Positions 1 through 64,000 of a stretch of DNA of 64,000 nt are shown in pieces. This DNA is from Dyadobacter fermentans DSM 18053 (GTDB lineage Bacteria > Bacteroidota > Bacteroidia > Cytophagales > Spirosomataceae). The stretch covers positions 1,922,001-1,986,000 of the forward strand of contig NC_013037.1 of NCBI RefSeq assembly GCF_000023125.1. The letters are read 5' to 3'. Position numbers and translations under genes: made by a program. The notes under the pieces are model-generated. The model was given only the letters and a program-made list of their open reading frames with translations, was not told where the DNA came from and searched no databases. The stretch's first letter is position 1. Every line of letters starts with the position of its first letter.

Positions 1-387
1 GCGTACCAGCCCGATTTCGGATTCATTCAGCAGGCCCAGGTGCGACTCGGGCGTAGGCATTTGGTAGGACGGGTCCACCGAGGTGATCCGTTTATATACC
101 TCCGACTCTTCCGGCTTGCCCGGCAGGATTGCGAACCCGTTGCCGTCTTTGAGCTTGGCATACGCGCTTTCGGCGACATCGAGCCGGAGGCCCGCCTCCC
201 GCTTGTTGGCATCCGGCCCGTGGCATGCAAAGCATTTATCGGAAAGAATAGGCCGGATATCAAAATTATAACTGACCGACCCGCTGCCCGATTTCTGCTG
301 CAAAGTGCCATTCTTCTGAAAGCAGGAAACCACGAGCAGCGCAACAGCACTGGCAAACGCCATTAAAAACAAAAACCGATTCTTCAT
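1..387 (-). CDS. PSCyt1 (planctomycete-type cytochrome) lipoprotein, N-terminal part
   Basis: This frame starts at 387 and stays open to the window edge, so only the first 129 residues are seen. The N-terminus is a lipoprotein signal (hydrophobic stretch ending LLVVSC), followed by a PSCyt1-type motif with FDIRPILSDKCFACHGPDA, a CxxCH heme site, and then LRLD. Proteins with this start usually continue into DUF1549 and DUF1553 and sit near sulfatases or glycoside hydrolases in Bacteroidota and Planctomycetes. The rest lies outside the window, so full length and partners are unknown. An operator-like palindrome and the GntR gene lie directly upstream, which suggests GntR control. The family is well supported; its biochemical role in these organisms is poorly known. 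Confidence 0.85.
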   Translation of the reverse strand, partial: MKNRFLFLMAFASAVALLVVSCFQKNGTLQQKSGSGSVSYNFDIRPILSDKCFACHGPDANKREAGLRLDVAESAYAKLKDGNGFAILPGKPEESEVYKRITSVDPSYQMPTPESHLGLLNESEIGLVR

Positions 388-454
388 CTATCAATCACTA
401 AGTCCTGGACAAAAAACGCACGGATTTAACCCCTGTCATAAGCATGGATCATCC

Positions 455-494
455 GTATGTATGTACAAACATATGGACATAATGCCATACATAC
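455..494. promoter_or_regulatory. Operator-like inverted repeat upstream of the PSCyt1 gene
   Basis: Perfect 9-bp arms GTATGTATG (455-463) and CATACATAC (486-494) flank a core that contains ATGTACAAACATAT. It lies 68-107 bp upstream of the PSCyt1 start and just downstream of the GntR gene. GntR-family regulators bind GT/AC-rich palindromes, so this is a plausible site for the adjacent regulator. No binding is shown by the sequence alone. Confidence 0.4.
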
Positions 495-559
495 AAGCGT
501 TGCAGGAAAACAATGATTCGATGAAATAATGTAAATATTACAAGTAACCGCCCAAATCG

Positions 560-1291
560 CTACTCACGGACGCTTTCAACCGTGTAAACGAAGCTATCAG
601 CCCGGTAATAACCCACGTTGAATTCGATGGGCCGCTCGCCCTGATCGTATACAAACCGTTTGCGGAAAAGAATGGGGCTGCCCGGCTCCACTTCGAGCTT
701 GGAGGCGATGAACTTGTCGGCGGCGGTTGCGCTTACTTCTTCCTTTGAAAGCGTGGCCACAACCAGGTAATCTTTTTCGAGAATGTCGTAGAGCGGCCGT
801 TTGAAATTCTCCTCGCCCGTTAAACCGATCCTGGGGTGGAAATAGGAAATGAAGTACACAAAAGGCCCTTCGACCTTGCCCCGGAGGCGTTCCAGTTTGA
901 GCACCTTCTTGTCGCGGGGGATATCGAAAAAGTTGGCGATTTTTTCTTCCGGCGTAACCCAGGTCACATGCAGTTCGAAATTCTTGACGACGATCCCCCG
1001 CGCAGTCATTTCCTGCGTGAAGCTCTGCCAGTTTTTTGCTTTGGAACTGATTACCGGCTCGGCGACTTTGGTACCAATGCCTTTTTTGCGGATCAGCAAT
1101 CCTTCGTAAACCAGCTTGTTGAGCGCCTGCCGCAAGGTTGACCGCGATATGGCGAGCTGTTTGGCGAGTTCAACTTCGTTCGGCAGGAACTTCCCGTTAA
1201 GATGCTCAGGCTCACTGATCATCGTGCGCAGCAGGTTTTCTGCCTGAATATGTAACGGAACCGGACTTTTGTGGTCAATGCTGAATTTCAT
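560..1291 (-). CDS. GntR-family transcriptional regulator with UTRA effector domain
   Basis: The 243-residue protein has an N-terminal winged helix (PVPLHIQAENLLRTM, then LAISRSTLRQALNKLVYEG as recognition helix) and a C-terminal UTRA ligand-binding domain (about residues 85-240), the HutC-subfamily layout. The start at 1291 (MKFSIDHKS) is preferred because family members begin right before the helix; the frame is open 12 codons further upstream to 1327. It is transcribed in the same direction as the upstream glycoside hydrolase and Gfo/Idh genes (78 bp gap) and the downstream PSCyt1 gene, so it probably represses one or both of these in response to a sugar or sugar phosphate. The effector cannot be read from the sequence. 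Confidence 0.9.
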   Translation of the reverse strand: MKFSIDHKSPVPLHIQAENLLRTMISEPEHLNGKFLPNEVELAKQLAISRSTLRQALNKLVYEGLLIRKKGIGTKVAEPVISSKAKNWQSFTQEMTARGIVVKNFELHVTWVTPEEKIANFFDIPRDKKVLKLERLRGKVEGPFVYFISYFHPRIGLTGEENFKRPLYDILEKDYLVVATLSKEEVSATAADKFIASKLEVEPGSPILFRKRFVYDQGERPIEFNVGYYRADSFVYTVESVRE

Positions 1292-1369
1292 AATCGAAGA
1301 TAAAGTATCCGGTTGTAAAACTAGCAAATTCGGCTGCTCATTGGTAGCATAGGGCCCGGCCGGCGACCG

Positions 1370-3526
1370 TCACTCGATCACCAGCCACGTGTATCCTTCC
1401 GCCGGGATCTCCACTTTGTAATCGACTTCGTATTCGCGGTTTACCCGGAACGTCTGCGGGGCGCCTTCCTTCACGCGGATCTTGACGCTGTCGTGCCGGC
1501 CGGTGTAGTATACCGGCAGTTTGATCTGCCGCGTCATCGGTGCGGTAGTGGGGTTGTAGAGCATCACGAGCCCTTTTTCGCGCAGTTGCGGGCTTACGTG
1601 CATGATGCCGTCCCAGTCGCGCCCGTCGGCACGGCGCAGGTGAATGATGTCCGCATTGAGGATATCGCGGTATTTTTTATACCAGCCCACCACATTGCTT
1701 ACCGTGCGCCTGGTTTGTTCCGTATCATAAAGTCTGGGGCCGCGGTAACAGGCCTGCACACCGGCCCCGTAGTATTGCATCATGAGTTGCTCATAGGCAT
1801 CGAGGTGCTCAGATAGCGGTTCGAGCACCGCTTCCGGCCCGCCGCCCTGGTACTTCGTCAGCGGCACAAAACCCCACACCATCGAAGGCGTTTCGTTCCA
1901 GGTTGCGTCGTAAATGTTCTGCCGGTTCAGGATCTTCTGCTGCTCTCTGGACAGCGAAAAGTTCACCTCGCGGTAGCCCAGCGCAATCTTGTTCGTCCCG
2001 TCGAGAAAGTACCAGTCGGGCGCATTCACGTACACACCATTGGCAGCGCACCAGCGGTAAAGTTCTTTCTGCAATGCCATTTGCCGCCATTGCGAATCGG
2101 CCAGGCCTTCGTGGCCGGGATGGGATGTCGATGCGCACAGGTCGCCCGGGTAGGGCCCGTCGTTTTCAAAAATATCAAAGCATGTGTAGGACATGAATTT
2201 TTTCAGCCTGGCCAGATAGCCCAGGCCCCATTTGCTGCCCATGCAGGGGGCATTGCCGAAAAACGCGCCGCCCGGCTTGCCGGTTTTGGGGTTGATCACA
2301 TCGTCTTCGTCGCTTATTTTGCGCGAGCTGAAAAGTGAGTAACTGCCGATCAGGACCTTTTTGCCGTGCGCATAGTCAGCCAGTTCTTTCCATTTGCGGA
2401 GATTGGCCGCGGTGGTGTCTTCCATGTTGCAATGGCTCCCGAAGCTCAGGATCAGCGCCTCGTAACCCGTGGCCGCGCATTGATCGATCGCCGTGCGGAC
2501 CTGCTCGTCGTTTTGGCTCACCAAATGCATGAAAATCGGGTTAATGGTCGTCCACGGCGCAATGGTGCGGTACATTTTGCGGATCGCGAGGCCCTTCCGC
2601 TCGCGGTCGTAGCTGTCGGTCAGCAGTTCGTACGTCCGCACGGATTCCAGGTTCTCCCCAGCTTTCAGGCGCACGCCCATATCGACTTTGGGGTGCACTT
2701 CCAGCAAGCAGGGCGTCTGGTAATCGTAGTTGACCTGCGAGGTGTAGTGCTTGTCGGTTTTCCAGTGCGTCGCCTGATCGCTCAGCGAATAGCGCATGGC
2801 GTTGTTGAATGCATAATTGTTTTCAATGTACAAACCATTCGGTTTGGCCATTTCCTCCGGCTTGCCCACCACGGCGCTTTCTTCCTCCACCACAGCCAGG
2901 ATCTCGTTCACAACCTGGTTGACCGTCCAGTCGGCATTGCTCCTGTTCTCAATCGTCACCCATTTGGAAATCAATGGAATACCATCAAAAATCGCATAAT
3001 GCACGTACACATCCACACCGGCCAGCGCCGCAAGTCCCGAACGGAAACGGAGCGTGACCTCGCTTCCCGAGGCATCCTGCTTGTTGCCGGCCCACATGGC
3101 GGTTTTCCATTTCAGATAAGGCATTAACGGGCTGATTTTCAAATCGACAAAATGGAAAGCGCTGTCCGATACCTGCAAACCGTCGATCCACTGCGGGAGC
3201 AGATAGGCGTTTTCCTTCTGCCCGTACAGGCCGCCTACCGGGTAAGGCACGCCATTGAGCACCACGCTCGCCTCGGGCTTAACGGCCCTCAGCAGCTGTT
3301 GGCCGTTGGTGAGATTCTTGTATTCAATGCAGGCAAGGTCGGGTTTGACGCGGAACGTCCTTCTAACCAGGCCGTTGGATAGCACCAGGTCGCGGCCGTC
3401 CTTCGAGTAGGCGATCGTCGCCCGCGCGGATTCCGGCGCGATCAGCCAGTCGTTGGAAACGGAACGGGCATTCTGGCCGGTGGCGGCAAGACTGGTCAGG
3501 CAAAGCAGTAGGAAAAGGTATTTCAT
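1370..3526 (-). CDS. Secreted glycoside hydrolase, alpha-galactosidase-like (clan GH-D type)
   Basis: The 718-residue protein starts with a signal peptide (MKYLFLLLCLTSLAATGQ). The N-terminal half looks like the beta-sandwich supersandwich of GH36/GH27-like enzymes (VLSNGLVRRTFRV). The central part looks like a TIM barrel (ILSFGSHCNMED, FDIFENDGPYPGD, NAPDWYFLDG) and is followed by a C-terminal beta-sandwich. The acidic residues in END and PGD are possible catalytic residues, but I cannot assign the nucleophile. It lies between the GFOR-like gene and GntR, all on the minus strand, so a shared sugar pathway is likely. Function as a periplasmic glycosidase is inferred; an exact GH family is not claimed. 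Confidence 0.6.
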   Translation of the reverse strand: MKYLFLLLCLTSLAATGQNARSVSNDWLIAPESARATIAYSKDGRDLVLSNGLVRRTFRVKPDLACIEYKNLTNGQQLLRAVKPEASVVLNGVPYPVGGLYGQKENAYLLPQWIDGLQVSDSAFHFVDLKISPLMPYLKWKTAMWAGNKQDASGSEVTLRFRSGLAALAGVDVYVHYAIFDGIPLISKWVTIENRSNADWTVNQVVNEILAVVEEESAVVGKPEEMAKPNGLYIENNYAFNNAMRYSLSDQATHWKTDKHYTSQVNYDYQTPCLLEVHPKVDMGVRLKAGENLESVRTYELLTDSYDRERKGLAIRKMYRTIAPWTTINPIFMHLVSQNDEQVRTAIDQCAATGYEALILSFGSHCNMEDTTAANLRKWKELADYAHGKKVLIGSYSLFSSRKISDEDDVINPKTGKPGGAFFGNAPCMGSKWGLGYLARLKKFMSYTCFDIFENDGPYPGDLCASTSHPGHEGLADSQWRQMALQKELYRWCAANGVYVNAPDWYFLDGTNKIALGYREVNFSLSREQQKILNRQNIYDATWNETPSMVWGFVPLTKYQGGGPEAVLEPLSEHLDAYEQLMMQYYGAGVQACYRGPRLYDTEQTRRTVSNVVGWYKKYRDILNADIIHLRRADGRDWDGIMHVSPQLREKGLVMLYNPTTAPMTRQIKLPVYYTGRHDSVKIRVKEGAPQTFRVNREYEVDYKVEIPAEGYTWLVIE

Positions 3527-3565
3527 TCAGGAATGTTGGTCAAATGCAGGGTGATGGGTGCCAAG

Positions 3566-3597
3566 GCATTCTCCCGCACGATGGCGCGGGAGAATGC
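3566..3597. terminator. Strong hairpin after the Gfo/Idh gene
   Basis: Perfect 12-bp arms (GCATTCTCCCGC and its complement) enclose an 8-base loop in the 79-bp gap between the stop of the minus-strand oxidoreductase gene and the start of the next minus-strand gene. The U-rich tract lies on the plus-strand side, so it may act as an attenuator or mRNA-stabilising hairpin instead of a full terminator for the minus-strand transcript. Confidence 0.5.
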
Positions 3598-3605
3598 TTT
3601 CTTAT

Positions 3606-4694
3606 TTAGATTTTAACCGCTTTGCCGGAAGCCACCGACTTGTAAATCGCCTCCACGACCCGGATGTCGCGCAGGCCTTCCTCCCCGGGAGCGATGAGAT
3701 CGGTGTTGTTCATAATAGCCAGGCAATCCTCGTCCATTTGCTTGGCCTGTTGGCTTTTTATGGGGAAATTAATGATCGTCCCGTCCGACATGCTGCCTTT
3801 GTTGCCATTGTAAGCCGACTGCGGTTCCATTTTCAACCAGCCTTTTTCGTAATTCACCTGCAGGTAGTTCATATTGATCCCGAAGCTCGTCTGGCAGGCG
3901 GCGCGGGCGCCGCTCGGGAATTCGAGCATGAACATCATGGTTTCTTCCACTTCCTTGTAAATGTCGGGACGGGTGGTGGAAGCCTGCGCGATCACGCTCA
4001 CCGGCTCCTCGCCTGTGGCCAGTCGCGCGCCCTGCAATGCATATACGCCCATATCGCCCATCACGCCGCCGCCGAGCGATTTTTTCTGCTTCCAGTGGTC
4101 GGTGCGGGCGTCGAAATACCCCGCGGCGCTGTTGATCATTTTTACTTTGCCAAACTTCTGGTCTTTGGCGACTTTCATATAGGCCTGGATATTCGGGTCG
4201 TGCTGGCACCGGTAGCCTATCGCCAGCTTCACTTTATTGCTCTTGCACGCGCTGATCATCGCCTCGCAGTCGGCCACGGACGGTGCCATAGGCTTTTCAC
4301 AAAACACATGCTTGCCCGCTTTCGCCGCGCGCACCACAAACTCGCGGTGCATGGATGGCGGCAGCACCACGTACACGATGTCGATATCCGGGTTTTTCGC
4401 GATCTGGTCGAAATTCTGGTAGTTGTAAATGTTCTTTTCGGGGATGTTGTATTTGGTTTTCCAGGCCTCTGCCTTCGCGGGCGTTCCGGTGACGATGCCG
4501 GCCAGGTAACATTTCTCGGTTTGCTGGAGCGCCGGCGCCAGGAGGTCGGTGCTGTAATACCCCAGCCCTACCAGGGCGATGCCCAGCTTGTCTTTTTTAG
4601 GTGCGGTTGCGGCCAGCAGCGGGTTGCCCGAAAACAATGTGGCCGCTCCGGCCATTGATAATGTCGATAAAAACTCACGTCTTTCTATTTGCAT
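3606..4694 (-). CDS. Gfo/Idh/MocA-family oxidoreductase, GFOR-like, Tat-exported
   Basis: The 362-residue protein begins with a twin-arginine type leader (RREFLSTLSMAGAATLF). It continues with a Rossmann NAD(P)-binding domain (IALVGLGYYSTDLLAPALQ) and the family signature CEKPMAPS about residues 135-142, then the alpha/beta substrate domain. The leader and overall sequence resemble glucose-fructose oxidoreductase, whose nucleotide cofactor stays bound during export. The likely reaction is redox change of a sugar or sugar acid in the periplasm. Its gene heads the minus-strand group with the hydrolase and GntR genes and diverges from the fructan locus at 5016. The substrate is unknown. Confidence 0.88.
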   Translation of the reverse strand: MQIERREFLSTLSMAGAATLFSGNPLLAATAPKKDKLGIALVGLGYYSTDLLAPALQQTEKCYLAGIVTGTPAKAEAWKTKYNIPEKNIYNYQNFDQIAKNPDIDIVYVVLPPSMHREFVVRAAKAGKHVFCEKPMAPSVADCEAMISACKSNKVKLAIGYRCQHDPNIQAYMKVAKDQKFGKVKMINSAAGYFDARTDHWKQKKSLGGGVMGDMGVYALQGARLATGEEPVSVIAQASTTRPDIYKEVEETMMFMLEFPSGARAACQTSFGINMNYLQVNYEKGWLKMEPQSAYNGNKGSMSDGTIINFPIKSQQAKQMDEDCLAIMNNTDLIAPGEEGLRDIRVVEAIYKSVASGKAVKI

Positions 4695-5015
4695 AACCTG
4701 TTTGGATGAATGTTTTGAATGGATTCCCGATGGGTTGAACGATCAATATGATACCAAAAGCCCGGCACGCGGCGACTTTACCGGGTAGCTGATGCCCGGA
4801 TGCCGCAAAGACATGCCCGCGCAACGAGTGAAACATATTTAAAAAATCATGAAACAAAATTGAAAACAGCCTAATGACATCAAAATACAAAACCCTGATA
4901 ATCAATACATATAGCCATATTTTCTCCTGATTTTAAAATTAAAAACATTTGATACGCATTCTAAAACAGTTTGCCCGGAGAGCCGGTAGCTTCGTCAGAA
5001 ATTAATTCCAAAATC
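4695..5015. promoter_or_regulatory. AT-rich divergent intergenic region
   Basis: This 321-bp gap separates the GFOR-like gene (minus) from the fructan locus (plus). Its middle and right parts (about 4840-4970) are much richer in A and T than the flanking genes, with runs such as ATTTAAAAAATC and TTTTAAAATTAAAAAC. I see no gene and no convincing TTTG/TAnnTTTG promoter pair. It must hold both promoters and probably the binding site of the HTCS at 13856. Confidence 0.55.
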
Positions 5016-6350
5016 ATGACAAGCAAAAAGGTAATCTTCTGGGCATTCACAGTCGCGCTGGGCGGTTTTTTATTCGGGTTTGACACGGCGGTGATCTCCG
5101 GTGCCGAAAAATCGATCCAGCAACTGTGGGGCCTCACTACGGTACAACACGGGTTCACGGTATCCATCGCATTAATAGGCACCGTGCTCGGCTCGCTCAC
5201 CGGCGCGATCCCTTCCGAGCGCTACGGCCGCAAGTATACGCTGTTTGCCATTGCCATCCTCTATTTGCTTTCATCCATCGGCTCCGCACTCGCTTCCGAC
5301 TGGGTTTCGTTCCTGATCTTCCGTTTCCTGGGCGGCATCGGTGTGGGTATTTCGTCGGTTACCGCGCCGCTGTACATTTCAGAGATTTCTCCGGCCAATT
5401 CCCGCGGGCGGCTCGTGGCGATGTTCCAGTTCAATGTTGTGCTGGGCATTCTCGTCGCTTACCTTTCCAATTTCCTGCTCGTGGGCATGGGCGATAACGA
5501 CTGGCGGTGGATGCTGGGCGTGCAGGCATTCCCCTCCCTGCTCTTCCTGGTAGCCGTCCTTTTCGTACCCGAAAGCCCGCGGTGGCTGATCGTGAAACGC
5601 GGCCGCGTGGACGAAGCACGGCGGATACTGGCCGTCGCCAATGGCGGGTTGGACGTGAGCGGCATTGTGGCCGACATTCAAAACTCGGCAAATGCAGGTA
5701 AGGTGAGCGGCAGCAGCATTTCCATTTTTTCCTCCCAATATAAATTACCTGTGCTGCTGGCATTGCTGTTCGCGTTTTTCAACCAGGTGTCGGGCATTAA
5801 TGCGATCATTTACTACGCGCCCCGGATTTTTGAAATGGCCGGTTTGGGCAAAAGCTCTGCATTGCTGTCGTCGGCGGGCGTGGGTTTGGTCAATTTCTGC
5901 TTCACGTTTATCGCCATCAACCTTATCGACCGTTTCGGCCGCCGCACGCTGATGTTCATCGGCTCGTTCGGGCTCATTGCCACGCTCGGGCTGGTGGCGC
6001 AGGCGTTTTACAGCGGTAACCTCGGCGGCTACGCGGTGCCGGTGTACCTGTTCATTTACATCGCCTTCTTCGCATTGTCGCAGGGCGCGGTGATATGGGT
6101 ATTTATTTCAGAGATTTTCCCCAACCAGGTGCGCGCTGCGGGGCAGTCGATGGGCAGCTTCATGCACTGGTTGCTGGCGGCGGTGATCGCATTCACATTC
6201 CCCTACATCGCCGAAACGCTGGGCGGCGGCAACACCTTTATGATCTTCTGCGGAATGATGGTCCTCCAACTGGTTTTCGTATGGAAACTCATGCCCGAAA
6301 CCAAGGGAACTTCGCTCGAACAAATTGAAAAAACATTGATTCTCCACTAA
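5016..6350 (+). CDS. Sugar porter (MFS) for fructose or related hexose
   Basis: The 444-residue membrane protein has twelve hydrophobic segments and sugar-porter signatures: GGFLFGFDTAVISGA near the N-terminus, RYGRK after TM2, PESPRWL before the central loop, DRFGRRT, and PETKGTSLEQIE at the C-terminus. It should import a monosaccharide by proton symport across the inner membrane. The start at 5016 (MTSKKVIFW) puts the first helix right at the N-terminus; the frame is open 15 codons further upstream. As first gene of the fructan locus, 15 bp before a fructokinase gene, it most likely carries fructose released by the GH32 enzyme. Confidence 0.92.
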   Translation: MTSKKVIFWAFTVALGGFLFGFDTAVISGAEKSIQQLWGLTTVQHGFTVSIALIGTVLGSLTGAIPSERYGRKYTLFAIAILYLLSSIGSALASDWVSFLIFRFLGGIGVGISSVTAPLYISEISPANSRGRLVAMFQFNVVLGILVAYLSNFLLVGMGDNDWRWMLGVQAFPSLLFLVAVLFVPESPRWLIVKRGRVDEARRILAVANGGLDVSGIVADIQNSANAGKVSGSSISIFSSQYKLPVLLALLFAFFNQVSGINAIIYYAPRIFEMAGLGKSSALLSSAGVGLVNFCFTFIAINLIDRFGRRTLMFIGSFGLIATLGLVAQAFYSGNLGGYAVPVYLFIYIAFFALSQGAVIWVFISEIFPNQVRAAGQSMGSFMHWLLAAVIAFTFPYIAETLGGGNTFMIFCGMMVLQLVFVWKLMPETKGTSLEQIEKTLILH

Positions 6351-6365
6351 TTCAACGCAAACGAT

Positions 6366-7283
6366 ATGACACCAAAACTGACGGTTTTCGGAGAAGTACT
6401 TTGGGACGTGCTGCCCGACGCGCGCCTGGCCGGCGGGGCCACCATGAACGTCGCCGCACATTTGCAGCGCTACGGCATGGACGTCGCGTTCATCAGCCGC
6501 GTGGGCCACGACGAGCTCGGCGCCGGGCTGCTCGCATTCATGGCGCAGCAGGGCCTGGACACGCAATGGGTGCAAACCGGCGAAACGCACCTGACCGGTA
6601 TTGCCAAAGCCAACGTGTCCGATAGCAATGAGGTGACCTACAAAATCCTGCATCCCGTGGCCTGGGACTATATTCAGTTCGATGCCGCTGCCGCCGGGAA
6701 GGTGGCCATCAGCGACTTTCTCGTGTACGGCACCCTCGCCGCCCGCGACCGCACCTCGCGCGACACGCTGCTGCGCTACCTGGCGCACACTGGCGCCGGC
6801 AATGCGCCCGTAAGGGTATTCGACGTAAACCTGCGCCCTCCGCACTACACACCCGAGCATGTGCTCGAACTGCTCGGCTTCGCACAAATCGTTAAAATGA
6901 ACGAGCACGAGCTTCGTGAAGTGACGGGCTGGCTTACGACATTTGAAAACGAAAAACAGGCGATGGCGTTTATCGTCGACCGTTTCAGGCTCCAAATGCT
7001 CGTACTCACCTGCGGGGCCGAGGGCGCGATGGTGCTCACGAGCCATGGCGATTACCACCGGCATGGCGGCTTTGCCGTGGAAGTGGCCGATACCATCGGC
7101 AGCGGGGACGCGTTCCTGGGCGCATTCCTGTACCAGATCGCCACCGGCCATGCCCTACCCGATTCCCTGGAATTTGCCTGTGCCGCCGGTGCGTTCGTGG
7201 CCGGCAAGCCGGGCGCACTGCCGCCGTTCGGAGAGCAGGACGTCCGGAAATTCGTACACGCGCAGCAAGCGGCTGTTCACTGA
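6366..7283 (+). CDS. PfkB-family carbohydrate kinase, probable fructokinase
   Basis: The 305-residue protein has the ribokinase/PfkB fold. Visible signatures are the N-terminal FGEVLWDVLPDARLAGGA with its Gly-Gly pair, and the C-terminal DTIGSGDAFLGAFL, where Asp248 is the expected catalytic base. ATP-dependent phosphorylation of fructose in the cytoplasm is inferred from the family and from the neighbours (sugar porter upstream, GH32 fructanase downstream). It is 15 bp after the transporter and 36 bp before susC, consistent with one operon. Another hexose substrate is possible but less likely in this context. Confidence 0.9.
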   Translation: MTPKLTVFGEVLWDVLPDARLAGGATMNVAAHLQRYGMDVAFISRVGHDELGAGLLAFMAQQGLDTQWVQTGETHLTGIAKANVSDSNEVTYKILHPVAWDYIQFDAAAAGKVAISDFLVYGTLAARDRTSRDTLLRYLAHTGAGNAPVRVFDVNLRPPHYTPEHVLELLGFAQIVKMNEHELREVTGWLTTFENEKQAMAFIVDRFRLQMLVLTCGAEGAMVLTSHGDYHRHGGFAVEVADTIGSGDAFLGAFLYQIATGHALPDSLEFACAAGAFVAGKPGALPPFGEQDVRKFVHAQQAAVH

Positions 7284-7319
7284 TTTTCTTCCAACTCACC
7301 CTTTTTAATCAATACCCTT

Positions 7320-10300
7320 ATGCAAAAAGTTTTACTGCTGGTAGCCCTCGCGGTTGCCTGCGTGGTGAACCTGCCCGGCCACGCGCAAAACAGGGCGCAA
7401 GTCAGGGGCGTCGTCAAAAGTACCGACGGCGAGCCGCTTCCCGGTGTGAATGTCCTCGAAAAAGGAACCTCGAATGGCGCTGTCACAGACGTTTCGGGCG
7501 CTTACAGCATTACGCCCGGCGCTGCCGCGAATGCGACTTTGGTATTTTCCTACATTGGCATGCAAACGAAGGAAGTAGCAGTGGGCAACCAGACGGTCAT
7601 TGACATTACCCTCGACTACGACCAGAAAAGCCTCAACGAAGTAGTGGTAGTGGGTTATACTTCTTCCAAAAAAGAGGACCTCACGGGCGCCATCGCCGTG
7701 GTGGACATGGCGCCTTTGAAAAACATCAGCTCCGGTAACCCGATGCAGGCCTTGCAGGGCCGCGTGCCGGGTTTGTACATTGAAAAAACCGGCTCGCCCA
7801 ATGGTACCAACTCCCGCATCCTGATCCGCGGGGCCAACACACTGGGCAATACCGATCCGCTTTACATCATCGACGGTGTGCCCACAAAACGCCCGGAGGT
7901 TTTCCAGGGGCTGAACCCGAATTCAATTGAGTCGATTCAGGTGTTGAAAGATGCTTCGGCATCGTCTATTTACGGTTCGCGGGCCTCCAACGGGGTGATT
8001 ATTATCACAACTAAAAACGGCTCGAACACGAATGGAAAGATCAATATCGATTTCAACACCAGCATTTCGGCACAATCGGAGAAGTATGCGCGGTTTAAAA
8101 TGCTGAATGCGGTGGATCGAGGCCGGGCATTGTGGCGGGCGTCGGTGAACGACGGCGTAAACCCCGAGGACGGCTACGGAGCGTTGTATCAGTTCGACTG
8201 GAACAAGGATTTCAGCAACCCGATCCTGAACGGCGTGAAAGTACAACCGCTCGTGGGCGGCGACGCCAATATGCCCGCCGGCGACACCGACTGGCAGAAG
8301 GAAATGTACAAAACAGGCATTGTAACCAATAACGAGCTCACAATATCGGGCGGCAATGGCACCTCTTCCCTGCAAATCAACCTGGGCTATTACAAAAACA
8401 CAGGCATGCTGCGCTACACCGACTACGACAAATTCAGCGGGCGCATCAACGGGCTCACCAGCGCATTCGACGGCAAGCTGAAAATCGGGGCGAATATGCA
8501 GATCGCCTCGTCGAACGAAACGCTCGCTTCCACCGACATCGGCGGCGCGGCCACGCCCGGCCTGGCGGTTACCCTCGCGCCCACCATTCCGGTGTATGCC
8601 AAAGACGGTTCGTGGGGCGGCGCCATCGGCTCGGGCTACTCCGACCGAAACAACCCGCTGCACATGCAGGAGATCAACAAATGGGACAATGCACACCGGC
8701 TTACGCTGTTCGGGAATGTGTTTGTGGAAATTCAGCCTCTCAAAAATTTCTTCCTCAAAACCAGCCTGGGCGCCGACAATGCGGCTTTCCGGTTCAAAAA
8801 CATCGAACAATCCTTTGAAGAAGGCTCATTCGGCCGTCCCAACAACAGCCTGACGATCGATCAGAACCGCTACCTGAGCATTACCTGGTCGAACACCGCC
8901 CGCTATAACCTCGATTTGGGCAGCCACCATTTCAAATTCCTGGCGGGGATCGAGGCCATTAAAAACGATTCCGATTTTGAAATAGCCCGCAAAGAAGGCT
9001 TCGCCGTGCAAACGAAGGATTATTTCGTTCTCAATGCAGGCACGGGCAATACCAACGTAACCGGCACAGGCTCGGGCAGCAGGCTGCTTTCGCAATTCGC
9101 CCGCATCGACTACGGCTTTTCGGACCGTTACCTGGCGGCCGTTACCATTCGCCGCGACGGTTCCTCGCGTTTCGGGTCGGAGAATGCCTACGGGATTTTC
9201 CCGGCGGCATCGGTGGGCTGGCGCATTGATAAGGAGCAGTTTTTCAAAGGTGTGACCAAAATCAGCAATCTGAAACTACGCGCCGGCGTCGGCAGGGTTG
9301 GTAACCAGGAGATCGGCGACCTCGCGCGGTTCGGGTTGTACGATACACGTTACGGCGCGCGGCAATCGCAATTCCCGAATGGGCATAACAGCTTTTTCGA
9401 CCAGTTTTACAACATTGGCACCGCCTACGACCTCAATGGCGCCAACACCGGCAACCTGCCTTCCGGCTTCGTGTCCATCCAGGGTGCCAATCCGAACCTG
9501 AAATGGGAAACCACCGATGAGGCCAACTTCGGGCTCGATTTCGGGCTTTTCGAGGGGATGATCCAGGGCTCGTTCGACTATTTTACCCGCAAAACCAGCG
9601 ACATTCTCATTACACCGCCGGTAGCCTCTGCGGTAGGCGAAGGACAGCTGCGCGTACTCAATGGCGCGGCCAAGTCCAACAAGGGTTTTGAGTTTTCAGC
9701 CGGCTACTATGCCCGTCCGAAAGGTGATTTTACCTACAATATCATGGCCGGCGTGAGCCGCTTCCGTGACAGGATCACCGAGCTGCCCGAAGAAGTGCGC
9801 GCCGCTTATCCCGGCAACGCGGTCCAGACGATCCTCGGTCACTCCCAGTTCGATTTGTTCGGGTATAAAACCGATGGCCTTTTCCAAAATCAGGCCGAAG
9901 TGGACGCCGCTCCCGCACAGGTGGGCGCCGGCCCGGGACGCATCCGCTATGTGGATACCAACGGGGATAAGCGCATCGACGACCTCGACCGCGTGTTTTT
10001 CGGCACTACATTGCCTGCATTCGAATACAATGTGAAAGTGGAAGCATTTTACAAGTCGTTCGACCTGGCCGTTTTCGGGTCGGGGATCGCCGGGCGCAAG
10101 GGTTTCGACATTTATACTTTTTACAACAATTTCGTCCGCGGCCGCGAAAATGTAGGCCCGGGTGTGTTCGATGCCTGGTCGCCGACGAATACCGGCTCCA
10201 AAATCCCCGCATTGTCGCTGTCCGACGCGAACAACGAGACGCGGTCTTCGGATTATTTCAATGTCAATACTTCCTATTTCAAACTGCGCAACGTTCAGCT

Positions 10301-10487
10301 CGGCTATGCGCTCCCTTCCGAGCTGGTCCAGAAGATCAAACTGCAACGTGTGCGGATGTACCTGATGGCCGAAAACCTGTTCCTGATCAAATCCAAGCAG
10401 TTTAGCGGCCCCGATCCCGAGCGGACGGACATTAACGCCATCCCCATTCCGAGGACATTCACTTTTGGTTTGAACATTTCTTTCTAA
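7320..10487 (+). CDS. SusC-like TonB-dependent outer-membrane receptor (fructan locus)
   Basis: The 1055-residue protein has a signal peptide ending near GHAQ, a carboxypeptidase-D-like regulatory domain (about residues 25-110: VRGVVKSTDGEPLPGVNV), a TonB-box-like region (SLNEVVVVGYTSSKKEDLTG) and a plug with GNTDPLYIIDGVP and SIYGSRASNGVIIITTK. The long C-terminal barrel ends in aromatic residues (GLNISF). No STN domain is present, so it is not expected to signal through an anti-sigma factor. With the SusD partner 20 bp downstream it should form the TonB-powered complex that imports fructan oligosaccharides. The locus context points to levan or inulin type substrates. Confidence 0.95.
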   Translation: MQKVLLLVALAVACVVNLPGHAQNRAQVRGVVKSTDGEPLPGVNVLEKGTSNGAVTDVSGAYSITPGAAANATLVFSYIGMQTKEVAVGNQTVIDITLDYDQKSLNEVVVVGYTSSKKEDLTGAIAVVDMAPLKNISSGNPMQALQGRVPGLYIEKTGSPNGTNSRILIRGANTLGNTDPLYIIDGVPTKRPEVFQGLNPNSIESIQVLKDASASSIYGSRASNGVIIITTKNGSNTNGKINIDFNTSISAQSEKYARFKMLNAVDRGRALWRASVNDGVNPEDGYGALYQFDWNKDFSNPILNGVKVQPLVGGDANMPAGDTDWQKEMYKTGIVTNNELTISGGNGTSSLQINLGYYKNTGMLRYTDYDKFSGRINGLTSAFDGKLKIGANMQIASSNETLASTDIGGAATPGLAVTLAPTIPVYAKDGSWGGAIGSGYSDRNNPLHMQEINKWDNAHRLTLFGNVFVEIQPLKNFFLKTSLGADNAAFRFKNIEQSFEEGSFGRPNNSLTIDQNRYLSITWSNTARYNLDLGSHHFKFLAGIEAIKNDSDFEIARKEGFAVQTKDYFVLNAGTGNTNVTGTGSGSRLLSQFARIDYGFSDRYLAAVTIRRDGSSRFGSENAYGIFPAASVGWRIDKEQFFKGVTKISNLKLRAGVGRVGNQEIGDLARFGLYDTRYGARQSQFPNGHNSFFDQFYNIGTAYDLNGANTGNLPSGFVSIQGANPNLKWETTDEANFGLDFGLFEGMIQGSFDYFTRKTSDILITPPVASAVGEGQLRVLNGAAKSNKGFEFSAGYYARPKGDFTYNIMAGVSRFRDRITELPEEVRAAYPGNAVQTILGHSQFDLFGYKTDGLFQNQAEVDAAPAQVGAGPGRIRYVDTNGDKRIDDLDRVFFGTTLPAFEYNVKVEAFYKSFDLAVFGSGIAGRKGFDIYTFYNNFVRGRENVGPGVFDAWSPTNTGSKIPALSLSDANNETRSSDYFNVNTSYFKLRNVQLGYALPSELVQKIKLQRVRMYLMAENLFLIKSKQFSGPDPERTDINAIPIPRTFTFGLNISF

Positions 10488-10507
10488 CCCGTAAACGCGC
10501 ATTGAAT

Positions 10508-12220
10508 ATGAAACGCAAATATATTTTCGGTCTGATGGTCAGCGGGACGATGCTGATCGGGACTTCCTGCAACGACTTCCTAGATTACCAGCCGGAAGGG
10601 CTGCTGTCGTCGGAAAATATCAAATCCGCCTCGGCGGCCGAATCGCTGGTTACCGCGGCCTATGCGGGCATCGGCAACGACGAAATGATCGGCCCGATGA
10701 CCAGCATGTGGGTGTACGGCAGCGTACGGTCCGACGACGCCTACAAGGGTGGCGGCGGCGTGTCGGACGTTGCGGAAGTGGATTTTTACGAGCATTACAA
10801 CCTCACCCGGCCTGACTTCGGGATGATGCACCCATACACCTGGGAGAATTTCTATAAAGCGATTTCCCGTGCCAATGCGGCGCTCAACAGCCTCAACGGG
10901 ATTACCGAGGCCGAGTTCCCGCTGCGCACCACGCGCATGGCCGAAATGCGATTTCTGCGCGGGCATTCGCATTTTATGCTCAAAATGCTTTTTAAAAACA
11001 TCCCCTATATCGATGAGAAGCTATCGAGCGACGACATTCTGAAAGAGTCCAACGTCCGGTATAACCATGACGAGCTTTGGAATAAAATCGGGGAAGATTT
11101 TCAGTTTGCCGTCGATAACCTTCCGCAGAAACAGGCGCAGGTCGGGCGCGCGAACAAGCTGTCGGCAGCGGCTTACCTGGCCAAATTGCGCCTTTTCCAG
11201 GCTTACGAGCAGGATGCGAACCATCAAGTAACGGGCATTAACAAAAACCGTTTGCAGGAAGTAGTGACGCTCACGCAGCAGGTGATCGCCTCGGGCCAAT
11301 ACAGCCTCCAACCCGATTTTGCGGAGAACTTCATTGCCGAAACCGAGAACGGCCCTGAATCCATTTTCGCCATTCAGTACTCGATCAATGACGGCACGGC
11401 TGCCGGCCGCCTCAGCTACGTGACCGGCCTCAACTACCCGCACGGCGCGCCGCAATACGGCTGCTGCGGATTCCACCAGCCGAGCCAGAACCTCGCCAAT
11501 GCCTACCGCACGGACGCGAACGGTCTGCCGCTTTTCGAGACATTCAATGATAAAAACGTAGATTTCGCGAATGAAACCGTCGACCCGCGCGTGGACCACA
11601 CCATCGGCATTGATGGCCACCCTTACAAATACGACGCCACGAAGCCATTCAGCAACGCCTGGGTGCGCGATCCGGGCGTGTACGGATTTTTCCACACCAT
11701 GAAAGAGCAGCAACTGGCCACCAGCCCGTCGTACCATAAAGAAGGGCCATTTATCGGCAGTTCCAAAAACATCGACATTATCCGCTACGACGATGTGCTG
11801 CTGATGCAGGCCGAGGCTTACATCGAGCTGGGACAGCAGGCATTGGCATTGCCGCTCATCAATCAGGTCCGCAGGCGCGCCGCGGCCAGCACCGGGCGGT
11901 TGAAAAAGACGGATGGCAGCTTTGCTTCGAAATACAATATCAAGGAATATGCCGCTTCCGGCTGGACGCAGGATTATGCGCGGAAAGCATTGCGCTGGGA
12001 AAGAAGGCTTGAATTCGCGACGGAAAGCCCGCGCTTTTTCGACCTTGTGCGCTGGGGTGTCGCAGCGGAAACTTTGAATGCGTATCTTGAAAAAGAAAAA
12101 GTAAGAAGGCCGTTCCTGGCAACTGCGAAATTCACTGCGGGAAGGGATGAGTACCTGCCCATTCCGCAGCGGGAGATCAGCTTTACGAAAGGGCTTTATG
12201 TTCAGAATCCGGGTTATTAA
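10508..12220 (+). CDS. SusD/RagB-like surface glycan-binding lipoprotein (fructan locus)
   Basis: The 570-residue lipoprotein has signal MKRKYIFGLMVSGTMLIGTSC with a lipobox cysteine, then the family start NDFLDYQPEG. TPR-like helical repeats follow, and the C-terminus carries the typical RRLEFATESPRFFDLVRWG and a final VQNPGY. It caps the SusC pore encoded just upstream and binds oligosaccharide at the cell surface. ATG at 10508 is chosen over an in-frame TTG two codons earlier because it begins the classical charged signal sequence. A substrate cannot be read from SusD sequences; fructan is inferred from the locus. Confidence 0.94.
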   Translation: MKRKYIFGLMVSGTMLIGTSCNDFLDYQPEGLLSSENIKSASAAESLVTAAYAGIGNDEMIGPMTSMWVYGSVRSDDAYKGGGGVSDVAEVDFYEHYNLTRPDFGMMHPYTWENFYKAISRANAALNSLNGITEAEFPLRTTRMAEMRFLRGHSHFMLKMLFKNIPYIDEKLSSDDILKESNVRYNHDELWNKIGEDFQFAVDNLPQKQAQVGRANKLSAAAYLAKLRLFQAYEQDANHQVTGINKNRLQEVVTLTQQVIASGQYSLQPDFAENFIAETENGPESIFAIQYSINDGTAAGRLSYVTGLNYPHGAPQYGCCGFHQPSQNLANAYRTDANGLPLFETFNDKNVDFANETVDPRVDHTIGIDGHPYKYDATKPFSNAWVRDPGVYGFFHTMKEQQLATSPSYHKEGPFIGSSKNIDIIRYDDVLLMQAEAYIELGQQALALPLINQVRRRAAASTGRLKKTDGSFASKYNIKEYAASGWTQDYARKALRWERRLEFATESPRFFDLVRWGVAAETLNAYLEKEKVRRPFLATAKFTAGRDEYLPIPQREISFTKGLYVQNPGY

Positions 12221-12299
12221 TATGTCAGCCTGAACGAATCGGCCCGCTCAGGTTTACCGGTCCGCTGACAACTAAAACATGATCGACAAATTCATAAAT

Positions 12300-13802
12300 A
12301 TGAAAAAACTAACAATACTGGCGGCGTTACTAACCACGAACTTCGCCCACGCGCAGGAAACCCCCGAAAAGTACCGTCCGCAGTTCCACTTCTCGCCCAA
12401 AGCGAACTGGATGAACGACCCGAACGGGATGGTGTTCCATAACGGCACCTACCATTTGTTTTACCAGTATTATCCCGATGCCAAAGTGTGGGGCCCGATG
12501 CACTGGGGCCACGCTACGAGCAAGGATATGCTGCATTGGAAAGAGCAGACGATTGCACTATACCCGGACAGCCTCGGCTACATTTTCTCGGGAAGCGCCG
12601 TGGTGGATGTCAACAACACTTCCGGCTTCGGGAAAGACGGGAAGGCGCCGCTGGTGGCCATATTTACACACCATAACCCGGTGATTGAAAAGCAAAAAAC
12701 CGGCCTCCACGAATACCAGAGCATTGCATACAGCCTCGACGACGGTAAGTCCTGGACGAAATACAGCGGCAACCCGGTACTTCCGAATCCGGGCATTACC
12801 GACTTCCGCGACCCGAAAGTGTGCTGGTACGAACCGCAAAAGAAATGGGTGATGACCCTCGCTACCAAAGACCGCATTACGTTCTACTCCTCGCCCGACC
12901 TCAAAAAATGGTCGAAGGAAAGCGAGTTTGGCGCCAACGCCGGCGCGCACGGGGGCGTGTGGGAATGCCCCGACTTGTTCCCGCTCATGCACGAAGGCAA
13001 GCAGGTGTGGGTGCTGATTGTGAATATCAACCCCGGCGGCCCGAATAAAGGCTCGGCCGGGCAGTATTTCCTCGGCGATTTCGACGGCAAAACATTTACG
13101 GCGAATTCCAGCAAAACCAAATGGCTTGACTGGGGCACCGATAATTATGCCGCCGTTACGTTTTCTAACACCGGCAACCGCAGGCTCCTCATGGGCTGGA
13201 TGAGCAACTGGCAATATGCAAACCAGGTGCCTACCGACCCGTGGCGCAGTGCCAACACCATTTCCCGCGAGCTCGCGCTCACGGCCGTGGACAAGGAACT
13301 GTACCTTACGTCCGTACCGGCACGTGAACTGGACGCCATTGAGGAAGGGGGTTATTCCAAACAAAATATGGCCGCGAAAGCACCGGTGAACCTGGCCCCT
13401 AAAAGCGGCAACCCCTCGGGGCTTTTCCGGCTGGATTTTGAGACCGCCTCGGTGGCCGATTTTGAACTTGTACTGTCCAATAAGGCCGGTAATGAGCTGC
13501 TGATTGGCTACGACCAGGCAAGCAACCAATATTATATCGATCGGTCGAAGTCGGGCAAGACGGATTTTGAAGCGGGATTTGCACAAAAACACTTTGCCCC
13601 GAGGTTATCCAAAAACGGCAAGATCGACTTCACGCTTGTGGCAGATGTGGCATCGGTTGAGGTTTTCGCCGACGGCGGGCTCACGGTGATGACGGACATC
13701 TTCTTCCCCGAAACTCCGCTTTCCGAGTTGAGTATCAAGTCGGTGAAAGGCATTCAGGTGAAGGATTTACAGTATAGTACCCTAAAACCCTCGATGGAAT
13801 AG
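12300..13802 (+). CDS. GH32 fructan hydrolase (levanase/inulinase/invertase type), secreted
   Basis: The 500-residue enzyme has a signal peptide (MKKLTILAALLTTNFAHAQ) and the three GH32 catalytic motifs: WMNDPNG with nucleophile Asp40, FRDPKV with transition-state Asp171, and WECPDLF with acid/base Glu222. The five-bladed propeller is followed by a C-terminal beta-sandwich (about residues 365-500). It releases fructose from beta-fructans or sucrose in the periplasm or at the surface. An in-frame ATG seven codons upstream at 12279 is possible, but 12300 gives the normal signal peptide. It is the only glycosidase in the locus, so linkage specificity is open. Confidence 0.95.
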   Translation: MKKLTILAALLTTNFAHAQETPEKYRPQFHFSPKANWMNDPNGMVFHNGTYHLFYQYYPDAKVWGPMHWGHATSKDMLHWKEQTIALYPDSLGYIFSGSAVVDVNNTSGFGKDGKAPLVAIFTHHNPVIEKQKTGLHEYQSIAYSLDDGKSWTKYSGNPVLPNPGITDFRDPKVCWYEPQKKWVMTLATKDRITFYSSPDLKKWSKESEFGANAGAHGGVWECPDLFPLMHEGKQVWVLIVNINPGGPNKGSAGQYFLGDFDGKTFTANSSKTKWLDWGTDNYAAVTFSNTGNRRLLMGWMSNWQYANQVPTDPWRSANTISRELALTAVDKELYLTSVPARELDAIEEGGYSKQNMAAKAPVNLAPKSGNPSGLFRLDFETASVADFELVLSNKAGNELLIGYDQASNQYYIDRSKSGKTDFEAGFAQKHFAPRLSKNGKIDFTLVADVASVEVFADGGLTVMTDIFFPETPLSELSIKSVKGIQVKDLQYSTLKPSME

Positions 13803-13809
13803 CCGACGA

Positions 13810-13827
13810 CCGGGGACCGCTCCCCGG
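13810..13827 (+). terminator. GC-rich hairpin between GH32 and HTCS genes
   Basis: Seven-bp arms CCGGGGA and TCCCCGG with a 4-base loop sit just after the GH32 stop codon, followed by CCGCGTTTAATTG. It may partly terminate the operon so the regulator is made at a lower level, or protect the upstream mRNA end. Confidence 0.45.
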
Positions 13828-13855
13828 CCGCGTTTAATTGTATTATATTTGAAAA

Positions 13856-16570
13856 ATGAGACTTGCGCTGATCGCTTTGCTGTTGCTCACGCTGTTTGCA
13901 GGCTGTGCCGGGAAACAGGAGGACGCGTATGTGATCGGCTTTTCGCAATGCACCGGCGACGATGAATGGCGGCGGGCCATGCTCGACGGTATGCAACGCG
14001 AACTCGCATTCCACAATAATACGAAACTGATTTTCAGGGACGCCCACGCGAACAGCGCTGTCCAGGTGAAGCAGATCGAAGAATTGCTGCGAAACGGCAT
14101 TCACCTGCTGATCGTCTCGCCGAACGAGTCGGACCCGCTCACACCGGTGATCGAAAAGGCTTATAAGCAGGGCGTTCCCGTAGTGGTGGTCGACCGGCGC
14201 ACATCCTCACCCTATTACACGGCATATGTGGGCGGCGACAACTACCAGGTAGGCAAAACCGTGGGCGAATACGCGGCCGCGCTGCTGGGCGGCAACGGCA
14301 AGATGATCGAGATTACCGGCCTGCCCCGCTCCTCGCCTGCCTCCGACCGCCACCGCGGCCTTGTGGACGCCCTCGCAACCCGCCCGAGCATCCGCCGCGT
14401 AGCCACGCTGAACGGCCAGTGGCAGAAGGACATTGCCAAAAGCGAACTGCGAAAAGTCCTGCCCCGCTTCCCCGATCTCGACCTGATATTCGCCCAGAAC
14501 GAGGTGATGGCAATGGGTGCCCGCGAGGTTTGCAACGATATTTTTCCCGACCGCAAGATCCGCGTGATCGGCGTCGACGGGCTGCCCGGGCAATTCGGCG
14601 ATATTCAAATGGTGTACGACGGCCACATTACCGCCACGGCCCTTTACCCCACGGGCGGCGAGGAAGCGGCGCGCGTGGCGATGAATATCCTTCAAAAACA
14701 ACCCTACCAAAAAGAAAACCTGCTGCAAACGGCCATTATCGACTCGTCCAACGTGCGGATGATCAAGATGCAGACGGACAAGATGATTTCGCAGCAAAAC
14801 GATATCGAGCGGCAGCAGGCGCGGATTGACGAACAGCTGGAAATTTACCAAACCCAGCGCGGCCTGTTATACGTGATGACGGGCCTGTTTATCGTGTCGA
14901 TCATCCTCGGCTCGGTTGCATTGTATTCGCTGATCGAGAACAAGAAGATCAACCGCGAGCTGAATTCCAAAAATGAAGAAATCGTTGTCCAGCGCAATCG
15001 CATTCAGGATATTGCGGAGAAGGCGCAGGAAGCGACCGAGTCGAAATTCAGGTTTTTTACAAACATTTCCCACGAATTCAGGACGCCCCTCACGCTGATC
15101 CTCGGGCCGGTGGAAGAGCTGCTGCGACAAAAGAACGAGTCTCCGGCTGTGCGGAAAAACCTTTCGCTGGTTCAGAAAAATGCTACGCGGCTGCTATGGC
15201 TGGTCAATCAGCTCATGGATTTCCGCAAGATCGAAAGCGGCAAGATCCGCTTGCAGGTTTCGGGCAACGATATGGTGGCGTTTGTGCGCGAGCTCATGTT
15301 GCCGTTCGATCAGGTTGCACGCAAGCGCCGCATTGATTTCCGCCTCGTTACCGCCTTGCCCGCGCTGGAAGTGTGGTTCGACCGCGATATGATGGATAAG
15401 GTGTTTTTCAACCTGCTTTCCAATGCATTCAAATTCACGCCCGACTGGGGCCGCATTTACATTCATATTTCGCAAGCGGGGGAAAATGTCGTCGTCAGCG
15501 TGCAGGACAATGGCTCGGGGCTGAGCGATGCGGACATGGCCGGGGCTTTTGAGATGTTTTACCAGGGAAAAAACTCCACCAAAGGCACCGGACTGGGCCT
15601 GCCGCTCTCGCGCGAGTTTGTAGAACTGCACCAGGGAACGATCGCCGCAGACGGCAAAAAGGGCGAGGGCGCCATTTTCACGGTAACATTGCCGCTAGGC
15701 CAGGCGCATTTCCAGCCGGAAGACCTGGCCGACGCCGCCACCATCACTTCGGCATTCGGCCGGACCGCCGTGCAAAACGAACCGGAGCCCCAGCCTGCCC
15801 AGCCGCTCCCTGCCGACCTGCCCTCGGTGCTGCTGATCGAGGATAATGAAGATCTGCTCGGATTCGTCAACGCGCTTTTGCAGGACCAATACCAGGTTTC
15901 CACCGCTACCGACGGCCGCGCCGGGCTCGACCAATGCTTCGAAACCGTGCCCGACCTGGTGGTATGCGACGTGATGCTCCCCGGCATGGATGGCCTCGAA
16001 ATCACCGCTGCACTGAAATCGGATTTGCGGACGTCGCACATCCCGGTGATCCTGCTTACCGCCAAAAACACGCCCGAACAGCAGGTGGAAGGCATGCAGG
16101 CGCGCGCGGATATGTACATCACGAAGCCGTTCAGCCCGCAGTTTTTGCAGGAAAGCATCGCCAGCCTGCTCGCCAACAGGCAATTGCTCCGGAACACGCA
16201 TTTCGGTCCGGGCGTGGCAGAGGCCGAAGCTGGCCTCTCGCGGCTTGATAAAAAATTCGTGAATGAGCTCCGCGCGCTGATCATTGCGCGGCTGGACGAT
16301 CCTGCATTGACGGTGGAATCGCTCGGGAAAGCGCTGGGGCTATCGCGCGTGCAGCTGTTCCGCAAAACGAAGGCGCTGCTCGGCGGCGGTACCAACGAGC
16401 TCATTCTGAACCTCCGGCTCGAAAAAGCCTGCACATTGCTCCGCAATCCCGACCTGACCATGGCGGAAATCGCCGATCAGACCGGGTTTACTTCTCAAAG
16501 CTATTTTTCCACTGTTTTTAAAACCCATTTCGGTGTGTCGCCGAAAGACTGGCGGATGGTCAGAAGCTAG
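13856..16570 (+). CDS. Hybrid two-component regulator (HTCS) with periplasmic sugar-binding sensor domain
   Basis: The 904-residue protein joins, in order: a signal/lipobox-like N-terminus (LTLFAGC), a type-1 periplasmic binding protein domain (about 25-310, ribose-binding-protein like: VIGFSQCTGDDEW, VVVVDRR, VIGVDGLPGQ), one membrane helix (about 338-358), a HisKA domain with phospho-His406 in NISHEFRTPLTL, an ATPase domain (NLLSNAFKFTP), a receiver domain with Asp705 in CDVMLPGMDG, and an AraC-type DNA-binding domain (about 795-904). This layout matches the fructose-sensing HTCS BT1754 of Bacteroides thetaiotaomicron. It is the likely activator of genes 5016-13802, induced by free fructose. 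Confidence 0.93.
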   Translation: MRLALIALLLLTLFAGCAGKQEDAYVIGFSQCTGDDEWRRAMLDGMQRELAFHNNTKLIFRDAHANSAVQVKQIEELLRNGIHLLIVSPNESDPLTPVIEKAYKQGVPVVVVDRRTSSPYYTAYVGGDNYQVGKTVGEYAAALLGGNGKMIEITGLPRSSPASDRHRGLVDALATRPSIRRVATLNGQWQKDIAKSELRKVLPRFPDLDLIFAQNEVMAMGAREVCNDIFPDRKIRVIGVDGLPGQFGDIQMVYDGHITATALYPTGGEEAARVAMNILQKQPYQKENLLQTAIIDSSNVRMIKMQTDKMISQQNDIERQQARIDEQLEIYQTQRGLLYVMTGLFIVSIILGSVALYSLIENKKINRELNSKNEEIVVQRNRIQDIAEKAQEATESKFRFFTNISHEFRTPLTLILGPVEELLRQKNESPAVRKNLSLVQKNATRLLWLVNQLMDFRKIESGKIRLQVSGNDMVAFVRELMLPFDQVARKRRIDFRLVTALPALEVWFDRDMMDKVFFNLLSNAFKFTPDWGRIYIHISQAGENVVVSVQDNGSGLSDADMAGAFEMFYQGKNSTKGTGLGLPLSREFVELHQGTIAADGKKGEGAIFTVTLPLGQAHFQPEDLADAATITSAFGRTAVQNEPEPQPAQPLPADLPSVLLIEDNEDLLGFVNALLQDQYQVSTATDGRAGLDQCFETVPDLVVCDVMLPGMDGLEITAALKSDLRTSHIPVILLTAKNTPEQQVEGMQARADMYITKPFSPQFLQESIASLLANRQLLRNTHFGPGVAEAEAGLSRLDKKFVNELRALIIARLDDPALTVESLGKALGLSRVQLFRKTKALLGGGTNELILNLRLEKACTLLRNPDLTMAEIADQTGFTSQSYFSTVFKTHFGVSPKDWRMVRS

Positions 16571-16587
16571 CGGTACGGCGCGAGCGG

Positions 16588-17943
16588 CTATTTTACCTCA
16601 ATGCGCGACCAGTACGGCTTCGTCTTGCCACCGTCCGGGAAGGTGGCGGTTACTGTGTAAAGGCCGGGCGGCAGGTCGTTGGGCACCTTGTATTTACCAA
16701 AACCAATGTAAACGCCCGCAATGCCCCACGAATAGACGCCCAGCTCGGGGCTGATGTCCACCGTTTTGGCGGCCGATGCGAAAGTCAACCGCGGCAGCCG
16801 GGCTACATTAAAATCCGAATCCCGCATACCGTAATAAATCGGGTATGGTTTGGCATTGAATTGCTCGCCGCGGTTCAAAACGGGCCGGTTGGTATTGCGC
16901 TCGACAGCGCCCGCGGGATTACCTTTCCAAATCGTTTCGATGGCCTGCAAGTTGCCGGTTGCAATGCTGATACTTCCGTTTCCAATTAATCTATCGTTTT
17001 CATAAACCGACACTAGATAGCTGCCTTCGGAAAGCGTTGCGGGAATTTTATCGACCCTCAACCAATTGGAATCGCGCACGGCAACCTGCGCCGTCACCGG
17101 TCGCGCCATGTCGTCATTGGAAAAAGTCAGTTTGTATTTGGCCTCCGGCAAAAAATAGCCGCCGGAAATATTAATCGTATCGCTCGTTTTGAAGTCGTAT
17201 TTGTAAGAAGGCTGGAAGAAAATATTGGGTAATCCGCGAATGAATTTTATTCCTTCAAAAATAACGGGGTTATGATTGAACAGTTTGAGTTCTAATGTAA
17301 ACAGGTCGTCGGAAACGAAATTACTTGCGCCGATAAAGCCAATCGTTGTTTCGAAATCACCGATTTCCGCTTCGGTCGAAAAGCCGGTTTTTTTATTGGT
17401 AAACTTCGCCGTAATGCCGCCCCATTGCCCGGGCGCGCGCGGTATGCTGCCTGTGCGGGCAGAAAAGCGGGCCGGAATTTTCACGCCCCAGGAATTGAAA
17501 GTGATCTCTTTTTGAAGGAGTTCTATCGTCGGCGTGCCTGTAAAATTGAAATACACATGAGCAAGAAAATCATTTTTACCGGCCTTATCGATCAGCCGCA
17601 ATGGCAGCGGGCCCGTGGCGCTGTATTTATAATGGATTACCGATTCGGGCGATTTTTCTCCAAGACTATCCAGCAAAAAAATGTCACGCTGCAACGTTAA
17701 CTTCACCTCCGCCTCTTCGTCATTAAATTGATCCGGCAAACTCACCATAAAGCTTTTGTTCAGCGAATCGTATTCAATTTTCGCAGCGCCCGTCACATCC
17801 AGCTTTTGCAAAAAATCTTTCACCGTCAGCACTTCCGTTGGCCCGGGCTCGGGTTTCGGCGCGAATTCGACTAAATCTTTATCCTTTTTACAGGCCAGCA
17901 AAAGCGCGAATAGAAAAATTAAAATGTAGCTGTTTGTTTTCAT
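16588..17943 (-). CDS. Hypothetical lipoprotein with Ig-like/beta-sandwich repeats
   Basis: The 451-residue protein starts with a lipoprotein signal (MKTNSYILIFLFALLLAC) followed by KKDKD and a Pro/Glu-rich linker (PKPEPGPTEVL). The rest is beta-rich with several Ig/fibronectin-like stretches and ends with SRIEVK. I recognise no catalytic motif. It lies 67 bp downstream of a histidine kinase gene on the same strand and converges with the fructan HTCS gene with a 17-bp gap. A surface or periplasmic binding or structural role is all that can be proposed. Confidence 0.75.
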   Translation of the reverse strand: MKTNSYILIFLFALLLACKKDKDLVEFAPKPEPGPTEVLTVKDFLQKLDVTGAAKIEYDSLNKSFMVSLPDQFNDEEAEVKLTLQRDIFLLDSLGEKSPESVIHYKYSATGPLPLRLIDKAGKNDFLAHVYFNFTGTPTIELLQKEITFNSWGVKIPARFSARTGSIPRAPGQWGGITAKFTNKKTGFSTEAEIGDFETTIGFIGASNFVSDDLFTLELKLFNHNPVIFEGIKFIRGLPNIFFQPSYKYDFKTSDTINISGGYFLPEAKYKLTFSNDDMARPVTAQVAVRDSNWLRVDKIPATLSEGSYLVSVYENDRLIGNGSISIATGNLQAIETIWKGNPAGAVERNTNRPVLNRGEQFNAKPYPIYYGMRDSDFNVARLPRLTFASAAKTVDISPELGVYSWGIAGVYIGFGKYKVPNDLPPGLYTVTATFPDGGKTKPYWSRIEVK

Positions 17944-18010
17944 GACTTATAGAGCGGTTTGTTACGGGCGTACTTTGTAACCTCGGGTAATTTCAAGCTA
18001 ATGTAATAAA

Positions 18011-20080
18011 TTAATTAACAGGTAACTCTACAAAAAAAGTAGTTCCCGTGCCGCCCGCTGATTCGAACCATATTTTGCCTTCATGTGCCTCCACAATCTG
18101 CTTGCAAATCGCTAATCCGATGCCGAAAGATTGCTCGCCCGCCGTGCCGGTCCTGCGGGCATCGTTAGAGTTGAGAAAAATATGCCCTTTGAGGTCTTCG
18201 GGGATGCCGATACCGTGGTCCCGGATCGTCAGCAGCATCGAATCCGGCTTTTTCCGGAGTTTTACCTGGATGGCGCTTTCCACCGGCGAAAATTTGACCG
18301 CATTGCTCAGCAGGTTGGAAAACACCCGCCAGATCTTTTCGCGGTCCACCGGCACAAGCGCCTCATCGTAGTCGTAGTAGATCGTCTGCCTCTTCTCCCT
18401 GCCCTTGTAGCTGAGCATATCAATGCACGAACGGACGATTTCGGCCAGATCTTCGTGGTTTTTGATGATCTTCTTCCGGTCGGGGCTCGATTGCAGTATC
18501 TGCCCGATCAGCCCGAATGCCAGCTGGCCCGATTGCTGGATCGCGTCGATGATCATCGCCTGCTCTTCGGTAGGCACCTGGTCCCAGAACAGCATATCGG
18601 AGCCGGAGACCATCGCGGCAATGGGATTCCGCAAGTCGTGCGCCACGATCCGCAAGAGGCTTTCTTTCTCGATTTCAGCCTGTTCCAATGCATTCACCGT
18701 GTCCTGAAGCGCAATGTTGCTTTGCGTAATAATGCCGTTCAGGTTAGTCACCGCGCGGAGGTTGGCGGCGTTTTTCCGGGCATTGCGCCAGATCAGGTAC
18801 ACGATCACGCTCATGGCGATCGCGATCAGGATCGCGAATTGGAGGAACAGGTCTTCGCGGGCATCCTTTTCGCGCGCCAGCTCTATTTCCTGTTCGTGGT
18901 GGATCTGTTGCAGCAGCTGCCCCACGTCGCTACCGGCTTCCGCATTGCTTTGCAGTTTTTGCTTGCGGTCTGTTTCGAGAATATCCGTCAGCAGCCTGCT
19001 TGCTTTTTCAAATTCGCCGCGCGCAAGCCAGATCGACGCCTGCATCGTCCGGTAAGATCTCGCCGCGTCGCCCGAGCCCGTGCCCAGGCGTTGGAGCGTA
19101 TCGAGTTGTTCCTGGGCCTGCCCGTAAGCCTTTTTGTTGATATAAATCTGCGCCAGAAGCTGGCGGGATTCCTGTTCCACTTCCACCGACCAGTCGATGT
19201 CCGGGTCGTGTTCGAGGCATTTTTTGATGAGCCTTTCGGCGGTGCGCGTGTCGCCTTTCAGCAAATAGGCTTCGGCCTCGTTCCTCAAAATGACTATCCT
19301 TGCAAATCTGATGAAGTTTTTTTCCCTCGGAAACCGGGCCTCTGTGGCTGCAATGAACCGGTTGGCCTGGCGGAAGTATTCGAGCGCCTTCCCGGGCTCG
19401 TTGAGGCGCAGGTATGCCATGCCGATATTCCGCATACTGCCCTGTTTTTCAATAAATTCCAATTGAAAATTATCCACTTCCGTGCATTCGGACAGCTCTT
19501 TCAGCTCTTGTTTCCAGTATTCGATCGCCTGGTTGTAGTTTTCTTCTTTGAACGAAATATTGGCGATCCTGCTGCTGTACCGGGCGCATTCACAGATCTC
19601 TCCCTGCGCCGTCAGAAACGATTTTCCTTTGTAATAGTTACGATAGGCGAGATAATATTCCTTCTGTTTCAGCAGGTCGTCGCCTTTGAGAAGCAATGCC
19701 TTTGAATAGTCGATCGGGTTCTGCTCGCGTACGTGTACGGAGGCGAAAAGCCTGAGCAGGCTGTCGGTATAGAGAAGTGCCGCGCGCGCCATCGTAGAAT
19801 CGCGGTGGCTGAGCACTTTCATGAATTTATAATAGGCAATGCTGTCGTGAATGTCCTTATTGTCTAGCGTCGTCACGAAAGAATCGAGCCGGGCGATGGT
19901 TTGCGGGATACCCATCTTGCGCGAATTGCGGTCGAGACTGTCGATCCACGTTTTTAACTCCGCCTCATGATCGTTTTCGGGCGACTTCCGGCACCCCGCC
20001 AAACTTCCGGCGAGGAACAGGACGATCAGGACGAGTGTGCCCGGAAAACAACGCGTAGACAGGTGATAAAGCTCATTCAT
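18011..20080 (-). CDS. TPR-sensor histidine kinase, lipoprotein-type N-terminus
   Basis: The 689-residue protein has a signal with lipobox (LFLAGSLAGC), a periplasmic helical TPR-like region (about 40-390), a membrane helix (FAILIAIAMSVIVYLIW) and a cytoplasmic HisKA domain with phospho-His481 in IVAHDLRNP. An ATPase domain with N box (FSNLLSNAVKFSP), G1 (DHGIGIPED) and G2 (SFGIGLAICKQIVEAHEG) completes it. There is no receiver domain and no adjacent response regulator, so its partner is elsewhere. The frame is open upstream to 20143, but the start at 20080 gives the proper signal sequence. It diverges from the propeller HTCS at 20366. Confidence 0.9.
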   Translation of the reverse strand: MNELYHLSTRCFPGTLVLIVLFLAGSLAGCRKSPENDHEAELKTWIDSLDRNSRKMGIPQTIARLDSFVTTLDNKDIHDSIAYYKFMKVLSHRDSTMARAALLYTDSLLRLFASVHVREQNPIDYSKALLLKGDDLLKQKEYYLAYRNYYKGKSFLTAQGEICECARYSSRIANISFKEENYNQAIEYWKQELKELSECTEVDNFQLEFIEKQGSMRNIGMAYLRLNEPGKALEYFRQANRFIAATEARFPREKNFIRFARIVILRNEAEAYLLKGDTRTAERLIKKCLEHDPDIDWSVEVEQESRQLLAQIYINKKAYGQAQEQLDTLQRLGTGSGDAARSYRTMQASIWLARGEFEKASRLLTDILETDRKQKLQSNAEAGSDVGQLLQQIHHEQEIELAREKDAREDLFLQFAILIAIAMSVIVYLIWRNARKNAANLRAVTNLNGIITQSNIALQDTVNALEQAEIEKESLLRIVAHDLRNPIAAMVSGSDMLFWDQVPTEEQAMIIDAIQQSGQLAFGLIGQILQSSPDRKKIIKNHEDLAEIVRSCIDMLSYKGREKRQTIYYDYDEALVPVDREKIWRVFSNLLSNAVKFSPVESAIQVKLRKKPDSMLLTIRDHGIGIPEDLKGHIFLNSNDARRTGTAGEQSFGIGLAICKQIVEAHEGKIWFESAGGTGTTFFVELPVN

Positions 20081-20304
20081 CGCTTCAAAATCGGTTTCTT
20101 GCTCATAGTGACCTTCGGACACACCGGCGCCTTTGCGTTTCATCGCATTTGTTCATGTAACTCAGCACATTGCCCCGGGGATCCGCATTGAAAGTAAGCA
20201 GAAAGCTACACACAATTTACGCGCTGAAATGTAGAAAAAATTCAATCGCATGAATACCGTGCCTACCCCGTTAACTAAGTTCCCCCGCAGGCAGGCGGCC
20301 GCAC

Positions 20305-20336
20305 TTTGCAGCTATTGGTGAAATACAATACTTTTA
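20305..20336 (+). promoter_or_regulatory. Probable sigma-ABfr promoter of the propeller HTCS gene
   Basis: A TTTG box at 20305-20308 and TACTTTTA at 20329-20336 are separated by 20 bases, close to the Bacteroidota consensus TTTG / TAnnTTTG. The predicted transcript would start shortly before the ATG at 20366, which argues against the in-frame start at 20306. Confidence 0.45.
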
Positions 20337-20365
20337 TTACTTATATCCAACTATCACTCAACTTG

Positions 20366-23300
20366 ATGAAGGCTTCGTACCCGGCCATCCTGCTCTTTGT
20401 GCTGGCATTCAGCCTGAACCTGGCCGCCCAGAAGCCCGCGTCACCACTCGCGAAAATCTGGCAGCAAAGCCTGCCATTCATCACCAATTATTCCACGGAC
20501 GATTACAAGGCCGCTTTCCAGAACTGGGCATTGGTGCAAGGCAACAACGGCATCATGTACGCGGCCAATAATTCGGGCGTACTTGAATACGACGGCACAT
20601 CCTGGCAGCTCACGCCTACCACCGAGGGCAATCCCGTACGATCGCTCGCGAAGGACCCGCAGGGGCGCATTTACGTGGGCGGTTCGGGAGAAGTGGGTTA
20701 CCTCGCGGCCAACAGCCAAAATAAAACGGTGTTCCGTTCGCTGAAAGCCATGCTCAGCCCCGCCGACCGGAATTTCGGGAATGTGTGGTTCACATTTGCA
20801 GGCAAAGGCTCGGTATATTTCGTTTGCGACCAGCACATTCTCGAATTCGCCGGGGGGAAATTCAAGGTTTGGAAAAGCGACATCGGCGCGCTCGGTTTTG
20901 CGTGGTATATCCGGGATACTTTATATGTGAGCGTGAGCGGAAAGGGTTTGTTCCGAAAAGAAAAGAATGCGCTGAAACTCGTTGAAGGCGGAGAGGCATT
21001 CAAAGGAATGGGACTCACAGGATTGCTGCCCTACGAAAACGGCCAGCTGCTGGCAGTGGGCCTTAGCAAGGAATTCTACATTTACGACGGGACCAAACTG
21101 GCGCCGTTCATGAAAGACGGCGAGCGGGTGCGGATTAGGGACGCCGTGTACCACAGCGCGCAGCTCAGCAATGGCGACTATGCCCTGGCCACCACAGGTT
21201 CGGGATTTTACATCATGGACCGCCAAGGCACGATCCGCAACAATATATGCCGGAAGGAAGGCCTGTCGAGCGATGCGGTGTACTCGGTGTTTGAGGATGC
21301 GGAAAAGGACGTTTGGCTTGCCACCGATAATGGTATCAGTCGGCTGGAAATCAGTTCGTCGCTGCGGGTGCTGAACGAAAACCACGGCCTGGACGAGAAT
21401 CCGATGGACATCGAGGTGTTTGGCGGCAAGCTGTTCACGACCAACAGCAAAGGGCTGTTCGAACTGACCAGCCAGCCCTCACAAGGGATTGCCAAACCCT
21501 ATTTCAAAAAGATCGCGGGGATTGACAACCTCACCATGCATTGCCAGACCTACGGCAACGAAATGCTCGTATCCAACTACGACGGCGTTTTTGTACTGAA
21601 CCAAAACGGGCAAATGTCGCATATCGCGAAGGAAAACGTGGTACGCGTGGAGGAGTCGCGGTCGGCGGAGATGCCCGGGCATTTACTCGTAGGACTGGAA
21701 GGTAACGGCCTCACCGAGCTACTGTTCCGCGACGGCAAATGGATACAGGGCGACCGGCGCGACGATATGAAATTTTATTCCGAAAGCTTCGCGCGGGCCG
21801 GCGACGGCACCATTTTCCTGAACAGCCGCCGCAATGGCATTTATGAGATCGTGTGGCAAACGCCCGGCCGCGAGCACACGCTGGCGGAGCCGTTCAAACT
21901 CATTCACCACGGGCCTGAAAACGGGCTGTCGTCCAACAAAATCCGCTGGCTGGAAAAGGTCGGCAACACGGTGTACGCCTCCACCGACGAGGCCATGCAC
22001 CGCTATAACCCAGCCAAACGGGCATTCGAGGTAGATCGGGCGCTCACGGCAGGCATAGCGCCTTACAAGGGCGGGTGGATTAATGAAATCATCGCGGGCC
22101 GGGATGGTACGATGTGGTTCACATTGTACCACAACTACCAGAGCCAGGTTTTTGGGTATGCTAATAGCCGGTTGCAAAGGTTACCGGTTTCGGGAAGGCT
22201 GTCCGATGCGCTCATTTCCAAGGTACACGACAATGGCGACGGCTTTCTGCTCTTTGGCTCGAACAAATGGTTGGCTCTTTTTAACAGAAACCTAAAAACT
22301 ACTGTTAATCAACACTTTAAAACACTTATCCGGCAGGTTACCATCGATCAGGATTCGCTTGTAGGCTTCCGGGACGGGGCGCCGGAAATTGCCTACGGGC
22401 ACCGGCTGCGGTTTCGGTTTGCGTTGCCGGCTTATGACCTTTCGTCCAAAAATCAATTCCAGTATTTTCTCGAAGGCTTCCACGATCAATGGTCGGCGTG
22501 GTCCGCCGAGCGGTTTGTCGATTTCACCAATCTACCCGAGGGCCGCTACGTGTTCCGCGTGCGCGGTCGGAACGTATATGGAGAAGCGGGAGGTGAGGCC
22601 AGGCTGGCTTTCGCCATTTTGGCGCCCTGGTACCGCACCTGGTGGGCTTATGCCGTTTACGCGCTGCTATTGGGCGGGTTCGGGGTGTTGCTGGTGCGGT
22701 TCCGTGAGCGGAAGCTGCAAATGGAGAAGCTTGTTTTGGAAAACACCGTCCGCGAGCGCACGGAAAAAATCATGCTCCAAACGGAAGAGCTGAAAGAAAT
22801 GGACCGTATCAAATCACGGTTTTTTGCCAACATTTCCCACGAATTCCGCACGCCGCTCACGCTCATCCTGGCACCGCTCGAAGAAGAATTGAACAAGAAA
22901 TCACCCGAAGCCCAGGATAAACTGCTCATGATGAAGCGCTATGCCAACCGGCTGCTCGAGCTGGTGAACCAGCTGCTCAGCCTCTCGAAACTCGAAGCCG
23001 GTAAAATGGAGCTGCAAATCCAAAAAAGCGACCTGCGCCGGTTCCTGGGCGTACTGTCCTCTTCTTTCGATTCCCTTGCGCAGCATAAGGGCATCTCGTT
23101 TACAACGACCGTCGGCGTGCCGGAAGGCCACTTCTGGTTCGATCCAGACAAGCTGGAAAAGGTGATTATCAACCTGCTTTCCAATGCATTCAAATTCACA
23201 CCGGCAGGCGGATCGGTCCGTTTCGAAGCGCAAGTAACTCCGCGTGCAGGCAGGCAGATCCTGCACATCGCCGTGGCCGACACCGGTCCTGGTATTGCGC

Positions 23301-24466
23301 CGGCAGAGCAGAAGCAGGTGTTTGAATCATTTTACCAGGCCAGGCGCACCTCCGAAAATCACGACGGAGGCACGGGGTTGGGGCTCGCATTCGCGAAAGA
23401 GCTTGTGAAGCTGCATAAAGGAGAGATTTCGCTGCAAAGCGAGGTGGGCAAAGGTTCGGTTTTCTCCATCGAGGTGCCCGTGGATGCGGACGCCTACGAC
23501 GCCGCGCAGATCATGGAAGCCGGCCTTGAAGAAAACGAGTGGACGCAGCCCGCAAGCGTTATGACTCACACATTTATGGCAGAGACCCCGATTCATCCGC
23601 AGGCTGAAACACCTGCTCATCCACAGCGCGAAACACCGCTCAGCACAAAATCCCAAACCGGCACCGTAAAAGAGCCCGCGCCGCACAGCCGCCCTTCGCG
23701 GGAGACGGTGCTCATTGCCGAGGATAATGCCGAACTGCGCGATTACATGGCTTCGCTGCTGGAAAATCAATATACCGTTCTCAAAGCAGCGGACGGCCAG
23801 GAAGCGTTATCATGGGCCCGAAAAGTATTGCCCAACCTGATCATCAGCGACCTCATGATGCCCCGGATGGACGGTATGGAGCTCACCGTCAGCATTAAAT
23901 CCGACGAACGCACGAGCCACATTCCCGTAATCCTGCTTACGGCCAAAAGCGGCCAGGAGTCGCGGATCGACGGCCTGAAAACCGGGGCGGACGACTATCT
24001 TACCAAGCCATTTTCAGTAGAAGAACTCACCGTGCGCGTCGCCAACCTGATCGAACTCAGGAAAAAACTCGCGGAGCGCTACCGTGAACGTATCCGGGTA
24101 CACGTTACCTCTGCCGGGGAAATGTCCCTCGACGACAAGTTTTTGATGAAAGCCAAAGAAATTGTGGAGGCTAATATGGAGGATGCCTTGTTTTCAGTCG
24201 AAAAAATGGCGGAAGAGATGAGCCTGAGCCGCACGCAGCTGCTGCGGAAACTGAAAGCGCTCACCGGCCTCGCCCCCAACGATTTCATCCGCGACCTGCG
24301 CCTTCAGAAAGCCGCCGAAATGATCCGCCAGAAGGCCGATACGATCACACAGATCGGCTATGCGGTCGGATTTAGTGACCAATCGTATTTCAGCAAGAGC
24401 TTCAAGAAAGAATTTGGCGAAACCCCCACAGAATACGCAGCAAGGGTTTCCCAAAAAGAAATGTGA
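20366..24466 (+). CDS. HTCS regulator with beta-propeller (Reg_prop/Y_Y_Y) sensor domain
   Basis: The 1366-residue protein has a signal peptide (ILLFVLAFSLNLAAQ), two seven-bladed Reg_prop propellers in the periplasm (about 30-660), a Y_Y_Y domain (about 680-750), a membrane helix (WWAYAVYALLLGGFGVLLV), HisKA with phospho-His825 (NISHEFRTPLTL), an ATPase domain, a receiver with Asp1162 (ISDLMMPRMDG) and a C-terminal AraC domain. A Pro/Thr-rich linker with repeated ETP units lies before the receiver. Such HTCSs sense oligosaccharides for polysaccharide loci, but no susC/susD or glycosidase gene is adjacent here, so its target is unknown. Its stop codon abuts the stop of the convergent gene at 24467. 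Confidence 0.93.
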   Translation: MKASYPAILLFVLAFSLNLAAQKPASPLAKIWQQSLPFITNYSTDDYKAAFQNWALVQGNNGIMYAANNSGVLEYDGTSWQLTPTTEGNPVRSLAKDPQGRIYVGGSGEVGYLAANSQNKTVFRSLKAMLSPADRNFGNVWFTFAGKGSVYFVCDQHILEFAGGKFKVWKSDIGALGFAWYIRDTLYVSVSGKGLFRKEKNALKLVEGGEAFKGMGLTGLLPYENGQLLAVGLSKEFYIYDGTKLAPFMKDGERVRIRDAVYHSAQLSNGDYALATTGSGFYIMDRQGTIRNNICRKEGLSSDAVYSVFEDAEKDVWLATDNGISRLEISSSLRVLNENHGLDENPMDIEVFGGKLFTTNSKGLFELTSQPSQGIAKPYFKKIAGIDNLTMHCQTYGNEMLVSNYDGVFVLNQNGQMSHIAKENVVRVEESRSAEMPGHLLVGLEGNGLTELLFRDGKWIQGDRRDDMKFYSESFARAGDGTIFLNSRRNGIYEIVWQTPGREHTLAEPFKLIHHGPENGLSSNKIRWLEKVGNTVYASTDEAMHRYNPAKRAFEVDRALTAGIAPYKGGWINEIIAGRDGTMWFTLYHNYQSQVFGYANSRLQRLPVSGRLSDALISKVHDNGDGFLLFGSNKWLALFNRNLKTTVNQHFKTLIRQVTIDQDSLVGFRDGAPEIAYGHRLRFRFALPAYDLSSKNQFQYFLEGFHDQWSAWSAERFVDFTNLPEGRYVFRVRGRNVYGEAGGEARLAFAILAPWYRTWWAYAVYALLLGGFGVLLVRFRERKLQMEKLVLENTVRERTEKIMLQTEELKEMDRIKSRFFANISHEFRTPLTLILAPLEEELNKKSPEAQDKLLMMKRYANRLLELVNQLLSLSKLEAGKMELQIQKSDLRRFLGVLSSSFDSLAQHKGISFTTTVGVPEGHFWFDPDKLEKVIINLLSNAFKFTPAGGSVRFEAQVTPRAGRQILHIAVADTGPGIAPAEQKQVFESFYQARRTSENHDGGTGLGLAFAKELVKLHKGEISLQSEVGKGSVFSIEVPVDADAYDAAQIMEAGLEENEWTQPASVMTHTFMAETPIHPQAETPAHPQRETPLSTKSQTGTVKEPAPHSRPSRETVLIAEDNAELRDYMASLLENQYTVLKAADGQEALSWARKVLPNLIISDLMMPRMDGMELTVSIKSDERTSHIPVILLTAKSGQESRIDGLKTGADDYLTKPFSVEELTVRVANLIELRKKLAERYRERIRVHVTSAGEMSLDDKFLMKAKEIVEANMEDALFSVEKMAEEMSLSRTQLLRKLKALTGLAPNDFIRDLRLQKAAEMIRQKADTITQIGYAVGFSDQSYFSKSFKKEFGETPTEYAARVSQKEM

Positions 24467-25081
24467 TCACGGAACCCGTTTCACAAACCGGTAAATGGCG
24501 GTGTAGGGCACATCGGCCGTGGCAGTGGGATCGGTCGGAGGTGCGGACGGTGCACGGCCTCCCGTGGTCGCGATCCTGAAAATGTAACCTACTCCCTGAA
24601 AAATGCCGGTCGGTTCCTCGCCTGCTTTGTTGCTCAGCAACAGCCAGTCGATGCTGCCCGGGTCCTGCGAGTGCGTCTTCGCCGGACTGAATGCCTGGCC
24701 CCGGATCGTATGGCCTGTGGCTGCGATTTTCCACGTGGGACCTGCGAAATGCGTCCCGATCACGGCGTCAGAGGCATCGTAAAGCTCCGCCTCGGGCGCC
24801 ACGAACACCCACTCGTACGCGAACGGACTGGTACCCGCCTTCACCTGCGCCTTGTACTTCTGCACACCCACCGCATAATAGGTAGCCACGCGCTCGTAGC
24901 CATTTGGATTGGAAGGAAGCGTGAATGCCGCCGGTATCGGCAGGTTTTCGCTGTCAAGAATATGACTTGCGGGCGTCACCGGCCCGGGGTCCTGGTGATC
25001 GGTGCAGGCATTCAAAAATGCCAGTAGCATCATGGACGTGATAAGGCCTCCGCTGCGGCGGAGCAATGTGCTTTTTTTCAT
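24467..25081 (-). CDS. DUF3455 family lipoprotein
   Basis: The 204-residue protein has a lipoprotein-type signal (LLRRSGGLITSMMLLAFLNAC). Family features are VGVQKYKAQ, YEWVFVAPEAELYD, HFAGPTWK and a C-terminal YRFVKRVP. DUF3455 has no established biochemical function and also occurs in fungi, often as an extracellular or stress-related protein. The start at 25081 begins the signal peptide; the frame is open to 25150. It diverges from the haloperoxidase-like gene across a region with a long inverted repeat. Confidence 0.85.
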   Translation of the reverse strand: MKKSTLLRRSGGLITSMMLLAFLNACTDHQDPGPVTPASHILDSENLPIPAAFTLPSNPNGYERVATYYAVGVQKYKAQVKAGTSPFAYEWVFVAPEAELYDASDAVIGTHFAGPTWKIAATGHTIRGQAFSPAKTHSQDPGSIDWLLLSNKAGEEPTGIFQGVGYIFRIATTGGRAPSAPPTDPTATADVPYTAIYRFVKRVP

Positions 25082-25147
25082 AGCTGTTTGTAATAAAAAT
25101 GATTTGAGTGACGGCCTGGATTTGACCGCGTGCAAAACTAAACAGCC

Positions 25148-25272
25148 CAAGTGCGGCCAGGCTTGTAATCAGGATGCATATCCAGGTAGTTATGCGCGGC
25201 GCTGCCGCAGGCTCATTCAGGTGGCGCATAATTACCTGGATATGTGCCGCTAGTACAAGTTTCGGACACTTG
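25148..25272. repeat. Long imperfect inverted repeat (possible MITE or REPIN-like element)
   Basis: The left arm (25148-25197) and right arm (25224-25272) share, in inverted order, the blocks CAAGTG, CTTGTA and a 21-bp block CATATCCAGGTARTTATGCGC (given here with its one mismatch as R), with similar spacing between blocks. A 26-base centre separates them. It fills most of the gap between two divergent genes and could fold into a long hairpin. It looks like a small non-coding palindromic element, but it could also be a regulatory structure shared by both promoters. Confidence 0.6.
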
Positions 25273-25312
25273 CTGCCCCCCAAATTTGCAGCCTCAATCA
25301 TCTATTATACTC

Positions 25313-26614
25313 ATGAAAAATGTAACATTAATGAAACGCATCCAACGTTCGGCGATCGGACTGTTTGCATGCACACTCGTAACCATCTCCTGCACGGACC
25401 ACGACGGTCCGCAAGTTCCGGCCGAGCCCGTGGGGTCTTCCGAAGTTGTGACGTCCTGGCTTACCATGCAGCTCAAAATCGCGCAGGCTGTGCCCGGCTC
25501 GCCGCCCGCCCTGGCACGCAGGTGGGCTTACAGCGGAGTGGCATTGTGGGAATCGTTGCAGCCCGGATTGCCCGGCTACCAGTCTATCGCGCCGCAGCTG
25601 AATGGCCTGCCCGCATTGCCGCAGCCCGACAAGTCGCTCGACTACTATTACCCGGCCAGTGCCAATGCTGCGCTTGCCGCGATCAACCGGTCGATCCACC
25701 CGGGTATTTCCGGCGCTACGCTGGCACGCATTGATTCCCTGGAAGCCGCAAACCTGGCAAAGTACCAGCAGCACCAGCAGCCGGGGGTTCTTGCGAATTC
25801 GATTGATTTTGGGAAGAAAATCGCAGCAGCTGTTTTCGAATGGTCCAAAACAGATGGCTATGATAACGCATTTCCATATACGCCGCTCAGTGGTCCGGCC
25901 TACTGGAAGCCGACTCCGCCCGCATTTGCGCCGGCTGCCCTGGCGAACTGGGGAAAGGTGCGCATGATCGTCCCGAATGCCGATGCGGGAGCGGAACAAG
26001 GCGCGCCCATCGCCTATTCGGAAGAGAAAACGTCCGCCTACTACAAGCAAGCCGAAGAGCTGTACACGATTTCGCAGCAGCTCACGACGGAACAGCGCAC
26101 GATTGCCACTTTCTGGCCGGATAATGCATGGCACAATGTGCTCAGCCAGGTGCTGGCGATCGAAAAGCCGGGACTGGCCGTAGCCGCGAAGGCCTTCACG
26201 CAGCTCGGCATCGCGATGTCCGATGGCGCGATCAGTCTTTGCAAAGGCAAATACGTGTACCAGGGCCTGCGGCCGGTGACCTACATCCGCACCGTAATGA
26301 ACCATCCCGAATGGAACACGGTGATCCCCACACCCGCACATCCGGAATATCCATCGGGACATTCGGTGATGTCGGCGGCCGCGGCGGAGGTGCTGACGCG
26401 CATTTTCGGCGAGAACTACCATTACACCGACAAGCCCTATAACCTGCCCGGTTTCGCGCCGCGAAGTTTCAGCTCTTTCGAAGCCGCCGCCGCAGAGGCA
26501 GCCGTGTCCAGGGTGTATGCGGGCATTCATTACCGCGAGACTTGCGAGGTGAGCCTGCTGCACGGAAAAATCGTCGGTCAGAATGTGATCGGGGCATTGA
26601 AATTCAAACCATAA
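25313..26614 (+). CDS. Vanadium-haloperoxidase/PAP2-like lipoprotein
   Basis: The 433-residue protein has a lipoprotein signal (IGLFACTLVTISC). Its C-terminal half carries the three PAP2/vanadate-site motifs: K-x6-RP in KYVYQGLRP, the PSGH box in PEYPSGHSV, and R-x5-H in SRVYAGIHYRE. The usual Asp after this His is replaced by Thr, as is tolerated in vanadium haloperoxidases. It may be a phosphatase or a vanadate peroxidase in the periplasm. Starts at 25313 and 25331 both give a signal peptide. It diverges from the DUF3455 gene, with which it may be co-regulated. Confidence 0.85.
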   Translation: MKNVTLMKRIQRSAIGLFACTLVTISCTDHDGPQVPAEPVGSSEVVTSWLTMQLKIAQAVPGSPPALARRWAYSGVALWESLQPGLPGYQSIAPQLNGLPALPQPDKSLDYYYPASANAALAAINRSIHPGISGATLARIDSLEAANLAKYQQHQQPGVLANSIDFGKKIAAAVFEWSKTDGYDNAFPYTPLSGPAYWKPTPPAFAPAALANWGKVRMIVPNADAGAEQGAPIAYSEEKTSAYYKQAEELYTISQQLTTEQRTIATFWPDNAWHNVLSQVLAIEKPGLAVAAKAFTQLGIAMSDGAISLCKGKYVYQGLRPVTYIRTVMNHPEWNTVIPTPAHPEYPSGHSVMSAAAAEVLTRIFGENYHYTDKPYNLPGFAPRSFSSFEAAAAEAAVSRVYAGIHYRETCEVSLLHGKIVGQNVIGALKFKP

Positions 26615-26653
26615 GACCAGCCCGGGCAGCGCCCCGCTTACTAAAAATGAGCC

Positions 26654-26728
26654 ATGAAAACACTTGAATTGATTACCTTGCTTCTCGCATTGGCCAACAC
26701 CATAATGCACTATAAGCGAGTCATTTAG
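26654..26728 (+). CDS. Short hydrophobic open frame (24 codons), uncertain
   Basis: An ATG-initiated frame directly after the haloperoxidase-like gene encodes a charged start, one hydrophobic helix (LITLLLALANTIM) and a basic end (HYKRVI). It could be a membrane microprotein or the remnant N-terminus of a lost membrane gene. There is no supporting homology visible. Confidence 0.2.
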   Translation: MKTLELITLLLALANTIMHYKRVI

Positions 26729-26759
26729 TCGAATTTTAAGAAGTATCTGTTAACCATAA

Positions 26760-27584
26760 ATGAAAAATAAAATGAATGCAAACAAAGCACTTTGGGAAAA
26801 GGGTGACTTCACCCGTCTGGCAGAAACAATGCGCAACAGCGGCACTGCACTTGTAGCAAAATTGGGCGTAAAGAAAGATATGGATGTGCTCGACCTGGGC
26901 TGCGGCGACGGCACCACGGCCCTCCCCTCTGCCCGCCTGGGCGCGAACGTGCAGGGTGTGGATATCGCCCGTAACCTCGTAGCCGCAGGCAATGCCCGCG
27001 CGCAGGCCGAGGGACTGACGAACATCACATTCCGCGAAGGCGACGCAATACACCTGGACGACATCGCCGACGAAAGCTTCGACCTCGTGGTGAGTATTTT
27101 CGGGGCCATGTTCGCACCGCAGCCTTTTGATGTGGCAAAGGAAATGTTCCGCGTAACGCGGCGCGGCGGCAGGATCGTGATGGGCAACTGGATACCCGGC
27201 GACCCTACGCTCGTGGCGCAGATCCTGCGGGTGAGCTCCGCCTATACACCCGCACCGCCGGAGGGCTTTGTGAGTCCGATGCTGTGGGGCGTGGAAAGCA
27301 ATGTAACGGAGCGTTTCGTTGCCGCAGGCGCTTCGAAAGAAAACATATCCTTTGAAAGGGAAACTTTCACCTTCGAGGCGCCTTACACGCCGGCGGTGTT
27401 TCTCGACACATTCAGAAAATATTACGGGCCTACGATGAATGCATTCGAGGCAGCGGCGAAAAACGGGCAGGAAGCCGATCTTCAACGCGAGCTGGAAGCA
27501 TTGTTCGAAAGCCAGAACCAGAGCGCCGATAAGGGTAAAACCTCCATTCCGGCCACGTTTCTGAAAGTGACGGTCCGACGCTAG
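26760..27584 (+). CDS. Class I SAM-dependent methyltransferase
   Basis: The 274-residue protein has the Rossmann methyltransferase core: motif I VLDLGCGDGTTALP, motif II GVDIARNLV, acidic post-motif GDAIHLD and a motif-III-like RRGGRIVMGNW. It resembles UbiE/Methyltransf_11 type small-molecule methylases, with a C-terminal helical cap that probably sets the substrate. The substrate is not known. A start at 26772 is also possible. It is followed by a clear terminator, so it is likely its own unit or the end of the haloperoxidase unit. Confidence 0.87.
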   Translation: MKNKMNANKALWEKGDFTRLAETMRNSGTALVAKLGVKKDMDVLDLGCGDGTTALPSARLGANVQGVDIARNLVAAGNARAQAEGLTNITFREGDAIHLDDIADESFDLVVSIFGAMFAPQPFDVAKEMFRVTRRGGRIVMGNWIPGDPTLVAQILRVSSAYTPAPPEGFVSPMLWGVESNVTERFVAAGASKENISFERETFTFEAPYTPAVFLDTFRKYYGPTMNAFEAAAKNGQEADLQRELEALFESQNQSADKGKTSIPATFLKVTVRR

Positions 27585-27599
27585 CAGCGCGCAACAGGC

Positions 27600-27650
27600 G
27601 GCCTGTTCTCATCTGCTCCGGCAGGCGGCGAACAGGCCGATTTTGTTTTT
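27600..27650 (+). terminator. Rho-independent type terminator after the methyltransferase gene
   Basis: Nine-bp perfect arms GGCCTGTTC and GAACAGGCC enclose a GC-rich loop with an inner CTGC/GCAG stem, and are followed by GATTTTGTTTTT. Confidence 0.7.
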
Positions 27651-27792
27651 AATCCAACACCACACAGCGCACACGCTCAGACATTTATCGGCAAAGCATA
27701 GTAAAATCCGCATTCAGAAGTTCTTATATGCCAAATGCCGCCAGGCATTCCGCAATCCTGACCCTTAAACCGAGCCCAAGAACTTCATCCTT

Positions 27793-29961
27793 ATGATTGG
27801 AATATCCCGATTCAGAAAACATTTTTCCAACAATAACCTCCTCCTCATTCCCGCAATCGCCGCATTTGCCGGCCTGGTAGCTTACCAAACCCGCCAGTCC
27901 GACGACCGCTCCTGGGGCGTGTACAAGGCCGATGCCGAAAGTACCAGCTATTCGCCCCTCGACCAGATCAACACATCGAATGTAAGCCAGCTTAAACCGG
28001 CCTGGACGCATTCCTACCACGATATGAAGGATGGAAGCAGGCCCGGAAACAGCGAATGCAACCCCATCGTGGTGGACGGCGTGATGTACACCACCTCTGC
28101 CCGGCATTGGGCCTATGCGATCAACGCGCGCACCGGGGAGCAGCTCTGGGCGTTCGACCCGTTTGACGGGGCCGAAGGCGGCGGGGTAAGCCGCGGCGTT
28201 ACCTACTGGGAGGATGGCCAGGACAAACGTATCCTCTTCACCGGTGGAGATAACCTCTTCGCGCTCGACGCCCGCACGGGCAAGCCCATCCCAGGTTTCG
28301 GCCAAAACGGCCGGGTGAGCATGAATGTGGGCTTGCGCGACCACCCGGCGACCATTTCGGTGATTCCTACTTCGCCCGGCATTGTGTACAAAGACCTGCT
28401 CATTATGGGCGCCGAGGTTTCGGAATTATACGGCGCACAGCCCGGCTATATCCGGGCCTACAACTGCAAAACCGGCAAATTGGAATGGACATTCCACACC
28501 ATTCCCCTTCCCGGAGAGCCGGGCTACGAAACCTGGCCCAAAGATGCTTATAAATATGCAGGTGGCGTGAACGACTGGGCCGGCATGAGTGTAGACGCCC
28601 GCCGCGGCATCGTGTTCCTCGCTTTGGGCTCGCCTTCCTACGACTTCTACGGCGCAGACCGCCATGGCGACAACCTGTACGGCAATAGCGTTGTGGCCCT
28701 GGATGCGGCTACGGGCAGGTATATCTGGCATTACCAGCTAGTCCATCACGATTTGTGGGACTACGACCTTCCCGCTCCTCCCAACCTGGTGACCGTCAAC
28801 CGCGACGGCCAAAAGATCGACGCTGTGGCGCAGGTGACCAAGCATGGGTTTGTATTTGTATTTAACCGCGAAAACGGGGAACCGCTGTTTCCGATCGAGG
28901 AAAGAAAAGTGCCGGCGTCCAACATTCCGGGCGAGCGGGCCTCTCCTACCCAGCCATTCCCGCTGAAACCCAAGCCTTTTGCACGACAATGGATGACGGA
29001 ATCCGATTTGACGCATTATACCGATGCCGGCCATGATTCGCTCGTGAAGAAATTCCGCTCCATGCGCTATGAAGGCCTTTTTACACCGCCCGACCTGAAA
29101 GGCACGCTTATGCTGCCGGGCACACGCGGCGGTGCCGAATGGGGCGGCGCTGCCTACGAGCCGGCCTCGACGGTGCTTTTTGTAAAGTCCAACGATTCGC
29201 CCGAAATACAATCAATGAAGAAGGTAGACCCTGAGCAGGAGGCCAAAGACCAGACGGTTTTCGACCAGGGCAAAACATTGTACATGACCTATTGCATGGC
29301 CTGCCATGGCAAGGACAAGAACGGCGATGAGCCCAACTACCCGTCGCTGATCGGCCTCCGCAGCCGCATGACCCGCGAGGCGGCGCTCGACAAGATCAAA
29401 AAAGGCGGCGGCAAGATGCCTGCATTTGCCTCGGCGATCAAGGGGAAGGAAAAGGGCATCATCGCATTCCTGTTCGACCGCCCGCAAAATTCCGCCAAAG
29501 TGACGAAGCAGGAAACCGGACAAACACAAAAAGGCGCCGACAAATACCTGAACCTAACCGCCTACGGCCATTTCAGAGATCCGCAAGGCAACCCGGCGCT
29601 GCGTCCGCCGTGGGGAACACTCAATGCAATCAACCTCAGCACGGGCGACTACGAATGGCAGATACCACTCGGCAACGACGAGAAACGGCAGGAAAACGGC
29701 GGCCCCGAAACCGGCCAGGAAGGCTCGGCGGGCCCTATCGTCACCGCCGGCGGACTGATATTCATCAGCGGAACGCTGGACCGCAAGCTTCGGGCATTCG
29801 ATAAAAAGAACGGCAGACTCGTTTGGCAAACTACGCTCCCGGGCGTGGCCAATGCTACTGCCTGCACGTACATGAGCGGCGGGAAGCAGTATGTGGCGCT
29901 GTCGGTGGGTGGCACGAAGGAGAATCCGTCGGGTTTTGTGATGGCGTTTGCGGTGCCGTAA
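27793..29961 (+). CDS. PQQ-dependent dehydrogenase with internal cytochrome c domain
   Basis: The 722-residue protein has an N-terminal hydrophobic anchor or signal (LLLIPAIAAFAGLVAY), then the eight-bladed PQQ propeller start WGVYKADAESTSYSPLDQIN, TW-docking repeats (GEQLWAFDPF, GKLEWTFHT, GRYIWHYQLVHHDLWDYDLP) and a cytochrome c domain inserted before the last blades, with heme site CMACH at residues 501-505 and methionine ligand candidates nearby (GKMPAF). The propeller then resumes (LNAINLSTGDYEW, LRAFDKKNGRLVW). It should oxidise a sugar or alcohol in the periplasm and pass electrons through its own heme. The substrate is not predicted. Confidence 0.92.
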   Translation: MIGISRFRKHFSNNNLLLIPAIAAFAGLVAYQTRQSDDRSWGVYKADAESTSYSPLDQINTSNVSQLKPAWTHSYHDMKDGSRPGNSECNPIVVDGVMYTTSARHWAYAINARTGEQLWAFDPFDGAEGGGVSRGVTYWEDGQDKRILFTGGDNLFALDARTGKPIPGFGQNGRVSMNVGLRDHPATISVIPTSPGIVYKDLLIMGAEVSELYGAQPGYIRAYNCKTGKLEWTFHTIPLPGEPGYETWPKDAYKYAGGVNDWAGMSVDARRGIVFLALGSPSYDFYGADRHGDNLYGNSVVALDAATGRYIWHYQLVHHDLWDYDLPAPPNLVTVNRDGQKIDAVAQVTKHGFVFVFNRENGEPLFPIEERKVPASNIPGERASPTQPFPLKPKPFARQWMTESDLTHYTDAGHDSLVKKFRSMRYEGLFTPPDLKGTLMLPGTRGGAEWGGAAYEPASTVLFVKSNDSPEIQSMKKVDPEQEAKDQTVFDQGKTLYMTYCMACHGKDKNGDEPNYPSLIGLRSRMTREAALDKIKKGGGKMPAFASAIKGKEKGIIAFLFDRPQNSAKVTKQETGQTQKGADKYLNLTAYGHFRDPQGNPALRPPWGTLNAINLSTGDYEWQIPLGNDEKRQENGGPETGQEGSAGPIVTAGGLIFISGTLDRKLRAFDKKNGRLVWQTTLPGVANATACTYMSGGKQYVALSVGGTKENPSGFVMAFAVP

Positions 29962-29990
29962 ACGGACGGAAGTTTTGTGATAAAGAAGGT

Positions 29991-30023
29991 GTACCCCGTG
30001 TCGTGATGAAGCGCACGGAGTAC
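29991..30023. terminator. Hairpin between convergent genes
   Basis: Ten-bp arms GTACCCCGTG and CACGGAGTAC (one mismatch) with a 13-base loop lie between the PQQ dehydrogenase and the DHFR-like gene; the plus side continues into TTCCTATTTTCTTTT. It probably terminates both transcripts. Confidence 0.5.
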
Positions 30024-30033
30024 CAAACCCTTC

Positions 30034-30654
30034 CTATTTTCTTTTCACCTCGTAGGTGATATGGGTCGTTAGGGCCGAAGGCTGCACGTTTTTAATAGTG
30101 AATTCAAACCGGTCGATATCGATATGGTCGAACAGGCGGATGCCGCTGCCGAGCATCACGGGCGACTGGTGGATGGTGAATTCATCAATAAGCCCTGCGT
30201 TCAGAAACTGCTGGATGATGTCGGCGCCGCCCTGAATGCGCACGTCCCTGTCGCCGGCTGATTGTTTCGCCTTTGCAAGAGCGCTTTCCAGGCCGTCGTT
30301 CACGAAGTAAAATGTGGTGCTGCCGTTTTGCCGCCAGGGCTCGCGCACTTCGCGGGTGACTACAAATACATCTCTTTTATATAAATCTTCCGGCCAGTTT
30401 ACTTCGCCTTCGTCAAACATCCTCTTACCCATGACATAGGCGCCGGTGCGCGCAAAAGTGTCGTCGATCAGCCGGCTATCGTCGCCGTACTCCTCGCCGC
30501 CTTCAAATCCCAGATTTTTGAAAAAAGCCTTTTGCTTGTACATCCAGAGATGGATTTGCGTCCCGCGGTCGCCGAGCGGGTTTTGCGGCCCCCTTTTTTC
30601 GCCCGCGAAAAAGCCGTCAAGTGAAATCGCATTGTCAAAAAATACTTTACTCAT
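30034..30654 (-). CDS. Dihydrofolate-reductase-like (RibD C-terminal domain) protein
   Basis: The 206-residue protein has the RibD-C/DHFR-like fold: start VFFDNAISLDGFFAG, the AYVMGKRMFDEGE segment, DVFVVTRE, and a nucleotide-binding IQGGADIIQQFLNAGLIDE motif. Members are NADPH-dependent reductases of unknown physiological substrate and are common as single genes in Bacteroidota. It is flanked by unrelated genes and appears monocistronic. It is not the housekeeping folA. Confidence 0.88.
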   Translation of the reverse strand: MSKVFFDNAISLDGFFAGEKRGPQNPLGDRGTQIHLWMYKQKAFFKNLGFEGGEEYGDDSRLIDDTFARTGAYVMGKRMFDEGEVNWPEDLYKRDVFVVTREVREPWRQNGSTTFYFVNDGLESALAKAKQSAGDRDVRIQGGADIIQQFLNAGLIDEFTIHQSPVMLGSGIRLFDHIDIDRFEFTIKNVQPSALTTHITYEVKRK

Positions 30655-30748
30655 CTGTTTTACCCTGTTGATTGAATTGAACGGTCAAAACTAAAAACCG
30701 GTAAAACGAAAAAATTGGATATTTGCGACACGGCACTTTTTTCCGGTA

Positions 30749-31935
30749 TTATTCAGGGTCGAACCGCCAGATTTCGTTGGAAACGTTGCCATACGTGGAG
30801 CCCGTGGCTACATAAGCCACGCCATCGATCACAAAAGAAACGGAACTGGTGGTGGCCGCGCCGGGGAAGTCTTTCTTTCTCGACCATTTATTTTTCGCAG
30901 GGTCGAATTCAAAGATTTGCTTGTAAGAACCGTTGGCATTGCAGATATAGCCCTTCCCATGAACCGAAAACCCGGTCCCTTCGTAGCCTATCGACCTGAT
31001 ATCGGCCCTTCGAGTCCAGCTGTCCTGCGAAGCGTCGTATTCCCACACGTCCACCAGCCCACGCCCGTAGCCGGGATTTCCCCCCACGAGATAGCCTATC
31101 CCATTGATCACAAAACCCGCCGCCGAGGATCTGTCTTCACCCGGAAAATCCTTTTTAACCGTCCATTGATTGGTTACCGGATCGTATTCCAGGACCTGCT
31201 TCGAGTAATCGCCTGTGATGATATAGCCTTTGCCGTTCACCGCAAGCCCCACGGCGTTGTTGTTCCACAGCCTCGGGATATCCGCTTTTCGCGTCCAGCG
31301 GCCGGTAGCCGGGTCGAATTCATAGAAATCGTTGCGGAGGGAAAACGTGTCGGTGTTGGTGCCATATCCCACGTAGGCCTTGTTGCCGATAGAAAAACTG
31401 AATGCTTCCCTGCGCGCGCCTTCGGGGAAATCCGCAACGCGGTTCCAACTGTTTTTTTGCGGGTCAAAAGCCCAGTTGTCGCGCAGGTAACGGTCATACC
31501 CGGTACCGTTCGAAATGTAGCCGGTGTTGCCAACGGAAAAGCCGACGGCATCGAAGCGACCTCCGCCGGACAGTTCGCCATTTTGGTCCATTTCCCGGTT
31601 AGTAAATAAAATGTGTCCTTACTTACGGCAACTTTTTGATGCACTTTCACCCGGATGTTACCCGTTGCGGCGCCCTCCGGCACGCGTACGCGCAACGTGT
31701 CGCTGCTGGCATAAAACGGTTGAGCCTCACCCGTGTTGAAGATTACCACATTACCGGCAGCATTTTTATCAAAATTCCTGCCCATGATATACACAACTGC
31801 TCCCACGGTGTCCTCGCGCGCAAAGAAATCCAGTATTTCGGGCTCGGGCAGATCGGGAATTTCGGTGACGGATTTTTTACAACCAATGAAAGAGAAGGTC
31901 AGGAAACTGATCAGCAGAAGGGCAAGGAGTTTCAT
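30749..31935 (-). pseudogene. IPT/TIG plus kelch-repeat lipoprotein, split by a frameshift
   Basis: The N-terminal part (from 31935) has a lipoprotein signal (LLLISFLTFSFIGC), an IPT/TIG Ig-like domain (PEILDFFAREDTVGAVVYI) and ends its coding sense near GKWTKMANCP. The kelch repeats (for example GYISNGTGYDRYLRDNWAFD, EFDPATGRWTRKADIP, EYDPVTNQWTVKKDFPG) continue in another frame down to 30749. The switch falls near 31575-31590; adding one T there would give a smooth MANLSGGGRFDAVGF. So a single-base deletion or a sequencing error breaks an otherwise intact ~395-codon surface propeller protein. A similar IPT-kelch layout is common in Bacteroidota lipoproteins of unknown role. Confidence 0.8.
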
Positions 31936-31943
31936 TTAAATGC

Positions 31944-31970
31944 TTTGGTACAAGGGAATACTTGTCCAAA
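31944..31970. terminator. Hairpin after the ten-gene sulfur/Sus operon
   Basis: Arms TTTGG-ACAAG (with one bulged T) and CTTGTCCAAA enclose a 6-base loop in the 68-bp gap between the SoxC-like stop codon and the kelch gene start, both on the minus strand. Confidence 0.35.
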
Positions 31971-32003
31971 TGTAGAGATTTCATCCGTTTGCCCGCTTCT
32001 TTG

Positions 32004-33248
32004 TCAGGTGGATTTAAACAAAACCTGCCCGTCCTGCTGCAAATACCAAGCTGTGACGGGATTGAAATGGTAACCCATATTTCCGCCCCGCGCGGCTACC
32101 AATTGTTTCAGAAACGGCTGCACGTACCCGGTTTCATCTACCGTGCGGCTCATGATTTCGGTAGGGTTGCCGTCCCAGTTCCACAGGTAGCGGAATGCGG
32201 CGATGGCCTTGTCGAGCACGGGCTCCTGCAATGCGGCGTTGTGCCAGGTCTTGCCGGCATCGGTGCTTACTTCCACGCGCACCACTTTGCCGCGGCCGCT
32301 CCACGCAATGCCGCGGATCTCGATCCACCCTTTTTCCACTTTGGCGGGATAGGAAGGATAAGTGATGATGGAACGCGCGTCCATCGTGAAGCTGAATTGC
32401 CGGATTTTGCCGCCACCCACGGCCTCGGTGTATTTGGAAGTTTCCTCGCGGGTCATAAAAGGCGCGTCGGCGAGCTCGATGCGCCGGAGCCATTTCACAT
32501 TGGCATTACCTTCCCAGCCCGGCAGGAAAAGCCGCACAGGATAGCCCTGCTCCGGGCGAATGGCCTCGCCGTTTTGGGCATAGGCAATGATGGCATCGTC
32601 CCAACCCTTGTGGACGGGCACGCTGCGCGTCATTACCGCCGCATCGCCGCCTTCTGCCAGGAACCAGCTTGCTTTGGGGCTCACGCCTACCTCCCGGAAA
32701 AGGGTGGATAGCGCCACGCCCGTCCATTCGCTCTGGCTGGTGAGCCCGCAAATCTCCTGCGGGCGGATTTTGCCGTCGCCCGCGCCCCGGTAATTGCCCG
32801 AACATTCCAGGAATGCAATACGGGAAACCGACGGGAAGCGTTTCAGATCGGCTACGGTGAATACCATCGGCTTGTCGACCATGCCGTGAATGACCAGCTC
32901 GTGCTTTGTCGGGTCGATGGCCGGCACGCCGCCGTGATGCCGCTCATAATGCAGGTCCGAAGGCGTGAGCATGCCTTGTAAATCCTGCAATGGTGTGCGG
33001 GAAGATGTTTCGGAAAATACCTTCACGGGTTTCTCGAACGGCGAACGTGTTCCCAATGCGCCCGGCGGCACGCCCGGTACTTTCGTAGGGTCACCTGCCA
33101 GCTCGGAAGCGGTTAATGCGGCCTGGAATGCCTTGCCGCTCGCGGTTTGTACCAGCACAATGGACGCCGCGGCCGCACCGGCGAGCAGGTTACGCCTGCT
33201 CATTTTGCCGGAGGTGGTCAATGTCTTCTTATCGTCGGGTTGCTGCAT
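32004..33248 (-). CDS. SoxC-like molybdenum sulfite dehydrogenase / oxidoreductase subunit, Tat-exported
   Basis: The 414-residue protein has a Tat leader (SRRNLLAGAAAASIVLV), the sulfite-oxidase molybdopterin domain with Mo-ligand Cys149 in LECSGNYRG, and a C-terminal Mo-co dimerisation domain (from about residue 290: IEIRGIAWSGRGKVVRVEVS). This is the SoxC/SorA branch, which oxidises sulfite or sulfur bound to a carrier. It starts 2 bp after the cytochrome gene stop, as in soxCD or sorAB pairs. The frame is open upstream to 33587 in the cytochrome gene, but the Tat leader fixes the start at 33248. No other sox genes (soxYZ, soxB) are in the window, so the true substrate may be sulfite or another S- or N-oxide. 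Confidence 0.9.
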   Translation of the reverse strand: MQQPDDKKTLTTSGKMSRRNLLAGAAAASIVLVQTASGKAFQAALTASELAGDPTKVPGVPPGALGTRSPFEKPVKVFSETSSRTPLQDLQGMLTPSDLHYERHHGGVPAIDPTKHELVIHGMVDKPMVFTVADLKRFPSVSRIAFLECSGNYRGAGDGKIRPQEICGLTSQSEWTGVALSTLFREVGVSPKASWFLAEGGDAAVMTRSVPVHKGWDDAIIAYAQNGEAIRPEQGYPVRLFLPGWEGNANVKWLRRIELADAPFMTREETSKYTEAVGGGKIRQFSFTMDARSIITYPSYPAKVEKGWIEIRGIAWSGRGKVVRVEVSTDAGKTWHNAALQEPVLDKAIAAFRYLWNWDGNPTEIMSRTVDETGYVQPFLKQLVAARGGNMGYHFNPVTAWYLQQDGQVLFKST

Positions 33249-33250
33249 GG

Positions 33251-33895
33251 TTATTTGATTTCGGGGCCGTCCGTGCGGTCGTCGGGCACGAACTTGTCGC
33301 GGGCGGGCATCTTGATGGTCGGAAGGTTTTTCGCATTCAATGCGACTTTCCCGTCCCACAGGCCATTGGCGTGGAGCAGGTAGGCGGTAAGGCCGTACAC
33401 TTCCCGGTCGGTAAGCGAACCGGGCTGGTTGAAAGGCATTGCCCGCCGGATGTAGTCGAAAACCGTGGTGGCGTGGGGCCAGTAGTTGCCGATCGCCCTG
33501 ATCCGCCGTGCGCCTTTGATCGTGTCGCCCACCACGAGCCGGTCGTTGGGGCCCTCGGTGCCGGTGGCGCCGTGACATCCGGCACATTTCAATGCGTAAA
33601 TGGCCTTGCCTTCCGCGGCATTGCCTTCGCCGGTGGGCAGGCCTTGGCCATCCGGGCGGACATCGATGTCGAGCATGGCGATTTCCGCCTCCGTGGCCGG
33701 CCGCCCAAACCCGAAGCGGGCAGGCTGTGAAAGGGTATCAGCCAGCGATGCGCCCCCGCATGGCAATGCAGGGCGTTGCCACGCCGGGCGTGGCAACGAG
33801 GCACGTTGCTGGCCGACTTCAAGGCCGCTAGCCGTAAACGACAGCGTGGCGATTACCACCACGCTGCCTATAAACCTAATCGTATTTCCCTGCAT
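33251..33895 (-). CDS. Monoheme cytochrome c, electron acceptor of the SoxC-like enzyme
   Basis: The 214-residue protein has a signal peptide (IRFIGSVVVIATLSFTASG), a spacer of about 45 residues, and one cytochrome c domain with heme site CAGCH (Cys104, Cys107, His108) and a probable axial Met in RRAMPFNQPG. The C-terminal layout (GLTAYLLHANGLWDG) matches SoxD/SorB-type cytochromes paired with SoxC. Its start overlaps the end of the upstream DoxX gene by 20 bp. The spacer after the signal is encoded by a 47-bp GC-rich repeat (33755-33801) also found in the second DoxX gene, which adds Arg/Pro-rich residues (RASLPRPAWQRPALPC) unlikely to be part of the fold. Confidence 0.9.
   Translation of the reverse strand: MQGNTIRFIGSVVVIATLSFTASGLEVGQQRASLPRPAWQRPALPCGGASLADTLSQPARFGFGRPATEAEIAMLDIDVRPDGQGLPTGEGNAAEGKAIYALKCAGCHGATGTEGPNDRLVVGDTIKGARRIRAIGNYWPHATTVFDYIRRAMPFNQPGSLTDREVYGLTAYLLHANGLWDGKVALNAKNLPTIKMPARDKFVPDDRTDGPEIK
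33755..33801. repeat. Copy B of a 47-bp GC-rich dispersed repeat inside the cytochrome c gene
   Basis: Matches copy A at 36943-36989 at 35 of 47 positions without gaps. It contains the near-perfect palindrome GTTGCCACGCC-G-GGCGTGGCAAC at 33775-33797. It is read in a different codon phase from copy A, so the similarity is at the DNA level and not from a shared peptide. Confidence 0.6.
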
Positions 33896-35615
33896 TGAGC
33901 GTACTTTTAGCCAGCACGTAAGGTCTTTCAACCCGGTCCAGCACTACGTAAATCGAATCTTTTTTCTCATTGATGCCTTTCAGGATCACCCGCGAGCCGT
34001 CGGTGGTTGAGTAGTTGAGGATCATGTGGTTGCGCTTGTCGCGGCGGGGTTTGGCGGCAAACTCGCGGTCGCGGCGCGCCGACTGCCCCAGCGGATCGAT
34101 CATCTTGTTTTCATCGCCTATGTTCACCAACGCGGCTTTGCTGATCCAGTTCCGGTCGCTCGGGCCGCCCCGGCCATTGGTGCGTTCGCCGCGGTTGCGG
34201 GCGTCTGCATTGGCCTGATCGTCATTGGCTCCTTCGCCGCGGGCACGGTTTGCATCGCCCCGGGCACCGCCGCCTACCCCTCCCTGGCCCTGGCGTGCCT
34301 CGCGCTGTTGGAGCTGACCGATGCCGTCGCGCGGGCCGCCTCTCGCGTATTTATCCTGTAAATACAGGGTATGCGCCACGGTATCGGCCAGGTAATGGAA
34401 CACGCGCTGGCCGCCGCCCGTGCCGGTGAGCTCGAAGGTACGCCCGAGGTCGCGCATGGGTGCGCCGCCGCCGTTCGATAGGTCGAGCGGTGTGGGTTTG
34501 TTTACTTTGAAAGTCAGCGAGGTCCAGTTCTCGAACGTCGCCCATTGCCATCTCACGGTGTCGGTAGGCGAGTATGGAATTTCCTGGTTATTGATTTTAA
34601 ACTCGGTTACCTGATAATTGCCGCGCAGTTCTTTGATACCCGCCGTGGAAGGCTGCTTATAGGGATCATATTTGAAATTCACATATTGCAACCAGAACAA
34701 ATAGAACACAAACAGGCCGAAAACAAATATTTTAAGTCCATACCGAACATATTGCTGCCATTTTTGCGAGAATGCCGGATAGTAGCTGTTGGGCACCGTG
34801 AAGCGTTCGAGGATGAGGAGGTTCCAGAATTTGGGAATATCCTTGATGAGCAAAAACGCCGCCAAAAGCACGAAATAAGAGCTGTACACATGCACGCCGC
34901 CATCATAGGCGAAATTGACATACACAATATCCCCCAATGCACCGAGCAGCAGGATCGCACCCAGCGTGGTGGTGCCGCGGAAAAAGAGCAGAATGCCCGC
35001 CGTAAGCTCCACAACTCCCGCAAATACCTGGTACCAGGGCACAATGCCGACCGACAGCCAGTAGATTTTCTGCAAGGTAAAGTCGCCGAAGTTGGTGTTC
35101 AGCAGGCCGTATGACGGATAAGGCATTTGGGTAGGCATCAGTTTGGTATACCCGAAACCGATGATCCCGATGCCCGCACGGTAACGGACCACCACGCGAA
35201 GCCAGTAGTAGAGCAGGTTGTAGTCTTTAGGCTCACGTTTGACAACCTTCACAATCACCGTCCATATCGCACCTACCGCGATGGAAGCCAGTAAGGTGAT
35301 GATCCAGGTGGCGTAGCCTTCCAGCGTGCTTCCGAAAATGGTGCGACCGAATAGGTCGAGGCCGGAGCCGAAGCGGGCGATGTCGTACACATCGCGGTAA
35401 TGCAGGCGCGTCCAGTCGAAGGTGACGAGGTCGGTGTACCAGGTCGGGCTGTTGGGGATGGACATGGCCAGGAAAAACACGAATGCAATGCGGAAAAGGA
35501 CTTTCTGCCATTCGGGCCAGCTGCGGCCTGCGGGTTGCCCGGCGGTGTCCGCGGCGATGGCCTCTTCGGTGCCGGTGAGCGTCAGATCTTCCTCGGTTGT
35601 TCTGATCGTTGACAT
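33876..35615 (-). CDS. DoxX-family membrane protein with C-terminal domain and Gly/Arg-rich insert
   Basis: The 579-residue protein has an N-terminal soluble stretch, several membrane helices (about residues 35-315: KVLFRIAFVFFLAMSIP, YYWLRVVVRYRAGIGIIGFGYTK, VVELTAGILLFFRGTTTLGA) typical of DoxX, and a C-terminal beta-rich periplasmic domain (from about 330). It is a paralogue of the next gene upstream but carries an extra low-complexity stretch at about residues 424-490, rich in Gly, Arg, Asp and Asn. DoxX/DoxD proteins are linked to thiosulfate:quinone oxidation, so this may be the quinone-side anchor for the cytochrome and SoxC-like enzyme encoded downstream. That role is inference. Confidence 0.85.
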   Translation of the reverse strand: MSTIRTTEEDLTLTGTEEAIAADTAGQPAGRSWPEWQKVLFRIAFVFFLAMSIPNSPTWYTDLVTFDWTRLHYRDVYDIARFGSGLDLFGRTIFGSTLEGYATWIITLLASIAVGAIWTVIVKVVKREPKDYNLLYYWLRVVVRYRAGIGIIGFGYTKLMPTQMPYPSYGLLNTNFGDFTLQKIYWLSVGIVPWYQVFAGVVELTAGILLFFRGTTTLGAILLLGALGDIVYVNFAYDGGVHVYSSYFVLLAAFLLIKDIPKFWNLLILERFTVPNSYYPAFSQKWQQYVRYGLKIFVFGLFVFYLFWLQYVNFKYDPYKQPSTAGIKELRGNYQVTEFKINNQEIPYSPTDTVRWQWATFENWTSLTFKVNKPTPLDLSNGGGAPMRDLGRTFELTGTGGGQRVFHYLADTVAHTLYLQDKYARGGPRDGIGQLQQREARQGQGGVGGGARGDANRARGEGANDDQANADARNRGERTNGRGGPSDRNWISKAALVNIGDENKMIDPLGQSARRDREFAAKPRRDKRNHMILNYSTTDGSRVILKGINEKKDSIYVVLDRVERPYVLAKSTLNAGKYD

Positions 35616-35632
35616 ATCGTTTATGTTTTGAT

Positions 35633-37060
35633 TTATAGTTTGAATTCGCCACGCCGGCCAACCTTTTTCACTTCTTCGAACAGGTATTTTTTATTGGTTT
35701 TTTTCAAAACCACCTGCAACGAATCGCGGCCATTGGCGACGCCTGAAAGCCGGATCGTGGTGCTGTCGGGACGGACGTAATGCAGCACGAGCTGGTCGGC
35801 CGCATTCACTTTATTGGTCAGTGTCAGCGTTTTCGAAGCCTCGTCGAAATCGTAGCCGTAATAATGCCGACCGCCCGATCCGGCGAACTCGAAGTTGCGT
35901 TTGGCATCGTCGAAATGGATCTGCTCCACATTGGTAGAGTCGATCACGAGCGGCCGCGACGAGCGGATACTGATGGTAGCCCATTTTTCAAAAACCACAT
36001 CTTTCCAGCGCACGGGGTCCAATGCCGAATAGGCCAGCGTATCGCCATTCACGACAAACTGCTCCACATTGTAAAGCCCGGCAGCTCCGGCGAGGCCCGG
36101 TTTGGTCGGGTATTGATAGGGATTGGAATGGTAACCGGCGTATGCCTTCGAACCATAAACCACGACAAAAAACAGCACGAATGCCGCTTTCAGGGCAATG
36201 CGGCCGAATTTCAACCGCGCATGGCTGAAATCGGGTTTGAAAAGGTTCGGGGCCGTGGGTTTTTCCAATGCAAAAAGACGGTAAAGCCGGTTGGCATCGA
36301 ATGCAAACAGGAACAGCGCAAGGACGATCAGATAAAAACTGTACACATACTCGCCGCCTTCGTAGGCCAGATTGGAGAAAAACACATTGCCGGTAAATGG
36401 AATGATAATGAGCGTAGCGATGGTGGTAGTTTTCCTGTGGAGCAAAAGCAAGCCACCCACCAGTTCCACCAGCCCGAGAAACGACTCATAATCGGGCACC
36501 ACGCCGAGGCTGAGTGCAAAGATTTTCCAAGCGCTCAGATCGCCATAGGCCGTGTTGAGGTTGCTGATCGACGGCAGCGGCGCCTGCAAGGGGTAAAACT
36601 TGATAAAACCATAAGCGATAAGCCCGGCGGCAAGGCGGTAACGGACGATCACGCGCAGCCAGTAATAAAGCTGGCTGTAATCACGCCGGTCCTTGTCGCG
36701 GTTGCCCCACACCACAGCCCCGGCGACGGCGATTACCAGCACCACGAGCCAGTTGAGGAATGTGTCGTGCTCGCCGAAAAAGCGCGGCTGGTAGCGCGCC
36801 AGATCGAAAATATCCCCGTACGTAAGGTTCAGCCAGTCGATCCGGAACACGCGGCGGAAGTATTTCCAGTCCAGCGGAATGCTCTGGATCGCGAAATAGA
36901 TGAATGCCACGCGGAAAAGCAGCTTTTCGGCCGGGCTCCATGCCCGCGTGGATATGCCGGGAGTGTCCACTCCGGGCGTCGCCACACGGGATGTGGTTGC
37001 GGGGTTTGCGGGCAATCCGTTGGCGGCGCCCCTTCGCTGGTAGGTGGTGTTTTGTGCCAT
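35633..37060 (-). CDS. DoxX-family membrane protein (second paralogue)
   Basis: The 475-residue protein has the same plan as its neighbour: membrane helices (KLLFRVAFIYFAIQSIPL, YYWLRVIVRYRLAAGLIAYGF, VELVGGLLLLHRKTTT, AALKAAFVLFF-like segment) and a C-terminal soluble domain, without the Gly/Arg insert. Its N-terminal tail (SRVATPGVDTPGISTRAW) is encoded by a copy of the GC-rich repeat. It begins 11 bp after the second susD stop and ends 17 bp before the other DoxX gene. Two DoxX paralogues together suggest a heteromeric membrane unit, perhaps passing electrons to quinone. Confidence 0.85.
   Translation of the reverse strand: MAQNTTYQRRGAANGLPANPATTSRVATPGVDTPGISTRAWSPAEKLLFRVAFIYFAIQSIPLDWKYFRRVFRIDWLNLTYGDIFDLARYQPRFFGEHDTFLNWLVVLVIAVAGAVVWGNRDKDRRDYSQLYYWLRVIVRYRLAAGLIAYGFIKFYPLQAPLPSISNLNTAYGDLSAWKIFALSLGVVPDYESFLGLVELVGGLLLLHRKTTTIATLIIIPFTGNVFFSNLAYEGGEYVYSFYLIVLALFLFAFDANRLYRLFALEKPTAPNLFKPDFSHARLKFGRIALKAAFVLFFVVVYGSKAYAGYHSNPYQYPTKPGLAGAAGLYNVEQFVVNGDTLAYSALDPVRWKDVVFEKWATISIRSSRPLVIDSTNVEQIHFDDAKRNFEFAGSGGRHYYGYDFDEASKTLTLTNKVNAADQLVLHYVRPDSTTIRLSGVANGRDSLQVVLKKTNKKYLFEEVKKVGRRGEFKL
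36943..36989. repeat. Copy A of a 47-bp GC-rich dispersed repeat inside the DoxX gene
   Basis: The sequence CCCGCGTGGATATGCCGGGA and the following 27 bases match copy B (33755-33801) in register at 35 of 47 positions. Here it encodes ATPGVDTPGIST, in another codon phase from copy B. Both copies lie in non-conserved N-terminal linkers. Confidence 0.6.
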
Positions 37061-37071
37061 GAGTTCAGGAA

Positions 37072-38406
37072 TTAGTAGCCGGGATTTTGTTTCAATGCCT
37101 TGTCGATCAGCAGCTGTTCGGATGGGATCGGAAGCAGCAGACGGTTGTTATCCGTGACGTTCAGCACCGCCGCCGCGCGGCCGGTACGCACGAGGTCGAA
37201 CCAGCGGTGCGGTTCCAGCGCGAACTCGATGCGGCGCTCGTTTTCGATGGCGAGCAGCAGCTGGTCGGCGGTGGATGCGGTGCTTTTCGCGATGCCTGCC
37301 CGCTCGCGGATCGCGTTCAGGTCGGCGAGTGCTCCCGCGAGCTCACCGGTATGCGCGCGGGCTTCGGCGCGGATGAGGTACAGCTCGGCAATGCGGATCA
37401 CGAATGTGGGATCGGTGGCGGGGCTTCGGTAGTACATATTGCCGTACCAGCGGCCCTGGTTGTCCTTCGCTACAAGCGTGCTCCGGTTACCGCCTACCGC
37501 AGGGTCGTTCACGAGTGCCACGAATGCGTCGTTAGGCGCCCATTGCCGTGTACCGCCTTTTTCCTGCGGCTGCCACTGGCCCCGATGACCGTTCGTTTCG
37601 TTAACACTGTAAAATATCTCGAAAACAGACTCCGTAGTGCCCCGCGCGTCGTTGGCGAAGAATGCGTTGTATGGCGTCACCAGCTTGTAATTGGCCGCAT
37701 CGGCTATTACGCTGGATGCATATTCCGCCGCCTTCGCGTAGTCTTTCTGATACAAATAATACCGCGCTTTCAATGCCCAAACCGTCTTTTGCGTGGCACG
37801 AAAACGATCGGTGGTGGCGGGTAGCAGCGACTCGGCGGCATTGAGGTCGGCGAGCACCTGGGCGTACACCTGCTCCTGCGTGGCGCGCTCGATGCCGCGG
37901 TTATCCGACGGCGTCGCGGTGGGTTTGGTGATGATCGGTACGCCGCCCCATATGCGTGCCAGGTCGAAATAGGCCAATGCGCGGAGGAAATAGGCCTCGC
38001 CGATGAGCTTGTTTTTCAATGCAGCCGTCAGCAGCGGGTCCTGCACGTTGGGGACCTTCTCGATGACGTGGTTAATGCGGTTGAGCGAGCTGTAAATGCC
38101 GGTCCAAACGGACGATACGGTTGAATTTTCGGCATTAACGCGGTGATTGATAAACTCCTGGATCTGCGATTGCGAGCCGGTCCATTGAATGTTATCGCCC
38201 GAAAGGTAGCCGATCGACTGGAAGCTCACGCTGTAATAGCTCCGGAACGAGTCGTAAACGCCGTTCACCGCAGTTTCCGCAGATGCTTTGTCGATGATCG
38301 TCTGGTCGTCGGAAATGGACGAACGGGGCTGCACGTCGAGGAACTTGTCGCAGGAACCGAGCCCGATCAGCAGGGAAAGCGGCAGGATGTATTTGAATGC
38401 TTTCAT
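37072..38406 (-). CDS. SusD/RagB-like lipoprotein (second pair of the operon)
   Basis: The 444-residue lipoprotein has signal KYILPLSLLIGLGSC and the family start DKFLDVQPRSS. Helical TPR-like segments (YFLRALAYFDLARIWGGVPI) and the C-terminal RRIEFALEPHRWFDLVRTG and KQNPGY complete it. It pairs with the SusC encoded 11 bp upstream. A start at 38418 is open, but 38406 gives the regular signal. Short SusD proteins of this size often handle peptides or small molecules as well as glycans, so no sugar substrate should be assumed. Confidence 0.93.
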   Translation of the reverse strand: MKAFKYILPLSLLIGLGSCDKFLDVQPRSSISDDQTIIDKASAETAVNGVYDSFRSYYSVSFQSIGYLSGDNIQWTGSQSQIQEFINHRVNAENSTVSSVWTGIYSSLNRINHVIEKVPNVQDPLLTAALKNKLIGEAYFLRALAYFDLARIWGGVPIITKPTATPSDNRGIERATQEQVYAQVLADLNAAESLLPATTDRFRATQKTVWALKARYYLYQKDYAKAAEYASSVIADAANYKLVTPYNAFFANDARGTTESVFEIFYSVNETNGHRGQWQPQEKGGTRQWAPNDAFVALVNDPAVGGNRSTLVAKDNQGRWYGNMYYRSPATDPTFVIRIAELYLIRAEARAHTGELAGALADLNAIRERAGIAKSTASTADQLLLAIENERRIEFALEPHRWFDLVRTGRAAAVLNVTDNNRLLLPIPSEQLLIDKALKQNPGY

Positions 38407-38417
38407 GTTGGTAATCA

Positions 38418-41400
38418 TTAAAATGTCAGGTTAACACCCAGCTGGAAGCTGCGCGGCTGCGGCGGCGTACCGAGGTCGATGCCTTGCTCGTTTTGCCCGC
38501 TCGATGAGCTCGATTCGGGGTCGAGGCCGGTGTATTTGGTGATGGTGAACAGGTTGCTGCCCGTGGCGTAAATGCGCAATGAGCTGATGTGTCGCACGGG
38601 AATGGTGTAGCCGACGGTGAGATTCCGCAACCGCACAAACGAGCCGTCTTCGAGCCAGCGGCTGCCGCCGTCGCGATAGTTGTTCACATTCACGCCGTCG
38701 GGGCGGGGCACGTCGGTGATGTCGCCCGGCTGCTGCCAGCGGTCGTTGTTGCTCGCGAAAATCACGCGCGCCGCGTCGCGGGCACCGCCGCCTTCGCCGA
38801 AGAACTTGTTGTGGTTGTACACCTTGTTACCATAGCTAAATGCGAGGAAAGCATTGATATCAAAGCCTTTGTAGGTGATCGAATTGGTGAGTCCGCCGTA
38901 AAATTTCGGCCAGATACTGCCGTTGATCTGCCGGTCGGCGACGGTAATCTTGCCGTCTTTGTTCACGTCTTCATACACGGTGTTACCCGTCTGCGGATCT
39001 ACATACAGCTGCTTGTATACCCAGAAAGAATAGAGCGGATGGCCTTGTTGAAGCAAAATCAGGCTTCGGCTGCCGTATTCGAGCGGGTTTTCCAGCTTTT
39101 CGATTTTATTGACATTCCGGGCCACATTGAATGTCGTGATCCAGGAGAATGTGTTGTTCTGAAAATTCACCGAGCGGATCGCGAGCTCGAAACCTTTGTT
39201 GCTGATCTCGGCCGTATTGCTGCGGAAGCTGCCAAAACCGGTGGTGGCGGGCAATGTGAGTGAAAGCAGGCCATTGCTCGTGTATTTGCGGTAAACATTG
39301 AACTCAATGCCCAGCCTATCGCCGAAGAATGCGATGTCGGCGCCTGCATTGAGCTGGTTGGTACGCTCCCATTGCAGATCGGGGTTGGCGAGCTGCTGAG
39401 GAGCGATGCCGGGGTTGCCCTGGTACGACGCGCCGCTGCTCCAAAGGCCCCGCGCGGCAAAGCTGCCGAGGCCGTTCTGGTTACCCGTTACACCGTAGCT
39501 CGCGCGGATTTTGAGGTCGCTGATCGTGGATGAATTTCTGAGAAAATCCTCCTGCTTCACACGCCACGCGCCGCCTACCGACGGGAAATAGCCCCATTTG
39601 CGATCCGCCCCGAAGCTCGACGAGCCATCCGCACGAATGCTGAAATCGAGCAAGTATTTGCCGCCATAGTTGTAATCAATGCGGGAGAAGAACGAGGCCA
39701 GATTTTTCTTCGACCAGCTGCTCGAACCGGTCGTAGTGGCCGCCGAAGTGATCAGTTTAAAAGAATTACTGGCAAAACCGCGCCCCGTAGCCGCTGTACC
39801 GGTGTTCAGATCGCTTTGAATGGTGTTACCCAGCAGCACACCGAACGAATGTTTTGAACCGATCTTCTGACGGTAGGAAAGCGTCTGCTCATTGAGCCAG
39901 GTCGTGGCCTGGCCGTTGTTTGCGGATGCAAAGCCATTCGGGCTGCCGGTGATGAGGTAGGTGTTCCAATATTCATTTTCATCGTAGTTATTGAAATCCA
40001 GCCCCCAGCTTGTGCGGAATTTGAGGTTAGGCAAAATATCGGCCTCGGCGTAAAGGTTACCGATGTAGCGCAGGCTCACTGATTTCACATCATAATTATC
40101 CAGCAGCAGGCTCACGTTATCGAAACCCGCGCGGCCTACCAGCTCGCCATTTTCGTTCGTGGGCGAAAGGTAAGTGGGCGTGTGCAATGCCGCCTGCAAA
40201 AGTCCGCCCGCGGGGCCGTCGCCGGCGCGTGCCTGGTTACGGAACGTGCGCGCGAAGCTGTTGCTCACACCCACCTGGATTTTGTCCGAAATCTTCTGAT
40301 CCAGGTTTACTTTAAAACTCGCGCGATTGAAGGTAATCGGCTTCAAAATCGACTCCTGCCCCGTGTAGCCGCCGCCAATGTAGTACTTGGTGGAAGCCGT
40401 CCCGCCCGACACCGACAGGTCATAGTTCTGCAAAGGCGCGGTCTGGAAAACCTCGCCGAGGCGGTCGTAGGTCTTTTGCTCTTCGGGCAGGCCGCGGCCG
40501 CCTTCGGAAACGGGACGGAACGGGCGGTTGGCCTCGGTGCGGTTCAGCGACGGCGTGTCTTTGCCGGTGTTGATCCACCATTCGTTCACCAGCGCCGCGT
40601 GCTCGGGGCCCGTGGTGAGGTCCCACAACTTAGCCGCTTTCGCCCAGCCGTAGGAGGCATTGAGGCTCACCTTGGCTTTCTGGTTAAACTTGCCTCTCTT
40701 GGTGGTGATGATAATGACCCCGTTTGCACCGCGCGAGCCGTACAATGCGGTCGCTTCGGCGTCTTTGAGCACTTCGAGGCTCTCGATGTCGTTGGGATTA
40801 ATGTCGGCGATGGGCGACGTGGCCTTGCCACCGGTATTGGTGGTTTGCATACTGTTGCTGTTCATAAACACGCCGTCGATCACATACAGCGGGTCGTTAT
40901 CGCCGTTGATCGATGTGGCGCCCCGGACGCGCACGGTTACCGCTTCGCCGGGCACGCCGGTGTTGGAGGTAATCTGCACGCCGGGGACTTTTCCTTGAAG
41001 CTGGGCATCGAAACTGCCCACCGGGATACTTTTCACGTCGGTAGGGTCCACTTTGGTAATGGAACCGATCACATTTTTACGTTCCTGCGTGCCATAGCCG
41101 ACCACGATCACCTCGTTCAGCTGCCGCTGGTCCACTTCCAGCTTCACGGTGAGGCTGCTTTTGTTCCCCGGCCGCACCTGCTGGCTCACATAGCCGATAA
41201 ATGAGACGACCAGCTCCTGCCCTTCGGCCACATCGAGGTGAAAATTCCCGTCGGCGTCCGTTACCGTGCCCTGGTTTGTGCCTTTGATCTGGATGTTCAC
41301 ACCCGGCAGCGCGGCGCCGTCTTTGTCGGTCACCTTGCCCGTCAGCTCGGCGGCCGGACCGGCAAAAGCCGTCGAAACGACCAGCCACGTCAGCACTGCC

Positions 41401-41462
41401 AGCCAGGAAATCCATTGCCCCGATCGTCCGGACCGGGGATTTTTGAATACAGAACGTTTCAT
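38418..41462 (-). CDS. SusC-like TonB-dependent receptor (second pair, no STN domain)
   Basis: The 1014-residue protein has a signal peptide (WISWLAVLTWLVVSTAFAGP), a carboxypeptidase-D-like domain (LTGKVTDKDGAALPGVNI), TonB-box region QLNEVIVVGYGTQERKN, plug motifs (DNDPLYVIDGVF, ALYGSRGANGVIIITTKRG) and a barrel ending QLGVNLTF. It has no STN domain, so signalling to the ECF/FecR pair should come from the other SusC of the operon. An ATG one codon earlier (41465) is equally possible. It lies 33 bp after the S51 peptidase gene. Confidence 0.94.
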   Translation of the reverse strand: MKRSVFKNPRSGRSGQWISWLAVLTWLVVSTAFAGPAAELTGKVTDKDGAALPGVNIQIKGTNQGTVTDADGNFHLDVAEGQELVVSFIGYVSQQVRPGNKSSLTVKLEVDQRQLNEVIVVGYGTQERKNVIGSITKVDPTDVKSIPVGSFDAQLQGKVPGVQITSNTGVPGEAVTVRVRGATSINGDNDPLYVIDGVFMNSNSMQTTNTGGKATSPIADINPNDIESLEVLKDAEATALYGSRGANGVIIITTKRGKFNQKAKVSLNASYGWAKAAKLWDLTTGPEHAALVNEWWINTGKDTPSLNRTEANRPFRPVSEGGRGLPEEQKTYDRLGEVFQTAPLQNYDLSVSGGTASTKYYIGGGYTGQESILKPITFNRASFKVNLDQKISDKIQVGVSNSFARTFRNQARAGDGPAGGLLQAALHTPTYLSPTNENGELVGRAGFDNVSLLLDNYDVKSVSLRYIGNLYAEADILPNLKFRTSWGLDFNNYDENEYWNTYLITGSPNGFASANNGQATTWLNEQTLSYRQKIGSKHSFGVLLGNTIQSDLNTGTAATGRGFASNSFKLITSAATTTGSSSWSKKNLASFFSRIDYNYGGKYLLDFSIRADGSSSFGADRKWGYFPSVGGAWRVKQEDFLRNSSTISDLKIRASYGVTGNQNGLGSFAARGLWSSGASYQGNPGIAPQQLANPDLQWERTNQLNAGADIAFFGDRLGIEFNVYRKYTSNGLLSLTLPATTGFGSFRSNTAEISNKGFELAIRSVNFQNNTFSWITTFNVARNVNKIEKLENPLEYGSRSLILLQQGHPLYSFWVYKQLYVDPQTGNTVYEDVNKDGKITVADRQINGSIWPKFYGGLTNSITYKGFDINAFLAFSYGNKVYNHNKFFGEGGGARDAARVIFASNNDRWQQPGDITDVPRPDGVNVNNYRDGGSRWLEDGSFVRLRNLTVGYTIPVRHISSLRIYATGSNLFTITKYTGLDPESSSSSGQNEQGIDLGTPPQPRSFQLGVNLTF

Positions 41463-41498
41463 CAATCAGATTAAAATTGGGGGTGTATGGAAATGCGG

Positions 41499-42452
41499 TT
41501 ATTTGCCTTTATTTCCCGAGATAGCTTCCGGATCTTGCTGGCGGCGCGGCGCCTGGATCACTTTGCGCTCTTTGAGATCGTACTTCTGGCCTTCGTGCAG
41601 AAAGAAGAATGGCCCATTGCTCGCCGTAGGCACTTCGCGGCTGCCCTGCACGTGTTTTGCGCCGCTGCCGATGATGGTGTTGTAGTCATAAATGGAGGCA
41701 TATGAGCGGCCCACCACTTCCAGCGTGTCTTTTTGCACCACAATGGACGTAGCCTCATCCAGCCCGATGCCGATCAACTCCGGCGCGTTTTTGACAAAAT
41801 CCACGAGATCGAACTGCCGGTTGCGGCGGAACAAATGCTGGTCGATCACCGAGTTTTTGAGAAAACCCAGCCCCTGCGTATGATCGCCCACGAGAATGTG
41901 CGGCCCTTTGGTATCGCCCCGCCACAAAAACGACCCCTGAATGCTGGCCCCCGCCGAAGTGCCGGAAATCACGCCGCCGCGGTCGAGCAGTTCCTGGAAT
42001 GCCTGGTGGGTTAATGTGTTGAGGTAAGAATCGGCAATGCGCCACTGGCGGCCGCCGACGATGTACACGCCCGTAGCCGAGCGGATGGGCGCGACGAACT
42101 TTTCGCTATTGGCTTCTTTGAGGTCATTTGTATGAAGTAATGTTACATTGGCAATGCCGGTTTCGCGCTTCACGAGCTCGACGGATTTTTTATCATATGC
42201 CGCAGAATCGCCTCCGGCCGCGGTAATGACCACGATTTTGGCCTTGTCCTTCCCGCCTGCGAGCTGCACGAAGCGTTGCCAGATTTCAGGCGTAGCTCCT
42301 CCCCCGCCGATGATGATCAGCGAGCCATTTTCGGGACCGTGGCGGGTGATCGCATTCTTTTTGACGGTTACCGGCGTTTGCGCGTGCAAGGTGTCGAGCG
42401 AGGCCAGTGCAATGCCCGCTAACAATGTGCTGAATAGGAATCTCGATTTCAT
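41499..42452 (-). CDS. Secreted cyanophycinase-like peptidase (family S51)
   Basis: The 317-residue protein has a signal peptide (FLFSTLLAGIALASLDTLHA) and the S51 fold: SLIIIGGGGATPEI, VVITAAGGDS, VYIVGGRQWRI, and the nucleophile elbow GTSAGAS with Ser166. The GLDEATSIVV segment is also typical of the family. Cyanophycinases cut beta-Asp-Arg bonds in cyanophycin; relatives cut aspartyl dipeptides. It is the only hydrolase in the operon, placed between two Sus pairs (19 bp and 33 bp gaps), so it probably processes the imported compound. The start at 42452 follows the signal peptide; the frame is open further upstream. Confidence 0.88.
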   Translation of the reverse strand: MKSRFLFSTLLAGIALASLDTLHAQTPVTVKKNAITRHGPENGSLIIIGGGGATPEIWQRFVQLAGGKDKAKIVVITAAGGDSAAYDKKSVELVKRETGIANVTLLHTNDLKEANSEKFVAPIRSATGVYIVGGRQWRIADSYLNTLTHQAFQELLDRGGVISGTSAGASIQGSFLWRGDTKGPHILVGDHTQGLGFLKNSVIDQHLFRRNRQFDLVDFVKNAPELIGIGLDEATSIVVQKDTLEVVGRSYASIYDYNTIIGSGAKHVQGSREVPTASNGPFFFLHEGQKYDLKERKVIQAPRRQQDPEAISGNKGK

Positions 42453-42471
42453 ATTTTGGTAGGAATGAACG

Positions 42472-43815
42472 TTAATAGCCGGGATTTTGGACGAGGTCGC
42501 CGTCAGTCTGGATGGCTGTGAGCGGGATGGGCAGGACGTTGAATTGCTGGTTCTTCCGGTTGGCATTAACAGCCCCGAAAATGCTCGCCGAACGGCCCGT
42601 GCGCACTACGTCCACGAAGCGGTGGCCTTCGAAAGGCAGTTCCAGCCTGCGTTCTTCTAGGATCGCAAGGTTGAATGCCTCCTTGCCCGACGCGGCCGTG
42701 AGCGGCGATGCCGGCACGTCCGAACGGCTGCGGATCGCATTCAGGTCGGCCAGGGCGCCGGTGAAATCGGGCGCGGCTTTGTTGGCACGCGCTTCGGCGC
42801 GGATGAGGTATTGCTCGGCAATGCGCAGGATGAATACCGAGCTGGAACCGTCGGGCTTGCCGTATTGGATGAGGTCCCAGGAGCCTTCGGCGGTTTGTTT
42901 GAGCAAACTTTTGCGCGCGCCGCCCCTGGCCGGATCGAGCAGCTGGCTCACGAACTCCCGCGCAGGGATGTAGTCATGCCGACCGCCATCGGCCGGGGAA
43001 AGCCAGTTGGTATAAAATGAGTTCCGGTCGGAGGTGCTGTAAACGAGTTCGAAAATGGATTCTTCCGTCGTTTTGCCCGTAAAGAATGCGGAGTAAGGTT
43101 TCACCAGCTTGAACCCTGCCTGGGCAATCACTTTCGACGCGTTCGCCTCCGCCTGTTCCCAGTTTTGCAAATAGGTGAAATACCTCGCTTTCAATGCATA
43201 TACCGAAAAACGCGTGGCGCGGGTGCGGTTCACCGTTTCTTTCAAAAGCTGCTCGGCCTGGTCGAGGTCCGCGCCGATTTGCGCGTAGGTTTCGGCTGCG
43301 GTGCTTCGTTTGGTCCCTTTATGCGTATCCGGGCCGGTGGCGGGCGCGAGTACGAGCTGCACGCCGCCGTAGGTTTTCACCAGGTCCAGGTAACCCAATG
43401 CGCGCAGGAAATAGGCCTCGCCCAGCACCTGGTTCCGCTCTTCCTGGGTAAAAAAGCCATCCTGCACACCCGGTACTAGGGCGATCACAAAGTTGGCCTG
43501 GTTGATCATCTTGTAAATCGCCGAGAAGCCGCCGCCTGCATTGTTGGGCGTCAGGTCGGGCACCAGGTTGTTCTGGTTATTGTAGTTCACTACGTTGTCG
43601 GAAGCGAGGTCCACGCCGATAATGTTGGATGTTGCGTAGCCTTGCAATGCGTCGTACACGCCTACGAGGGCCGTATTGGCCGATTTTTCGTCTACGATCA
43701 CCGCTTCGTCGGAGATGTTCTGCTCCGGCTCGGTGTTCAGCAGGTCGGAGCAGGACGAGAGCCATAATGCGGCCAGTATCAGTGTTATATTCAGTTTTTT
43801 CATCATCAATTCCAT
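42472..43815 (-). CDS. SusD/RagB-like lipoprotein (first pair of the operon)
   Basis: The 447-residue lipoprotein has signal LNITLILAALWLSSC followed by SDLLNTEPEQNIS, helical repeats (YFLRALGYLDLVKTYGGVQL) and the C-terminal RRLELPFEGHRFVDVVRTG and QNPGY. The ATG at 43815 overlaps the stop codon of the upstream susC (TAATG), which supports translational coupling; ATGs at 43806 and 43803 are alternatives. It partners the STN-containing SusC. It is similar in length and plan to the second SusD of the operon, suggesting duplication of a pair. Confidence 0.93.
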   Translation of the reverse strand: MELMMKKLNITLILAALWLSSCSDLLNTEPEQNISDEAVIVDEKSANTALVGVYDALQGYATSNIIGVDLASDNVVNYNNQNNLVPDLTPNNAGGGFSAIYKMINQANFVIALVPGVQDGFFTQEERNQVLGEAYFLRALGYLDLVKTYGGVQLVLAPATGPDTHKGTKRSTAAETYAQIGADLDQAEQLLKETVNRTRATRFSVYALKARYFTYLQNWEQAEANASKVIAQAGFKLVKPYSAFFTGKTTEESIFELVYSTSDRNSFYTNWLSPADGGRHDYIPAREFVSQLLDPARGGARKSLLKQTAEGSWDLIQYGKPDGSSSVFILRIAEQYLIRAEARANKAAPDFTGALADLNAIRSRSDVPASPLTAASGKEAFNLAILEERRLELPFEGHRFVDVVRTGRSASIFGAVNANRKNQQFNVLPIPLTAIQTDGDLVQNPGY

Positions 43816-46800
43816 TAAAAACTCAGATTCACACCCAGTACCACCGATTTCGGCTGCGGCGGCGTGCCGAAATCCAGCCCTTGCACGAGCCCGTTGCGGC
43901 TGTCGGCCGCCACGTTCACCTCGGGGTCGGGACCCGAATAGTTGGTCAGCGTCCACAGGTTGGTGGCCGTCAGGTACAGCCGCACGCCCGAGGTACGAAT
44001 GGCCGACGTGATGCTTTTGGGCAGGTTATAGCTGATTGTAATGTCGCGCAGGCGCAGGTAGGAAGCGTCTTCTAGGTAGCGGCTGTTGCCCGTGCGGAAG
44101 TAGTTGAGGCTGCCGTCGGGGTTGGTGAGGTTGGTCGGGCGGGGCAGCACGCCGGTGTCGCCGGGTTTCTGCCAGTAGTTGAGCGAGCTTTTCTGGATGG
44201 AGCGCGTCACGCCGCGGGTACCGGCGGTTTCCAGAAAATAAGCCGTGTAGTTGTAGGCCGAGTTGCCGTATTTGTAATAAAAATTCAGGTTCAGATCGAG
44301 GCCTTTGAACGACAATGTGTTACGAAATGCCCCCTCGAACTTGGGCCAGATATTGCCGACGATGTGCTGGTCGTCCACGGTGATCCTGCCGTCCCTGTTA
44401 ATATCCTCGTAAATCGCATTGCCATTCTCGGCATTCAGCCCGAGCTCTTTATAAGCGTACACCGAGTACAACGGCTGGCCTTCCACCACGCGGAACATGT
44501 CGTAGCCGGCCGTAATGGGCGTCAGCAGCTTCTGCACGCGGTTCACGTTGCGCGATACGGTGAGCGTCGTTTTCCATTCCAGGTCCTGGTTCCGCACATT
44601 CACCGAGCTTAGCAACAGCTCCACGCCCCGGTTGCTGATCTCGCCCACATTGCGCACCACCGACGAAAATCCGGTATTCGGCGCCACGGGCTGGTCGAGG
44701 AGCAGGTCGTAGGTGAATTTATCGTAATAATTGAATTCAAAATTGAGCCGCTGTTTCAGCAATGCCCCCGACAGCCCGAAGTTGTACTGGCGCGTGGTTT
44801 CCCATTTCAGATCAGGATTGGCGAGCTGGCTGGGCGCGATGCCGGGCTGGTCGCCGTAGTTGGTACCGCCCGCCCACAGGCCGCGGGAAGCGAAATCGTC
44901 TATATCCTGGTTACCCGTTAATCCTAAACTGGCCTTGAAGCGCAGGTCGGTGAGGGTGTTATTTTCAGAAAAAAATGCCTCTTTGGAAATGTTCCAGCCC
45001 AAGCCCACCGATGGAAAATAGCCCCAGCGGTGATCGGCCCCGAAGCGCGAAGAAGCATCAGCGCGGATGTTGCCGTCAATGCTGTACCGGTTGTCATAAC
45101 TATAATTAAAACCTGTAAAAAACGAGAGCAATCCGTACGACGAGCCTGTGGATGAGGCTGTTTGCACGGCGGCCGACGCAATGCGCTTGAACTGGTTGCT
45201 TGGGAAGCCGGTGCCGGTCAGTGTGGCGCGTTCGGTAGTGGTTTTTTGAATGGTGTTACCTACGAAAACTGAGAATTCGCTTTTGGCAGAGGACAAATTG
45301 TAATTCAAAAGCTGCTCGGCAATGAGCGATTGCTTGATCGTCGTGACGTCGTTTGCCTCGCCCGCGGGCTGGCCGTACACGAGGTTGGTGTTGTAGTAGG
45401 CCTTCTCGTGATAGTTGTTGTAATCATTGCTCCACGAGGATTTGAAGGACAAGTTCGGCAGGATATTCCAGAGCGCGTACACATTGTTGATGCTCCGCAG
45501 GCTCACCGAATGCGTGTCCGAGTTTTCTAGAATGGCGAGGTGGCTGTCGAAGACCGTCGGTTTGGCATAGCTGCCGTCTTCATTGTAGAATGGGTAAAAA
45601 GTAGGCGTGTGCAATGCCGCCTGGAACAGTCCCGCCGGGCCGTCCCCTACCCGCACGAGCCGGCGCGGCACGCTGGAAAGGGTGTTGCTCGTCCCGATTT
45701 TAAGGTTGGGCAAAATCGAATGGTCGATATTGAAACGGAAGGAATACCGCTTGAAGTCCTGCGTTTTGAGCGTCGATTGCTGGTTTTGGAACTCGCCGCC
45801 GAGGTAGAAGTTGGTGCGCGAGTCGCCGCCGGACACGGATAAGGTGTATTTGCTCAATGCTGCCGTGCGGAAAATGTCGCTCACCCGGTCGTAGGTGCCC
45901 TGCTCTTCGGGACTGCCGAATGCCGGAAAACCTGCTACGGCCTCCGATACGGGCCGGAACGGGCGGGTAGCAAACGACTTCCCATCGTTTACATGCACCA
46001 GGTTCACCAGCTGGGCATGCTCGGGACCGGTTACCAGCTGCCACAGGTTGGTGGCTTTTGCAAAACCCTGTTCCACATTGATACTCACCTTCGTACGCGA
46101 GTTGCGCGCGCCGCGCTTGGTCGTGATCAGGATCACGCCATTGGCACCGCGTGCCCCGTAGAGCGCCGTCGCATTGGCATCTTTCAGCACCGATACCGAT
46201 TCGATATCGTCCGGGTTCAGGTCGGAAAGCGGGTTGGGCGTCTGCCCGCCCATGCCGCGCGAAAGGCCTTGTAAGTTTTCATTGTTGATAAAAACGCCAT
46301 CCACCACATACAATGGATCATTCCCTGCCTTAATAGACGTGGCGCCGCGCAGCCGCACGAGCACCGATGTGCCCGGCACGCCCGAATTGCTCGAAATCTG
46401 CAAACCGGGCACCGTACCCTGCAATTTCTCGATCACGCTGTTGTAGGAAACCTGCGAAAAGTCCTTGGAATCGACGGTTGTGACGGCGCCGGTTTGGGCG
46501 CTGCGTTTGGTTTGGGTGTAACCCGTCACGATCACCTCGCTGAGCTGGCTTTCGTCGGGTTTGAGGGAAATATCGATGCTGGTAGCGCTGCTAATGGCTT
46601 GTTCGGCAGTGACATAGCCAATGTAGGAGAAGATGAGCACGTCGCTGCCGCCCGCCGAAATCGTGAATGCGCCATTGGCGTCGGTGAGCGTGCCCTTATT
46701 CGTTCCTTTCACGCGGATGGTCACGCCCGGGAGACCGTCGCCCTTCTCGTCTTTCACCACGCCGTTGATCGCCTGGTCGGACGCCTCGTCCGAATCGGCG

Positions 46801-47177
46801 GCTTCACCGGTCTGCGCAGGCGCTTTGCGGATGATCACTTTTTCTTTCTGCTGTTCGTAGTCGAGGCCGCGCTGGCGCAACAGGCTGTTCAGCACCTGTT
46901 CAAGCGATTCATTGCGGGCCTCAAAAGCGAGGTTAGTATATGGATTTACTAGTCTATCCTGGTAAATAAAAACGAACCCGCTTTTTGTTTCGATTTGTGT
47001 TAAAATAGCCTTTAAAGACTGTTTCTCAGCCCTGATCGAAATTTTCACATCCCGGATCGTCTTCTCTCTTTCCGCGTGGAGCGGGTGGAAAAGGGAAGCC
47101 GCGAGGACGAGAATCACCCAGAGCCTGCTTAGGTAATGCTGGCCAATGCCATTGTTTTGTCGGATAAATACCGTCAT
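43815..47177 (-). CDS. SusC-like TonB-dependent transducer with STN signalling domain
   Basis: The 1120-residue protein has a signal peptide (LSRLWVILVLAASLFHPLHA) and an N-terminal STN (secretin/TonB) domain of about residues 40-115 (LKAILTQIETKSGFVFIYQ). A carboxypeptidase-D-like domain, TonB-box region QLSEVIVTGYTQTKRSAQTG, plug (NDPLYVVDGVF, ALYGARGANGVILITTKRG) and barrel ending VLGVNLSF follow. The STN domain is the part that contacts a FecR-type anti-sigma factor, and fecR lies only 12 bp upstream. So this receptor both imports and reports its substrate, switching on the ECF sigma factor for the whole operon. Confidence 0.95.
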   Translation of the reverse strand: MTVFIRQNNGIGQHYLSRLWVILVLAASLFHPLHAEREKTIRDVKISIRAEKQSLKAILTQIETKSGFVFIYQDRLVNPYTNLAFEARNESLEQVLNSLLRQRGLDYEQQKEKVIIRKAPAQTGEAADSDEASDQAINGVVKDEKGDGLPGVTIRVKGTNKGTLTDANGAFTISAGGSDVLIFSYIGYVTAEQAISSATSIDISLKPDESQLSEVIVTGYTQTKRSAQTGAVTTVDSKDFSQVSYNSVIEKLQGTVPGLQISSNSGVPGTSVLVRLRGATSIKAGNDPLYVVDGVFINNENLQGLSRGMGGQTPNPLSDLNPDDIESVSVLKDANATALYGARGANGVILITTKRGARNSRTKVSINVEQGFAKATNLWQLVTGPEHAQLVNLVHVNDGKSFATRPFRPVSEAVAGFPAFGSPEEQGTYDRVSDIFRTAALSKYTLSVSGGDSRTNFYLGGEFQNQQSTLKTQDFKRYSFRFNIDHSILPNLKIGTSNTLSSVPRRLVRVGDGPAGLFQAALHTPTFYPFYNEDGSYAKPTVFDSHLAILENSDTHSVSLRSINNVYALWNILPNLSFKSSWSNDYNNYHEKAYYNTNLVYGQPAGEANDVTTIKQSLIAEQLLNYNLSSAKSEFSVFVGNTIQKTTTERATLTGTGFPSNQFKRIASAAVQTASSTGSSYGLLSFFTGFNYSYDNRYSIDGNIRADASSRFGADHRWGYFPSVGLGWNISKEAFFSENNTLTDLRFKASLGLTGNQDIDDFASRGLWAGGTNYGDQPGIAPSQLANPDLKWETTRQYNFGLSGALLKQRLNFEFNYYDKFTYDLLLDQPVAPNTGFSSVVRNVGEISNRGVELLLSSVNVRNQDLEWKTTLTVSRNVNRVQKLLTPITAGYDMFRVVEGQPLYSVYAYKELGLNAENGNAIYEDINRDGRITVDDQHIVGNIWPKFEGAFRNTLSFKGLDLNLNFYYKYGNSAYNYTAYFLETAGTRGVTRSIQKSSLNYWQKPGDTGVLPRPTNLTNPDGSLNYFRTGNSRYLEDASYLRLRDITISYNLPKSITSAIRTSGVRLYLTATNLWTLTNYSGPDPEVNVAADSRNGLVQGLDFGTPPQPKSVVLGVNLSF

Positions 47178-47189
47178 AGTTTCTTCGTT

Positions 47190-48179
47190 TTAATGCTCGT
47201 TCATTGTGATCAGCACCTGGCCCGTTGCATGGCGGTACCTGAAATTGCCCGCCATGGCCAGCGTCCCGAGTATGTCGTCCAAAGTTTCCTCCGCTCTGAA
47301 ACGCGCCGTAAGCCTCTGGATGCCAAGTGTTTCATTTTCAACCCGCACCGGCACATTGAATTTCTTTTCCAGCAGCAATGCGATCGTTCTCAGCTCTTCA
47401 TTGTTGAAATCCATCGCACCGCGCAGCCACCCGGCCAGGGAGCGCGCATTCACGCGTTCTTTTTGCGCCCGTCCGCTCCGGTTGTCGACCACCAGCTGCT
47501 CGTCGGGAAGCAGAAACGCCGTTTGCGTGTCGGAATAGCCGCTGGCGTTGCGCACGCCTACTTTGCCGCTGGCCACGGTTACGCGTACGTCGGCCAGGCT
47601 TCGGTAAGCACGCACGCAAAATACGGTGCCGAGCACCTGCGTCCGCGTGCGGCCGGCGTCGACGATAAACGGATGCGAAGCATTGTGTTTCACATCGAAA
47701 TACGCCTCGCCGTCGGTAAGCGTCACTTCCCGCACTTTGGCTCCGAATACTTCGGGATACCGCACGGAACTGCCGCCGTTGAGCGTTACCAGCGAGCTGT
47801 CGGGCAGCCGGTAGGTCCGCACTTCGCCGGGTAATGTACTGGCGGTGAGCATGCGAGCCGCTGCACCGTTTTGATTCTGAGACAACCCGCCGCCCAGCCA
47901 GAAAAAGCCCAGGCAAAGCAATGCCGCCACTGCGCCGGCTGCATAAAATACCCGGCCCCAATGGACGGGCCGCAGCCGGGCTTCAAATGTGTGTTCCGCA
48001 TGGACCGCCCCCATGATATTCGCCCACGATTCGGCGCGGGCCGCTTCGGGGTCGCCGGGCAAATCGGGCTGCTGCCGGGCCGCCTGCGCATACCATTCCG
48101 CGATCAGCGCTTTTTCGGCGTCGGTACATCGCCCGAGCCGGTATCTCCCCAGCAAATCCCTCACCTCCCGATGGTCCAT
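47190..48179 (-). CDS. FecR-family anti-sigma factor
   Basis: The 329-residue protein has an N-terminal cytoplasmic anti-sigma region (LLGRYRLGRCTDAEKALIAEW), one membrane helix at about residues 83-105 (VFYAAGAVAALLCLGFFWLGG), a periplasmic FecR domain (VRTYRLPDSSLVTLNGGSSV, VLGTVFCVRAY) and a C-terminal DUF4974 domain (GIQRLTARFRAEETLDDILG). It holds or releases the sigma factor encoded 68 bp upstream according to the state of the STN-containing SusC encoded 12 bp downstream. Confidence 0.94.
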   Translation of the reverse strand: MDHREVRDLLGRYRLGRCTDAEKALIAEWYAQAARQQPDLPGDPEAARAESWANIMGAVHAEHTFEARLRPVHWGRVFYAAGAVAALLCLGFFWLGGGLSQNQNGAAARMLTASTLPGEVRTYRLPDSSLVTLNGGSSVRYPEVFGAKVREVTLTDGEAYFDVKHNASHPFIVDAGRTRTQVLGTVFCVRAYRSLADVRVTVASGKVGVRNASGYSDTQTAFLLPDEQLVVDNRSGRAQKERVNARSLAGWLRGAMDFNNEELRTIALLLEKKFNVPVRVENETLGIQRLTARFRAEETLDDILGTLAMAGNFRYRHATGQVLITMNEH

Positions 48180-48247
48180 TCGATTCTATTTTTGAATTGC
48201 AATTCAGAAGTATGACAGGCGAGTAAGCATTTGGTAGTAGAATTTTT

Positions 48248-48823
48248 TTAAAAAAATAGCACTACCAACTGGGATTTCCATTGTACCAACCTGTCCCTCA
48301 GTATCTTAATTGCATTACTAATCTGCTTTTTTACAGTGTGATCGGACAATGCAAGTTGATCGGCGATCTCGGCATAGGACATTTCCCCCTTTCTGCGCAG
48401 CTCGAAAACTTCCTTCATTTTGCGCGGCAGGTTTTCTATTTCCGCTTCGAGAAGCGAGAACAGAATTTCTTCATCCGGGTCGCCGGCCGGAGCCGGATTT
48501 TCACGCAGAAACGCCGCCAGGCCATCGATATGATGCTGGTAAACCGTCTTTTGCTCAATGAGGTTCAGCACGCGGTTGCGCACCGATGTGAACAGATAAC
48601 CCGCCAAACCGGTATGCAGCCGGACGCCCGCCCCTTTGGCCCACAAGCTGATAAACACCTCCTGCACCACATCCTGCGCATCTTCCGCATTACCGAGCAT
48701 TTTGAAGGCATGCGCGTAGAGCCGCCTGAAATAACGCCGGTGTATTTCTTCAAATGCCGCCACGGAGCCTTCCTGGAACATTTCCAGCAACTGCCGATCC
48801 GATAAATCTCCTAACTCATGCAC
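48248..48823 (-). CDS. ECF RNA polymerase sigma factor (SusC/FecR-linked)
   Basis: The 191-residue protein has sigma region 2 (FEEIHRRYFRRLYAHAFKML, EDAQDVVQEVFISLW) and region 4 (LPRKMKEVFELRRKGEMSYA followed by a helix-turn-helix IADQLALSDHTVKKQISNA). It directs RNA polymerase to the operon that follows, under FecR control. It is the first gene of the ten-gene minus-strand run. The start at 48823 is the only one that keeps region 2 complete. Confidence 0.94.
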   Translation of the reverse strand: MHELGDLSDRQLLEMFQEGSVAAFEEIHRRYFRRLYAHAFKMLGNAEDAQDVVQEVFISLWAKGAGVRLHTGLAGYLFTSVRNRVLNLIEQKTVYQHHIDGLAAFLRENPAPAGDPDEEILFSLLEAEIENLPRKMKEVFELRRKGEMSYAEIADQLALSDHTVKKQISNAIKILRDRLVQWKSQLVVLFF

Positions 48824-48877
48824 TTCCCAAAAGTTTTACATTGGTAGTTGATAGCAAGGCTTATTGGTGGTTAACAA

Positions 48878-48907
48878 GACAAGTACTCTATAAACTTAGT
48901 AGACAAA
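48878..48907 (-). promoter_or_regulatory. Possible promoter of the ECF sigma gene
   Basis: Read on the minus strand, TTTG (48907-48904) and TACTTGTC (48885-48878) are separated by 18 bases in an AT-rich gap about 55 bp before the sigma gene start. The second box is a weak match to TAnnTTTG. The remainder of the gap 48824-49051 shows no gene. Confidence 0.3.
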
Positions 48908-49051
48908 TAAAGACCAATTTAAGTTATCGTGCAAGCGATGATGCTGAAAAATACCTGGCTAACTTTTTGAAAAGTGCTACCGGAATACTATATACGCGAC
49001 ACTTATAACGTGTGGTCACAGCGGCTATTCACCCAGAGGCTGCGTCGTGTC

Positions 49052-49798
49052 CTACACGTCCAGCGTGCCGATAAAAGACGGCTGGCCTTTCTCGGCTTCA
49101 TAGTAGTAGAAGGCGATGAACTGTTTTTTACCCCCTGAATGCCGGTCGCGGCCGGTCCAGTTTGCATGGCTGATGATCGCTTTCAGTCGCTCATCAACCG
49201 CCTGCGTGAAACCGCTCACGGTCCGGACCGTGGCCACTTGCAGGCTATCGCTGAAGGTGATTTCGAAAATGGCGAAGCTTTTGGAAAGCTGCACCCCGCG
49301 CAGGGCTTTAAGCTGATCTTGCAAATCGGCCTGGTACAAGCCGGGCGTCGGGCGGCTGGCTGATTCTCTTTTTAAAACTTCCAGCATGTCGAGTTCCCGC
49401 CTGGCCGTGTGCGAAAGGGTATTGCCCAGGACAAGGTAGCCCGAGCATGAATCGAAAATATATTGGCCATCTTCCGTCAGGCGCGCGTACACGAGGATTT
49501 CGGTGTTTTTGGGAAAGAATAAATCGCTTGTCGTTCGAATTTTGCCATCGCTGCTGCCTTCGATGAAGATTTCCTGCACGCGGCGGCCCTTGTAGAGTTC
49601 GCGGATCGCAATTCCCGATTGATAATGGAATGCGTCACCCACATTGGAACTCAGGCTCGTGATCGTGACGCGCGCCACGAAGTCCGATGCTTCATATTTA
49701 CGGAGGAACTCGACCGGGATACAGATCCCGCCCGCAGCCGCCAGCGCGTGCATGATACCGATAATAGTGAGAGCTGCTTGGAGAAAATACTTCGGCAT
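49052..49798 (-). CDS. Secreted protein with netrin/TIMP-like fold, function unknown
   Basis: The 248-residue protein has a signal peptide (FLQAALTIIGIMHALAAAGG). The following pattern resembles the NTR/TIMP OB-fold: a conserved Cys near the mature N-terminus (GICIPVEFLRKYEASDFVAR), a beta-barrel stretch with YKGRRVQEIFIEG, EILVYAR, and a second Cys in DSCSGYLVLG followed by a helix (ARRELDMLEVL). Bacterial proteins of this kind are lipoproteins or secreted proteins of unknown role. The start at 49798 gives the signal peptide; the frame is open to 49861. It is separated from the sigma gene by 228 bp and diverges from terC. Confidence 0.55.
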   Translation of the reverse strand: MPKYFLQAALTIIGIMHALAAAGGICIPVEFLRKYEASDFVARVTITSLSSNVGDAFHYQSGIAIRELYKGRRVQEIFIEGSSDGKIRTTSDLFFPKNTEILVYARLTEDGQYIFDSCSGYLVLGNTLSHTARRELDMLEVLKRESASRPTPGLYQADLQDQLKALRGVQLSKSFAIFEITFSDSLQVATVRTVSGFTQAVDERLKAIISHANWTGRDRHSGGKKQFIAFYYYEAEKGQPSFIGTLDV

Positions 49799-49929
49799 AG
49801 GGTGGCTTTTAAACAGCTCCAATATATCATTTAATTTAATATTATTTAAACAACGCCCCATCCGGTGACAAATTCACTGCGGCATGCATTTTGCCTGCGC
49901 ATGAAAAACGTCCACCAAACCTCATCCAC

Positions 49930-50700
49930 ATGGAAGTTGAAGTCATTATTTCCCTATTGACGCTCGTTGCCCTCGAAGCCGTTCTGGGCATCGATAATGT
50001 AATTTTCATCTCAATCATCGCAGCGAAGCTGCCTGTCGATCAGCAAAAGAGGGCCCGGCGGATCGGGTTGATCCTCGCCGGTGTGCTGCGGATCGGCCTG
50101 CTGATGCTCATTTCACTGATTATGAAGCTGGACAAAGACCTGTTCGTCGTTTTCGGAGAGGGATTTTCGGGAAAAGAGCTGGTGCTGCTCGCGGGCGGGC
50201 TTTTTCTGCTCTATAAAAGCGCTACCGAGATTTACCACAAAATGGAAGGCGAGGAAGGTGACCAGAGCAAGCAGATCAAAGCCACCACTTTTGCCCAGGT
50301 TATCACACAAATACTCATCATGGACATGGTTTTTTCGATCGACTCCATCATTACGGCCATCGGGATGGTGAAGGAAGTGTGGGTGATGTACGTGGCCGTA
50401 GTGGTAACGGTGCTGATCATGCTCGTGGCAGCGGAAAAGATCAGTGATTTCGTGAACCGCCACCCGGCATTCAAAATGCTTGCATTGTCGTTCCTGCTCC
50501 TGATCGGCTTTTCGCTGATTACCGAGGGTTTCGGACTGGAAATACCCAAAGGCTACATTTACTTCTCGATGGCCTTCTCGCTGCTGGTTGATGTGTTCCA
50601 GCTCCGGATGAACAAAGCCAAAGGCGAGCCGGTAACCACCCGCGAGCATTACCGGGCGGGGGAAGAAAAGCTGGTGAGCAAGGCGGCACAAAAAGAGTAG
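49930..50700 (+). CDS. TerC-family integral membrane protein
   Basis: The 256-residue protein has about seven membrane helices and the TerC acidic motifs: LEAVLGIDNVIFISI in TM1 and MDMVFSIDSIITAIGM in TM4-5, whose Asp residues are proposed to bind metal. TerC proteins export manganese or calcium, or give tellurite resistance. No tellurite operon genes are nearby, so manganese homeostasis is a reasonable inference. The start at 49930 (MEVEVIISLL) is chosen because helix 1 follows directly. Confidence 0.92.
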   Translation: MEVEVIISLLTLVALEAVLGIDNVIFISIIAAKLPVDQQKRARRIGLILAGVLRIGLLMLISLIMKLDKDLFVVFGEGFSGKELVLLAGGLFLLYKSATEIYHKMEGEEGDQSKQIKATTFAQVITQILIMDMVFSIDSIITAIGMVKEVWVMYVAVVVTVLIMLVAAEKISDFVNRHPAFKMLALSFLLLIGFSLITEGFGLEIPKGYIYFSMAFSLLVDVFQLRMNKAKGEPVTTREHYRAGEEKLVSKAAQKE

Positions 50701-50717
50701 CGTCTTTTCGTGCCGCC
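50682..50717. terminator. Bidirectional terminator overlapping the terC stop codon
   Basis: Fifteen-bp arms (GGCGGCACAAAAAGA and TCTTTTCGTGCCGCC, one mismatch) enclose a 6-base loop in which the terC TAG stop codon lies. The A/T halves of the stem give U-runs on both strands. It sits between terC and the convergent peptidase gene at 50730. Confidence 0.65.
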
Positions 50718-50729
50718 CGGCGGTATCTG

Positions 50730-53072
50730 CTATTTCATGCCTGATTCAACCATATAGTAGCTCGTTCCATTTTTCTGGACAACCACCATATCGCGTGGGA
50801 AGATGAGTTTGGAGGTGTTTACATTGGTTTTCCAAAGCTGGTTGCCGGTGGCAATGTCGAATGCCACCGCTTCGCCATCCCAGGTCACAACCTTGTTGCC
50901 TGCCGCCAGAACGCTTTCGGCCACTGTGGTGGCGAGCTTTTTCTCCCACACCAGTTTTCCATTGGTAATGTCAATCACATGGATGAAGCGGTTGCCGCCA
51001 AATGCGCTGGTTCGCTCCATGACCGTCATGGCCGCATATTTGCCTGAGACGCTCCATGCCCTCGTATAGATTTCTCCCACCGCCGGCGTGTATTGCCACA
51101 ACCGGGTACCCGTTGCTTTATCGAGCCCTTTGAGGGCCTTGCCGGCAACGTCGTGCCCTACCACCACATTGTTGCTGATCACGGAGCTGGACAGGAATTC
51201 GCGCGAGCGCCACATCTCCTTCGGTGCGGGTTTCAGTGCGAATGATTTCAGGTCTCTCGCGCCGGTAGCCATCACCAGCTGGTTATCGTCCCAGAACGGG
51301 TTACCGGAGTAGGATTCGCCCTGGTTATCGAATTCGGTGATCGATTTGCCGTTTCTCGGATCGCTCACGATGTAACCCGTGTATTTAGAATTCCTTCCCC
51401 AGGTTACGAAAAACAGCTTATTGTCTTTGGTTACGCTCAATCCGCCGTGGAAGCTCGTATTGGCATCATTCGCGAACTCGGCCGCGTCCAGCGACCACAG
51501 TTTCAGGCCCGACTGGACGTCAATCGCAGTGAGGCGATACTCACCGATCATGAACACTGTTCCGCCGATTGCCACCGGTTGGGAATAAAATGAGGTGTGG
51601 TACCGGGGATCGGAATACATCCACTTCGTTTTCCCGGTGACGGCATCAACACCCACAAGGCGATGTTCGCCGAAAACATACATGCCATTGGCATAAACGC
51701 TTCCCTTATCGTTCGAAGATCCATCCTTGGGCGAGGTCCATAGTACCGTTCCATTATCGACGTCGACCGAGAATGCCTGGCGTCCGTCGTTGAAAAACAA
51801 CGTATTCTGGGCCAGTGAGCCGACGGGGTTACTGGTGTTTTTGAGCACCACGTGGGCGGTATCGCCATAAACCGTTCCCGAAACGGTTTCGGCATAGGCA
51901 CGGTACCAGAGCGTATCGCCCGCGAGGCGTTGCGAATAGGTAAAGTTGTAGGGCACCATCGAGATCCCTTCAATGCGCACGCTCGATTTCACTTCGGGCA
52001 GACTTCTAGTACTGGCAATGCAAAATCCGACGCCAAGGATCGGCGCGTCGCCGCGGTCGGTAACGCGGGCAGAGAACACCACTTCGCCGTCCTCTTCCAG
52101 GTTCGCCCCCACGGTTTCGACCTTCGGTGGTGCCACAATGGATTTGTCATCGACGATCATAATATACGCTTCCCTGATCACTTCTTCGACCAGCTCGTAC
52201 GACAGCCAGATATACCCGCGGTTAGCCCAGTTTTTCCCCCAGGAATTCTGAACTTTGAATGCTTTGCGGCTATCGTCGTATCCAACAACAACCATGGCGT
52301 GCGCACTTTTGGCGCCGGTATTTTCTTTCCACACAAATTCGTTTTGCGGGTCTTTGTGCGTAAGTTCAAGGAAGCTGTTATCGAGGTAGGCACTGATGAT
52401 AACAGGGTAATCGTAGTAAATGAATTTCTTAAAAACGCTCTCCGAAATATTGATTCTACCCCAATCTTTAATCTTAAAATTGCCCGCTTTTTGCGTTTGC
52501 TCGTTGGTTGGCTTGGTGAGAAAATCGGTGTCTTTATAGGGCATATCCTGCCAGGAACACACGCCTGTGTTCTTCATCAGGTCCAGCGCATTGTAGGTAA
52601 ATGAGCCTTTATCGTTGCCTCCGTTGATCTGATTGTACACAAATGCCGGGCTGAATACGCGGGCATTGTCGCGGTTGCCGTCGCTGCCCACGTAGCTCGC
52701 GCCTGTCAGGCGGGAATGGAGGTAGCTTCTCGCGGCAAATGCCGTTGCCCATGCCGTGCAGGAGTTTTGGTTTCCCTGACTGGCCACGGGCGGCATTTTG
52801 GCCGTCAAATCGTACGTTGGGGTGAGCGTCGGGTCCTTCATGGTGCGGCCGTTGGCCATGACCGGCTCGGCGATCAGAGGCAATTTCTCATATTCTTCCG
52901 CCGGGACCAATTCCACGCCGAACCCGACCGTTTTGCCGGGAATCACGACTTCCGGTTCGGGCTCGGGTGCAGGCTGCGTGGGAACGACGTCCTTTTTACA
53001 GGCAATGACAGTGAGAAACACCAGAAGCATTGTAAAAATCTTCCGGAGCGGTTTCAGTAAGCGTGATTTCAT
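50730..53072 (-). CDS. Papain-like (C1A) cysteine peptidase fused to a PQQ-type beta-propeller, lipoprotein
   Basis: The 780-residue protein has a lipoprotein signal (IFTMLLVFLTVIAC) and a Pro/Glu-rich linker. A C1A peptidase domain follows (about 75-310) with Cys105 (NQNSCTAWATAF), His258 (SAHAMVVVGYDD) and Asn276 (VQNSWGKNWANRGYIWLSY). A fibronectin-like segment (about 325-425) leads to a C-terminal propeller with repeated W-docking-like motifs (NGTVLWTSPKDG, TGKTKWMYSDP, SGLKLWSLDA, NGKLVWEKKLA, TGNQLWKTN). The full triad is present, so it should be an active extracellular peptidase with a propeller for targeting or binding. The start at 53072 gives the signal peptide; the frame is open to 53201. 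Confidence 0.9.
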   Translation of the reverse strand: MKSRLLKPLRKIFTMLLVFLTVIACKKDVVPTQPAPEPEPEVVIPGKTVGFGVELVPAEEYEKLPLIAEPVMANGRTMKDPTLTPTYDLTAKMPPVASQGNQNSCTAWATAFAARSYLHSRLTGASYVGSDGNRDNARVFSPAFVYNQINGGNDKGSFTYNALDLMKNTGVCSWQDMPYKDTDFLTKPTNEQTQKAGNFKIKDWGRINISESVFKKFIYYDYPVIISAYLDNSFLELTHKDPQNEFVWKENTGAKSAHAMVVVGYDDSRKAFKVQNSWGKNWANRGYIWLSYELVEEVIREAYIMIVDDKSIVAPPKVETVGANLEEDGEVVFSARVTDRGDAPILGVGFCIASTRSLPEVKSSVRIEGISMVPYNFTYSQRLAGDTLWYRAYAETVSGTVYGDTAHVVLKNTSNPVGSLAQNTLFFNDGRQAFSVDVDNGTVLWTSPKDGSSNDKGSVYANGMYVFGEHRLVGVDAVTGKTKWMYSDPRYHTSFYSQPVAIGGTVFMIGEYRLTAIDVQSGLKLWSLDAAEFANDANTSFHGGLSVTKDNKLFFVTWGRNSKYTGYIVSDPRNGKSITEFDNQGESYSGNPFWDDNQLVMATGARDLKSFALKPAPKEMWRSREFLSSSVISNNVVVGHDVAGKALKGLDKATGTRLWQYTPAVGEIYTRAWSVSGKYAAMTVMERTSAFGGNRFIHVIDITNGKLVWEKKLATTVAESVLAAGNKVVTWDGEAVAFDIATGNQLWKTNVNTSKLIFPRDMVVVQKNGTSYYMVESGMK

Positions 53073-53313
53073 CGAGAACTGATAGAGGATGTTATTACGA
53101 AAATCTTCGGCCGAACGCGGAGCGGCTTTGTATTTCAAAACTGCGACAAATAAAAATGTATCCGCGCGGCTACCGGATGAAACCCGATTCATTTCTTGCA
53201 AAGCGGCAGCTTTTCTTTACAAAAACTGGTACAACTAATTCCATTAAAAAACTTCTTTATATTGTTTCGCCAATGCGGCGAATTACATTGAAAAAACCCT
53301 CCCATCGTTTCCT

Positions 53314-55116
53314 ATGCAGCTTCCCATTTTCCGGCTTTTGATTTTGGTCACGTTCTGTTTTCCGGCATTCGGACAATCCCTTTTTCCGGAACTGAACCTC
53401 GATCCGGATAATATCAAAAAAGCGCAGGCGATGGAATCGGAAGCGATGGCTCAAAACGACTCGGTTTTACTGGGAAAGGCGTGGTTTTTGTTTGGTAATA
53501 CCTATAAAAAGGCAGGAAACTTCTCGCGGGGAAATGAATATTTTTTGAAGGTGATCCGCATTCTCAAAGGCAAAGATTCAAAAGAGCTGGCAATGGCCTA
53601 TCTGACATTAAATGAGGGAATTCATGTCAATGGCAGGTCACGCGTGGACTATGAAAATGCCTGTATAGCGCTCGATATATTCAGCCGGATGGAAGATAAC
53701 AGCGGCATCGCATTGGCCTACAATTACATTACCAGCTTTTATAAAAGAATATGGATTTGGGACAAGCAGGAGCTGAAAAAAACCGCTGCGATCCCGGAAA
53801 GAAGCGACACAATCCGCCATTGCATTGATGCGATCGCATTCCACGCGAGTGTGGCCAAGGACACTACCATGATGGCCGAAGCGCATTTGCAGCTGGCGGA
53901 TCTTTACCGGCATTTCAATGACAAGCGGGCCATTACCGAGCTCGACGACGCCTATCTTTTGTTTCTGGCAAAAGGCGACAACAATGCGGTCGTTCACACG
54001 ATTTGCCACATGGCCTCGGCATTCCTGAAATTCCGTGATATGCCGAATGCGATCAAAAGCGTGGATAAGGCCGAGAAACTGATGTCGCAAAAGCAAATCG
54101 CCGATTACTGGACCAGCACGCATCTCATTGAGGCCCAGGTCGATGTGTTCGTGGCAGCCAAATTATGGAAAAGGGCTTTTGAGGCAGCGTCAACACTGAA
54201 CCATCTATACGCGCAGAGGCGCTCCGGCGATCGCGATAACGCCATCCAGTCGTTTTATTTAAAGGAAGAGGCCGAAAAAAAGGAAGCGGAAATCCAGGCC
54301 CAGCGAGCGGAGCTGGAAGCGGCCCGGGCCGAGCGGAATTTTACACTGGCCATGGGCGCGCTGCTGCTGCTCGCCATCATTACTTCGCTGGTATTCTATT
54401 TTTTATACAAAAAGAACAGGCAGATCAGCGCAAAAAACCAGGACCTGGTGCGTGAGCAAAACCACAGGGTCAAAAACAACCTGCAAGTGATCGCCAGCTT
54501 GCTTAGTCTGCAATCGGATCAACTGGACGATACCCCGGCGCGTCGTTTGATCGACGAAACGCTTCTCCGGATCGAATCGATGGCCATTTTGCACCGGCGG
54601 CTTTACGATGGCGAGCAGCTGGCGCAGGTGGACCTCGCCGATTTCATCCCCGAAATCGTCCGTGGCGTGCTCGAAACGCTGGGTGTAAAACAGGTAAGCC
54701 TCGACTACCAGCTCGCAAGCGTGCTGCTCGGCGCCGATAAAGCGACGCCCGTGGGGCTGATCGTGAACGAGCTTACGACCAATGCCTGCAAATATGCCTT
54801 CGGTCGGACACCCAACCCGCGCTTTCGCATTGAATGCTTTGAGCATAATCGGGTAATCCGGCTCGTGGTGACCGACAATGGACCGGGAATGGAAGGGGTT
54901 AACCTGTCGGTTCCGCTGAAATCGCTGCTCAAAAGCCACTCCTCCACCTTCGGGATCGCGCTCATCCAGTCGCAGATCCTCCAACTGAACGGCAAGGGCC
55001 AGTTTACCGGCGCCACGCCGCCCGACACGGGCGTGAGTTTCCAGCTGGAATTCGCACGTGCATGGCCTGCCCCGGGAAGCCTTGTTACTTCGGCTGTTTC
55101 GTTTTCAAAATCGTAA
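53314..55116 (+). CDS. HisKA_2-type sensor histidine kinase with TPR-like periplasmic domain
   Basis: The 600-residue protein has a signal peptide (IFRLLILVTFCFPAFGQ), helical TPR-like repeats (about 30-310), a coiled-coil Glu/Lys/Ala-rich stretch (EEAEKKEAEIQAQRAELEAA), a membrane helix (LAMGALLLLAIITSLVFYFLY), a HisKA_2 domain with His384 in EQNHRVKNNLQVIASLLSLQ and an ATPase domain (LIVNELTTNACKYAF, VTDNGPGMEG). Its 3' end overlaps the LytTR regulator gene on the other strand by 32 bp. Kinases of this type often pair with LytTR regulators, so the two genes are likely partners. Confidence 0.92.
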   Translation: MQLPIFRLLILVTFCFPAFGQSLFPELNLDPDNIKKAQAMESEAMAQNDSVLLGKAWFLFGNTYKKAGNFSRGNEYFLKVIRILKGKDSKELAMAYLTLNEGIHVNGRSRVDYENACIALDIFSRMEDNSGIALAYNYITSFYKRIWIWDKQELKKTAAIPERSDTIRHCIDAIAFHASVAKDTTMMAEAHLQLADLYRHFNDKRAITELDDAYLLFLAKGDNNAVVHTICHMASAFLKFRDMPNAIKSVDKAEKLMSQKQIADYWTSTHLIEAQVDVFVAAKLWKRAFEAASTLNHLYAQRRSGDRDNAIQSFYLKEEAEKKEAEIQAQRAELEAARAERNFTLAMGALLLLAIITSLVFYFLYKKNRQISAKNQDLVREQNHRVKNNLQVIASLLSLQSDQLDDTPARRLIDETLLRIESMAILHRRLYDGEQLAQVDLADFIPEIVRGVLETLGVKQVSLDYQLASVLLGADKATPVGLIVNELTTNACKYAFGRTPNPRFRIECFEHNRVIRLVVTDNGPGMEGVNLSVPLKSLLKSHSSTFGIALIQSQILQLNGKGQFTGATPPDTGVSFQLEFARAWPAPGSLVTSAVSFSKS

Positions 55117-55816
55117 ACTTATTCAGCAGCTCCTTGCGGGCGCCGTCGGGCAGGGAAATTTTCGTAATGCCGTCACGCAGCAGAAGTTCGCCTTCCTTCA
55201 CGCGCTTGATGTACTGGATATTGACCACAAACGAGCGCGAGAGCCGGAAAAAATTGGCTCCACGGAAATACAGCCCGGTTTGCCCGAGGCCGGAACTGAC
55301 GAGATACGTAGTGCCATCGGCCAAAACCACCTCCGTATAAGCGCCGGCGGCTTTCAGATAGGCCACCTCATCGAGGTCCACGAGTTCCAGTCCGCCATTG
55401 GTCGGCAGCATCAGGTGCCGCTCCGGATCGTGATCCGCCGCTTTGAAATTGTGATAAGCCAATTCGACATTGAAAATCACATCGCTGATCCTGAATGGCT
55501 TCAAAAGATAGGCTGCCGGACGGGTCAGCTGTGCTTTCCTGAACTGCTCCTCTTCGGAATTCGCGGTAAGGTAAATGATGGGAATGGGCCGCAATTCGGT
55601 CAAATACTGGGCGATTTCGATCCCCGACGCATCCGAGCCTTCCAGGATGATGTCGATCAGCGCGAGGTCCGGGAGCGTTTGCACCACGGCCTGTCGCACC
55701 TCCTCCATATTCCGGGCGATCGCGGTGACGACGTAGCCGTTTTTTTCAAGTGAATTTCTCAGGTCCAGGGCGGTCAGGACGATATCCTCAACAATCAGTA
55801 TTCGTAACGGGGGCAT
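55085..55816 (-). CDS. LytTR-family response regulator
   Basis: The 243-residue protein has a receiver domain (ILIVEDIVLTALDLRNSLEK, phospho-Asp55 in LALIDIILEG, the conserved Lys in YLLKPF) and a C-terminal LytTR DNA-binding domain (about 140-240: LEVAYLKAAGAYTEVVL-like, RSFVVNIQYIKRV). It overlaps the 3' end of the HisKA_2 kinase gene and runs against it. The pair probably forms one two-component system whose target genes are not obvious; the lipoprotein gene at 56105 is a candidate. Confidence 0.93.
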   Translation of the reverse strand: MPPLRILIVEDIVLTALDLRNSLEKNGYVVTAIARNMEEVRQAVVQTLPDLALIDIILEGSDASGIEIAQYLTELRPIPIIYLTANSEEEQFRKAQLTRPAAYLLKPFRISDVIFNVELAYHNFKAADHDPERHLMLPTNGGLELVDLDEVAYLKAAGAYTEVVLADGTTYLVSSGLGQTGLYFRGANFFRLSRSFVVNIQYIKRVKEGELLLRDGITKISLPDGARKELLNKFTILKTKQPK

Positions 55817-56104
55817 TTACGTTTCAATTGAATTTGACAAGGTTTACGTGCAGCCCGATCCTATCGAACTAGCTGTACAGCGAAAATAAGCATTTATTGC
55901 CAGACCGACTTTTGGAAAACAGACTTTCCGAAGGTTCTTCGTTTGAAAAAAATGCCGTTTCGTCAGAAATAACTCCGGTTTCATAGGTTGTAACTTGTAG
56001 GAAACCTGCATTGAAAGCTATTTCATGTTTGTATTGTCAAAAGCTATAACTGTCGGCGACAAGACCATCTCTATCAAACCTCCTTGCTATTATTCCCGTC
56101 TCTT

Positions 56105-56959
56105 ATGAAATACACTTTCCTTTTCCGGACATTATTGGTTGTGTCAATCCTGGCCTTCTGGGCCTGCGGCGATAAAGATGAAGATAAGGGCAAAGATCCT
56201 GGCCCCGATATTGCTTCCCTGCCTCAGTTCGATACCAGTAATCCTGCCAGCCAGTCGTATGTGAAAGAGGTGGTTCCGCCGGGCGGCTCCTCGGGCGGGA
56301 GCAGCACCGCGCAGGTGGTGAGCACACTCACCGGCAAAGCAGGCCTCTGCGCCGATGCCCACGGACACGTGTGGAGCACCGCCCAGCAGCAGCCGACGCT
56401 CACGGATTCGGAAGGTAAATCGACGCTGGGAAAATACTGCGGTGATACGCTGCTGGTGTTCGAAAGCAGGCTATCCGGGCTGGTACCGGGCAAAACGTAT
56501 TTTGTACGGCCCTATGCCACCTATGCCCAGCAGACGGTGTATGGCAAGGCATTCACCGTTACCCTGGACGTGAAAGCACCCGTTTTTCCACCCCGGATAT
56601 TGCTAAATGCCATTCCCGAAATCACCGCGAATCAAATAAAAATCGGGGTGTATATAGAAGGAAACGGCGGCGGCGATATTCAGCAGCACGGATTTGCGTA
56701 CCTCGAAGGAACCACCAACGACTTGCAATCGACGCCGGAGTTTACGCCGGAAGACATGAAATTTCTCTTTGCAGAATCATCTCCGGACTACCCGGCCCTG
56801 AAATTCGGGCCTTACACCGGCTCCCTTCCGGGCCCGATCAGCGGTACCCTCACCGGCCTGAAACCGAACACGAATTACAAGGTATGGGCATTCGCGTCCA
56901 ACGCCGGAGGCATTTCATTCACCCAGTCGCCATTCTTATTCAAGACATTGGAGCGGTGA
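56105..56959 (+). CDS. Hypothetical lipoprotein with fibronectin-type segments
   Basis: The 284-residue protein has a lipoprotein signal (TLLVVSILAFWAC) followed by an Asp/Lys-rich linker (GDKDEDKGKDPGPD). It contains two fibronectin-III-like units: one around YFVRPYATYAQQTVYGKAF and one near the end (GLKPNTNYKVWAFASNAGG), typical of Bacteroidota surface lipoproteins. No catalytic residues are recognised. The ATG at 56105 gives the signal; the frame is open seven codons upstream. The preceding 288 bp (55817-56104) hold no gene that I can see, only a likely promoter region. It converges with the acyltransferase gene with 8 bp between stops. Confidence 0.75.
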   Translation: MKYTFLFRTLLVVSILAFWACGDKDEDKGKDPGPDIASLPQFDTSNPASQSYVKEVVPPGGSSGGSSTAQVVSTLTGKAGLCADAHGHVWSTAQQQPTLTDSEGKSTLGKYCGDTLLVFESRLSGLVPGKTYFVRPYATYAQQTVYGKAFTVTLDVKAPVFPPRILLNAIPEITANQIKIGVYIEGNGGGDIQQHGFAYLEGTTNDLQSTPEFTPEDMKFLFAESSPDYPALKFGPYTGSLPGPISGTLTGLKPNTNYKVWAFASNAGGISFTQSPFLFKTLER

Positions 56960-56967
56960 AAGTTGCT

Positions 56968-58101
56968 TTACGGCCTGCGGCCCGCCAAACGCTTGCTCAA
57001 AAACCTGCGCAAGGGCTCGTCGTACAGTTTCAGGCACATGTAAGCGAGCACTACCGATCCCACTACGAGTGCCAGCGCCCCGGGAAGCGATTGCCCGAAT
57101 GTGAGGTTCTCGTTTTTGACCCACGCATAATACCAATAGATGAACGGGTAATGCACCATATAAAGCGGGTAAGAAATATCGCCGAGAAACCGGCATATCC
57201 GCGTCGTGGTTTCACCTGTAACCTGCGCCGAGGCGCCTATCCGGACCAGCAATGGAAAGATGACGATGACGCAAACCGAATCGTACAGACCGTTTAACCA
57301 CAACTGGTCGCTGCCGCCGACCCGCGGGATAGCCGACAGGACCACAACGGCCGCGCTGCCTGGCCAGAATGCGCTCTTCACCGGAAGGGGTTTGAAAACG
57401 CGCGAGAGCAGGAGGCCTGCGGGAAAAGAGAATAACAAACGTAAAAATCCGCCGAGCGTGTTTTCGGGAGTGAGGGAAAATCCTACGCAAATGTCGCCGT
57501 AGGGCCCCCAGACGGCAAATGCAGCCAGGCCCGCACCAGCGATTGCGACGAGCCAGGCCAGCGCCCGGGTGCCGAGCTTCCGCAGATAGAAGGCATAGAG
57601 GATACTGCCGATGTATTCGTAAAACAGCGACCAGCTCGGGCCATTCAGCGGGTACATCTCCCCTACCCCGCGGATTTCGAGTCCCGGCGTGGCCGGTATG
57701 AGGAATGCGTTGATCACCGTGGCAACGACCAGGCTGCCGGCCGATACTTTGGACACGTCCCAGGCGGCGCAGCCCTGCAAATAAAACACCGCCGCACCGA
57801 TGAGCGCACCCATCACCACCATCGGGTGCAGGCGTATAAGCCGGCGTTTGAGGAAGTCGCGGATGGTGATCTTATCCCAGCGGTCGTCGTACGCATAGCC
57901 GACCACGAAGCCCGAGAGGATGAAGAAAAAATCGACCGCCAGATAACCGTGGTTGATTTTTTGGTCCAGATGGCTGGTCGCGAATGCTTCGAACACATGG
58001 AAACAGATCACCGTTAGTGCCGCTACGCCGCGCAGGCCGTCCAGTATAGGGTAATGCGGTTTGGAGACGAGTGCATTCGAAGGAATTCCTTTTGTGGGCA
58101 T
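56968..58101 (-). CDS. Acyltransferase-3 (OafA/YrhL-like) membrane protein
   Basis: The 377-residue protein has about ten membrane helices and the family signatures LDGLRGVAALTVICFHVFE (with the conserved His) and LAVDFFFILSGFVVGYAY, followed by RRLIRLHPMVVMG. Members transfer acetyl or other acyl groups onto surface sugars or lipids. It diverges from the ACP-P450-MBOAT-SGNH set across a 238-bp gap, so a linked role in surface acylation is possible but not shown. Confidence 0.92.
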   Translation of the reverse strand: MPTKGIPSNALVSKPHYPILDGLRGVAALTVICFHVFEAFATSHLDQKINHGYLAVDFFFILSGFVVGYAYDDRWDKITIRDFLKRRLIRLHPMVVMGALIGAAVFYLQGCAAWDVSKVSAGSLVVATVINAFLIPATPGLEIRGVGEMYPLNGPSWSLFYEYIGSILYAFYLRKLGTRALAWLVAIAGAGLAAFAVWGPYGDICVGFSLTPENTLGGFLRLLFSFPAGLLLSRVFKPLPVKSAFWPGSAAVVVLSAIPRVGGSDQLWLNGLYDSVCVIVIFPLLVRIGASAQVTGETTTRICRFLGDISYPLYMVHYPFIYWYYAWVKNENLTFGQSLPGALALVVGSVVLAYMCLKLYDEPLRRFLSKRLAGRRP

Positions 58102-58292
58102 ATTAAAGATAAAGGGGTAAACAAAAGCTATACTTGCGTATGGCTGCGGGGGGGCAAAATTAGCCTTTAATGCATGCTAATCCTAGCCCCGACGGCCCGC
58201 AAACGGTTCCGGGCCCATAAAGTTTCACCGGTTACTAACATTATTCGCGTCAAAAGCACATTATTCGCCGTAACGGCTTTTTTACAAAAAAC

Positions 58293-58321
58293 TTTGATAC
58301 TATCTTCCGAAATTATACTTG
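58293..58321 (+). promoter_or_regulatory. Probable promoter of the ACP-P450-MBOAT-SGNH set
   Basis: A TTTG box at 58293-58296 and TATACTTG at 58314-58321 (one mismatch to TAnnTTTG) are separated by 17 bases, and the ATG of the ACP gene follows 18 bp later. Confidence 0.45.
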
Positions 58322-58339
58322 CCACATTAAAACACCCTC

Positions 58340-58588
58340 ATGCCCAAGACTTTTAGTGAGATTTCTGAATGGATCGCCGCGAAGATTTCAAAACACGCCG
58401 AAATTGATCCTTCCCAGGTTGCCATCGATGCCGACATCGTTCATTTCCGCCTCGATTCGCTCATTCTCGTCAACATCACCACCGAGCTCGAAGAATACGT
58501 CGGGATGGAATTAAGTCCCTCCATTTTCTGGGAAATGCGCACCATCGCCGCTACCAGCCAATGGATTGCTGAAAATCAGGAAGTATAA
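58340..58588 (+). CDS. Acyl carrier protein, pathway-specific
   Basis: The 82-residue protein is a PP-binding carrier domain: four-helix pattern with phosphopantetheine attachment at Ser40 in RLDSLILVN. It is not the housekeeping fatty-acid ACP, which has a DSLD motif and fab neighbours. It is the first gene of a plus-strand set, 21 bp before a cytochrome P450. It probably carries an acyl or aminoacyl group that the P450 modifies and the MBOAT protein exports. No adenylation or phosphopantetheinyl transferase gene is in the window, so the loading enzyme must be elsewhere. Confidence 0.88.
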   Translation: MPKTFSEISEWIAAKISKHAEIDPSQVAIDADIVHFRLDSLILVNITTELEEYVGMELSPSIFWEMRTIAATSQWIAENQEV

Positions 58589-58609
58589 AGCCTCATTTCC
58601 GTTTCGATT

Positions 58610-59818
58610 ATGCAAACCCCGCTCATGTCCGCCACCTCGATCTGGTCAGCCAAAAAAGAGGTCAATCAAAACTATACCGAGCTCATTGCCGACGTGCGAA
58701 AGTCGGACCCTCTGCATATTAATATGTTCGGCGACCTGGTGGCGATGGATTACGCGAACGTGAAAAAGATCCTGGCCGATTCGGACAATTTCAAAAACTT
58801 CGATTTTACGGAAAGATTCAAGGTCGTATCCGCGCTGTCGGACAACGACCCCGGCCTGCTGGAATTCGGCGAGAGCCTCCGGTATTGGCTGCTCTTTATG
58901 AATGGTGAAAAACATGCCGAGCACCGGCGCTTTGTGAACCAGAAGTTTTATCAGGCCAACTACGAACAAATCACACTCGACGCTATTACGGAAGTCATAG
59001 CCGCGCTCGACGGCCAGGAAGAAGCCGACCTCGTAGAAATGGCGCGGCAGTTCAGCTTCCTCATTATCAGCAAGATCATCGATCTCGACAAAGCGGATTT
59101 CGACTTCATCCAGAAGTTTTCCTACGTGATTACCTTCATATTCGAAAAGACCTTGTCGGTGACCGAACTGCTGGAATGTGCCTCCATGTCGCGCACTTTC
59201 CATAGCTATCTTTCCGAAACATTCAGCCGTCACGAACGCGAGGCCACCAACAGCCTCCTGCTCGAAATGCGCGAGGTAATGGGAAGTGCAAGGGCCCCGC
59301 AGCTGATCGGCACCTGGGAATTCCTCGTCAATGCGGCTACGGAAACCACCACGCTGCTGCTCACCAAAAGCATTGCCGCGCTGATCGAAAACCGCGACAA
59401 GGTGATCAACTGGAACGCACATAACGAATGCGCCATCGCCGTGGAGGAGCTGATCCGCTACGTGAGTCCGGTGAACTGGATACCCCGGCAGGTGGCCGCC
59501 GAAATGGAATTTGAAGGCCTGCAACTGCGAAAAGGACAAACCGTGCTGCTGGGCCTGGCCTCCGCCAACCGCGACCCGGCCGTGTTCCAGAACCCCGATA
59601 CGTTTACGCCCACCCGCAAGCCTAACCCGCATATCGGTTTCGGTTTTGGCATGCATCATTGCCTCGGCGCAAGGCTCTCGCGGTTCGAATTGCAGAAATT
59701 CCTGCCGCGTTTCATGGCTGCGTTCCCAGACATCCGTTTGCACCCGACCAAAGCGCCGCAATGGGATTCCAAGATCTTTTTCAGAGGCTTTAAAACATTA
59801 CCCGTGCTGTTAAAATAG
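58610..59818 (+). CDS. Bacterial cytochrome P450
   Basis: The 402-residue protein has the P450 signatures: I-helix NAATETTTLL (oxygen-binding region), K-helix EELIRYVSP (ExxR), and the heme-binding loop FGFGMHHCLGARLSRFE with Cys351 as iron ligand. No membrane anchor is present, so it is a soluble class that needs ferredoxin-type partners from elsewhere. Location between an ACP gene and an MBOAT gene (4 bp spacing to the latter) suggests it hydroxylates or desaturates an ACP-bound acyl chain, as known for P450BioI and some NRPS-linked P450s. An in-frame start at 58625 (MSATSIW) is also possible. Confidence 0.93.
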   Translation: MQTPLMSATSIWSAKKEVNQNYTELIADVRKSDPLHINMFGDLVAMDYANVKKILADSDNFKNFDFTERFKVVSALSDNDPGLLEFGESLRYWLLFMNGEKHAEHRRFVNQKFYQANYEQITLDAITEVIAALDGQEEADLVEMARQFSFLIISKIIDLDKADFDFIQKFSYVITFIFEKTLSVTELLECASMSRTFHSYLSETFSRHEREATNSLLLEMREVMGSARAPQLIGTWEFLVNAATETTTLLLTKSIAALIENRDKVINWNAHNECAIAVEELIRYVSPVNWIPRQVAAEMEFEGLQLRKGQTVLLGLASANRDPAVFQNPDTFTPTRKPNPHIGFGFGMHHCLGARLSRFELQKFLPRFMAAFPDIRLHPTKAPQWDSKIFFRGFKTLPVLLK

Positions 59819-59822
59819 GCGC

Positions 59823-61247
59823 ATGGTCAAATTCACCGATTTTACATATTTACTTCTATTATCCATTGCGGTTGCAGCGTACTACAAAGTTCCGGAAACG
59901 AAAAAATGGATCTTTTTGCTAGTTGCAAGTATTTTATTCAACCTCAGTTGGAGCGGGAAATACTGGATCGTTTGGCTCGTACTGGTGCTTATCTGCTATG
60001 TTTCCGGCAAAGCGCTGAGCAACCAGGCCTATTCCAAAAAACATCGGAAAATACTGCTATCGCTTTCCATCGCGATTTGCCTTTCTCCTTTGTTGTTTTT
60101 CAAATACCTGGTCCCGGTCCATAATTCCATGTCGCTGGTGGCGCTGAACTGGATCGCACCGATCGGCATTTCTTACTACACGTTTCTCATCATCGGTTAC
60201 CTGTACGATGTGTACCGGAAATACATCAAGCCCGAAAGCCATCTCGGTTACCTGATGATCTACCTCGGGTTTTTCCCTACGCTGCTAGCCGGCCCGCTCG
60301 AACGTACGCGCCAGCTCGTTCCCCAGCTCAAAGCGCCCAAACCGTATGAGCAGGACAACATCAAGGGAGGCATTTACTTCATTGTGTGGGGGTTATTCAA
60401 AAAAATCGTCCTCGCAGCCCGGCTGGGCGACCTCACCGGACCGGTTTTCGACCGGCCCGAATCCTACACAAGCATGTCCGTCACGCTGGCTATTCTGCTG
60501 TTTTCGGTGCAGCTCTATTGTGATTTTTCAGGCTACTGCGACATTGCTACCGGCTCGGCCAGGCTCTTTGGGATACGCTTGAGCAAGAACTTCTCGAACC
60601 GCTACTATTTCACGCCCTCGCGCACAGAATCGTGGACGGCCTGGAACATTACCGTCACCTCCTGGTTCCGCGACTACATTTTCTTCAACATCAGCAAAGG
60701 CGTCACGAACCAGAAAAGACTCGAATTCAACCGGTTAGTCACATTCATCATCACCGGCCTCTGGCACGGGCCGAGCTGGTCGTTCGTGATCTGGGGCGCG
60801 CTGCAATGGGTGTACATCAATATCGAAATGCGCACGAAGCAGTTCTGGCAAAAGTTTTACGCCGCCACCGGCCTCGTGCGGCTGGGCATGGCCATCGGCA
60901 CGCAGGCGCATCATGTGTGGCGCGTGGTGGTGCGGCTGCTTACGGGCACGCTCATTATGGGGTGGTTCCGTGCCGCGGAACTGAGCAGTGGCGTGCGGCT
61001 GTACAGCAGCATGTTCGGCTTCGGGTCCGGCGTAACGTCGCTGCTCACATCCAGTTTCCTGCTCACGACCGCGCTTTTCCTGGTTATGGATTTTTATAAT
61101 TACAAAATGGGCGAACAGGAAGACATCGCTTCATTCATGCTGAAAAAAAGCGCTGCCTACCGGACCGTCTCGATGCTGCTGCTCGTGCAGCTTGTGCTGG
61201 TGTTCGGGAGGCCGTCGGTAGCCAATTTTTACTACATTCAGTTCTGA
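59823..61247 (+). CDS. MBOAT-family membrane O-acyltransferase (DltB/AlgI-like)
   Basis: The 474-residue protein has about eleven membrane helices and the MBOAT pattern: NLSWSGKYWIVWLVLVLIC, LLAGPLERTRQLVPQL, and the active-site GLWHGPSWSFVIWGALQW with His315. The DltB/AlgI/PatA branch moves acyl groups across the membrane onto surface polymers, taking them from a cytoplasmic carrier. The ACP gene and a downstream SGNH-like gene complete the same functional trio as in dltBCD. The target polymer is unknown. Confidence 0.93.
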   Translation: MVKFTDFTYLLLLSIAVAAYYKVPETKKWIFLLVASILFNLSWSGKYWIVWLVLVLICYVSGKALSNQAYSKKHRKILLSLSIAICLSPLLFFKYLVPVHNSMSLVALNWIAPIGISYYTFLIIGYLYDVYRKYIKPESHLGYLMIYLGFFPTLLAGPLERTRQLVPQLKAPKPYEQDNIKGGIYFIVWGLFKKIVLAARLGDLTGPVFDRPESYTSMSVTLAILLFSVQLYCDFSGYCDIATGSARLFGIRLSKNFSNRYYFTPSRTESWTAWNITVTSWFRDYIFFNISKGVTNQKRLEFNRLVTFIITGLWHGPSWSFVIWGALQWVYINIEMRTKQFWQKFYAATGLVRLGMAIGTQAHHVWRVVVRLLTGTLIMGWFRAAELSSGVRLYSSMFGFGSGVTSLLTSSFLLTTALFLVMDFYNYKMGEQEDIASFMLKKSAAYRTVSMLLLVQLVLVFGRPSVANFYYIQF

Positions 61248-61267
61248 AAAACCGCTAGCTAACGCCC

Positions 61268-62242
61268 ATGATCCTCCAAATCGCCAAGTGGCTGCTGCTG
61301 CTCATCGCATTCAAACTGATCGTCGCGCTGGTCGTCGCACAATGCTACACCGACCCGCGCCGCGACATTACTGCCCGGAAAAAGCATTTAAGCGCATTCA
61401 ACCCGAACGTCGTATTCATCGGCACCAGCCGCACGCTCTACGGGATCGATCCAGCGCTTTTCGACTCGCTTAACCATCAAAAAACGCGCAGCTATAATTT
61501 CGGGATATTCAGCCTGTCGCCATACAGCGCCATTCAGCTCGCCAGCGACATGCTTACGGAAAACCCTGGCGTTACCACGATCTACATTGAACTCAGTGCA
61601 CTGGAATACAGCACCGTAGCCTTGCAGCCGCAGGAAGTCATTCCCGATGCCGTGTTCCGCGCCCAGGTAATGTCCGATGCTCCCGCTATTGGCACAAGCG
61701 AGAAAATCGGCAGCTTCCTGAGCGGCCTCAATACCACCTTGTTCCAGATGGTATCGATCGCCCCGCAGATCCTGTCGGCCAAAAAGGCGATCAAACCCGA
61801 GAACGATCCGGTGGAAGGCAACGCCGATCTGCACGCCAACGGCCACCAGTCCGTCGCCGGGGCGCTACCGGCAACGAATGAGCGGATCATAGCGAACAAA
61901 ACTTCCACTGAAGCCATGCCAGCCATTCACAAGCCTGCGGCACCCAATGCCTTTTACCTTGCGCAGCTCAGCGGGCTCGTAGCACGCGCCCGGCAGCAGG
62001 GGAAGCAGGTCATTTTTTATTATCCCAACAGCATTACCGCGGCCGAGCAGCGGGTACTGGCGCAGGTCGCGCCATTTTTGCCGGATGCACAATGCATTCC
62101 ACTGCCCGCACCTCCCCTGCTCGATTCGCTGTTTACGCCCGGCAACCTCTTCGACGCCCACCATCTCAACCAACGGGGGGCATCGGCCTACACCCGGTTC
62201 TTCCGGGAGGAGGCTGCCAAACGCATTTCGGTTAATCGCTGA
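61268..62242 (+). CDS. Membrane-anchored SGNH-like protein (DltD/AlgX-like partner of MBOAT)
   Basis: The 324-residue protein has one N-terminal membrane helix (AKWLLLLIAFKLIVALVVA) and an extracytoplasmic domain with a possible SGNH nucleophile Ser54 in VVFIGTSRTLYG and a C-terminal Asp296-x-x-His299 in FDAHHLNQRGASAY. A hydrophilic, Ala/Asn-rich stretch at about residues 175-220 looks disordered. Proteins of this type complete acyl transfer to the final acceptor outside the membrane in MBOAT systems. It is 20 bp after the MBOAT gene. The exact family is uncertain, but fold and context agree. Confidence 0.75.
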   Translation: MILQIAKWLLLLIAFKLIVALVVAQCYTDPRRDITARKKHLSAFNPNVVFIGTSRTLYGIDPALFDSLNHQKTRSYNFGIFSLSPYSAIQLASDMLTENPGVTTIYIELSALEYSTVALQPQEVIPDAVFRAQVMSDAPAIGTSEKIGSFLSGLNTTLFQMVSIAPQILSAKKAIKPENDPVEGNADLHANGHQSVAGALPATNERIIANKTSTEAMPAIHKPAAPNAFYLAQLSGLVARARQQGKQVIFYYPNSITAAEQRVLAQVAPFLPDAQCIPLPAPPLLDSLFTPGNLFDAHHLNQRGASAYTRFFREEAAKRISVNR

Positions 62243-62324
62243 ATCACTTCGTCACAGCGCGCATTCGCAGCTGCAAAGCCGGTGACGGGCACAGCGGCCT
62301 CACCGTACAAGCGCGGCCGGCACT

Positions 62325-63068
62325 TCAATTCAGCTTCCATACCCGGAACCGGTCAATCGCGTGCCGCGCTTGGGTCGACCGGAAACCGAACCAGCCCGCG
62401 GTGAGCGGCGCAGGGTCTGTCCAGTCAAAAAGCACTTCCCCGTCCGCGGAAAAGGTCGTGCGGCCATCCTTTACGGTGATCACAATATGATAAGTGTGAT
62501 TGGGTTTAAGCAAATGCGGCGCATCGAGGTATTCCTTCAAAAGCGGCTTGGTACCATCGCCGTGGTACTTGCGGAAACGCGTGGTGGTGTTGGTATTTCC
62601 GCCAAAACCGACGTAGTAAAGCGACAATGAATCATATTCTGCAAAACTTCCGCTGCGCGCCTGCGCATTCGCGGCAAACAGGTCCGCATTGCGCGGGTTG
62701 GTGGCCATCCAAAATTGATTAAGGTCCGAAAGCCGGTCGTTCCGGCCGGAATCCACGAGCACCGTCCAGTCGTATTCGATGCGAATGTTGCCTTCCAGCT
62801 TCGGTTTGAACCAAACGGTTACCCCTCCGCCGGTGTCGAGAATCAGGCGGCCGTCTTGCGCACGCACCCGGGATCGGCCTTTCGGCTCTGTTTCGGCTAT
62901 CCAGCGGCCGGCGAGCGGTTCTTGCGTAAAATCATCGGAATGTAGGAGCGTCGCATTACTGCCGCGTCCATCGTTCTGACTATAAGCCGGTTGCGCCGCG
63001 GCCTGAATGCAAAATAGCAGGACAACGCCCCGCGCCGTCCTGCTGATTATTTCAAAAATTCGTGTCAT
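62325..63068 (-). CDS. Secreted concanavalin-fold protein (DUF6250-like)
   Basis: The 247-residue protein has a signal peptide (GVVLLFCIQAAAQPAYSQ). It is beta-rich with a jelly-roll pattern (SDDFTQEPLAGRWIAETEP, FRKYHGDGTKPLLKEYLDAP, HTYHIVITVKDGRTTFSADG, LTAGWFGFRSTQARHAIDRF), as in DUF6250/DUF1961 proteins that accompany polysaccharide hydrolases and sulfatases. Its ATG overlaps the sulfatase stop codon (ATGA), so the two are translationally coupled. It may bind or cut the glycan that the sulfatase desulfates. Confidence 0.78.
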   Translation of the reverse strand: MTRIFEIISRTARGVVLLFCIQAAAQPAYSQNDGRGSNATLLHSDDFTQEPLAGRWIAETEPKGRSRVRAQDGRLILDTGGGVTVWFKPKLEGNIRIEYDWTVLVDSGRNDRLSDLNQFWMATNPRNADLFAANAQARSGSFAEYDSLSLYYVGFGGNTNTTTRFRKYHGDGTKPLLKEYLDAPHLLKPNHTYHIVITVKDGRTTFSADGEVLFDWTDPAPLTAGWFGFRSTQARHAIDRFRVWKLN

Positions 63069-64000
63069 TTGCCCTCCACCGGCCAGAATGGCGATTCCGT
63101 CCTGCTGGTTTTCAGATAGTTTTCAATTTTCGCTACAATCGCCGGGTTGTCCGCGGACACGTCGTTCGTTTCGCTGATGTCCTTATCCAGGTCGTACAGT
63201 TCCAGCTTTCCTTTGGCTTTCACCGCTTTCCATTTGCCGTAACGAACAGCCTGTTCAAAGCCTTTTTCAAAAAACTCCCAATACAAAAAGCGCGGCTGCC
63301 ATGCTGCCTTCCCCTTGATCGACGCCAGCACGCTCGCGCCGTCGGTCGTATAAGAAACTTTCGATCCGGCAATATCGGCGAATGTAGGCATAATGTCCGC
63401 GAAATAGGCCGGTTCGCTGCTCACGCTGCCCGGTTTCACAATCCCCGGCGCCCACACGACCATCGGCACGCGGATGCCGCCTTCGTACATATCCCGCTTA
63501 TATCCGCGAAGCCGGCCGTTGGAATCGAAAAACTCGGCGATGGCCGTCTGCTGCGGCGTACCTTCCGAGCGCGGACCGTTGTCGGAGCAGAAGAACACGA
63601 TGGTGTTTTTAGCTAAACCACTCTCGGTCAGATATTTTTTGATCTTGCCCACATTTTCATCGAGGTGATGCACCTGCGCGCCGTAGATTTTCATGTCCTG
63701 CGGCCAATCCCGGTCTTTGTACGCGGAGCTGTCGGCGGCATCCAGCGGCGAATGCGGACTGTTATAGTTGATCATCAGCACAAAAGGTTTCTTCGCATCC
63801 TTCTGCGCGGCCAGAAACGCCAGGCTTTCGTCGGTTGTGAGGTCGTCGGCGTAATAGCCCTTCCGGCCATTTTCATTTTGCTCAACATCTTTCAACACCC
63901 CATTGACGTACCGTTTTGCGGGCCAGTAACCATTGGCATACGTGCCGGGATAAGCAATCAGCCAGCCCGAAAACTGGTCGAAACCGCGGTGAATGGGCGT
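63065..64000 (-). CDS. Sulfatase (family S1-like), C-terminal part
   Basis: The frame is open to the window edge, so the 5' part with the formylglycine C/S-x-P-S-R motif is missing. The visible C-terminal 311 residues carry S1 sulfatase features: PIHRGFDQFSGW, MINYNSPHSPLD, VHHLDENVGKIKKYL, FFCSDNGPR and GYKRDMYEGGIRVPMVVWAP. A GTG at 63898 lies inside the conserved domain and is not the start. It removes sulfate from a glycan in the periplasm and is coupled to the downstream DUF6250-like gene. Confidence 0.93.
   Translation of the reverse strand, partial: TPIHRGFDQFSGWLIAYPGTYANGYWPAKRYVNGVLKDVEQNENGRKGYYADDLTTDESLAFLAAQKDAKKPFVLMINYNSPHSPLDAADSSAYKDRDWPQDMKIYGAQVHHLDENVGKIKKYLTESGLAKNTIVFFCSDNGPRSEGTPQQTAIAEFFDSNGRLRGYKRDMYEGGIRVPMVVWAPGIVKPGSVSSEPAYFADIMPTFADIAGSKVSYTTDGASVLASIKGKAAWQPRFLYWEFFEKGFEQAVRYGKWKAVKAKGKLELYDLDKDISETNDVSADNPAIVAKIENYLKTSRTESPFWPVEGK

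Follow-up and report, generated by a model that had tools for sequence, protein, structure and literature searches.

An eleven-gene locus of Dyadobacter fermentans

The window, that is, the whole 64,000-nucleotide stretch of Dyadobacter fermentans DSM 18053 that we analysed, contains eleven consecutive genes on the minus strand:

48248..48823, minus strand: ECF sigma factor of the Bacteroidota type with a GTG start (Sigma70_r2 and r4_2 above cut-off)
47190..48179, minus strand: FecR anti-sigma regulator (PF04773 and PF16344 above cut-off)
43815..47177, minus strand: SusC1, a TonB-dependent importer bearing an STN signalling domain (Plug, CarbopepD_reg_2, STN)
42472..43815, minus strand: SusD1 surface lipoprotein, start taken as the first ATG (SusD_RagB and SusD-like_3 above cut-off)
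41499..42452, minus strand: cyanophycinase-like S51 peptidase that has a GTSAGA motif and begins with a signal-like stretch (PF03575, 66.1 bits)
38418..41465, minus strand: SusC2, TonB-dependent importer without STN, conserved core, 5' of DX1 in relatives (TIGR04056, 866.5 bits)
37072..38418, minus strand: SusD2 surface lipoprotein, conserved core (PF14322, PF07980)
35633..37060, minus strand: DX1, remote DoxX-like membrane domain and a C-terminal lipocalin-like barrel, predicted to be periplasmic
33876..35615, minus strand: DX2, a DX1 homologue of the same architecture (hhalign DX1-DX2, E 2e-58)
33251..33895, minus strand: mono-haem cytochrome c, homologous to the chain that partners SoxC in 2xts (2xts_B, E 7e-32)
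32004..33248, minus strand: SoxC-type molybdopterin sulfite dehydrogenase with a twin-arginine-like start and Arg at Mo-Cys+5 (2xts_A, E 9e-89)

A sequence-only reading had described a ten-gene operon here; its coordinates and strand stand, and the genes that it lists sum to eleven. The spacing is 68 bp for ECF-FecR, 12 for FecR-SusC1, 16 for SusD1-S51 and 33 for S51-SusC2; SusC1-SusD1 is -7 with the ORF as listed and -1 from the first ATG. In the remaining part, the values are -1 (SusC2-SusD2), 11 (SusD2-DX1), 17 (DX1-DX2), -20 (DX2-cytochrome) and 2 (cytochrome-SoxC). The eleven genes may be co-transcribed. Across the window, a Bacteroidota-type promoter pattern had 0 matches against a chance expectation of 0.87, and both sigma-70-like sites (9 versus 9.5 by chance) and terminator-like sites (29 versus 24.3) are near chance level.

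The ECF factor scores slightly under the TIGR02985 cut-off (125.5 versus 126.4 bits). The STN domain of SusC1 is above its own (32.0 versus 28.4 bits), and this STN-bearing SusC1 is the expected partner of the FecR/ECF pair. Both SusCD pairs combine a TonB plug/SusC signature with a SusD lipoprotein, and the SusD1 sequence has a signal-like start followed by Cys. No carbohydrate enzyme is found among the eleven genes, nor any gene known to make sulfite in the window. The S51 peptidase is barely above the cut-off of the cyanophycinase model TIGR02069 (128.3 versus 126.6 bits, a marginal call); it matches the cyanophycinases 7uqv (E 6e-28) and 3en0 (E 1e-21), with which its GTSAGA motif aligns. 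Other S51 members act on other substrates, and we rejected cyanophycin as the substrate, the sole pointer to it being the S51 family itself. The part of a report that we consulted on one Dyadobacter strain describes cyanophycinase, cyanophycin synthase and isoaspartyl peptidase genes and does not mention the present locus (PMC11573002).

The DX1/DX2 pair and the conserved core

DX1 and DX2 of the window match no Pfam or NCBIfam family at E 0.01, and the gathering cut-off of PF07681 (DoxX) is not reached. The DX1 set comprises the window protein and 42 of 68 length-filtered DX proteins, and the DX2 set the window protein and 40 of 66. Pfam DoxX is found in 3 of the 43 DX1 members at E ≤0.1 (best 0.012) and in none of the 41 DX2 members, 13 of which weakly match MauE (best 0.0075). 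In a profile comparison with DoxX (profile built from 17 of 24 loci), the DX1 membrane domain gave E 5e-5 and a probability of 67%, while five control profiles, three of them membrane proteins, stayed at E ≥0.18 and below 1%. The DX2 comparison is weaker (E 7e-4, 27%; best control 0.08). The earlier label 'DoxX' rests on this distant similarity between membrane-domain profiles and not on a Pfam or NCBIfam call. RefSeq labels a Hymenobacter DX1 'DoxX family protein'. DoxX is a four-helix protein, and DoxD is a subunit of thiosulfate:quinone oxidoreductase. DX1 and DX2 differ from this family in being far longer and under the Pfam threshold, with extra helices (about seven long ones in the membrane domain of the DX1 model) and a lipocalin-like barrel. 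In Foldseek searches of the PDB, neither the DX1 model nor the DX2 model (AF2, pLDDT 78) found a match at E 0.001 or better. The top rows for DX2 are vitamin K gamma-carboxylase (GGCX) chains at E 0.1 or worse, which we did not count as evidence.

The core SusC2-SusD2-DX1-DX2-cytochrome-SoxC is present in 20 of 20 family loci, which were hand-picked from 51 genomes with DX1 and SoxC ≤3 kb apart, so that SoxC and DX1 are there by selection, whereas the SusCD part and the front are free of it. SusD2 was called in 19 of these loci (not in L132), and SusC2 is split over two ORFs in L143. The five-gene front, ECF-FecR-SusC1-SusD1-S51, lies 5' of the core in 5/20 and is absent there in 15/20; 14 of the 20 loci, including all five with the front, belong to the window's genus. 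The eleven-gene locus is a composite. The proposed division into two halves was misplaced: the break falls between S51 and SusC2, and SusD2 stays with the DoxX-like pair.

Among 222 family genomes, 67 have both SoxC and DX1, 3 have SoxC only, 7 have DX1 only and 145 have neither, with a DX1 presence line of 500 bits that was chosen after the list was seen; with weaker DX1 matches admitted, the number rises to 142/222 genomes at E 0.001. In one genome scored as DX1-only (G471), two SoxC pieces adjoin DX1. The co-occurrence p of 1e-44 ignores kinship, and a better guide is the window's genus, where 20 of 48 genomes have both genes, 28 have neither and none is discordant. The two genes lie within 3 kb of each other in 51 of the 67 genomes having both.

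In a sample of 68 loci, whose contigs apparently include many of the 20 family-locus stretches, DX2 is immediately 3' of DX1 in all 68 and a SusD is found at most two genes 5' of DX1 in 65. SoxC with an adjacent cytochrome is found in 49 (37 downstream, 9 upstream on the same strand and 3 upstream and divergent); the other 19 show no SoxC in the examined stretch, some being cut by contig ends. Together, these counts uphold the view that SusCD, the DoxX-like pair and cytochrome/SoxC are kept as one unit. S51 lies directly 5' of DX1 in 15/68 loci, including other genera. Pedobacter (L021) repeats the order C1-D1-S51-C2-D2-DX1-DX2, and Sphingobacterium (L046) has C1-D1-S51-DX1-DX2-C2-D2-DX1-DX2. 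S51 presence near DX1 changed at least eight times on the DX1 tree, a quick tree with long-branch warnings; S51 and SoxC presence show no association on it in either direction (median p 0.69, truncated loci without SoxC being omitted from the SoxC state).

We also found sulfur-related neighbours in relatives. A YeiH-like putative sulfate exporter is encoded in 23/68 loci and a CstB-like MBL-rhodanese in 8/68; a rhodanese follows DX2 in L072 and L074, and MetNIQ and an Rrf2 regulator flank DX1-DX2 in L041. An amidohydrolase, a luciferase-like monooxygenase and an amino-acid permease accompany cytochrome-SoxC in L087 and L081, molybdopterin and molybdate genes lie 3' of DX2 in L052, and a SusCD-sulfatase set takes the place of the front in L134 and L007. 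SoxC is found in none of the eight CstB-like loci, versus 49/60 elsewhere (Fisher p 1e-5), perhaps because sulfane sulfur is the substrate of both enzymes. However, these eight loci form one clade on the DX1 tree, joined partly by long branches, so the exclusion counts as one event at most and we rejected the idea that the CstB-like protein replaces SoxC. An FAD oxidoreductase in 50/68 loci was dropped as a pathway marker because strong matches occur in 46 of the 48 genomes of the genus, with or without DX1.

The SoxC-type enzyme and its cytochrome

The window SoxC fits the model TIGR04555 (sulfite_DH_soxC) best, at 484 bits against a cut-off of 420; the SorA model gives 132 bits (cut-off 600) and the SorT model 123 bits (cut-off 570). 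It is homologous to SoxC of the Sox-pathway SoxCD (2xts) over residues 83-409, but differs from that system in its SusCD-DoxX context, haem count and active site. The window cytochrome and 51/51 locus cytochromes have one CXXCH motif, whereas 2/2 Sox-cluster SoxD have two. Arg at Mo-Cys+5 is present in 50/50 Bacteroidota SoxC (48 of 49 locus SoxC were used, L014 being dropped by the length filter), but in 0/3 Sox-cluster SoxC and 0/8 orphan SoxC of other phyla. It aligns with SorA of SorA/SorB and with a sulfite oxidase chain, and we take it to be a residue of the sulfite oxidase/SorA-type substrate pocket. SoxY is found in 0/222 family genomes, including the window's own, and in none of 14 control genomes; the same search matched 3/3 sox records, while an initial trial on the record pTAV3 yielded no match. 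We therefore set the Sox pathway aside on the lack of SoxY, the only Sox-pathway component besides SoxCD that the search covered, and on the single haem motif.

By these sequence comparisons, the pair is an orphan SoxCD. Given the Arg at Mo-Cys+5 and the lack of SoxY, its SoxC resembles sulfite enzymes more than the sulfane enzyme of the Sox pathway. The Arg appears to be dispensable for a sulfite role, since orphan SoxC of other phyla lack it, including one beside TauD-like genes, which are possible sulfite releasers (L127). Plasmids of Proteobacteria and Allomeiothermus carry orphan soxC-cytochrome c pairs that resemble the window in having soxC followed by a mono-haem cytochrome, with no soxXYZAB in the annotated stretch, but these pairs lack this Arg and any SusCD or DoxX annotation in the examined stretches. 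The examined records name the gene soxC in both the orphan and the Sox-pathway group. The consulted part of a report on SorT/SorU describes a molybdenum-containing sulfite enzyme whose partner is a mono-haem cytochrome (eLife e09066), a pairing similar to that in the window. The sulfur chemistry first suggested for the locus is strengthened by the sulfur genes of relatives, with the SoxC now read as probably a sulfite enzyme.

A possible organosulfur utilisation locus

We give about half of our confidence to an organosulfur utilisation locus, in which a sulfur-containing compound is taken up and periplasmic sulfite oxidation is the last step. SusC1/D1 and SusC2/D2 would bring the compound, probably amino-acid or peptide-like, through the outer membrane; SusC1 would report its presence via FecR to the ECF factor, and the S51 peptidase would trim it in the periplasm. 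DX1 and DX2 would form a DoxX-like inner-membrane pair with barrels toward the periplasm and may help to release or oxidise the sulfur, probably with quinone. Sulfite would arise there, or through export by YeiH-like proteins in relatives, and SoxC would oxidise it to sulfate in the periplasm, passing electrons to the mono-haem cytochrome c.

Alternatively, the locus might detoxify sulfite or persulfide in redox stress, with SusCD only a sensor or co-regulated importer. Sulfite oxidation, the YeiH-like exporter, the rhodanese and CstB-like partners and the Rrf2 regulator in L041 are plausible parts of such a system. However, ECF/FecR/STN-SusC is a substrate-sensing set, and nutrient uptake is the simpler account because of the SusD 5' of DX1 in nearly all loci and the two SusCD pairs in the window; we thus regard detoxification as unlikely. 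Inorganic sulfur oxidation, where DX1/DX2 would resemble thiosulfate:quinone oxidoreductase (DoxD-like), SoxC/cytochrome would be like a sulfane dehydrogenase, SusCD would import hydrophobic or polymeric sulfur, and the locus would yield energy from thiosulfate, sulfur or polysulfide, is quite unlikely. The remote DoxX kinship, the SoxD-like cytochrome and the rhodanese and CstB-like partners agree with it, but the lack of SoxY in the 222 genomes and the sulfite-like active site do not, and the S51, amino-acid permease, amidohydrolase and methionine-importer neighbours suggest organic substrates.

The front and the core could also be two unrelated adjacent transcription units, a cyanophycin/peptide locus and a sulfur locus, as the frequent absence of the front and its replacement by a sulfatase set would allow. 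The repeated gain or loss of S51 near DX1, its place directly 5' of DX1 in 15/68 loci, and the recurrence of C1-D1-S51 next to DX1-DX2/C2-D2 in Pedobacter and Sphingobacterium, make this improbable. MsrP-like repair or modification of a periplasmic protein or lipid by DX1/DX2 and SoxC, instead of nutrient catabolism, is scarcely credible: SoxC shares a superfamily with MsrP and GGCX chains head the DX2 rows, though at E 0.1 or worse, but the importers are conserved and the MsrP model scores 16 bits on the window SoxC versus 484 for soxC, scores on which we rejected MsrP-type repair.

The eleven-gene locus shares its regulation and uptake parts with those polysaccharide utilisation loci that contain ECF/FecR and SusCD, but has a peptidase and sulfur oxidation genes in place of carbohydrate enzymes. 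A bolder and rather doubtful version is a modular Bacteroidota system that would be for sulfur what the polysaccharide utilisation locus is for glycans, where exchangeable fronts of SusCD and a hydrolase (S51 peptidase, sulfatase or amidohydrolase) feed a constant core; DX1/DX2, a DoxX-lipocalin pair, would be a novel type of quinone-linked membrane enzyme that removes the sulfur of organosulfur amino acids or peptides after their import, and the orphan mono-haem SoxCD with a sulfite-type arginine would complete the oxidation to sulfate. No description of this gene set was found in the literature searched.

Many relatives keep the core of the gene set together. SusCD importers are known mainly for glycans, plus some peptides. 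If our reading is true, a SusCD set tied to sulfur oxidation would be an organic-sulfur route for Bacteroidota such as Dyadobacter, Pedobacter and Chitinophaga, would provide a first context for the unannotated membrane pair DX1/DX2 and would set an orphan, probably sulfite-oxidising SoxC group apart from Sox-pathway SoxC.

Gene organisation and conservation of the locus

The genome around the window is 6.97 Mb in a single contig. We found eleven genes at the locus, where the sequence-only reading had counted ten, and the intergenic spacing across them ranges from -20 to 68 bp.

48823 down to 32004, minus strand: ECF, FecR, SusC1, SusD1, S51 peptidase, SusC2, SusD2, DX1, DX2, cytochrome c and SoxC-type molybdopterin enzyme

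SusC1/SusD1 and SusC2/SusD2 are two importer pairs, and DX1 and DX2 are adjacent homologous membrane proteins that are remotely DoxX-like and carry a C-terminal lipocalin-like barrel. A profile match shows that SusC1 has an STN domain, a domain that usually works with FecR. The window SoxC has a twin-arginine-like start, as do 46 of 50 Bacteroidota SoxC sequences (the window, 48 of the 49 locus SoxC and one from a Spirosoma plasmid), and the cytochrome c has a signal-like start and one CXXCH; from these starts, both proteins are predicted to be periplasmic. No description of the SusCD-DX-cytochrome-SoxC combination was found among the papers listed by searches of the open literature.

Three further regions of the genome were noted. 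On the minus strand at 30749-31935 of the window, a Kelch-repeat ORF overlaps a TIG-domain ORF in a different frame, and the pair resembles a single lipoprotein gene interrupted by a frame change or a sequencing error. Near the locus, the plus strand carries a gene for a PQQ-type dehydrogenase that includes a cytochrome c domain (27793-29961). Elsewhere on the contig, at 3975987-3976955, another sulfite-oxidase-family match scores 199 bits against the soxC model.

A collection of 84,980 species was scanned for DX1 with six short patterns, so that distant copies can be missed, and yielded 68 loci, spread over Dyadobacter, Siphonobacter, Pedobacter, Mucilaginibacter, Chitinophaga, Olivibacter, Sphingobacterium and others. 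The nearest rows to the window in the DX1 tree are Dyadobacter. DX2 directly follows DX1 in 68/68 loci, and a SusD gene lies at most two genes upstream of DX1 in 65. SoxC and an adjoining cytochrome are found in 49 of the 68 loci, downstream on the same strand in 37, upstream on the same strand in nine and upstream and divergent in three. That the pair is retained across three arrangements speaks for function, beyond mere inherited gene order. When SoxC was called above its curated cut-off and DX1 above 500 bits, 67 of the 222 genomes of the family have both, three SoxC alone, seven DX1 alone and 145 neither; the two genes are at most 3 kb apart in 51 of the 67. Among the 48 genomes of the genus, 20 have both, 28 neither and none just one. 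The trait is patchy, since the window's own genome is the only one of 295 in a class-wide sample with SoxC over the cut-off.

A constant core and a proposed interchangeable front

We then compared 20 loci with upstream room, picked from the 51 family loci with close DX1-SoxC linkage (14 of the 20 belong to the window's genus). The SusC2-SusD2-DX1-DX2-cytochrome-SoxC core is found in all 20, with SusD2 called in 19 and SusC2 split into two ORFs in one (L143). The ECF-FecR-SusC1-SusD1-S51 front is found in five (L130, L131, L132, L133 and L143), all of the window's genus. The locus is made up of two modules instead of a single one, the core and the ECF-to-S51 front. A SusCD-sulfatase set occupies the slot of the front in L134/L007. 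Fifteen of the 68 loci have S51 immediately before DX1; the order C1-D1-S51-C2-D2-DX1-DX2 recurs in Pedobacter (L021), and in Sphingobacterium (L046) C1-D1-S51-DX1-DX2 adjoins C2-D2-DX1-DX2-cytochrome. The DX1 tree requires at least eight changes each for the presence of S51 and of SoxC. We read these observations as a constant core with an interchangeable uptake-and-hydrolysis front.

The DX family also occurs in other contexts, as L077 (3966-16599) shows. There, the gene after a DX1-DX2 pair accompanied by SusCD and FecR/ECF encodes ChrB C-terminal and AraC domains, and a chromate transporter gene lies one gene farther along. In L076 (6642-15476), the genes on either side of that for a lone DX-like protein (36%) encode a MauG-type di-haem protein, a DsbD_N protein, a redoxin-like protein and a TonB receptor, and the DX-like genes of L075, L078 and L079 lie amid ORFs sized like those of L076. 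MbnP and MauG-like genes are upstream of the SusC2 core in L014 (1866-4651) and L047 (3156-5206). On a Hymenobacter plasmid (L117, 9821-16858), SusCD-DX1-DX2 is followed, after a gap, by genes for carbonic anhydrase and a bacillithiol biosynthesis deacetylase (bshB1).

Likely substrate of the SoxC-type enzyme

The best solved-structure matches of the window SoxC and cytochrome are 2xts_A (E 9e-89) and 2xts_B (E 7e-32), respectively, 2xts being the structure of Paracoccus SoxCD. A search for SoxY, the one component of the Sox pathway looked for besides SoxCD, found none in the 222 family genomes, nor in its accompanying control genomes. The same search found none in pTAV3, the first control record tried, and succeeded in 3/3 records with annotated sox clusters. 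One haem motif is present in 51/51 locus cytochromes and in 10/10 cytochromes adjoining soxC outside Sox clusters (the window's included), whereas SoxD of Sox clusters has two (2/2). An arginine at molybdenum Cys+5, paired by alignment with SorA and a sulfite oxidase chain, is present in 50/50 Bacteroidota SoxC, in contrast to its absence from Sox-cluster SoxC (3/3) and from orphan SoxC of other phyla (8/8). In sulfite oxidases, this arginine binds sulfite. An orphan soxC in L127 adjoins TauD/TfdA and sulfurtransferase genes, an example of soxC in organosulfur-type company without the Sox pathway. Taken together, the lack of a SoxY match, the mono-haem cytochrome, the arginine and the organosulfur-type neighbours of orphan soxC suggest that sulfite is a likelier substrate than sulfane sulfur.

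Sulfur-related neighbours in relatives

The gene after DX2 encodes a cytochrome in 34 of the 68 loci, an FAD oxidoreductase in 16, a CstB-like MBL-rhodanese in seven (and farther along in one further locus) and another protein in 11. In L058, the CstB-like protein has structural-database matches to 3tp9 (E 4e-59) and to 3r2u (E 2e-48), the latter being CstB. A rhodanese gene follows DX2 in L074 and one DX1-DX2 pair in a Dyadobacter region (L041, L072 and L073 taken together), where a second pair has MetNIQ before it and Rrf2 after it. Molybdopterin and molybdate-uptake genes follow DX2 in L052, and an amino-acid permease gene in L082.

A Spirosoma plasmid (L116, taken to be the same as L087) carries SusCD-amidohydrolase-luciferase-like monooxygenase-amino-acid permease-cytochrome-SoxC without DX; the ORFs of L088 match this set in approximate size and order, the two features compared, and L081 has a similar set plus a DX2-like gene. 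Fatty-acid hydroxylase and CpeT-family genes lie inside the L081 locus (2727-5920), so amide-linked sulfonolipids are a possible substrate there.

A YeiH-like putative sulfate exporter is found in 23 of the 68 loci; its representative falls short of the TIGR00698 cut-off (98.7 against 232.6 bits) but clears that of PF03601 (179.6 against 24.5). YeiH belongs to the PSE family. For a proteobacterium, SoxYZ or sulfite dehydrogenases are proposed to oxidise organosulfur-derived sulfite, and a PSE-family protein to export the sulfate (PMC5373536). The sulfur-related neighbours found here fit this proposed scheme.
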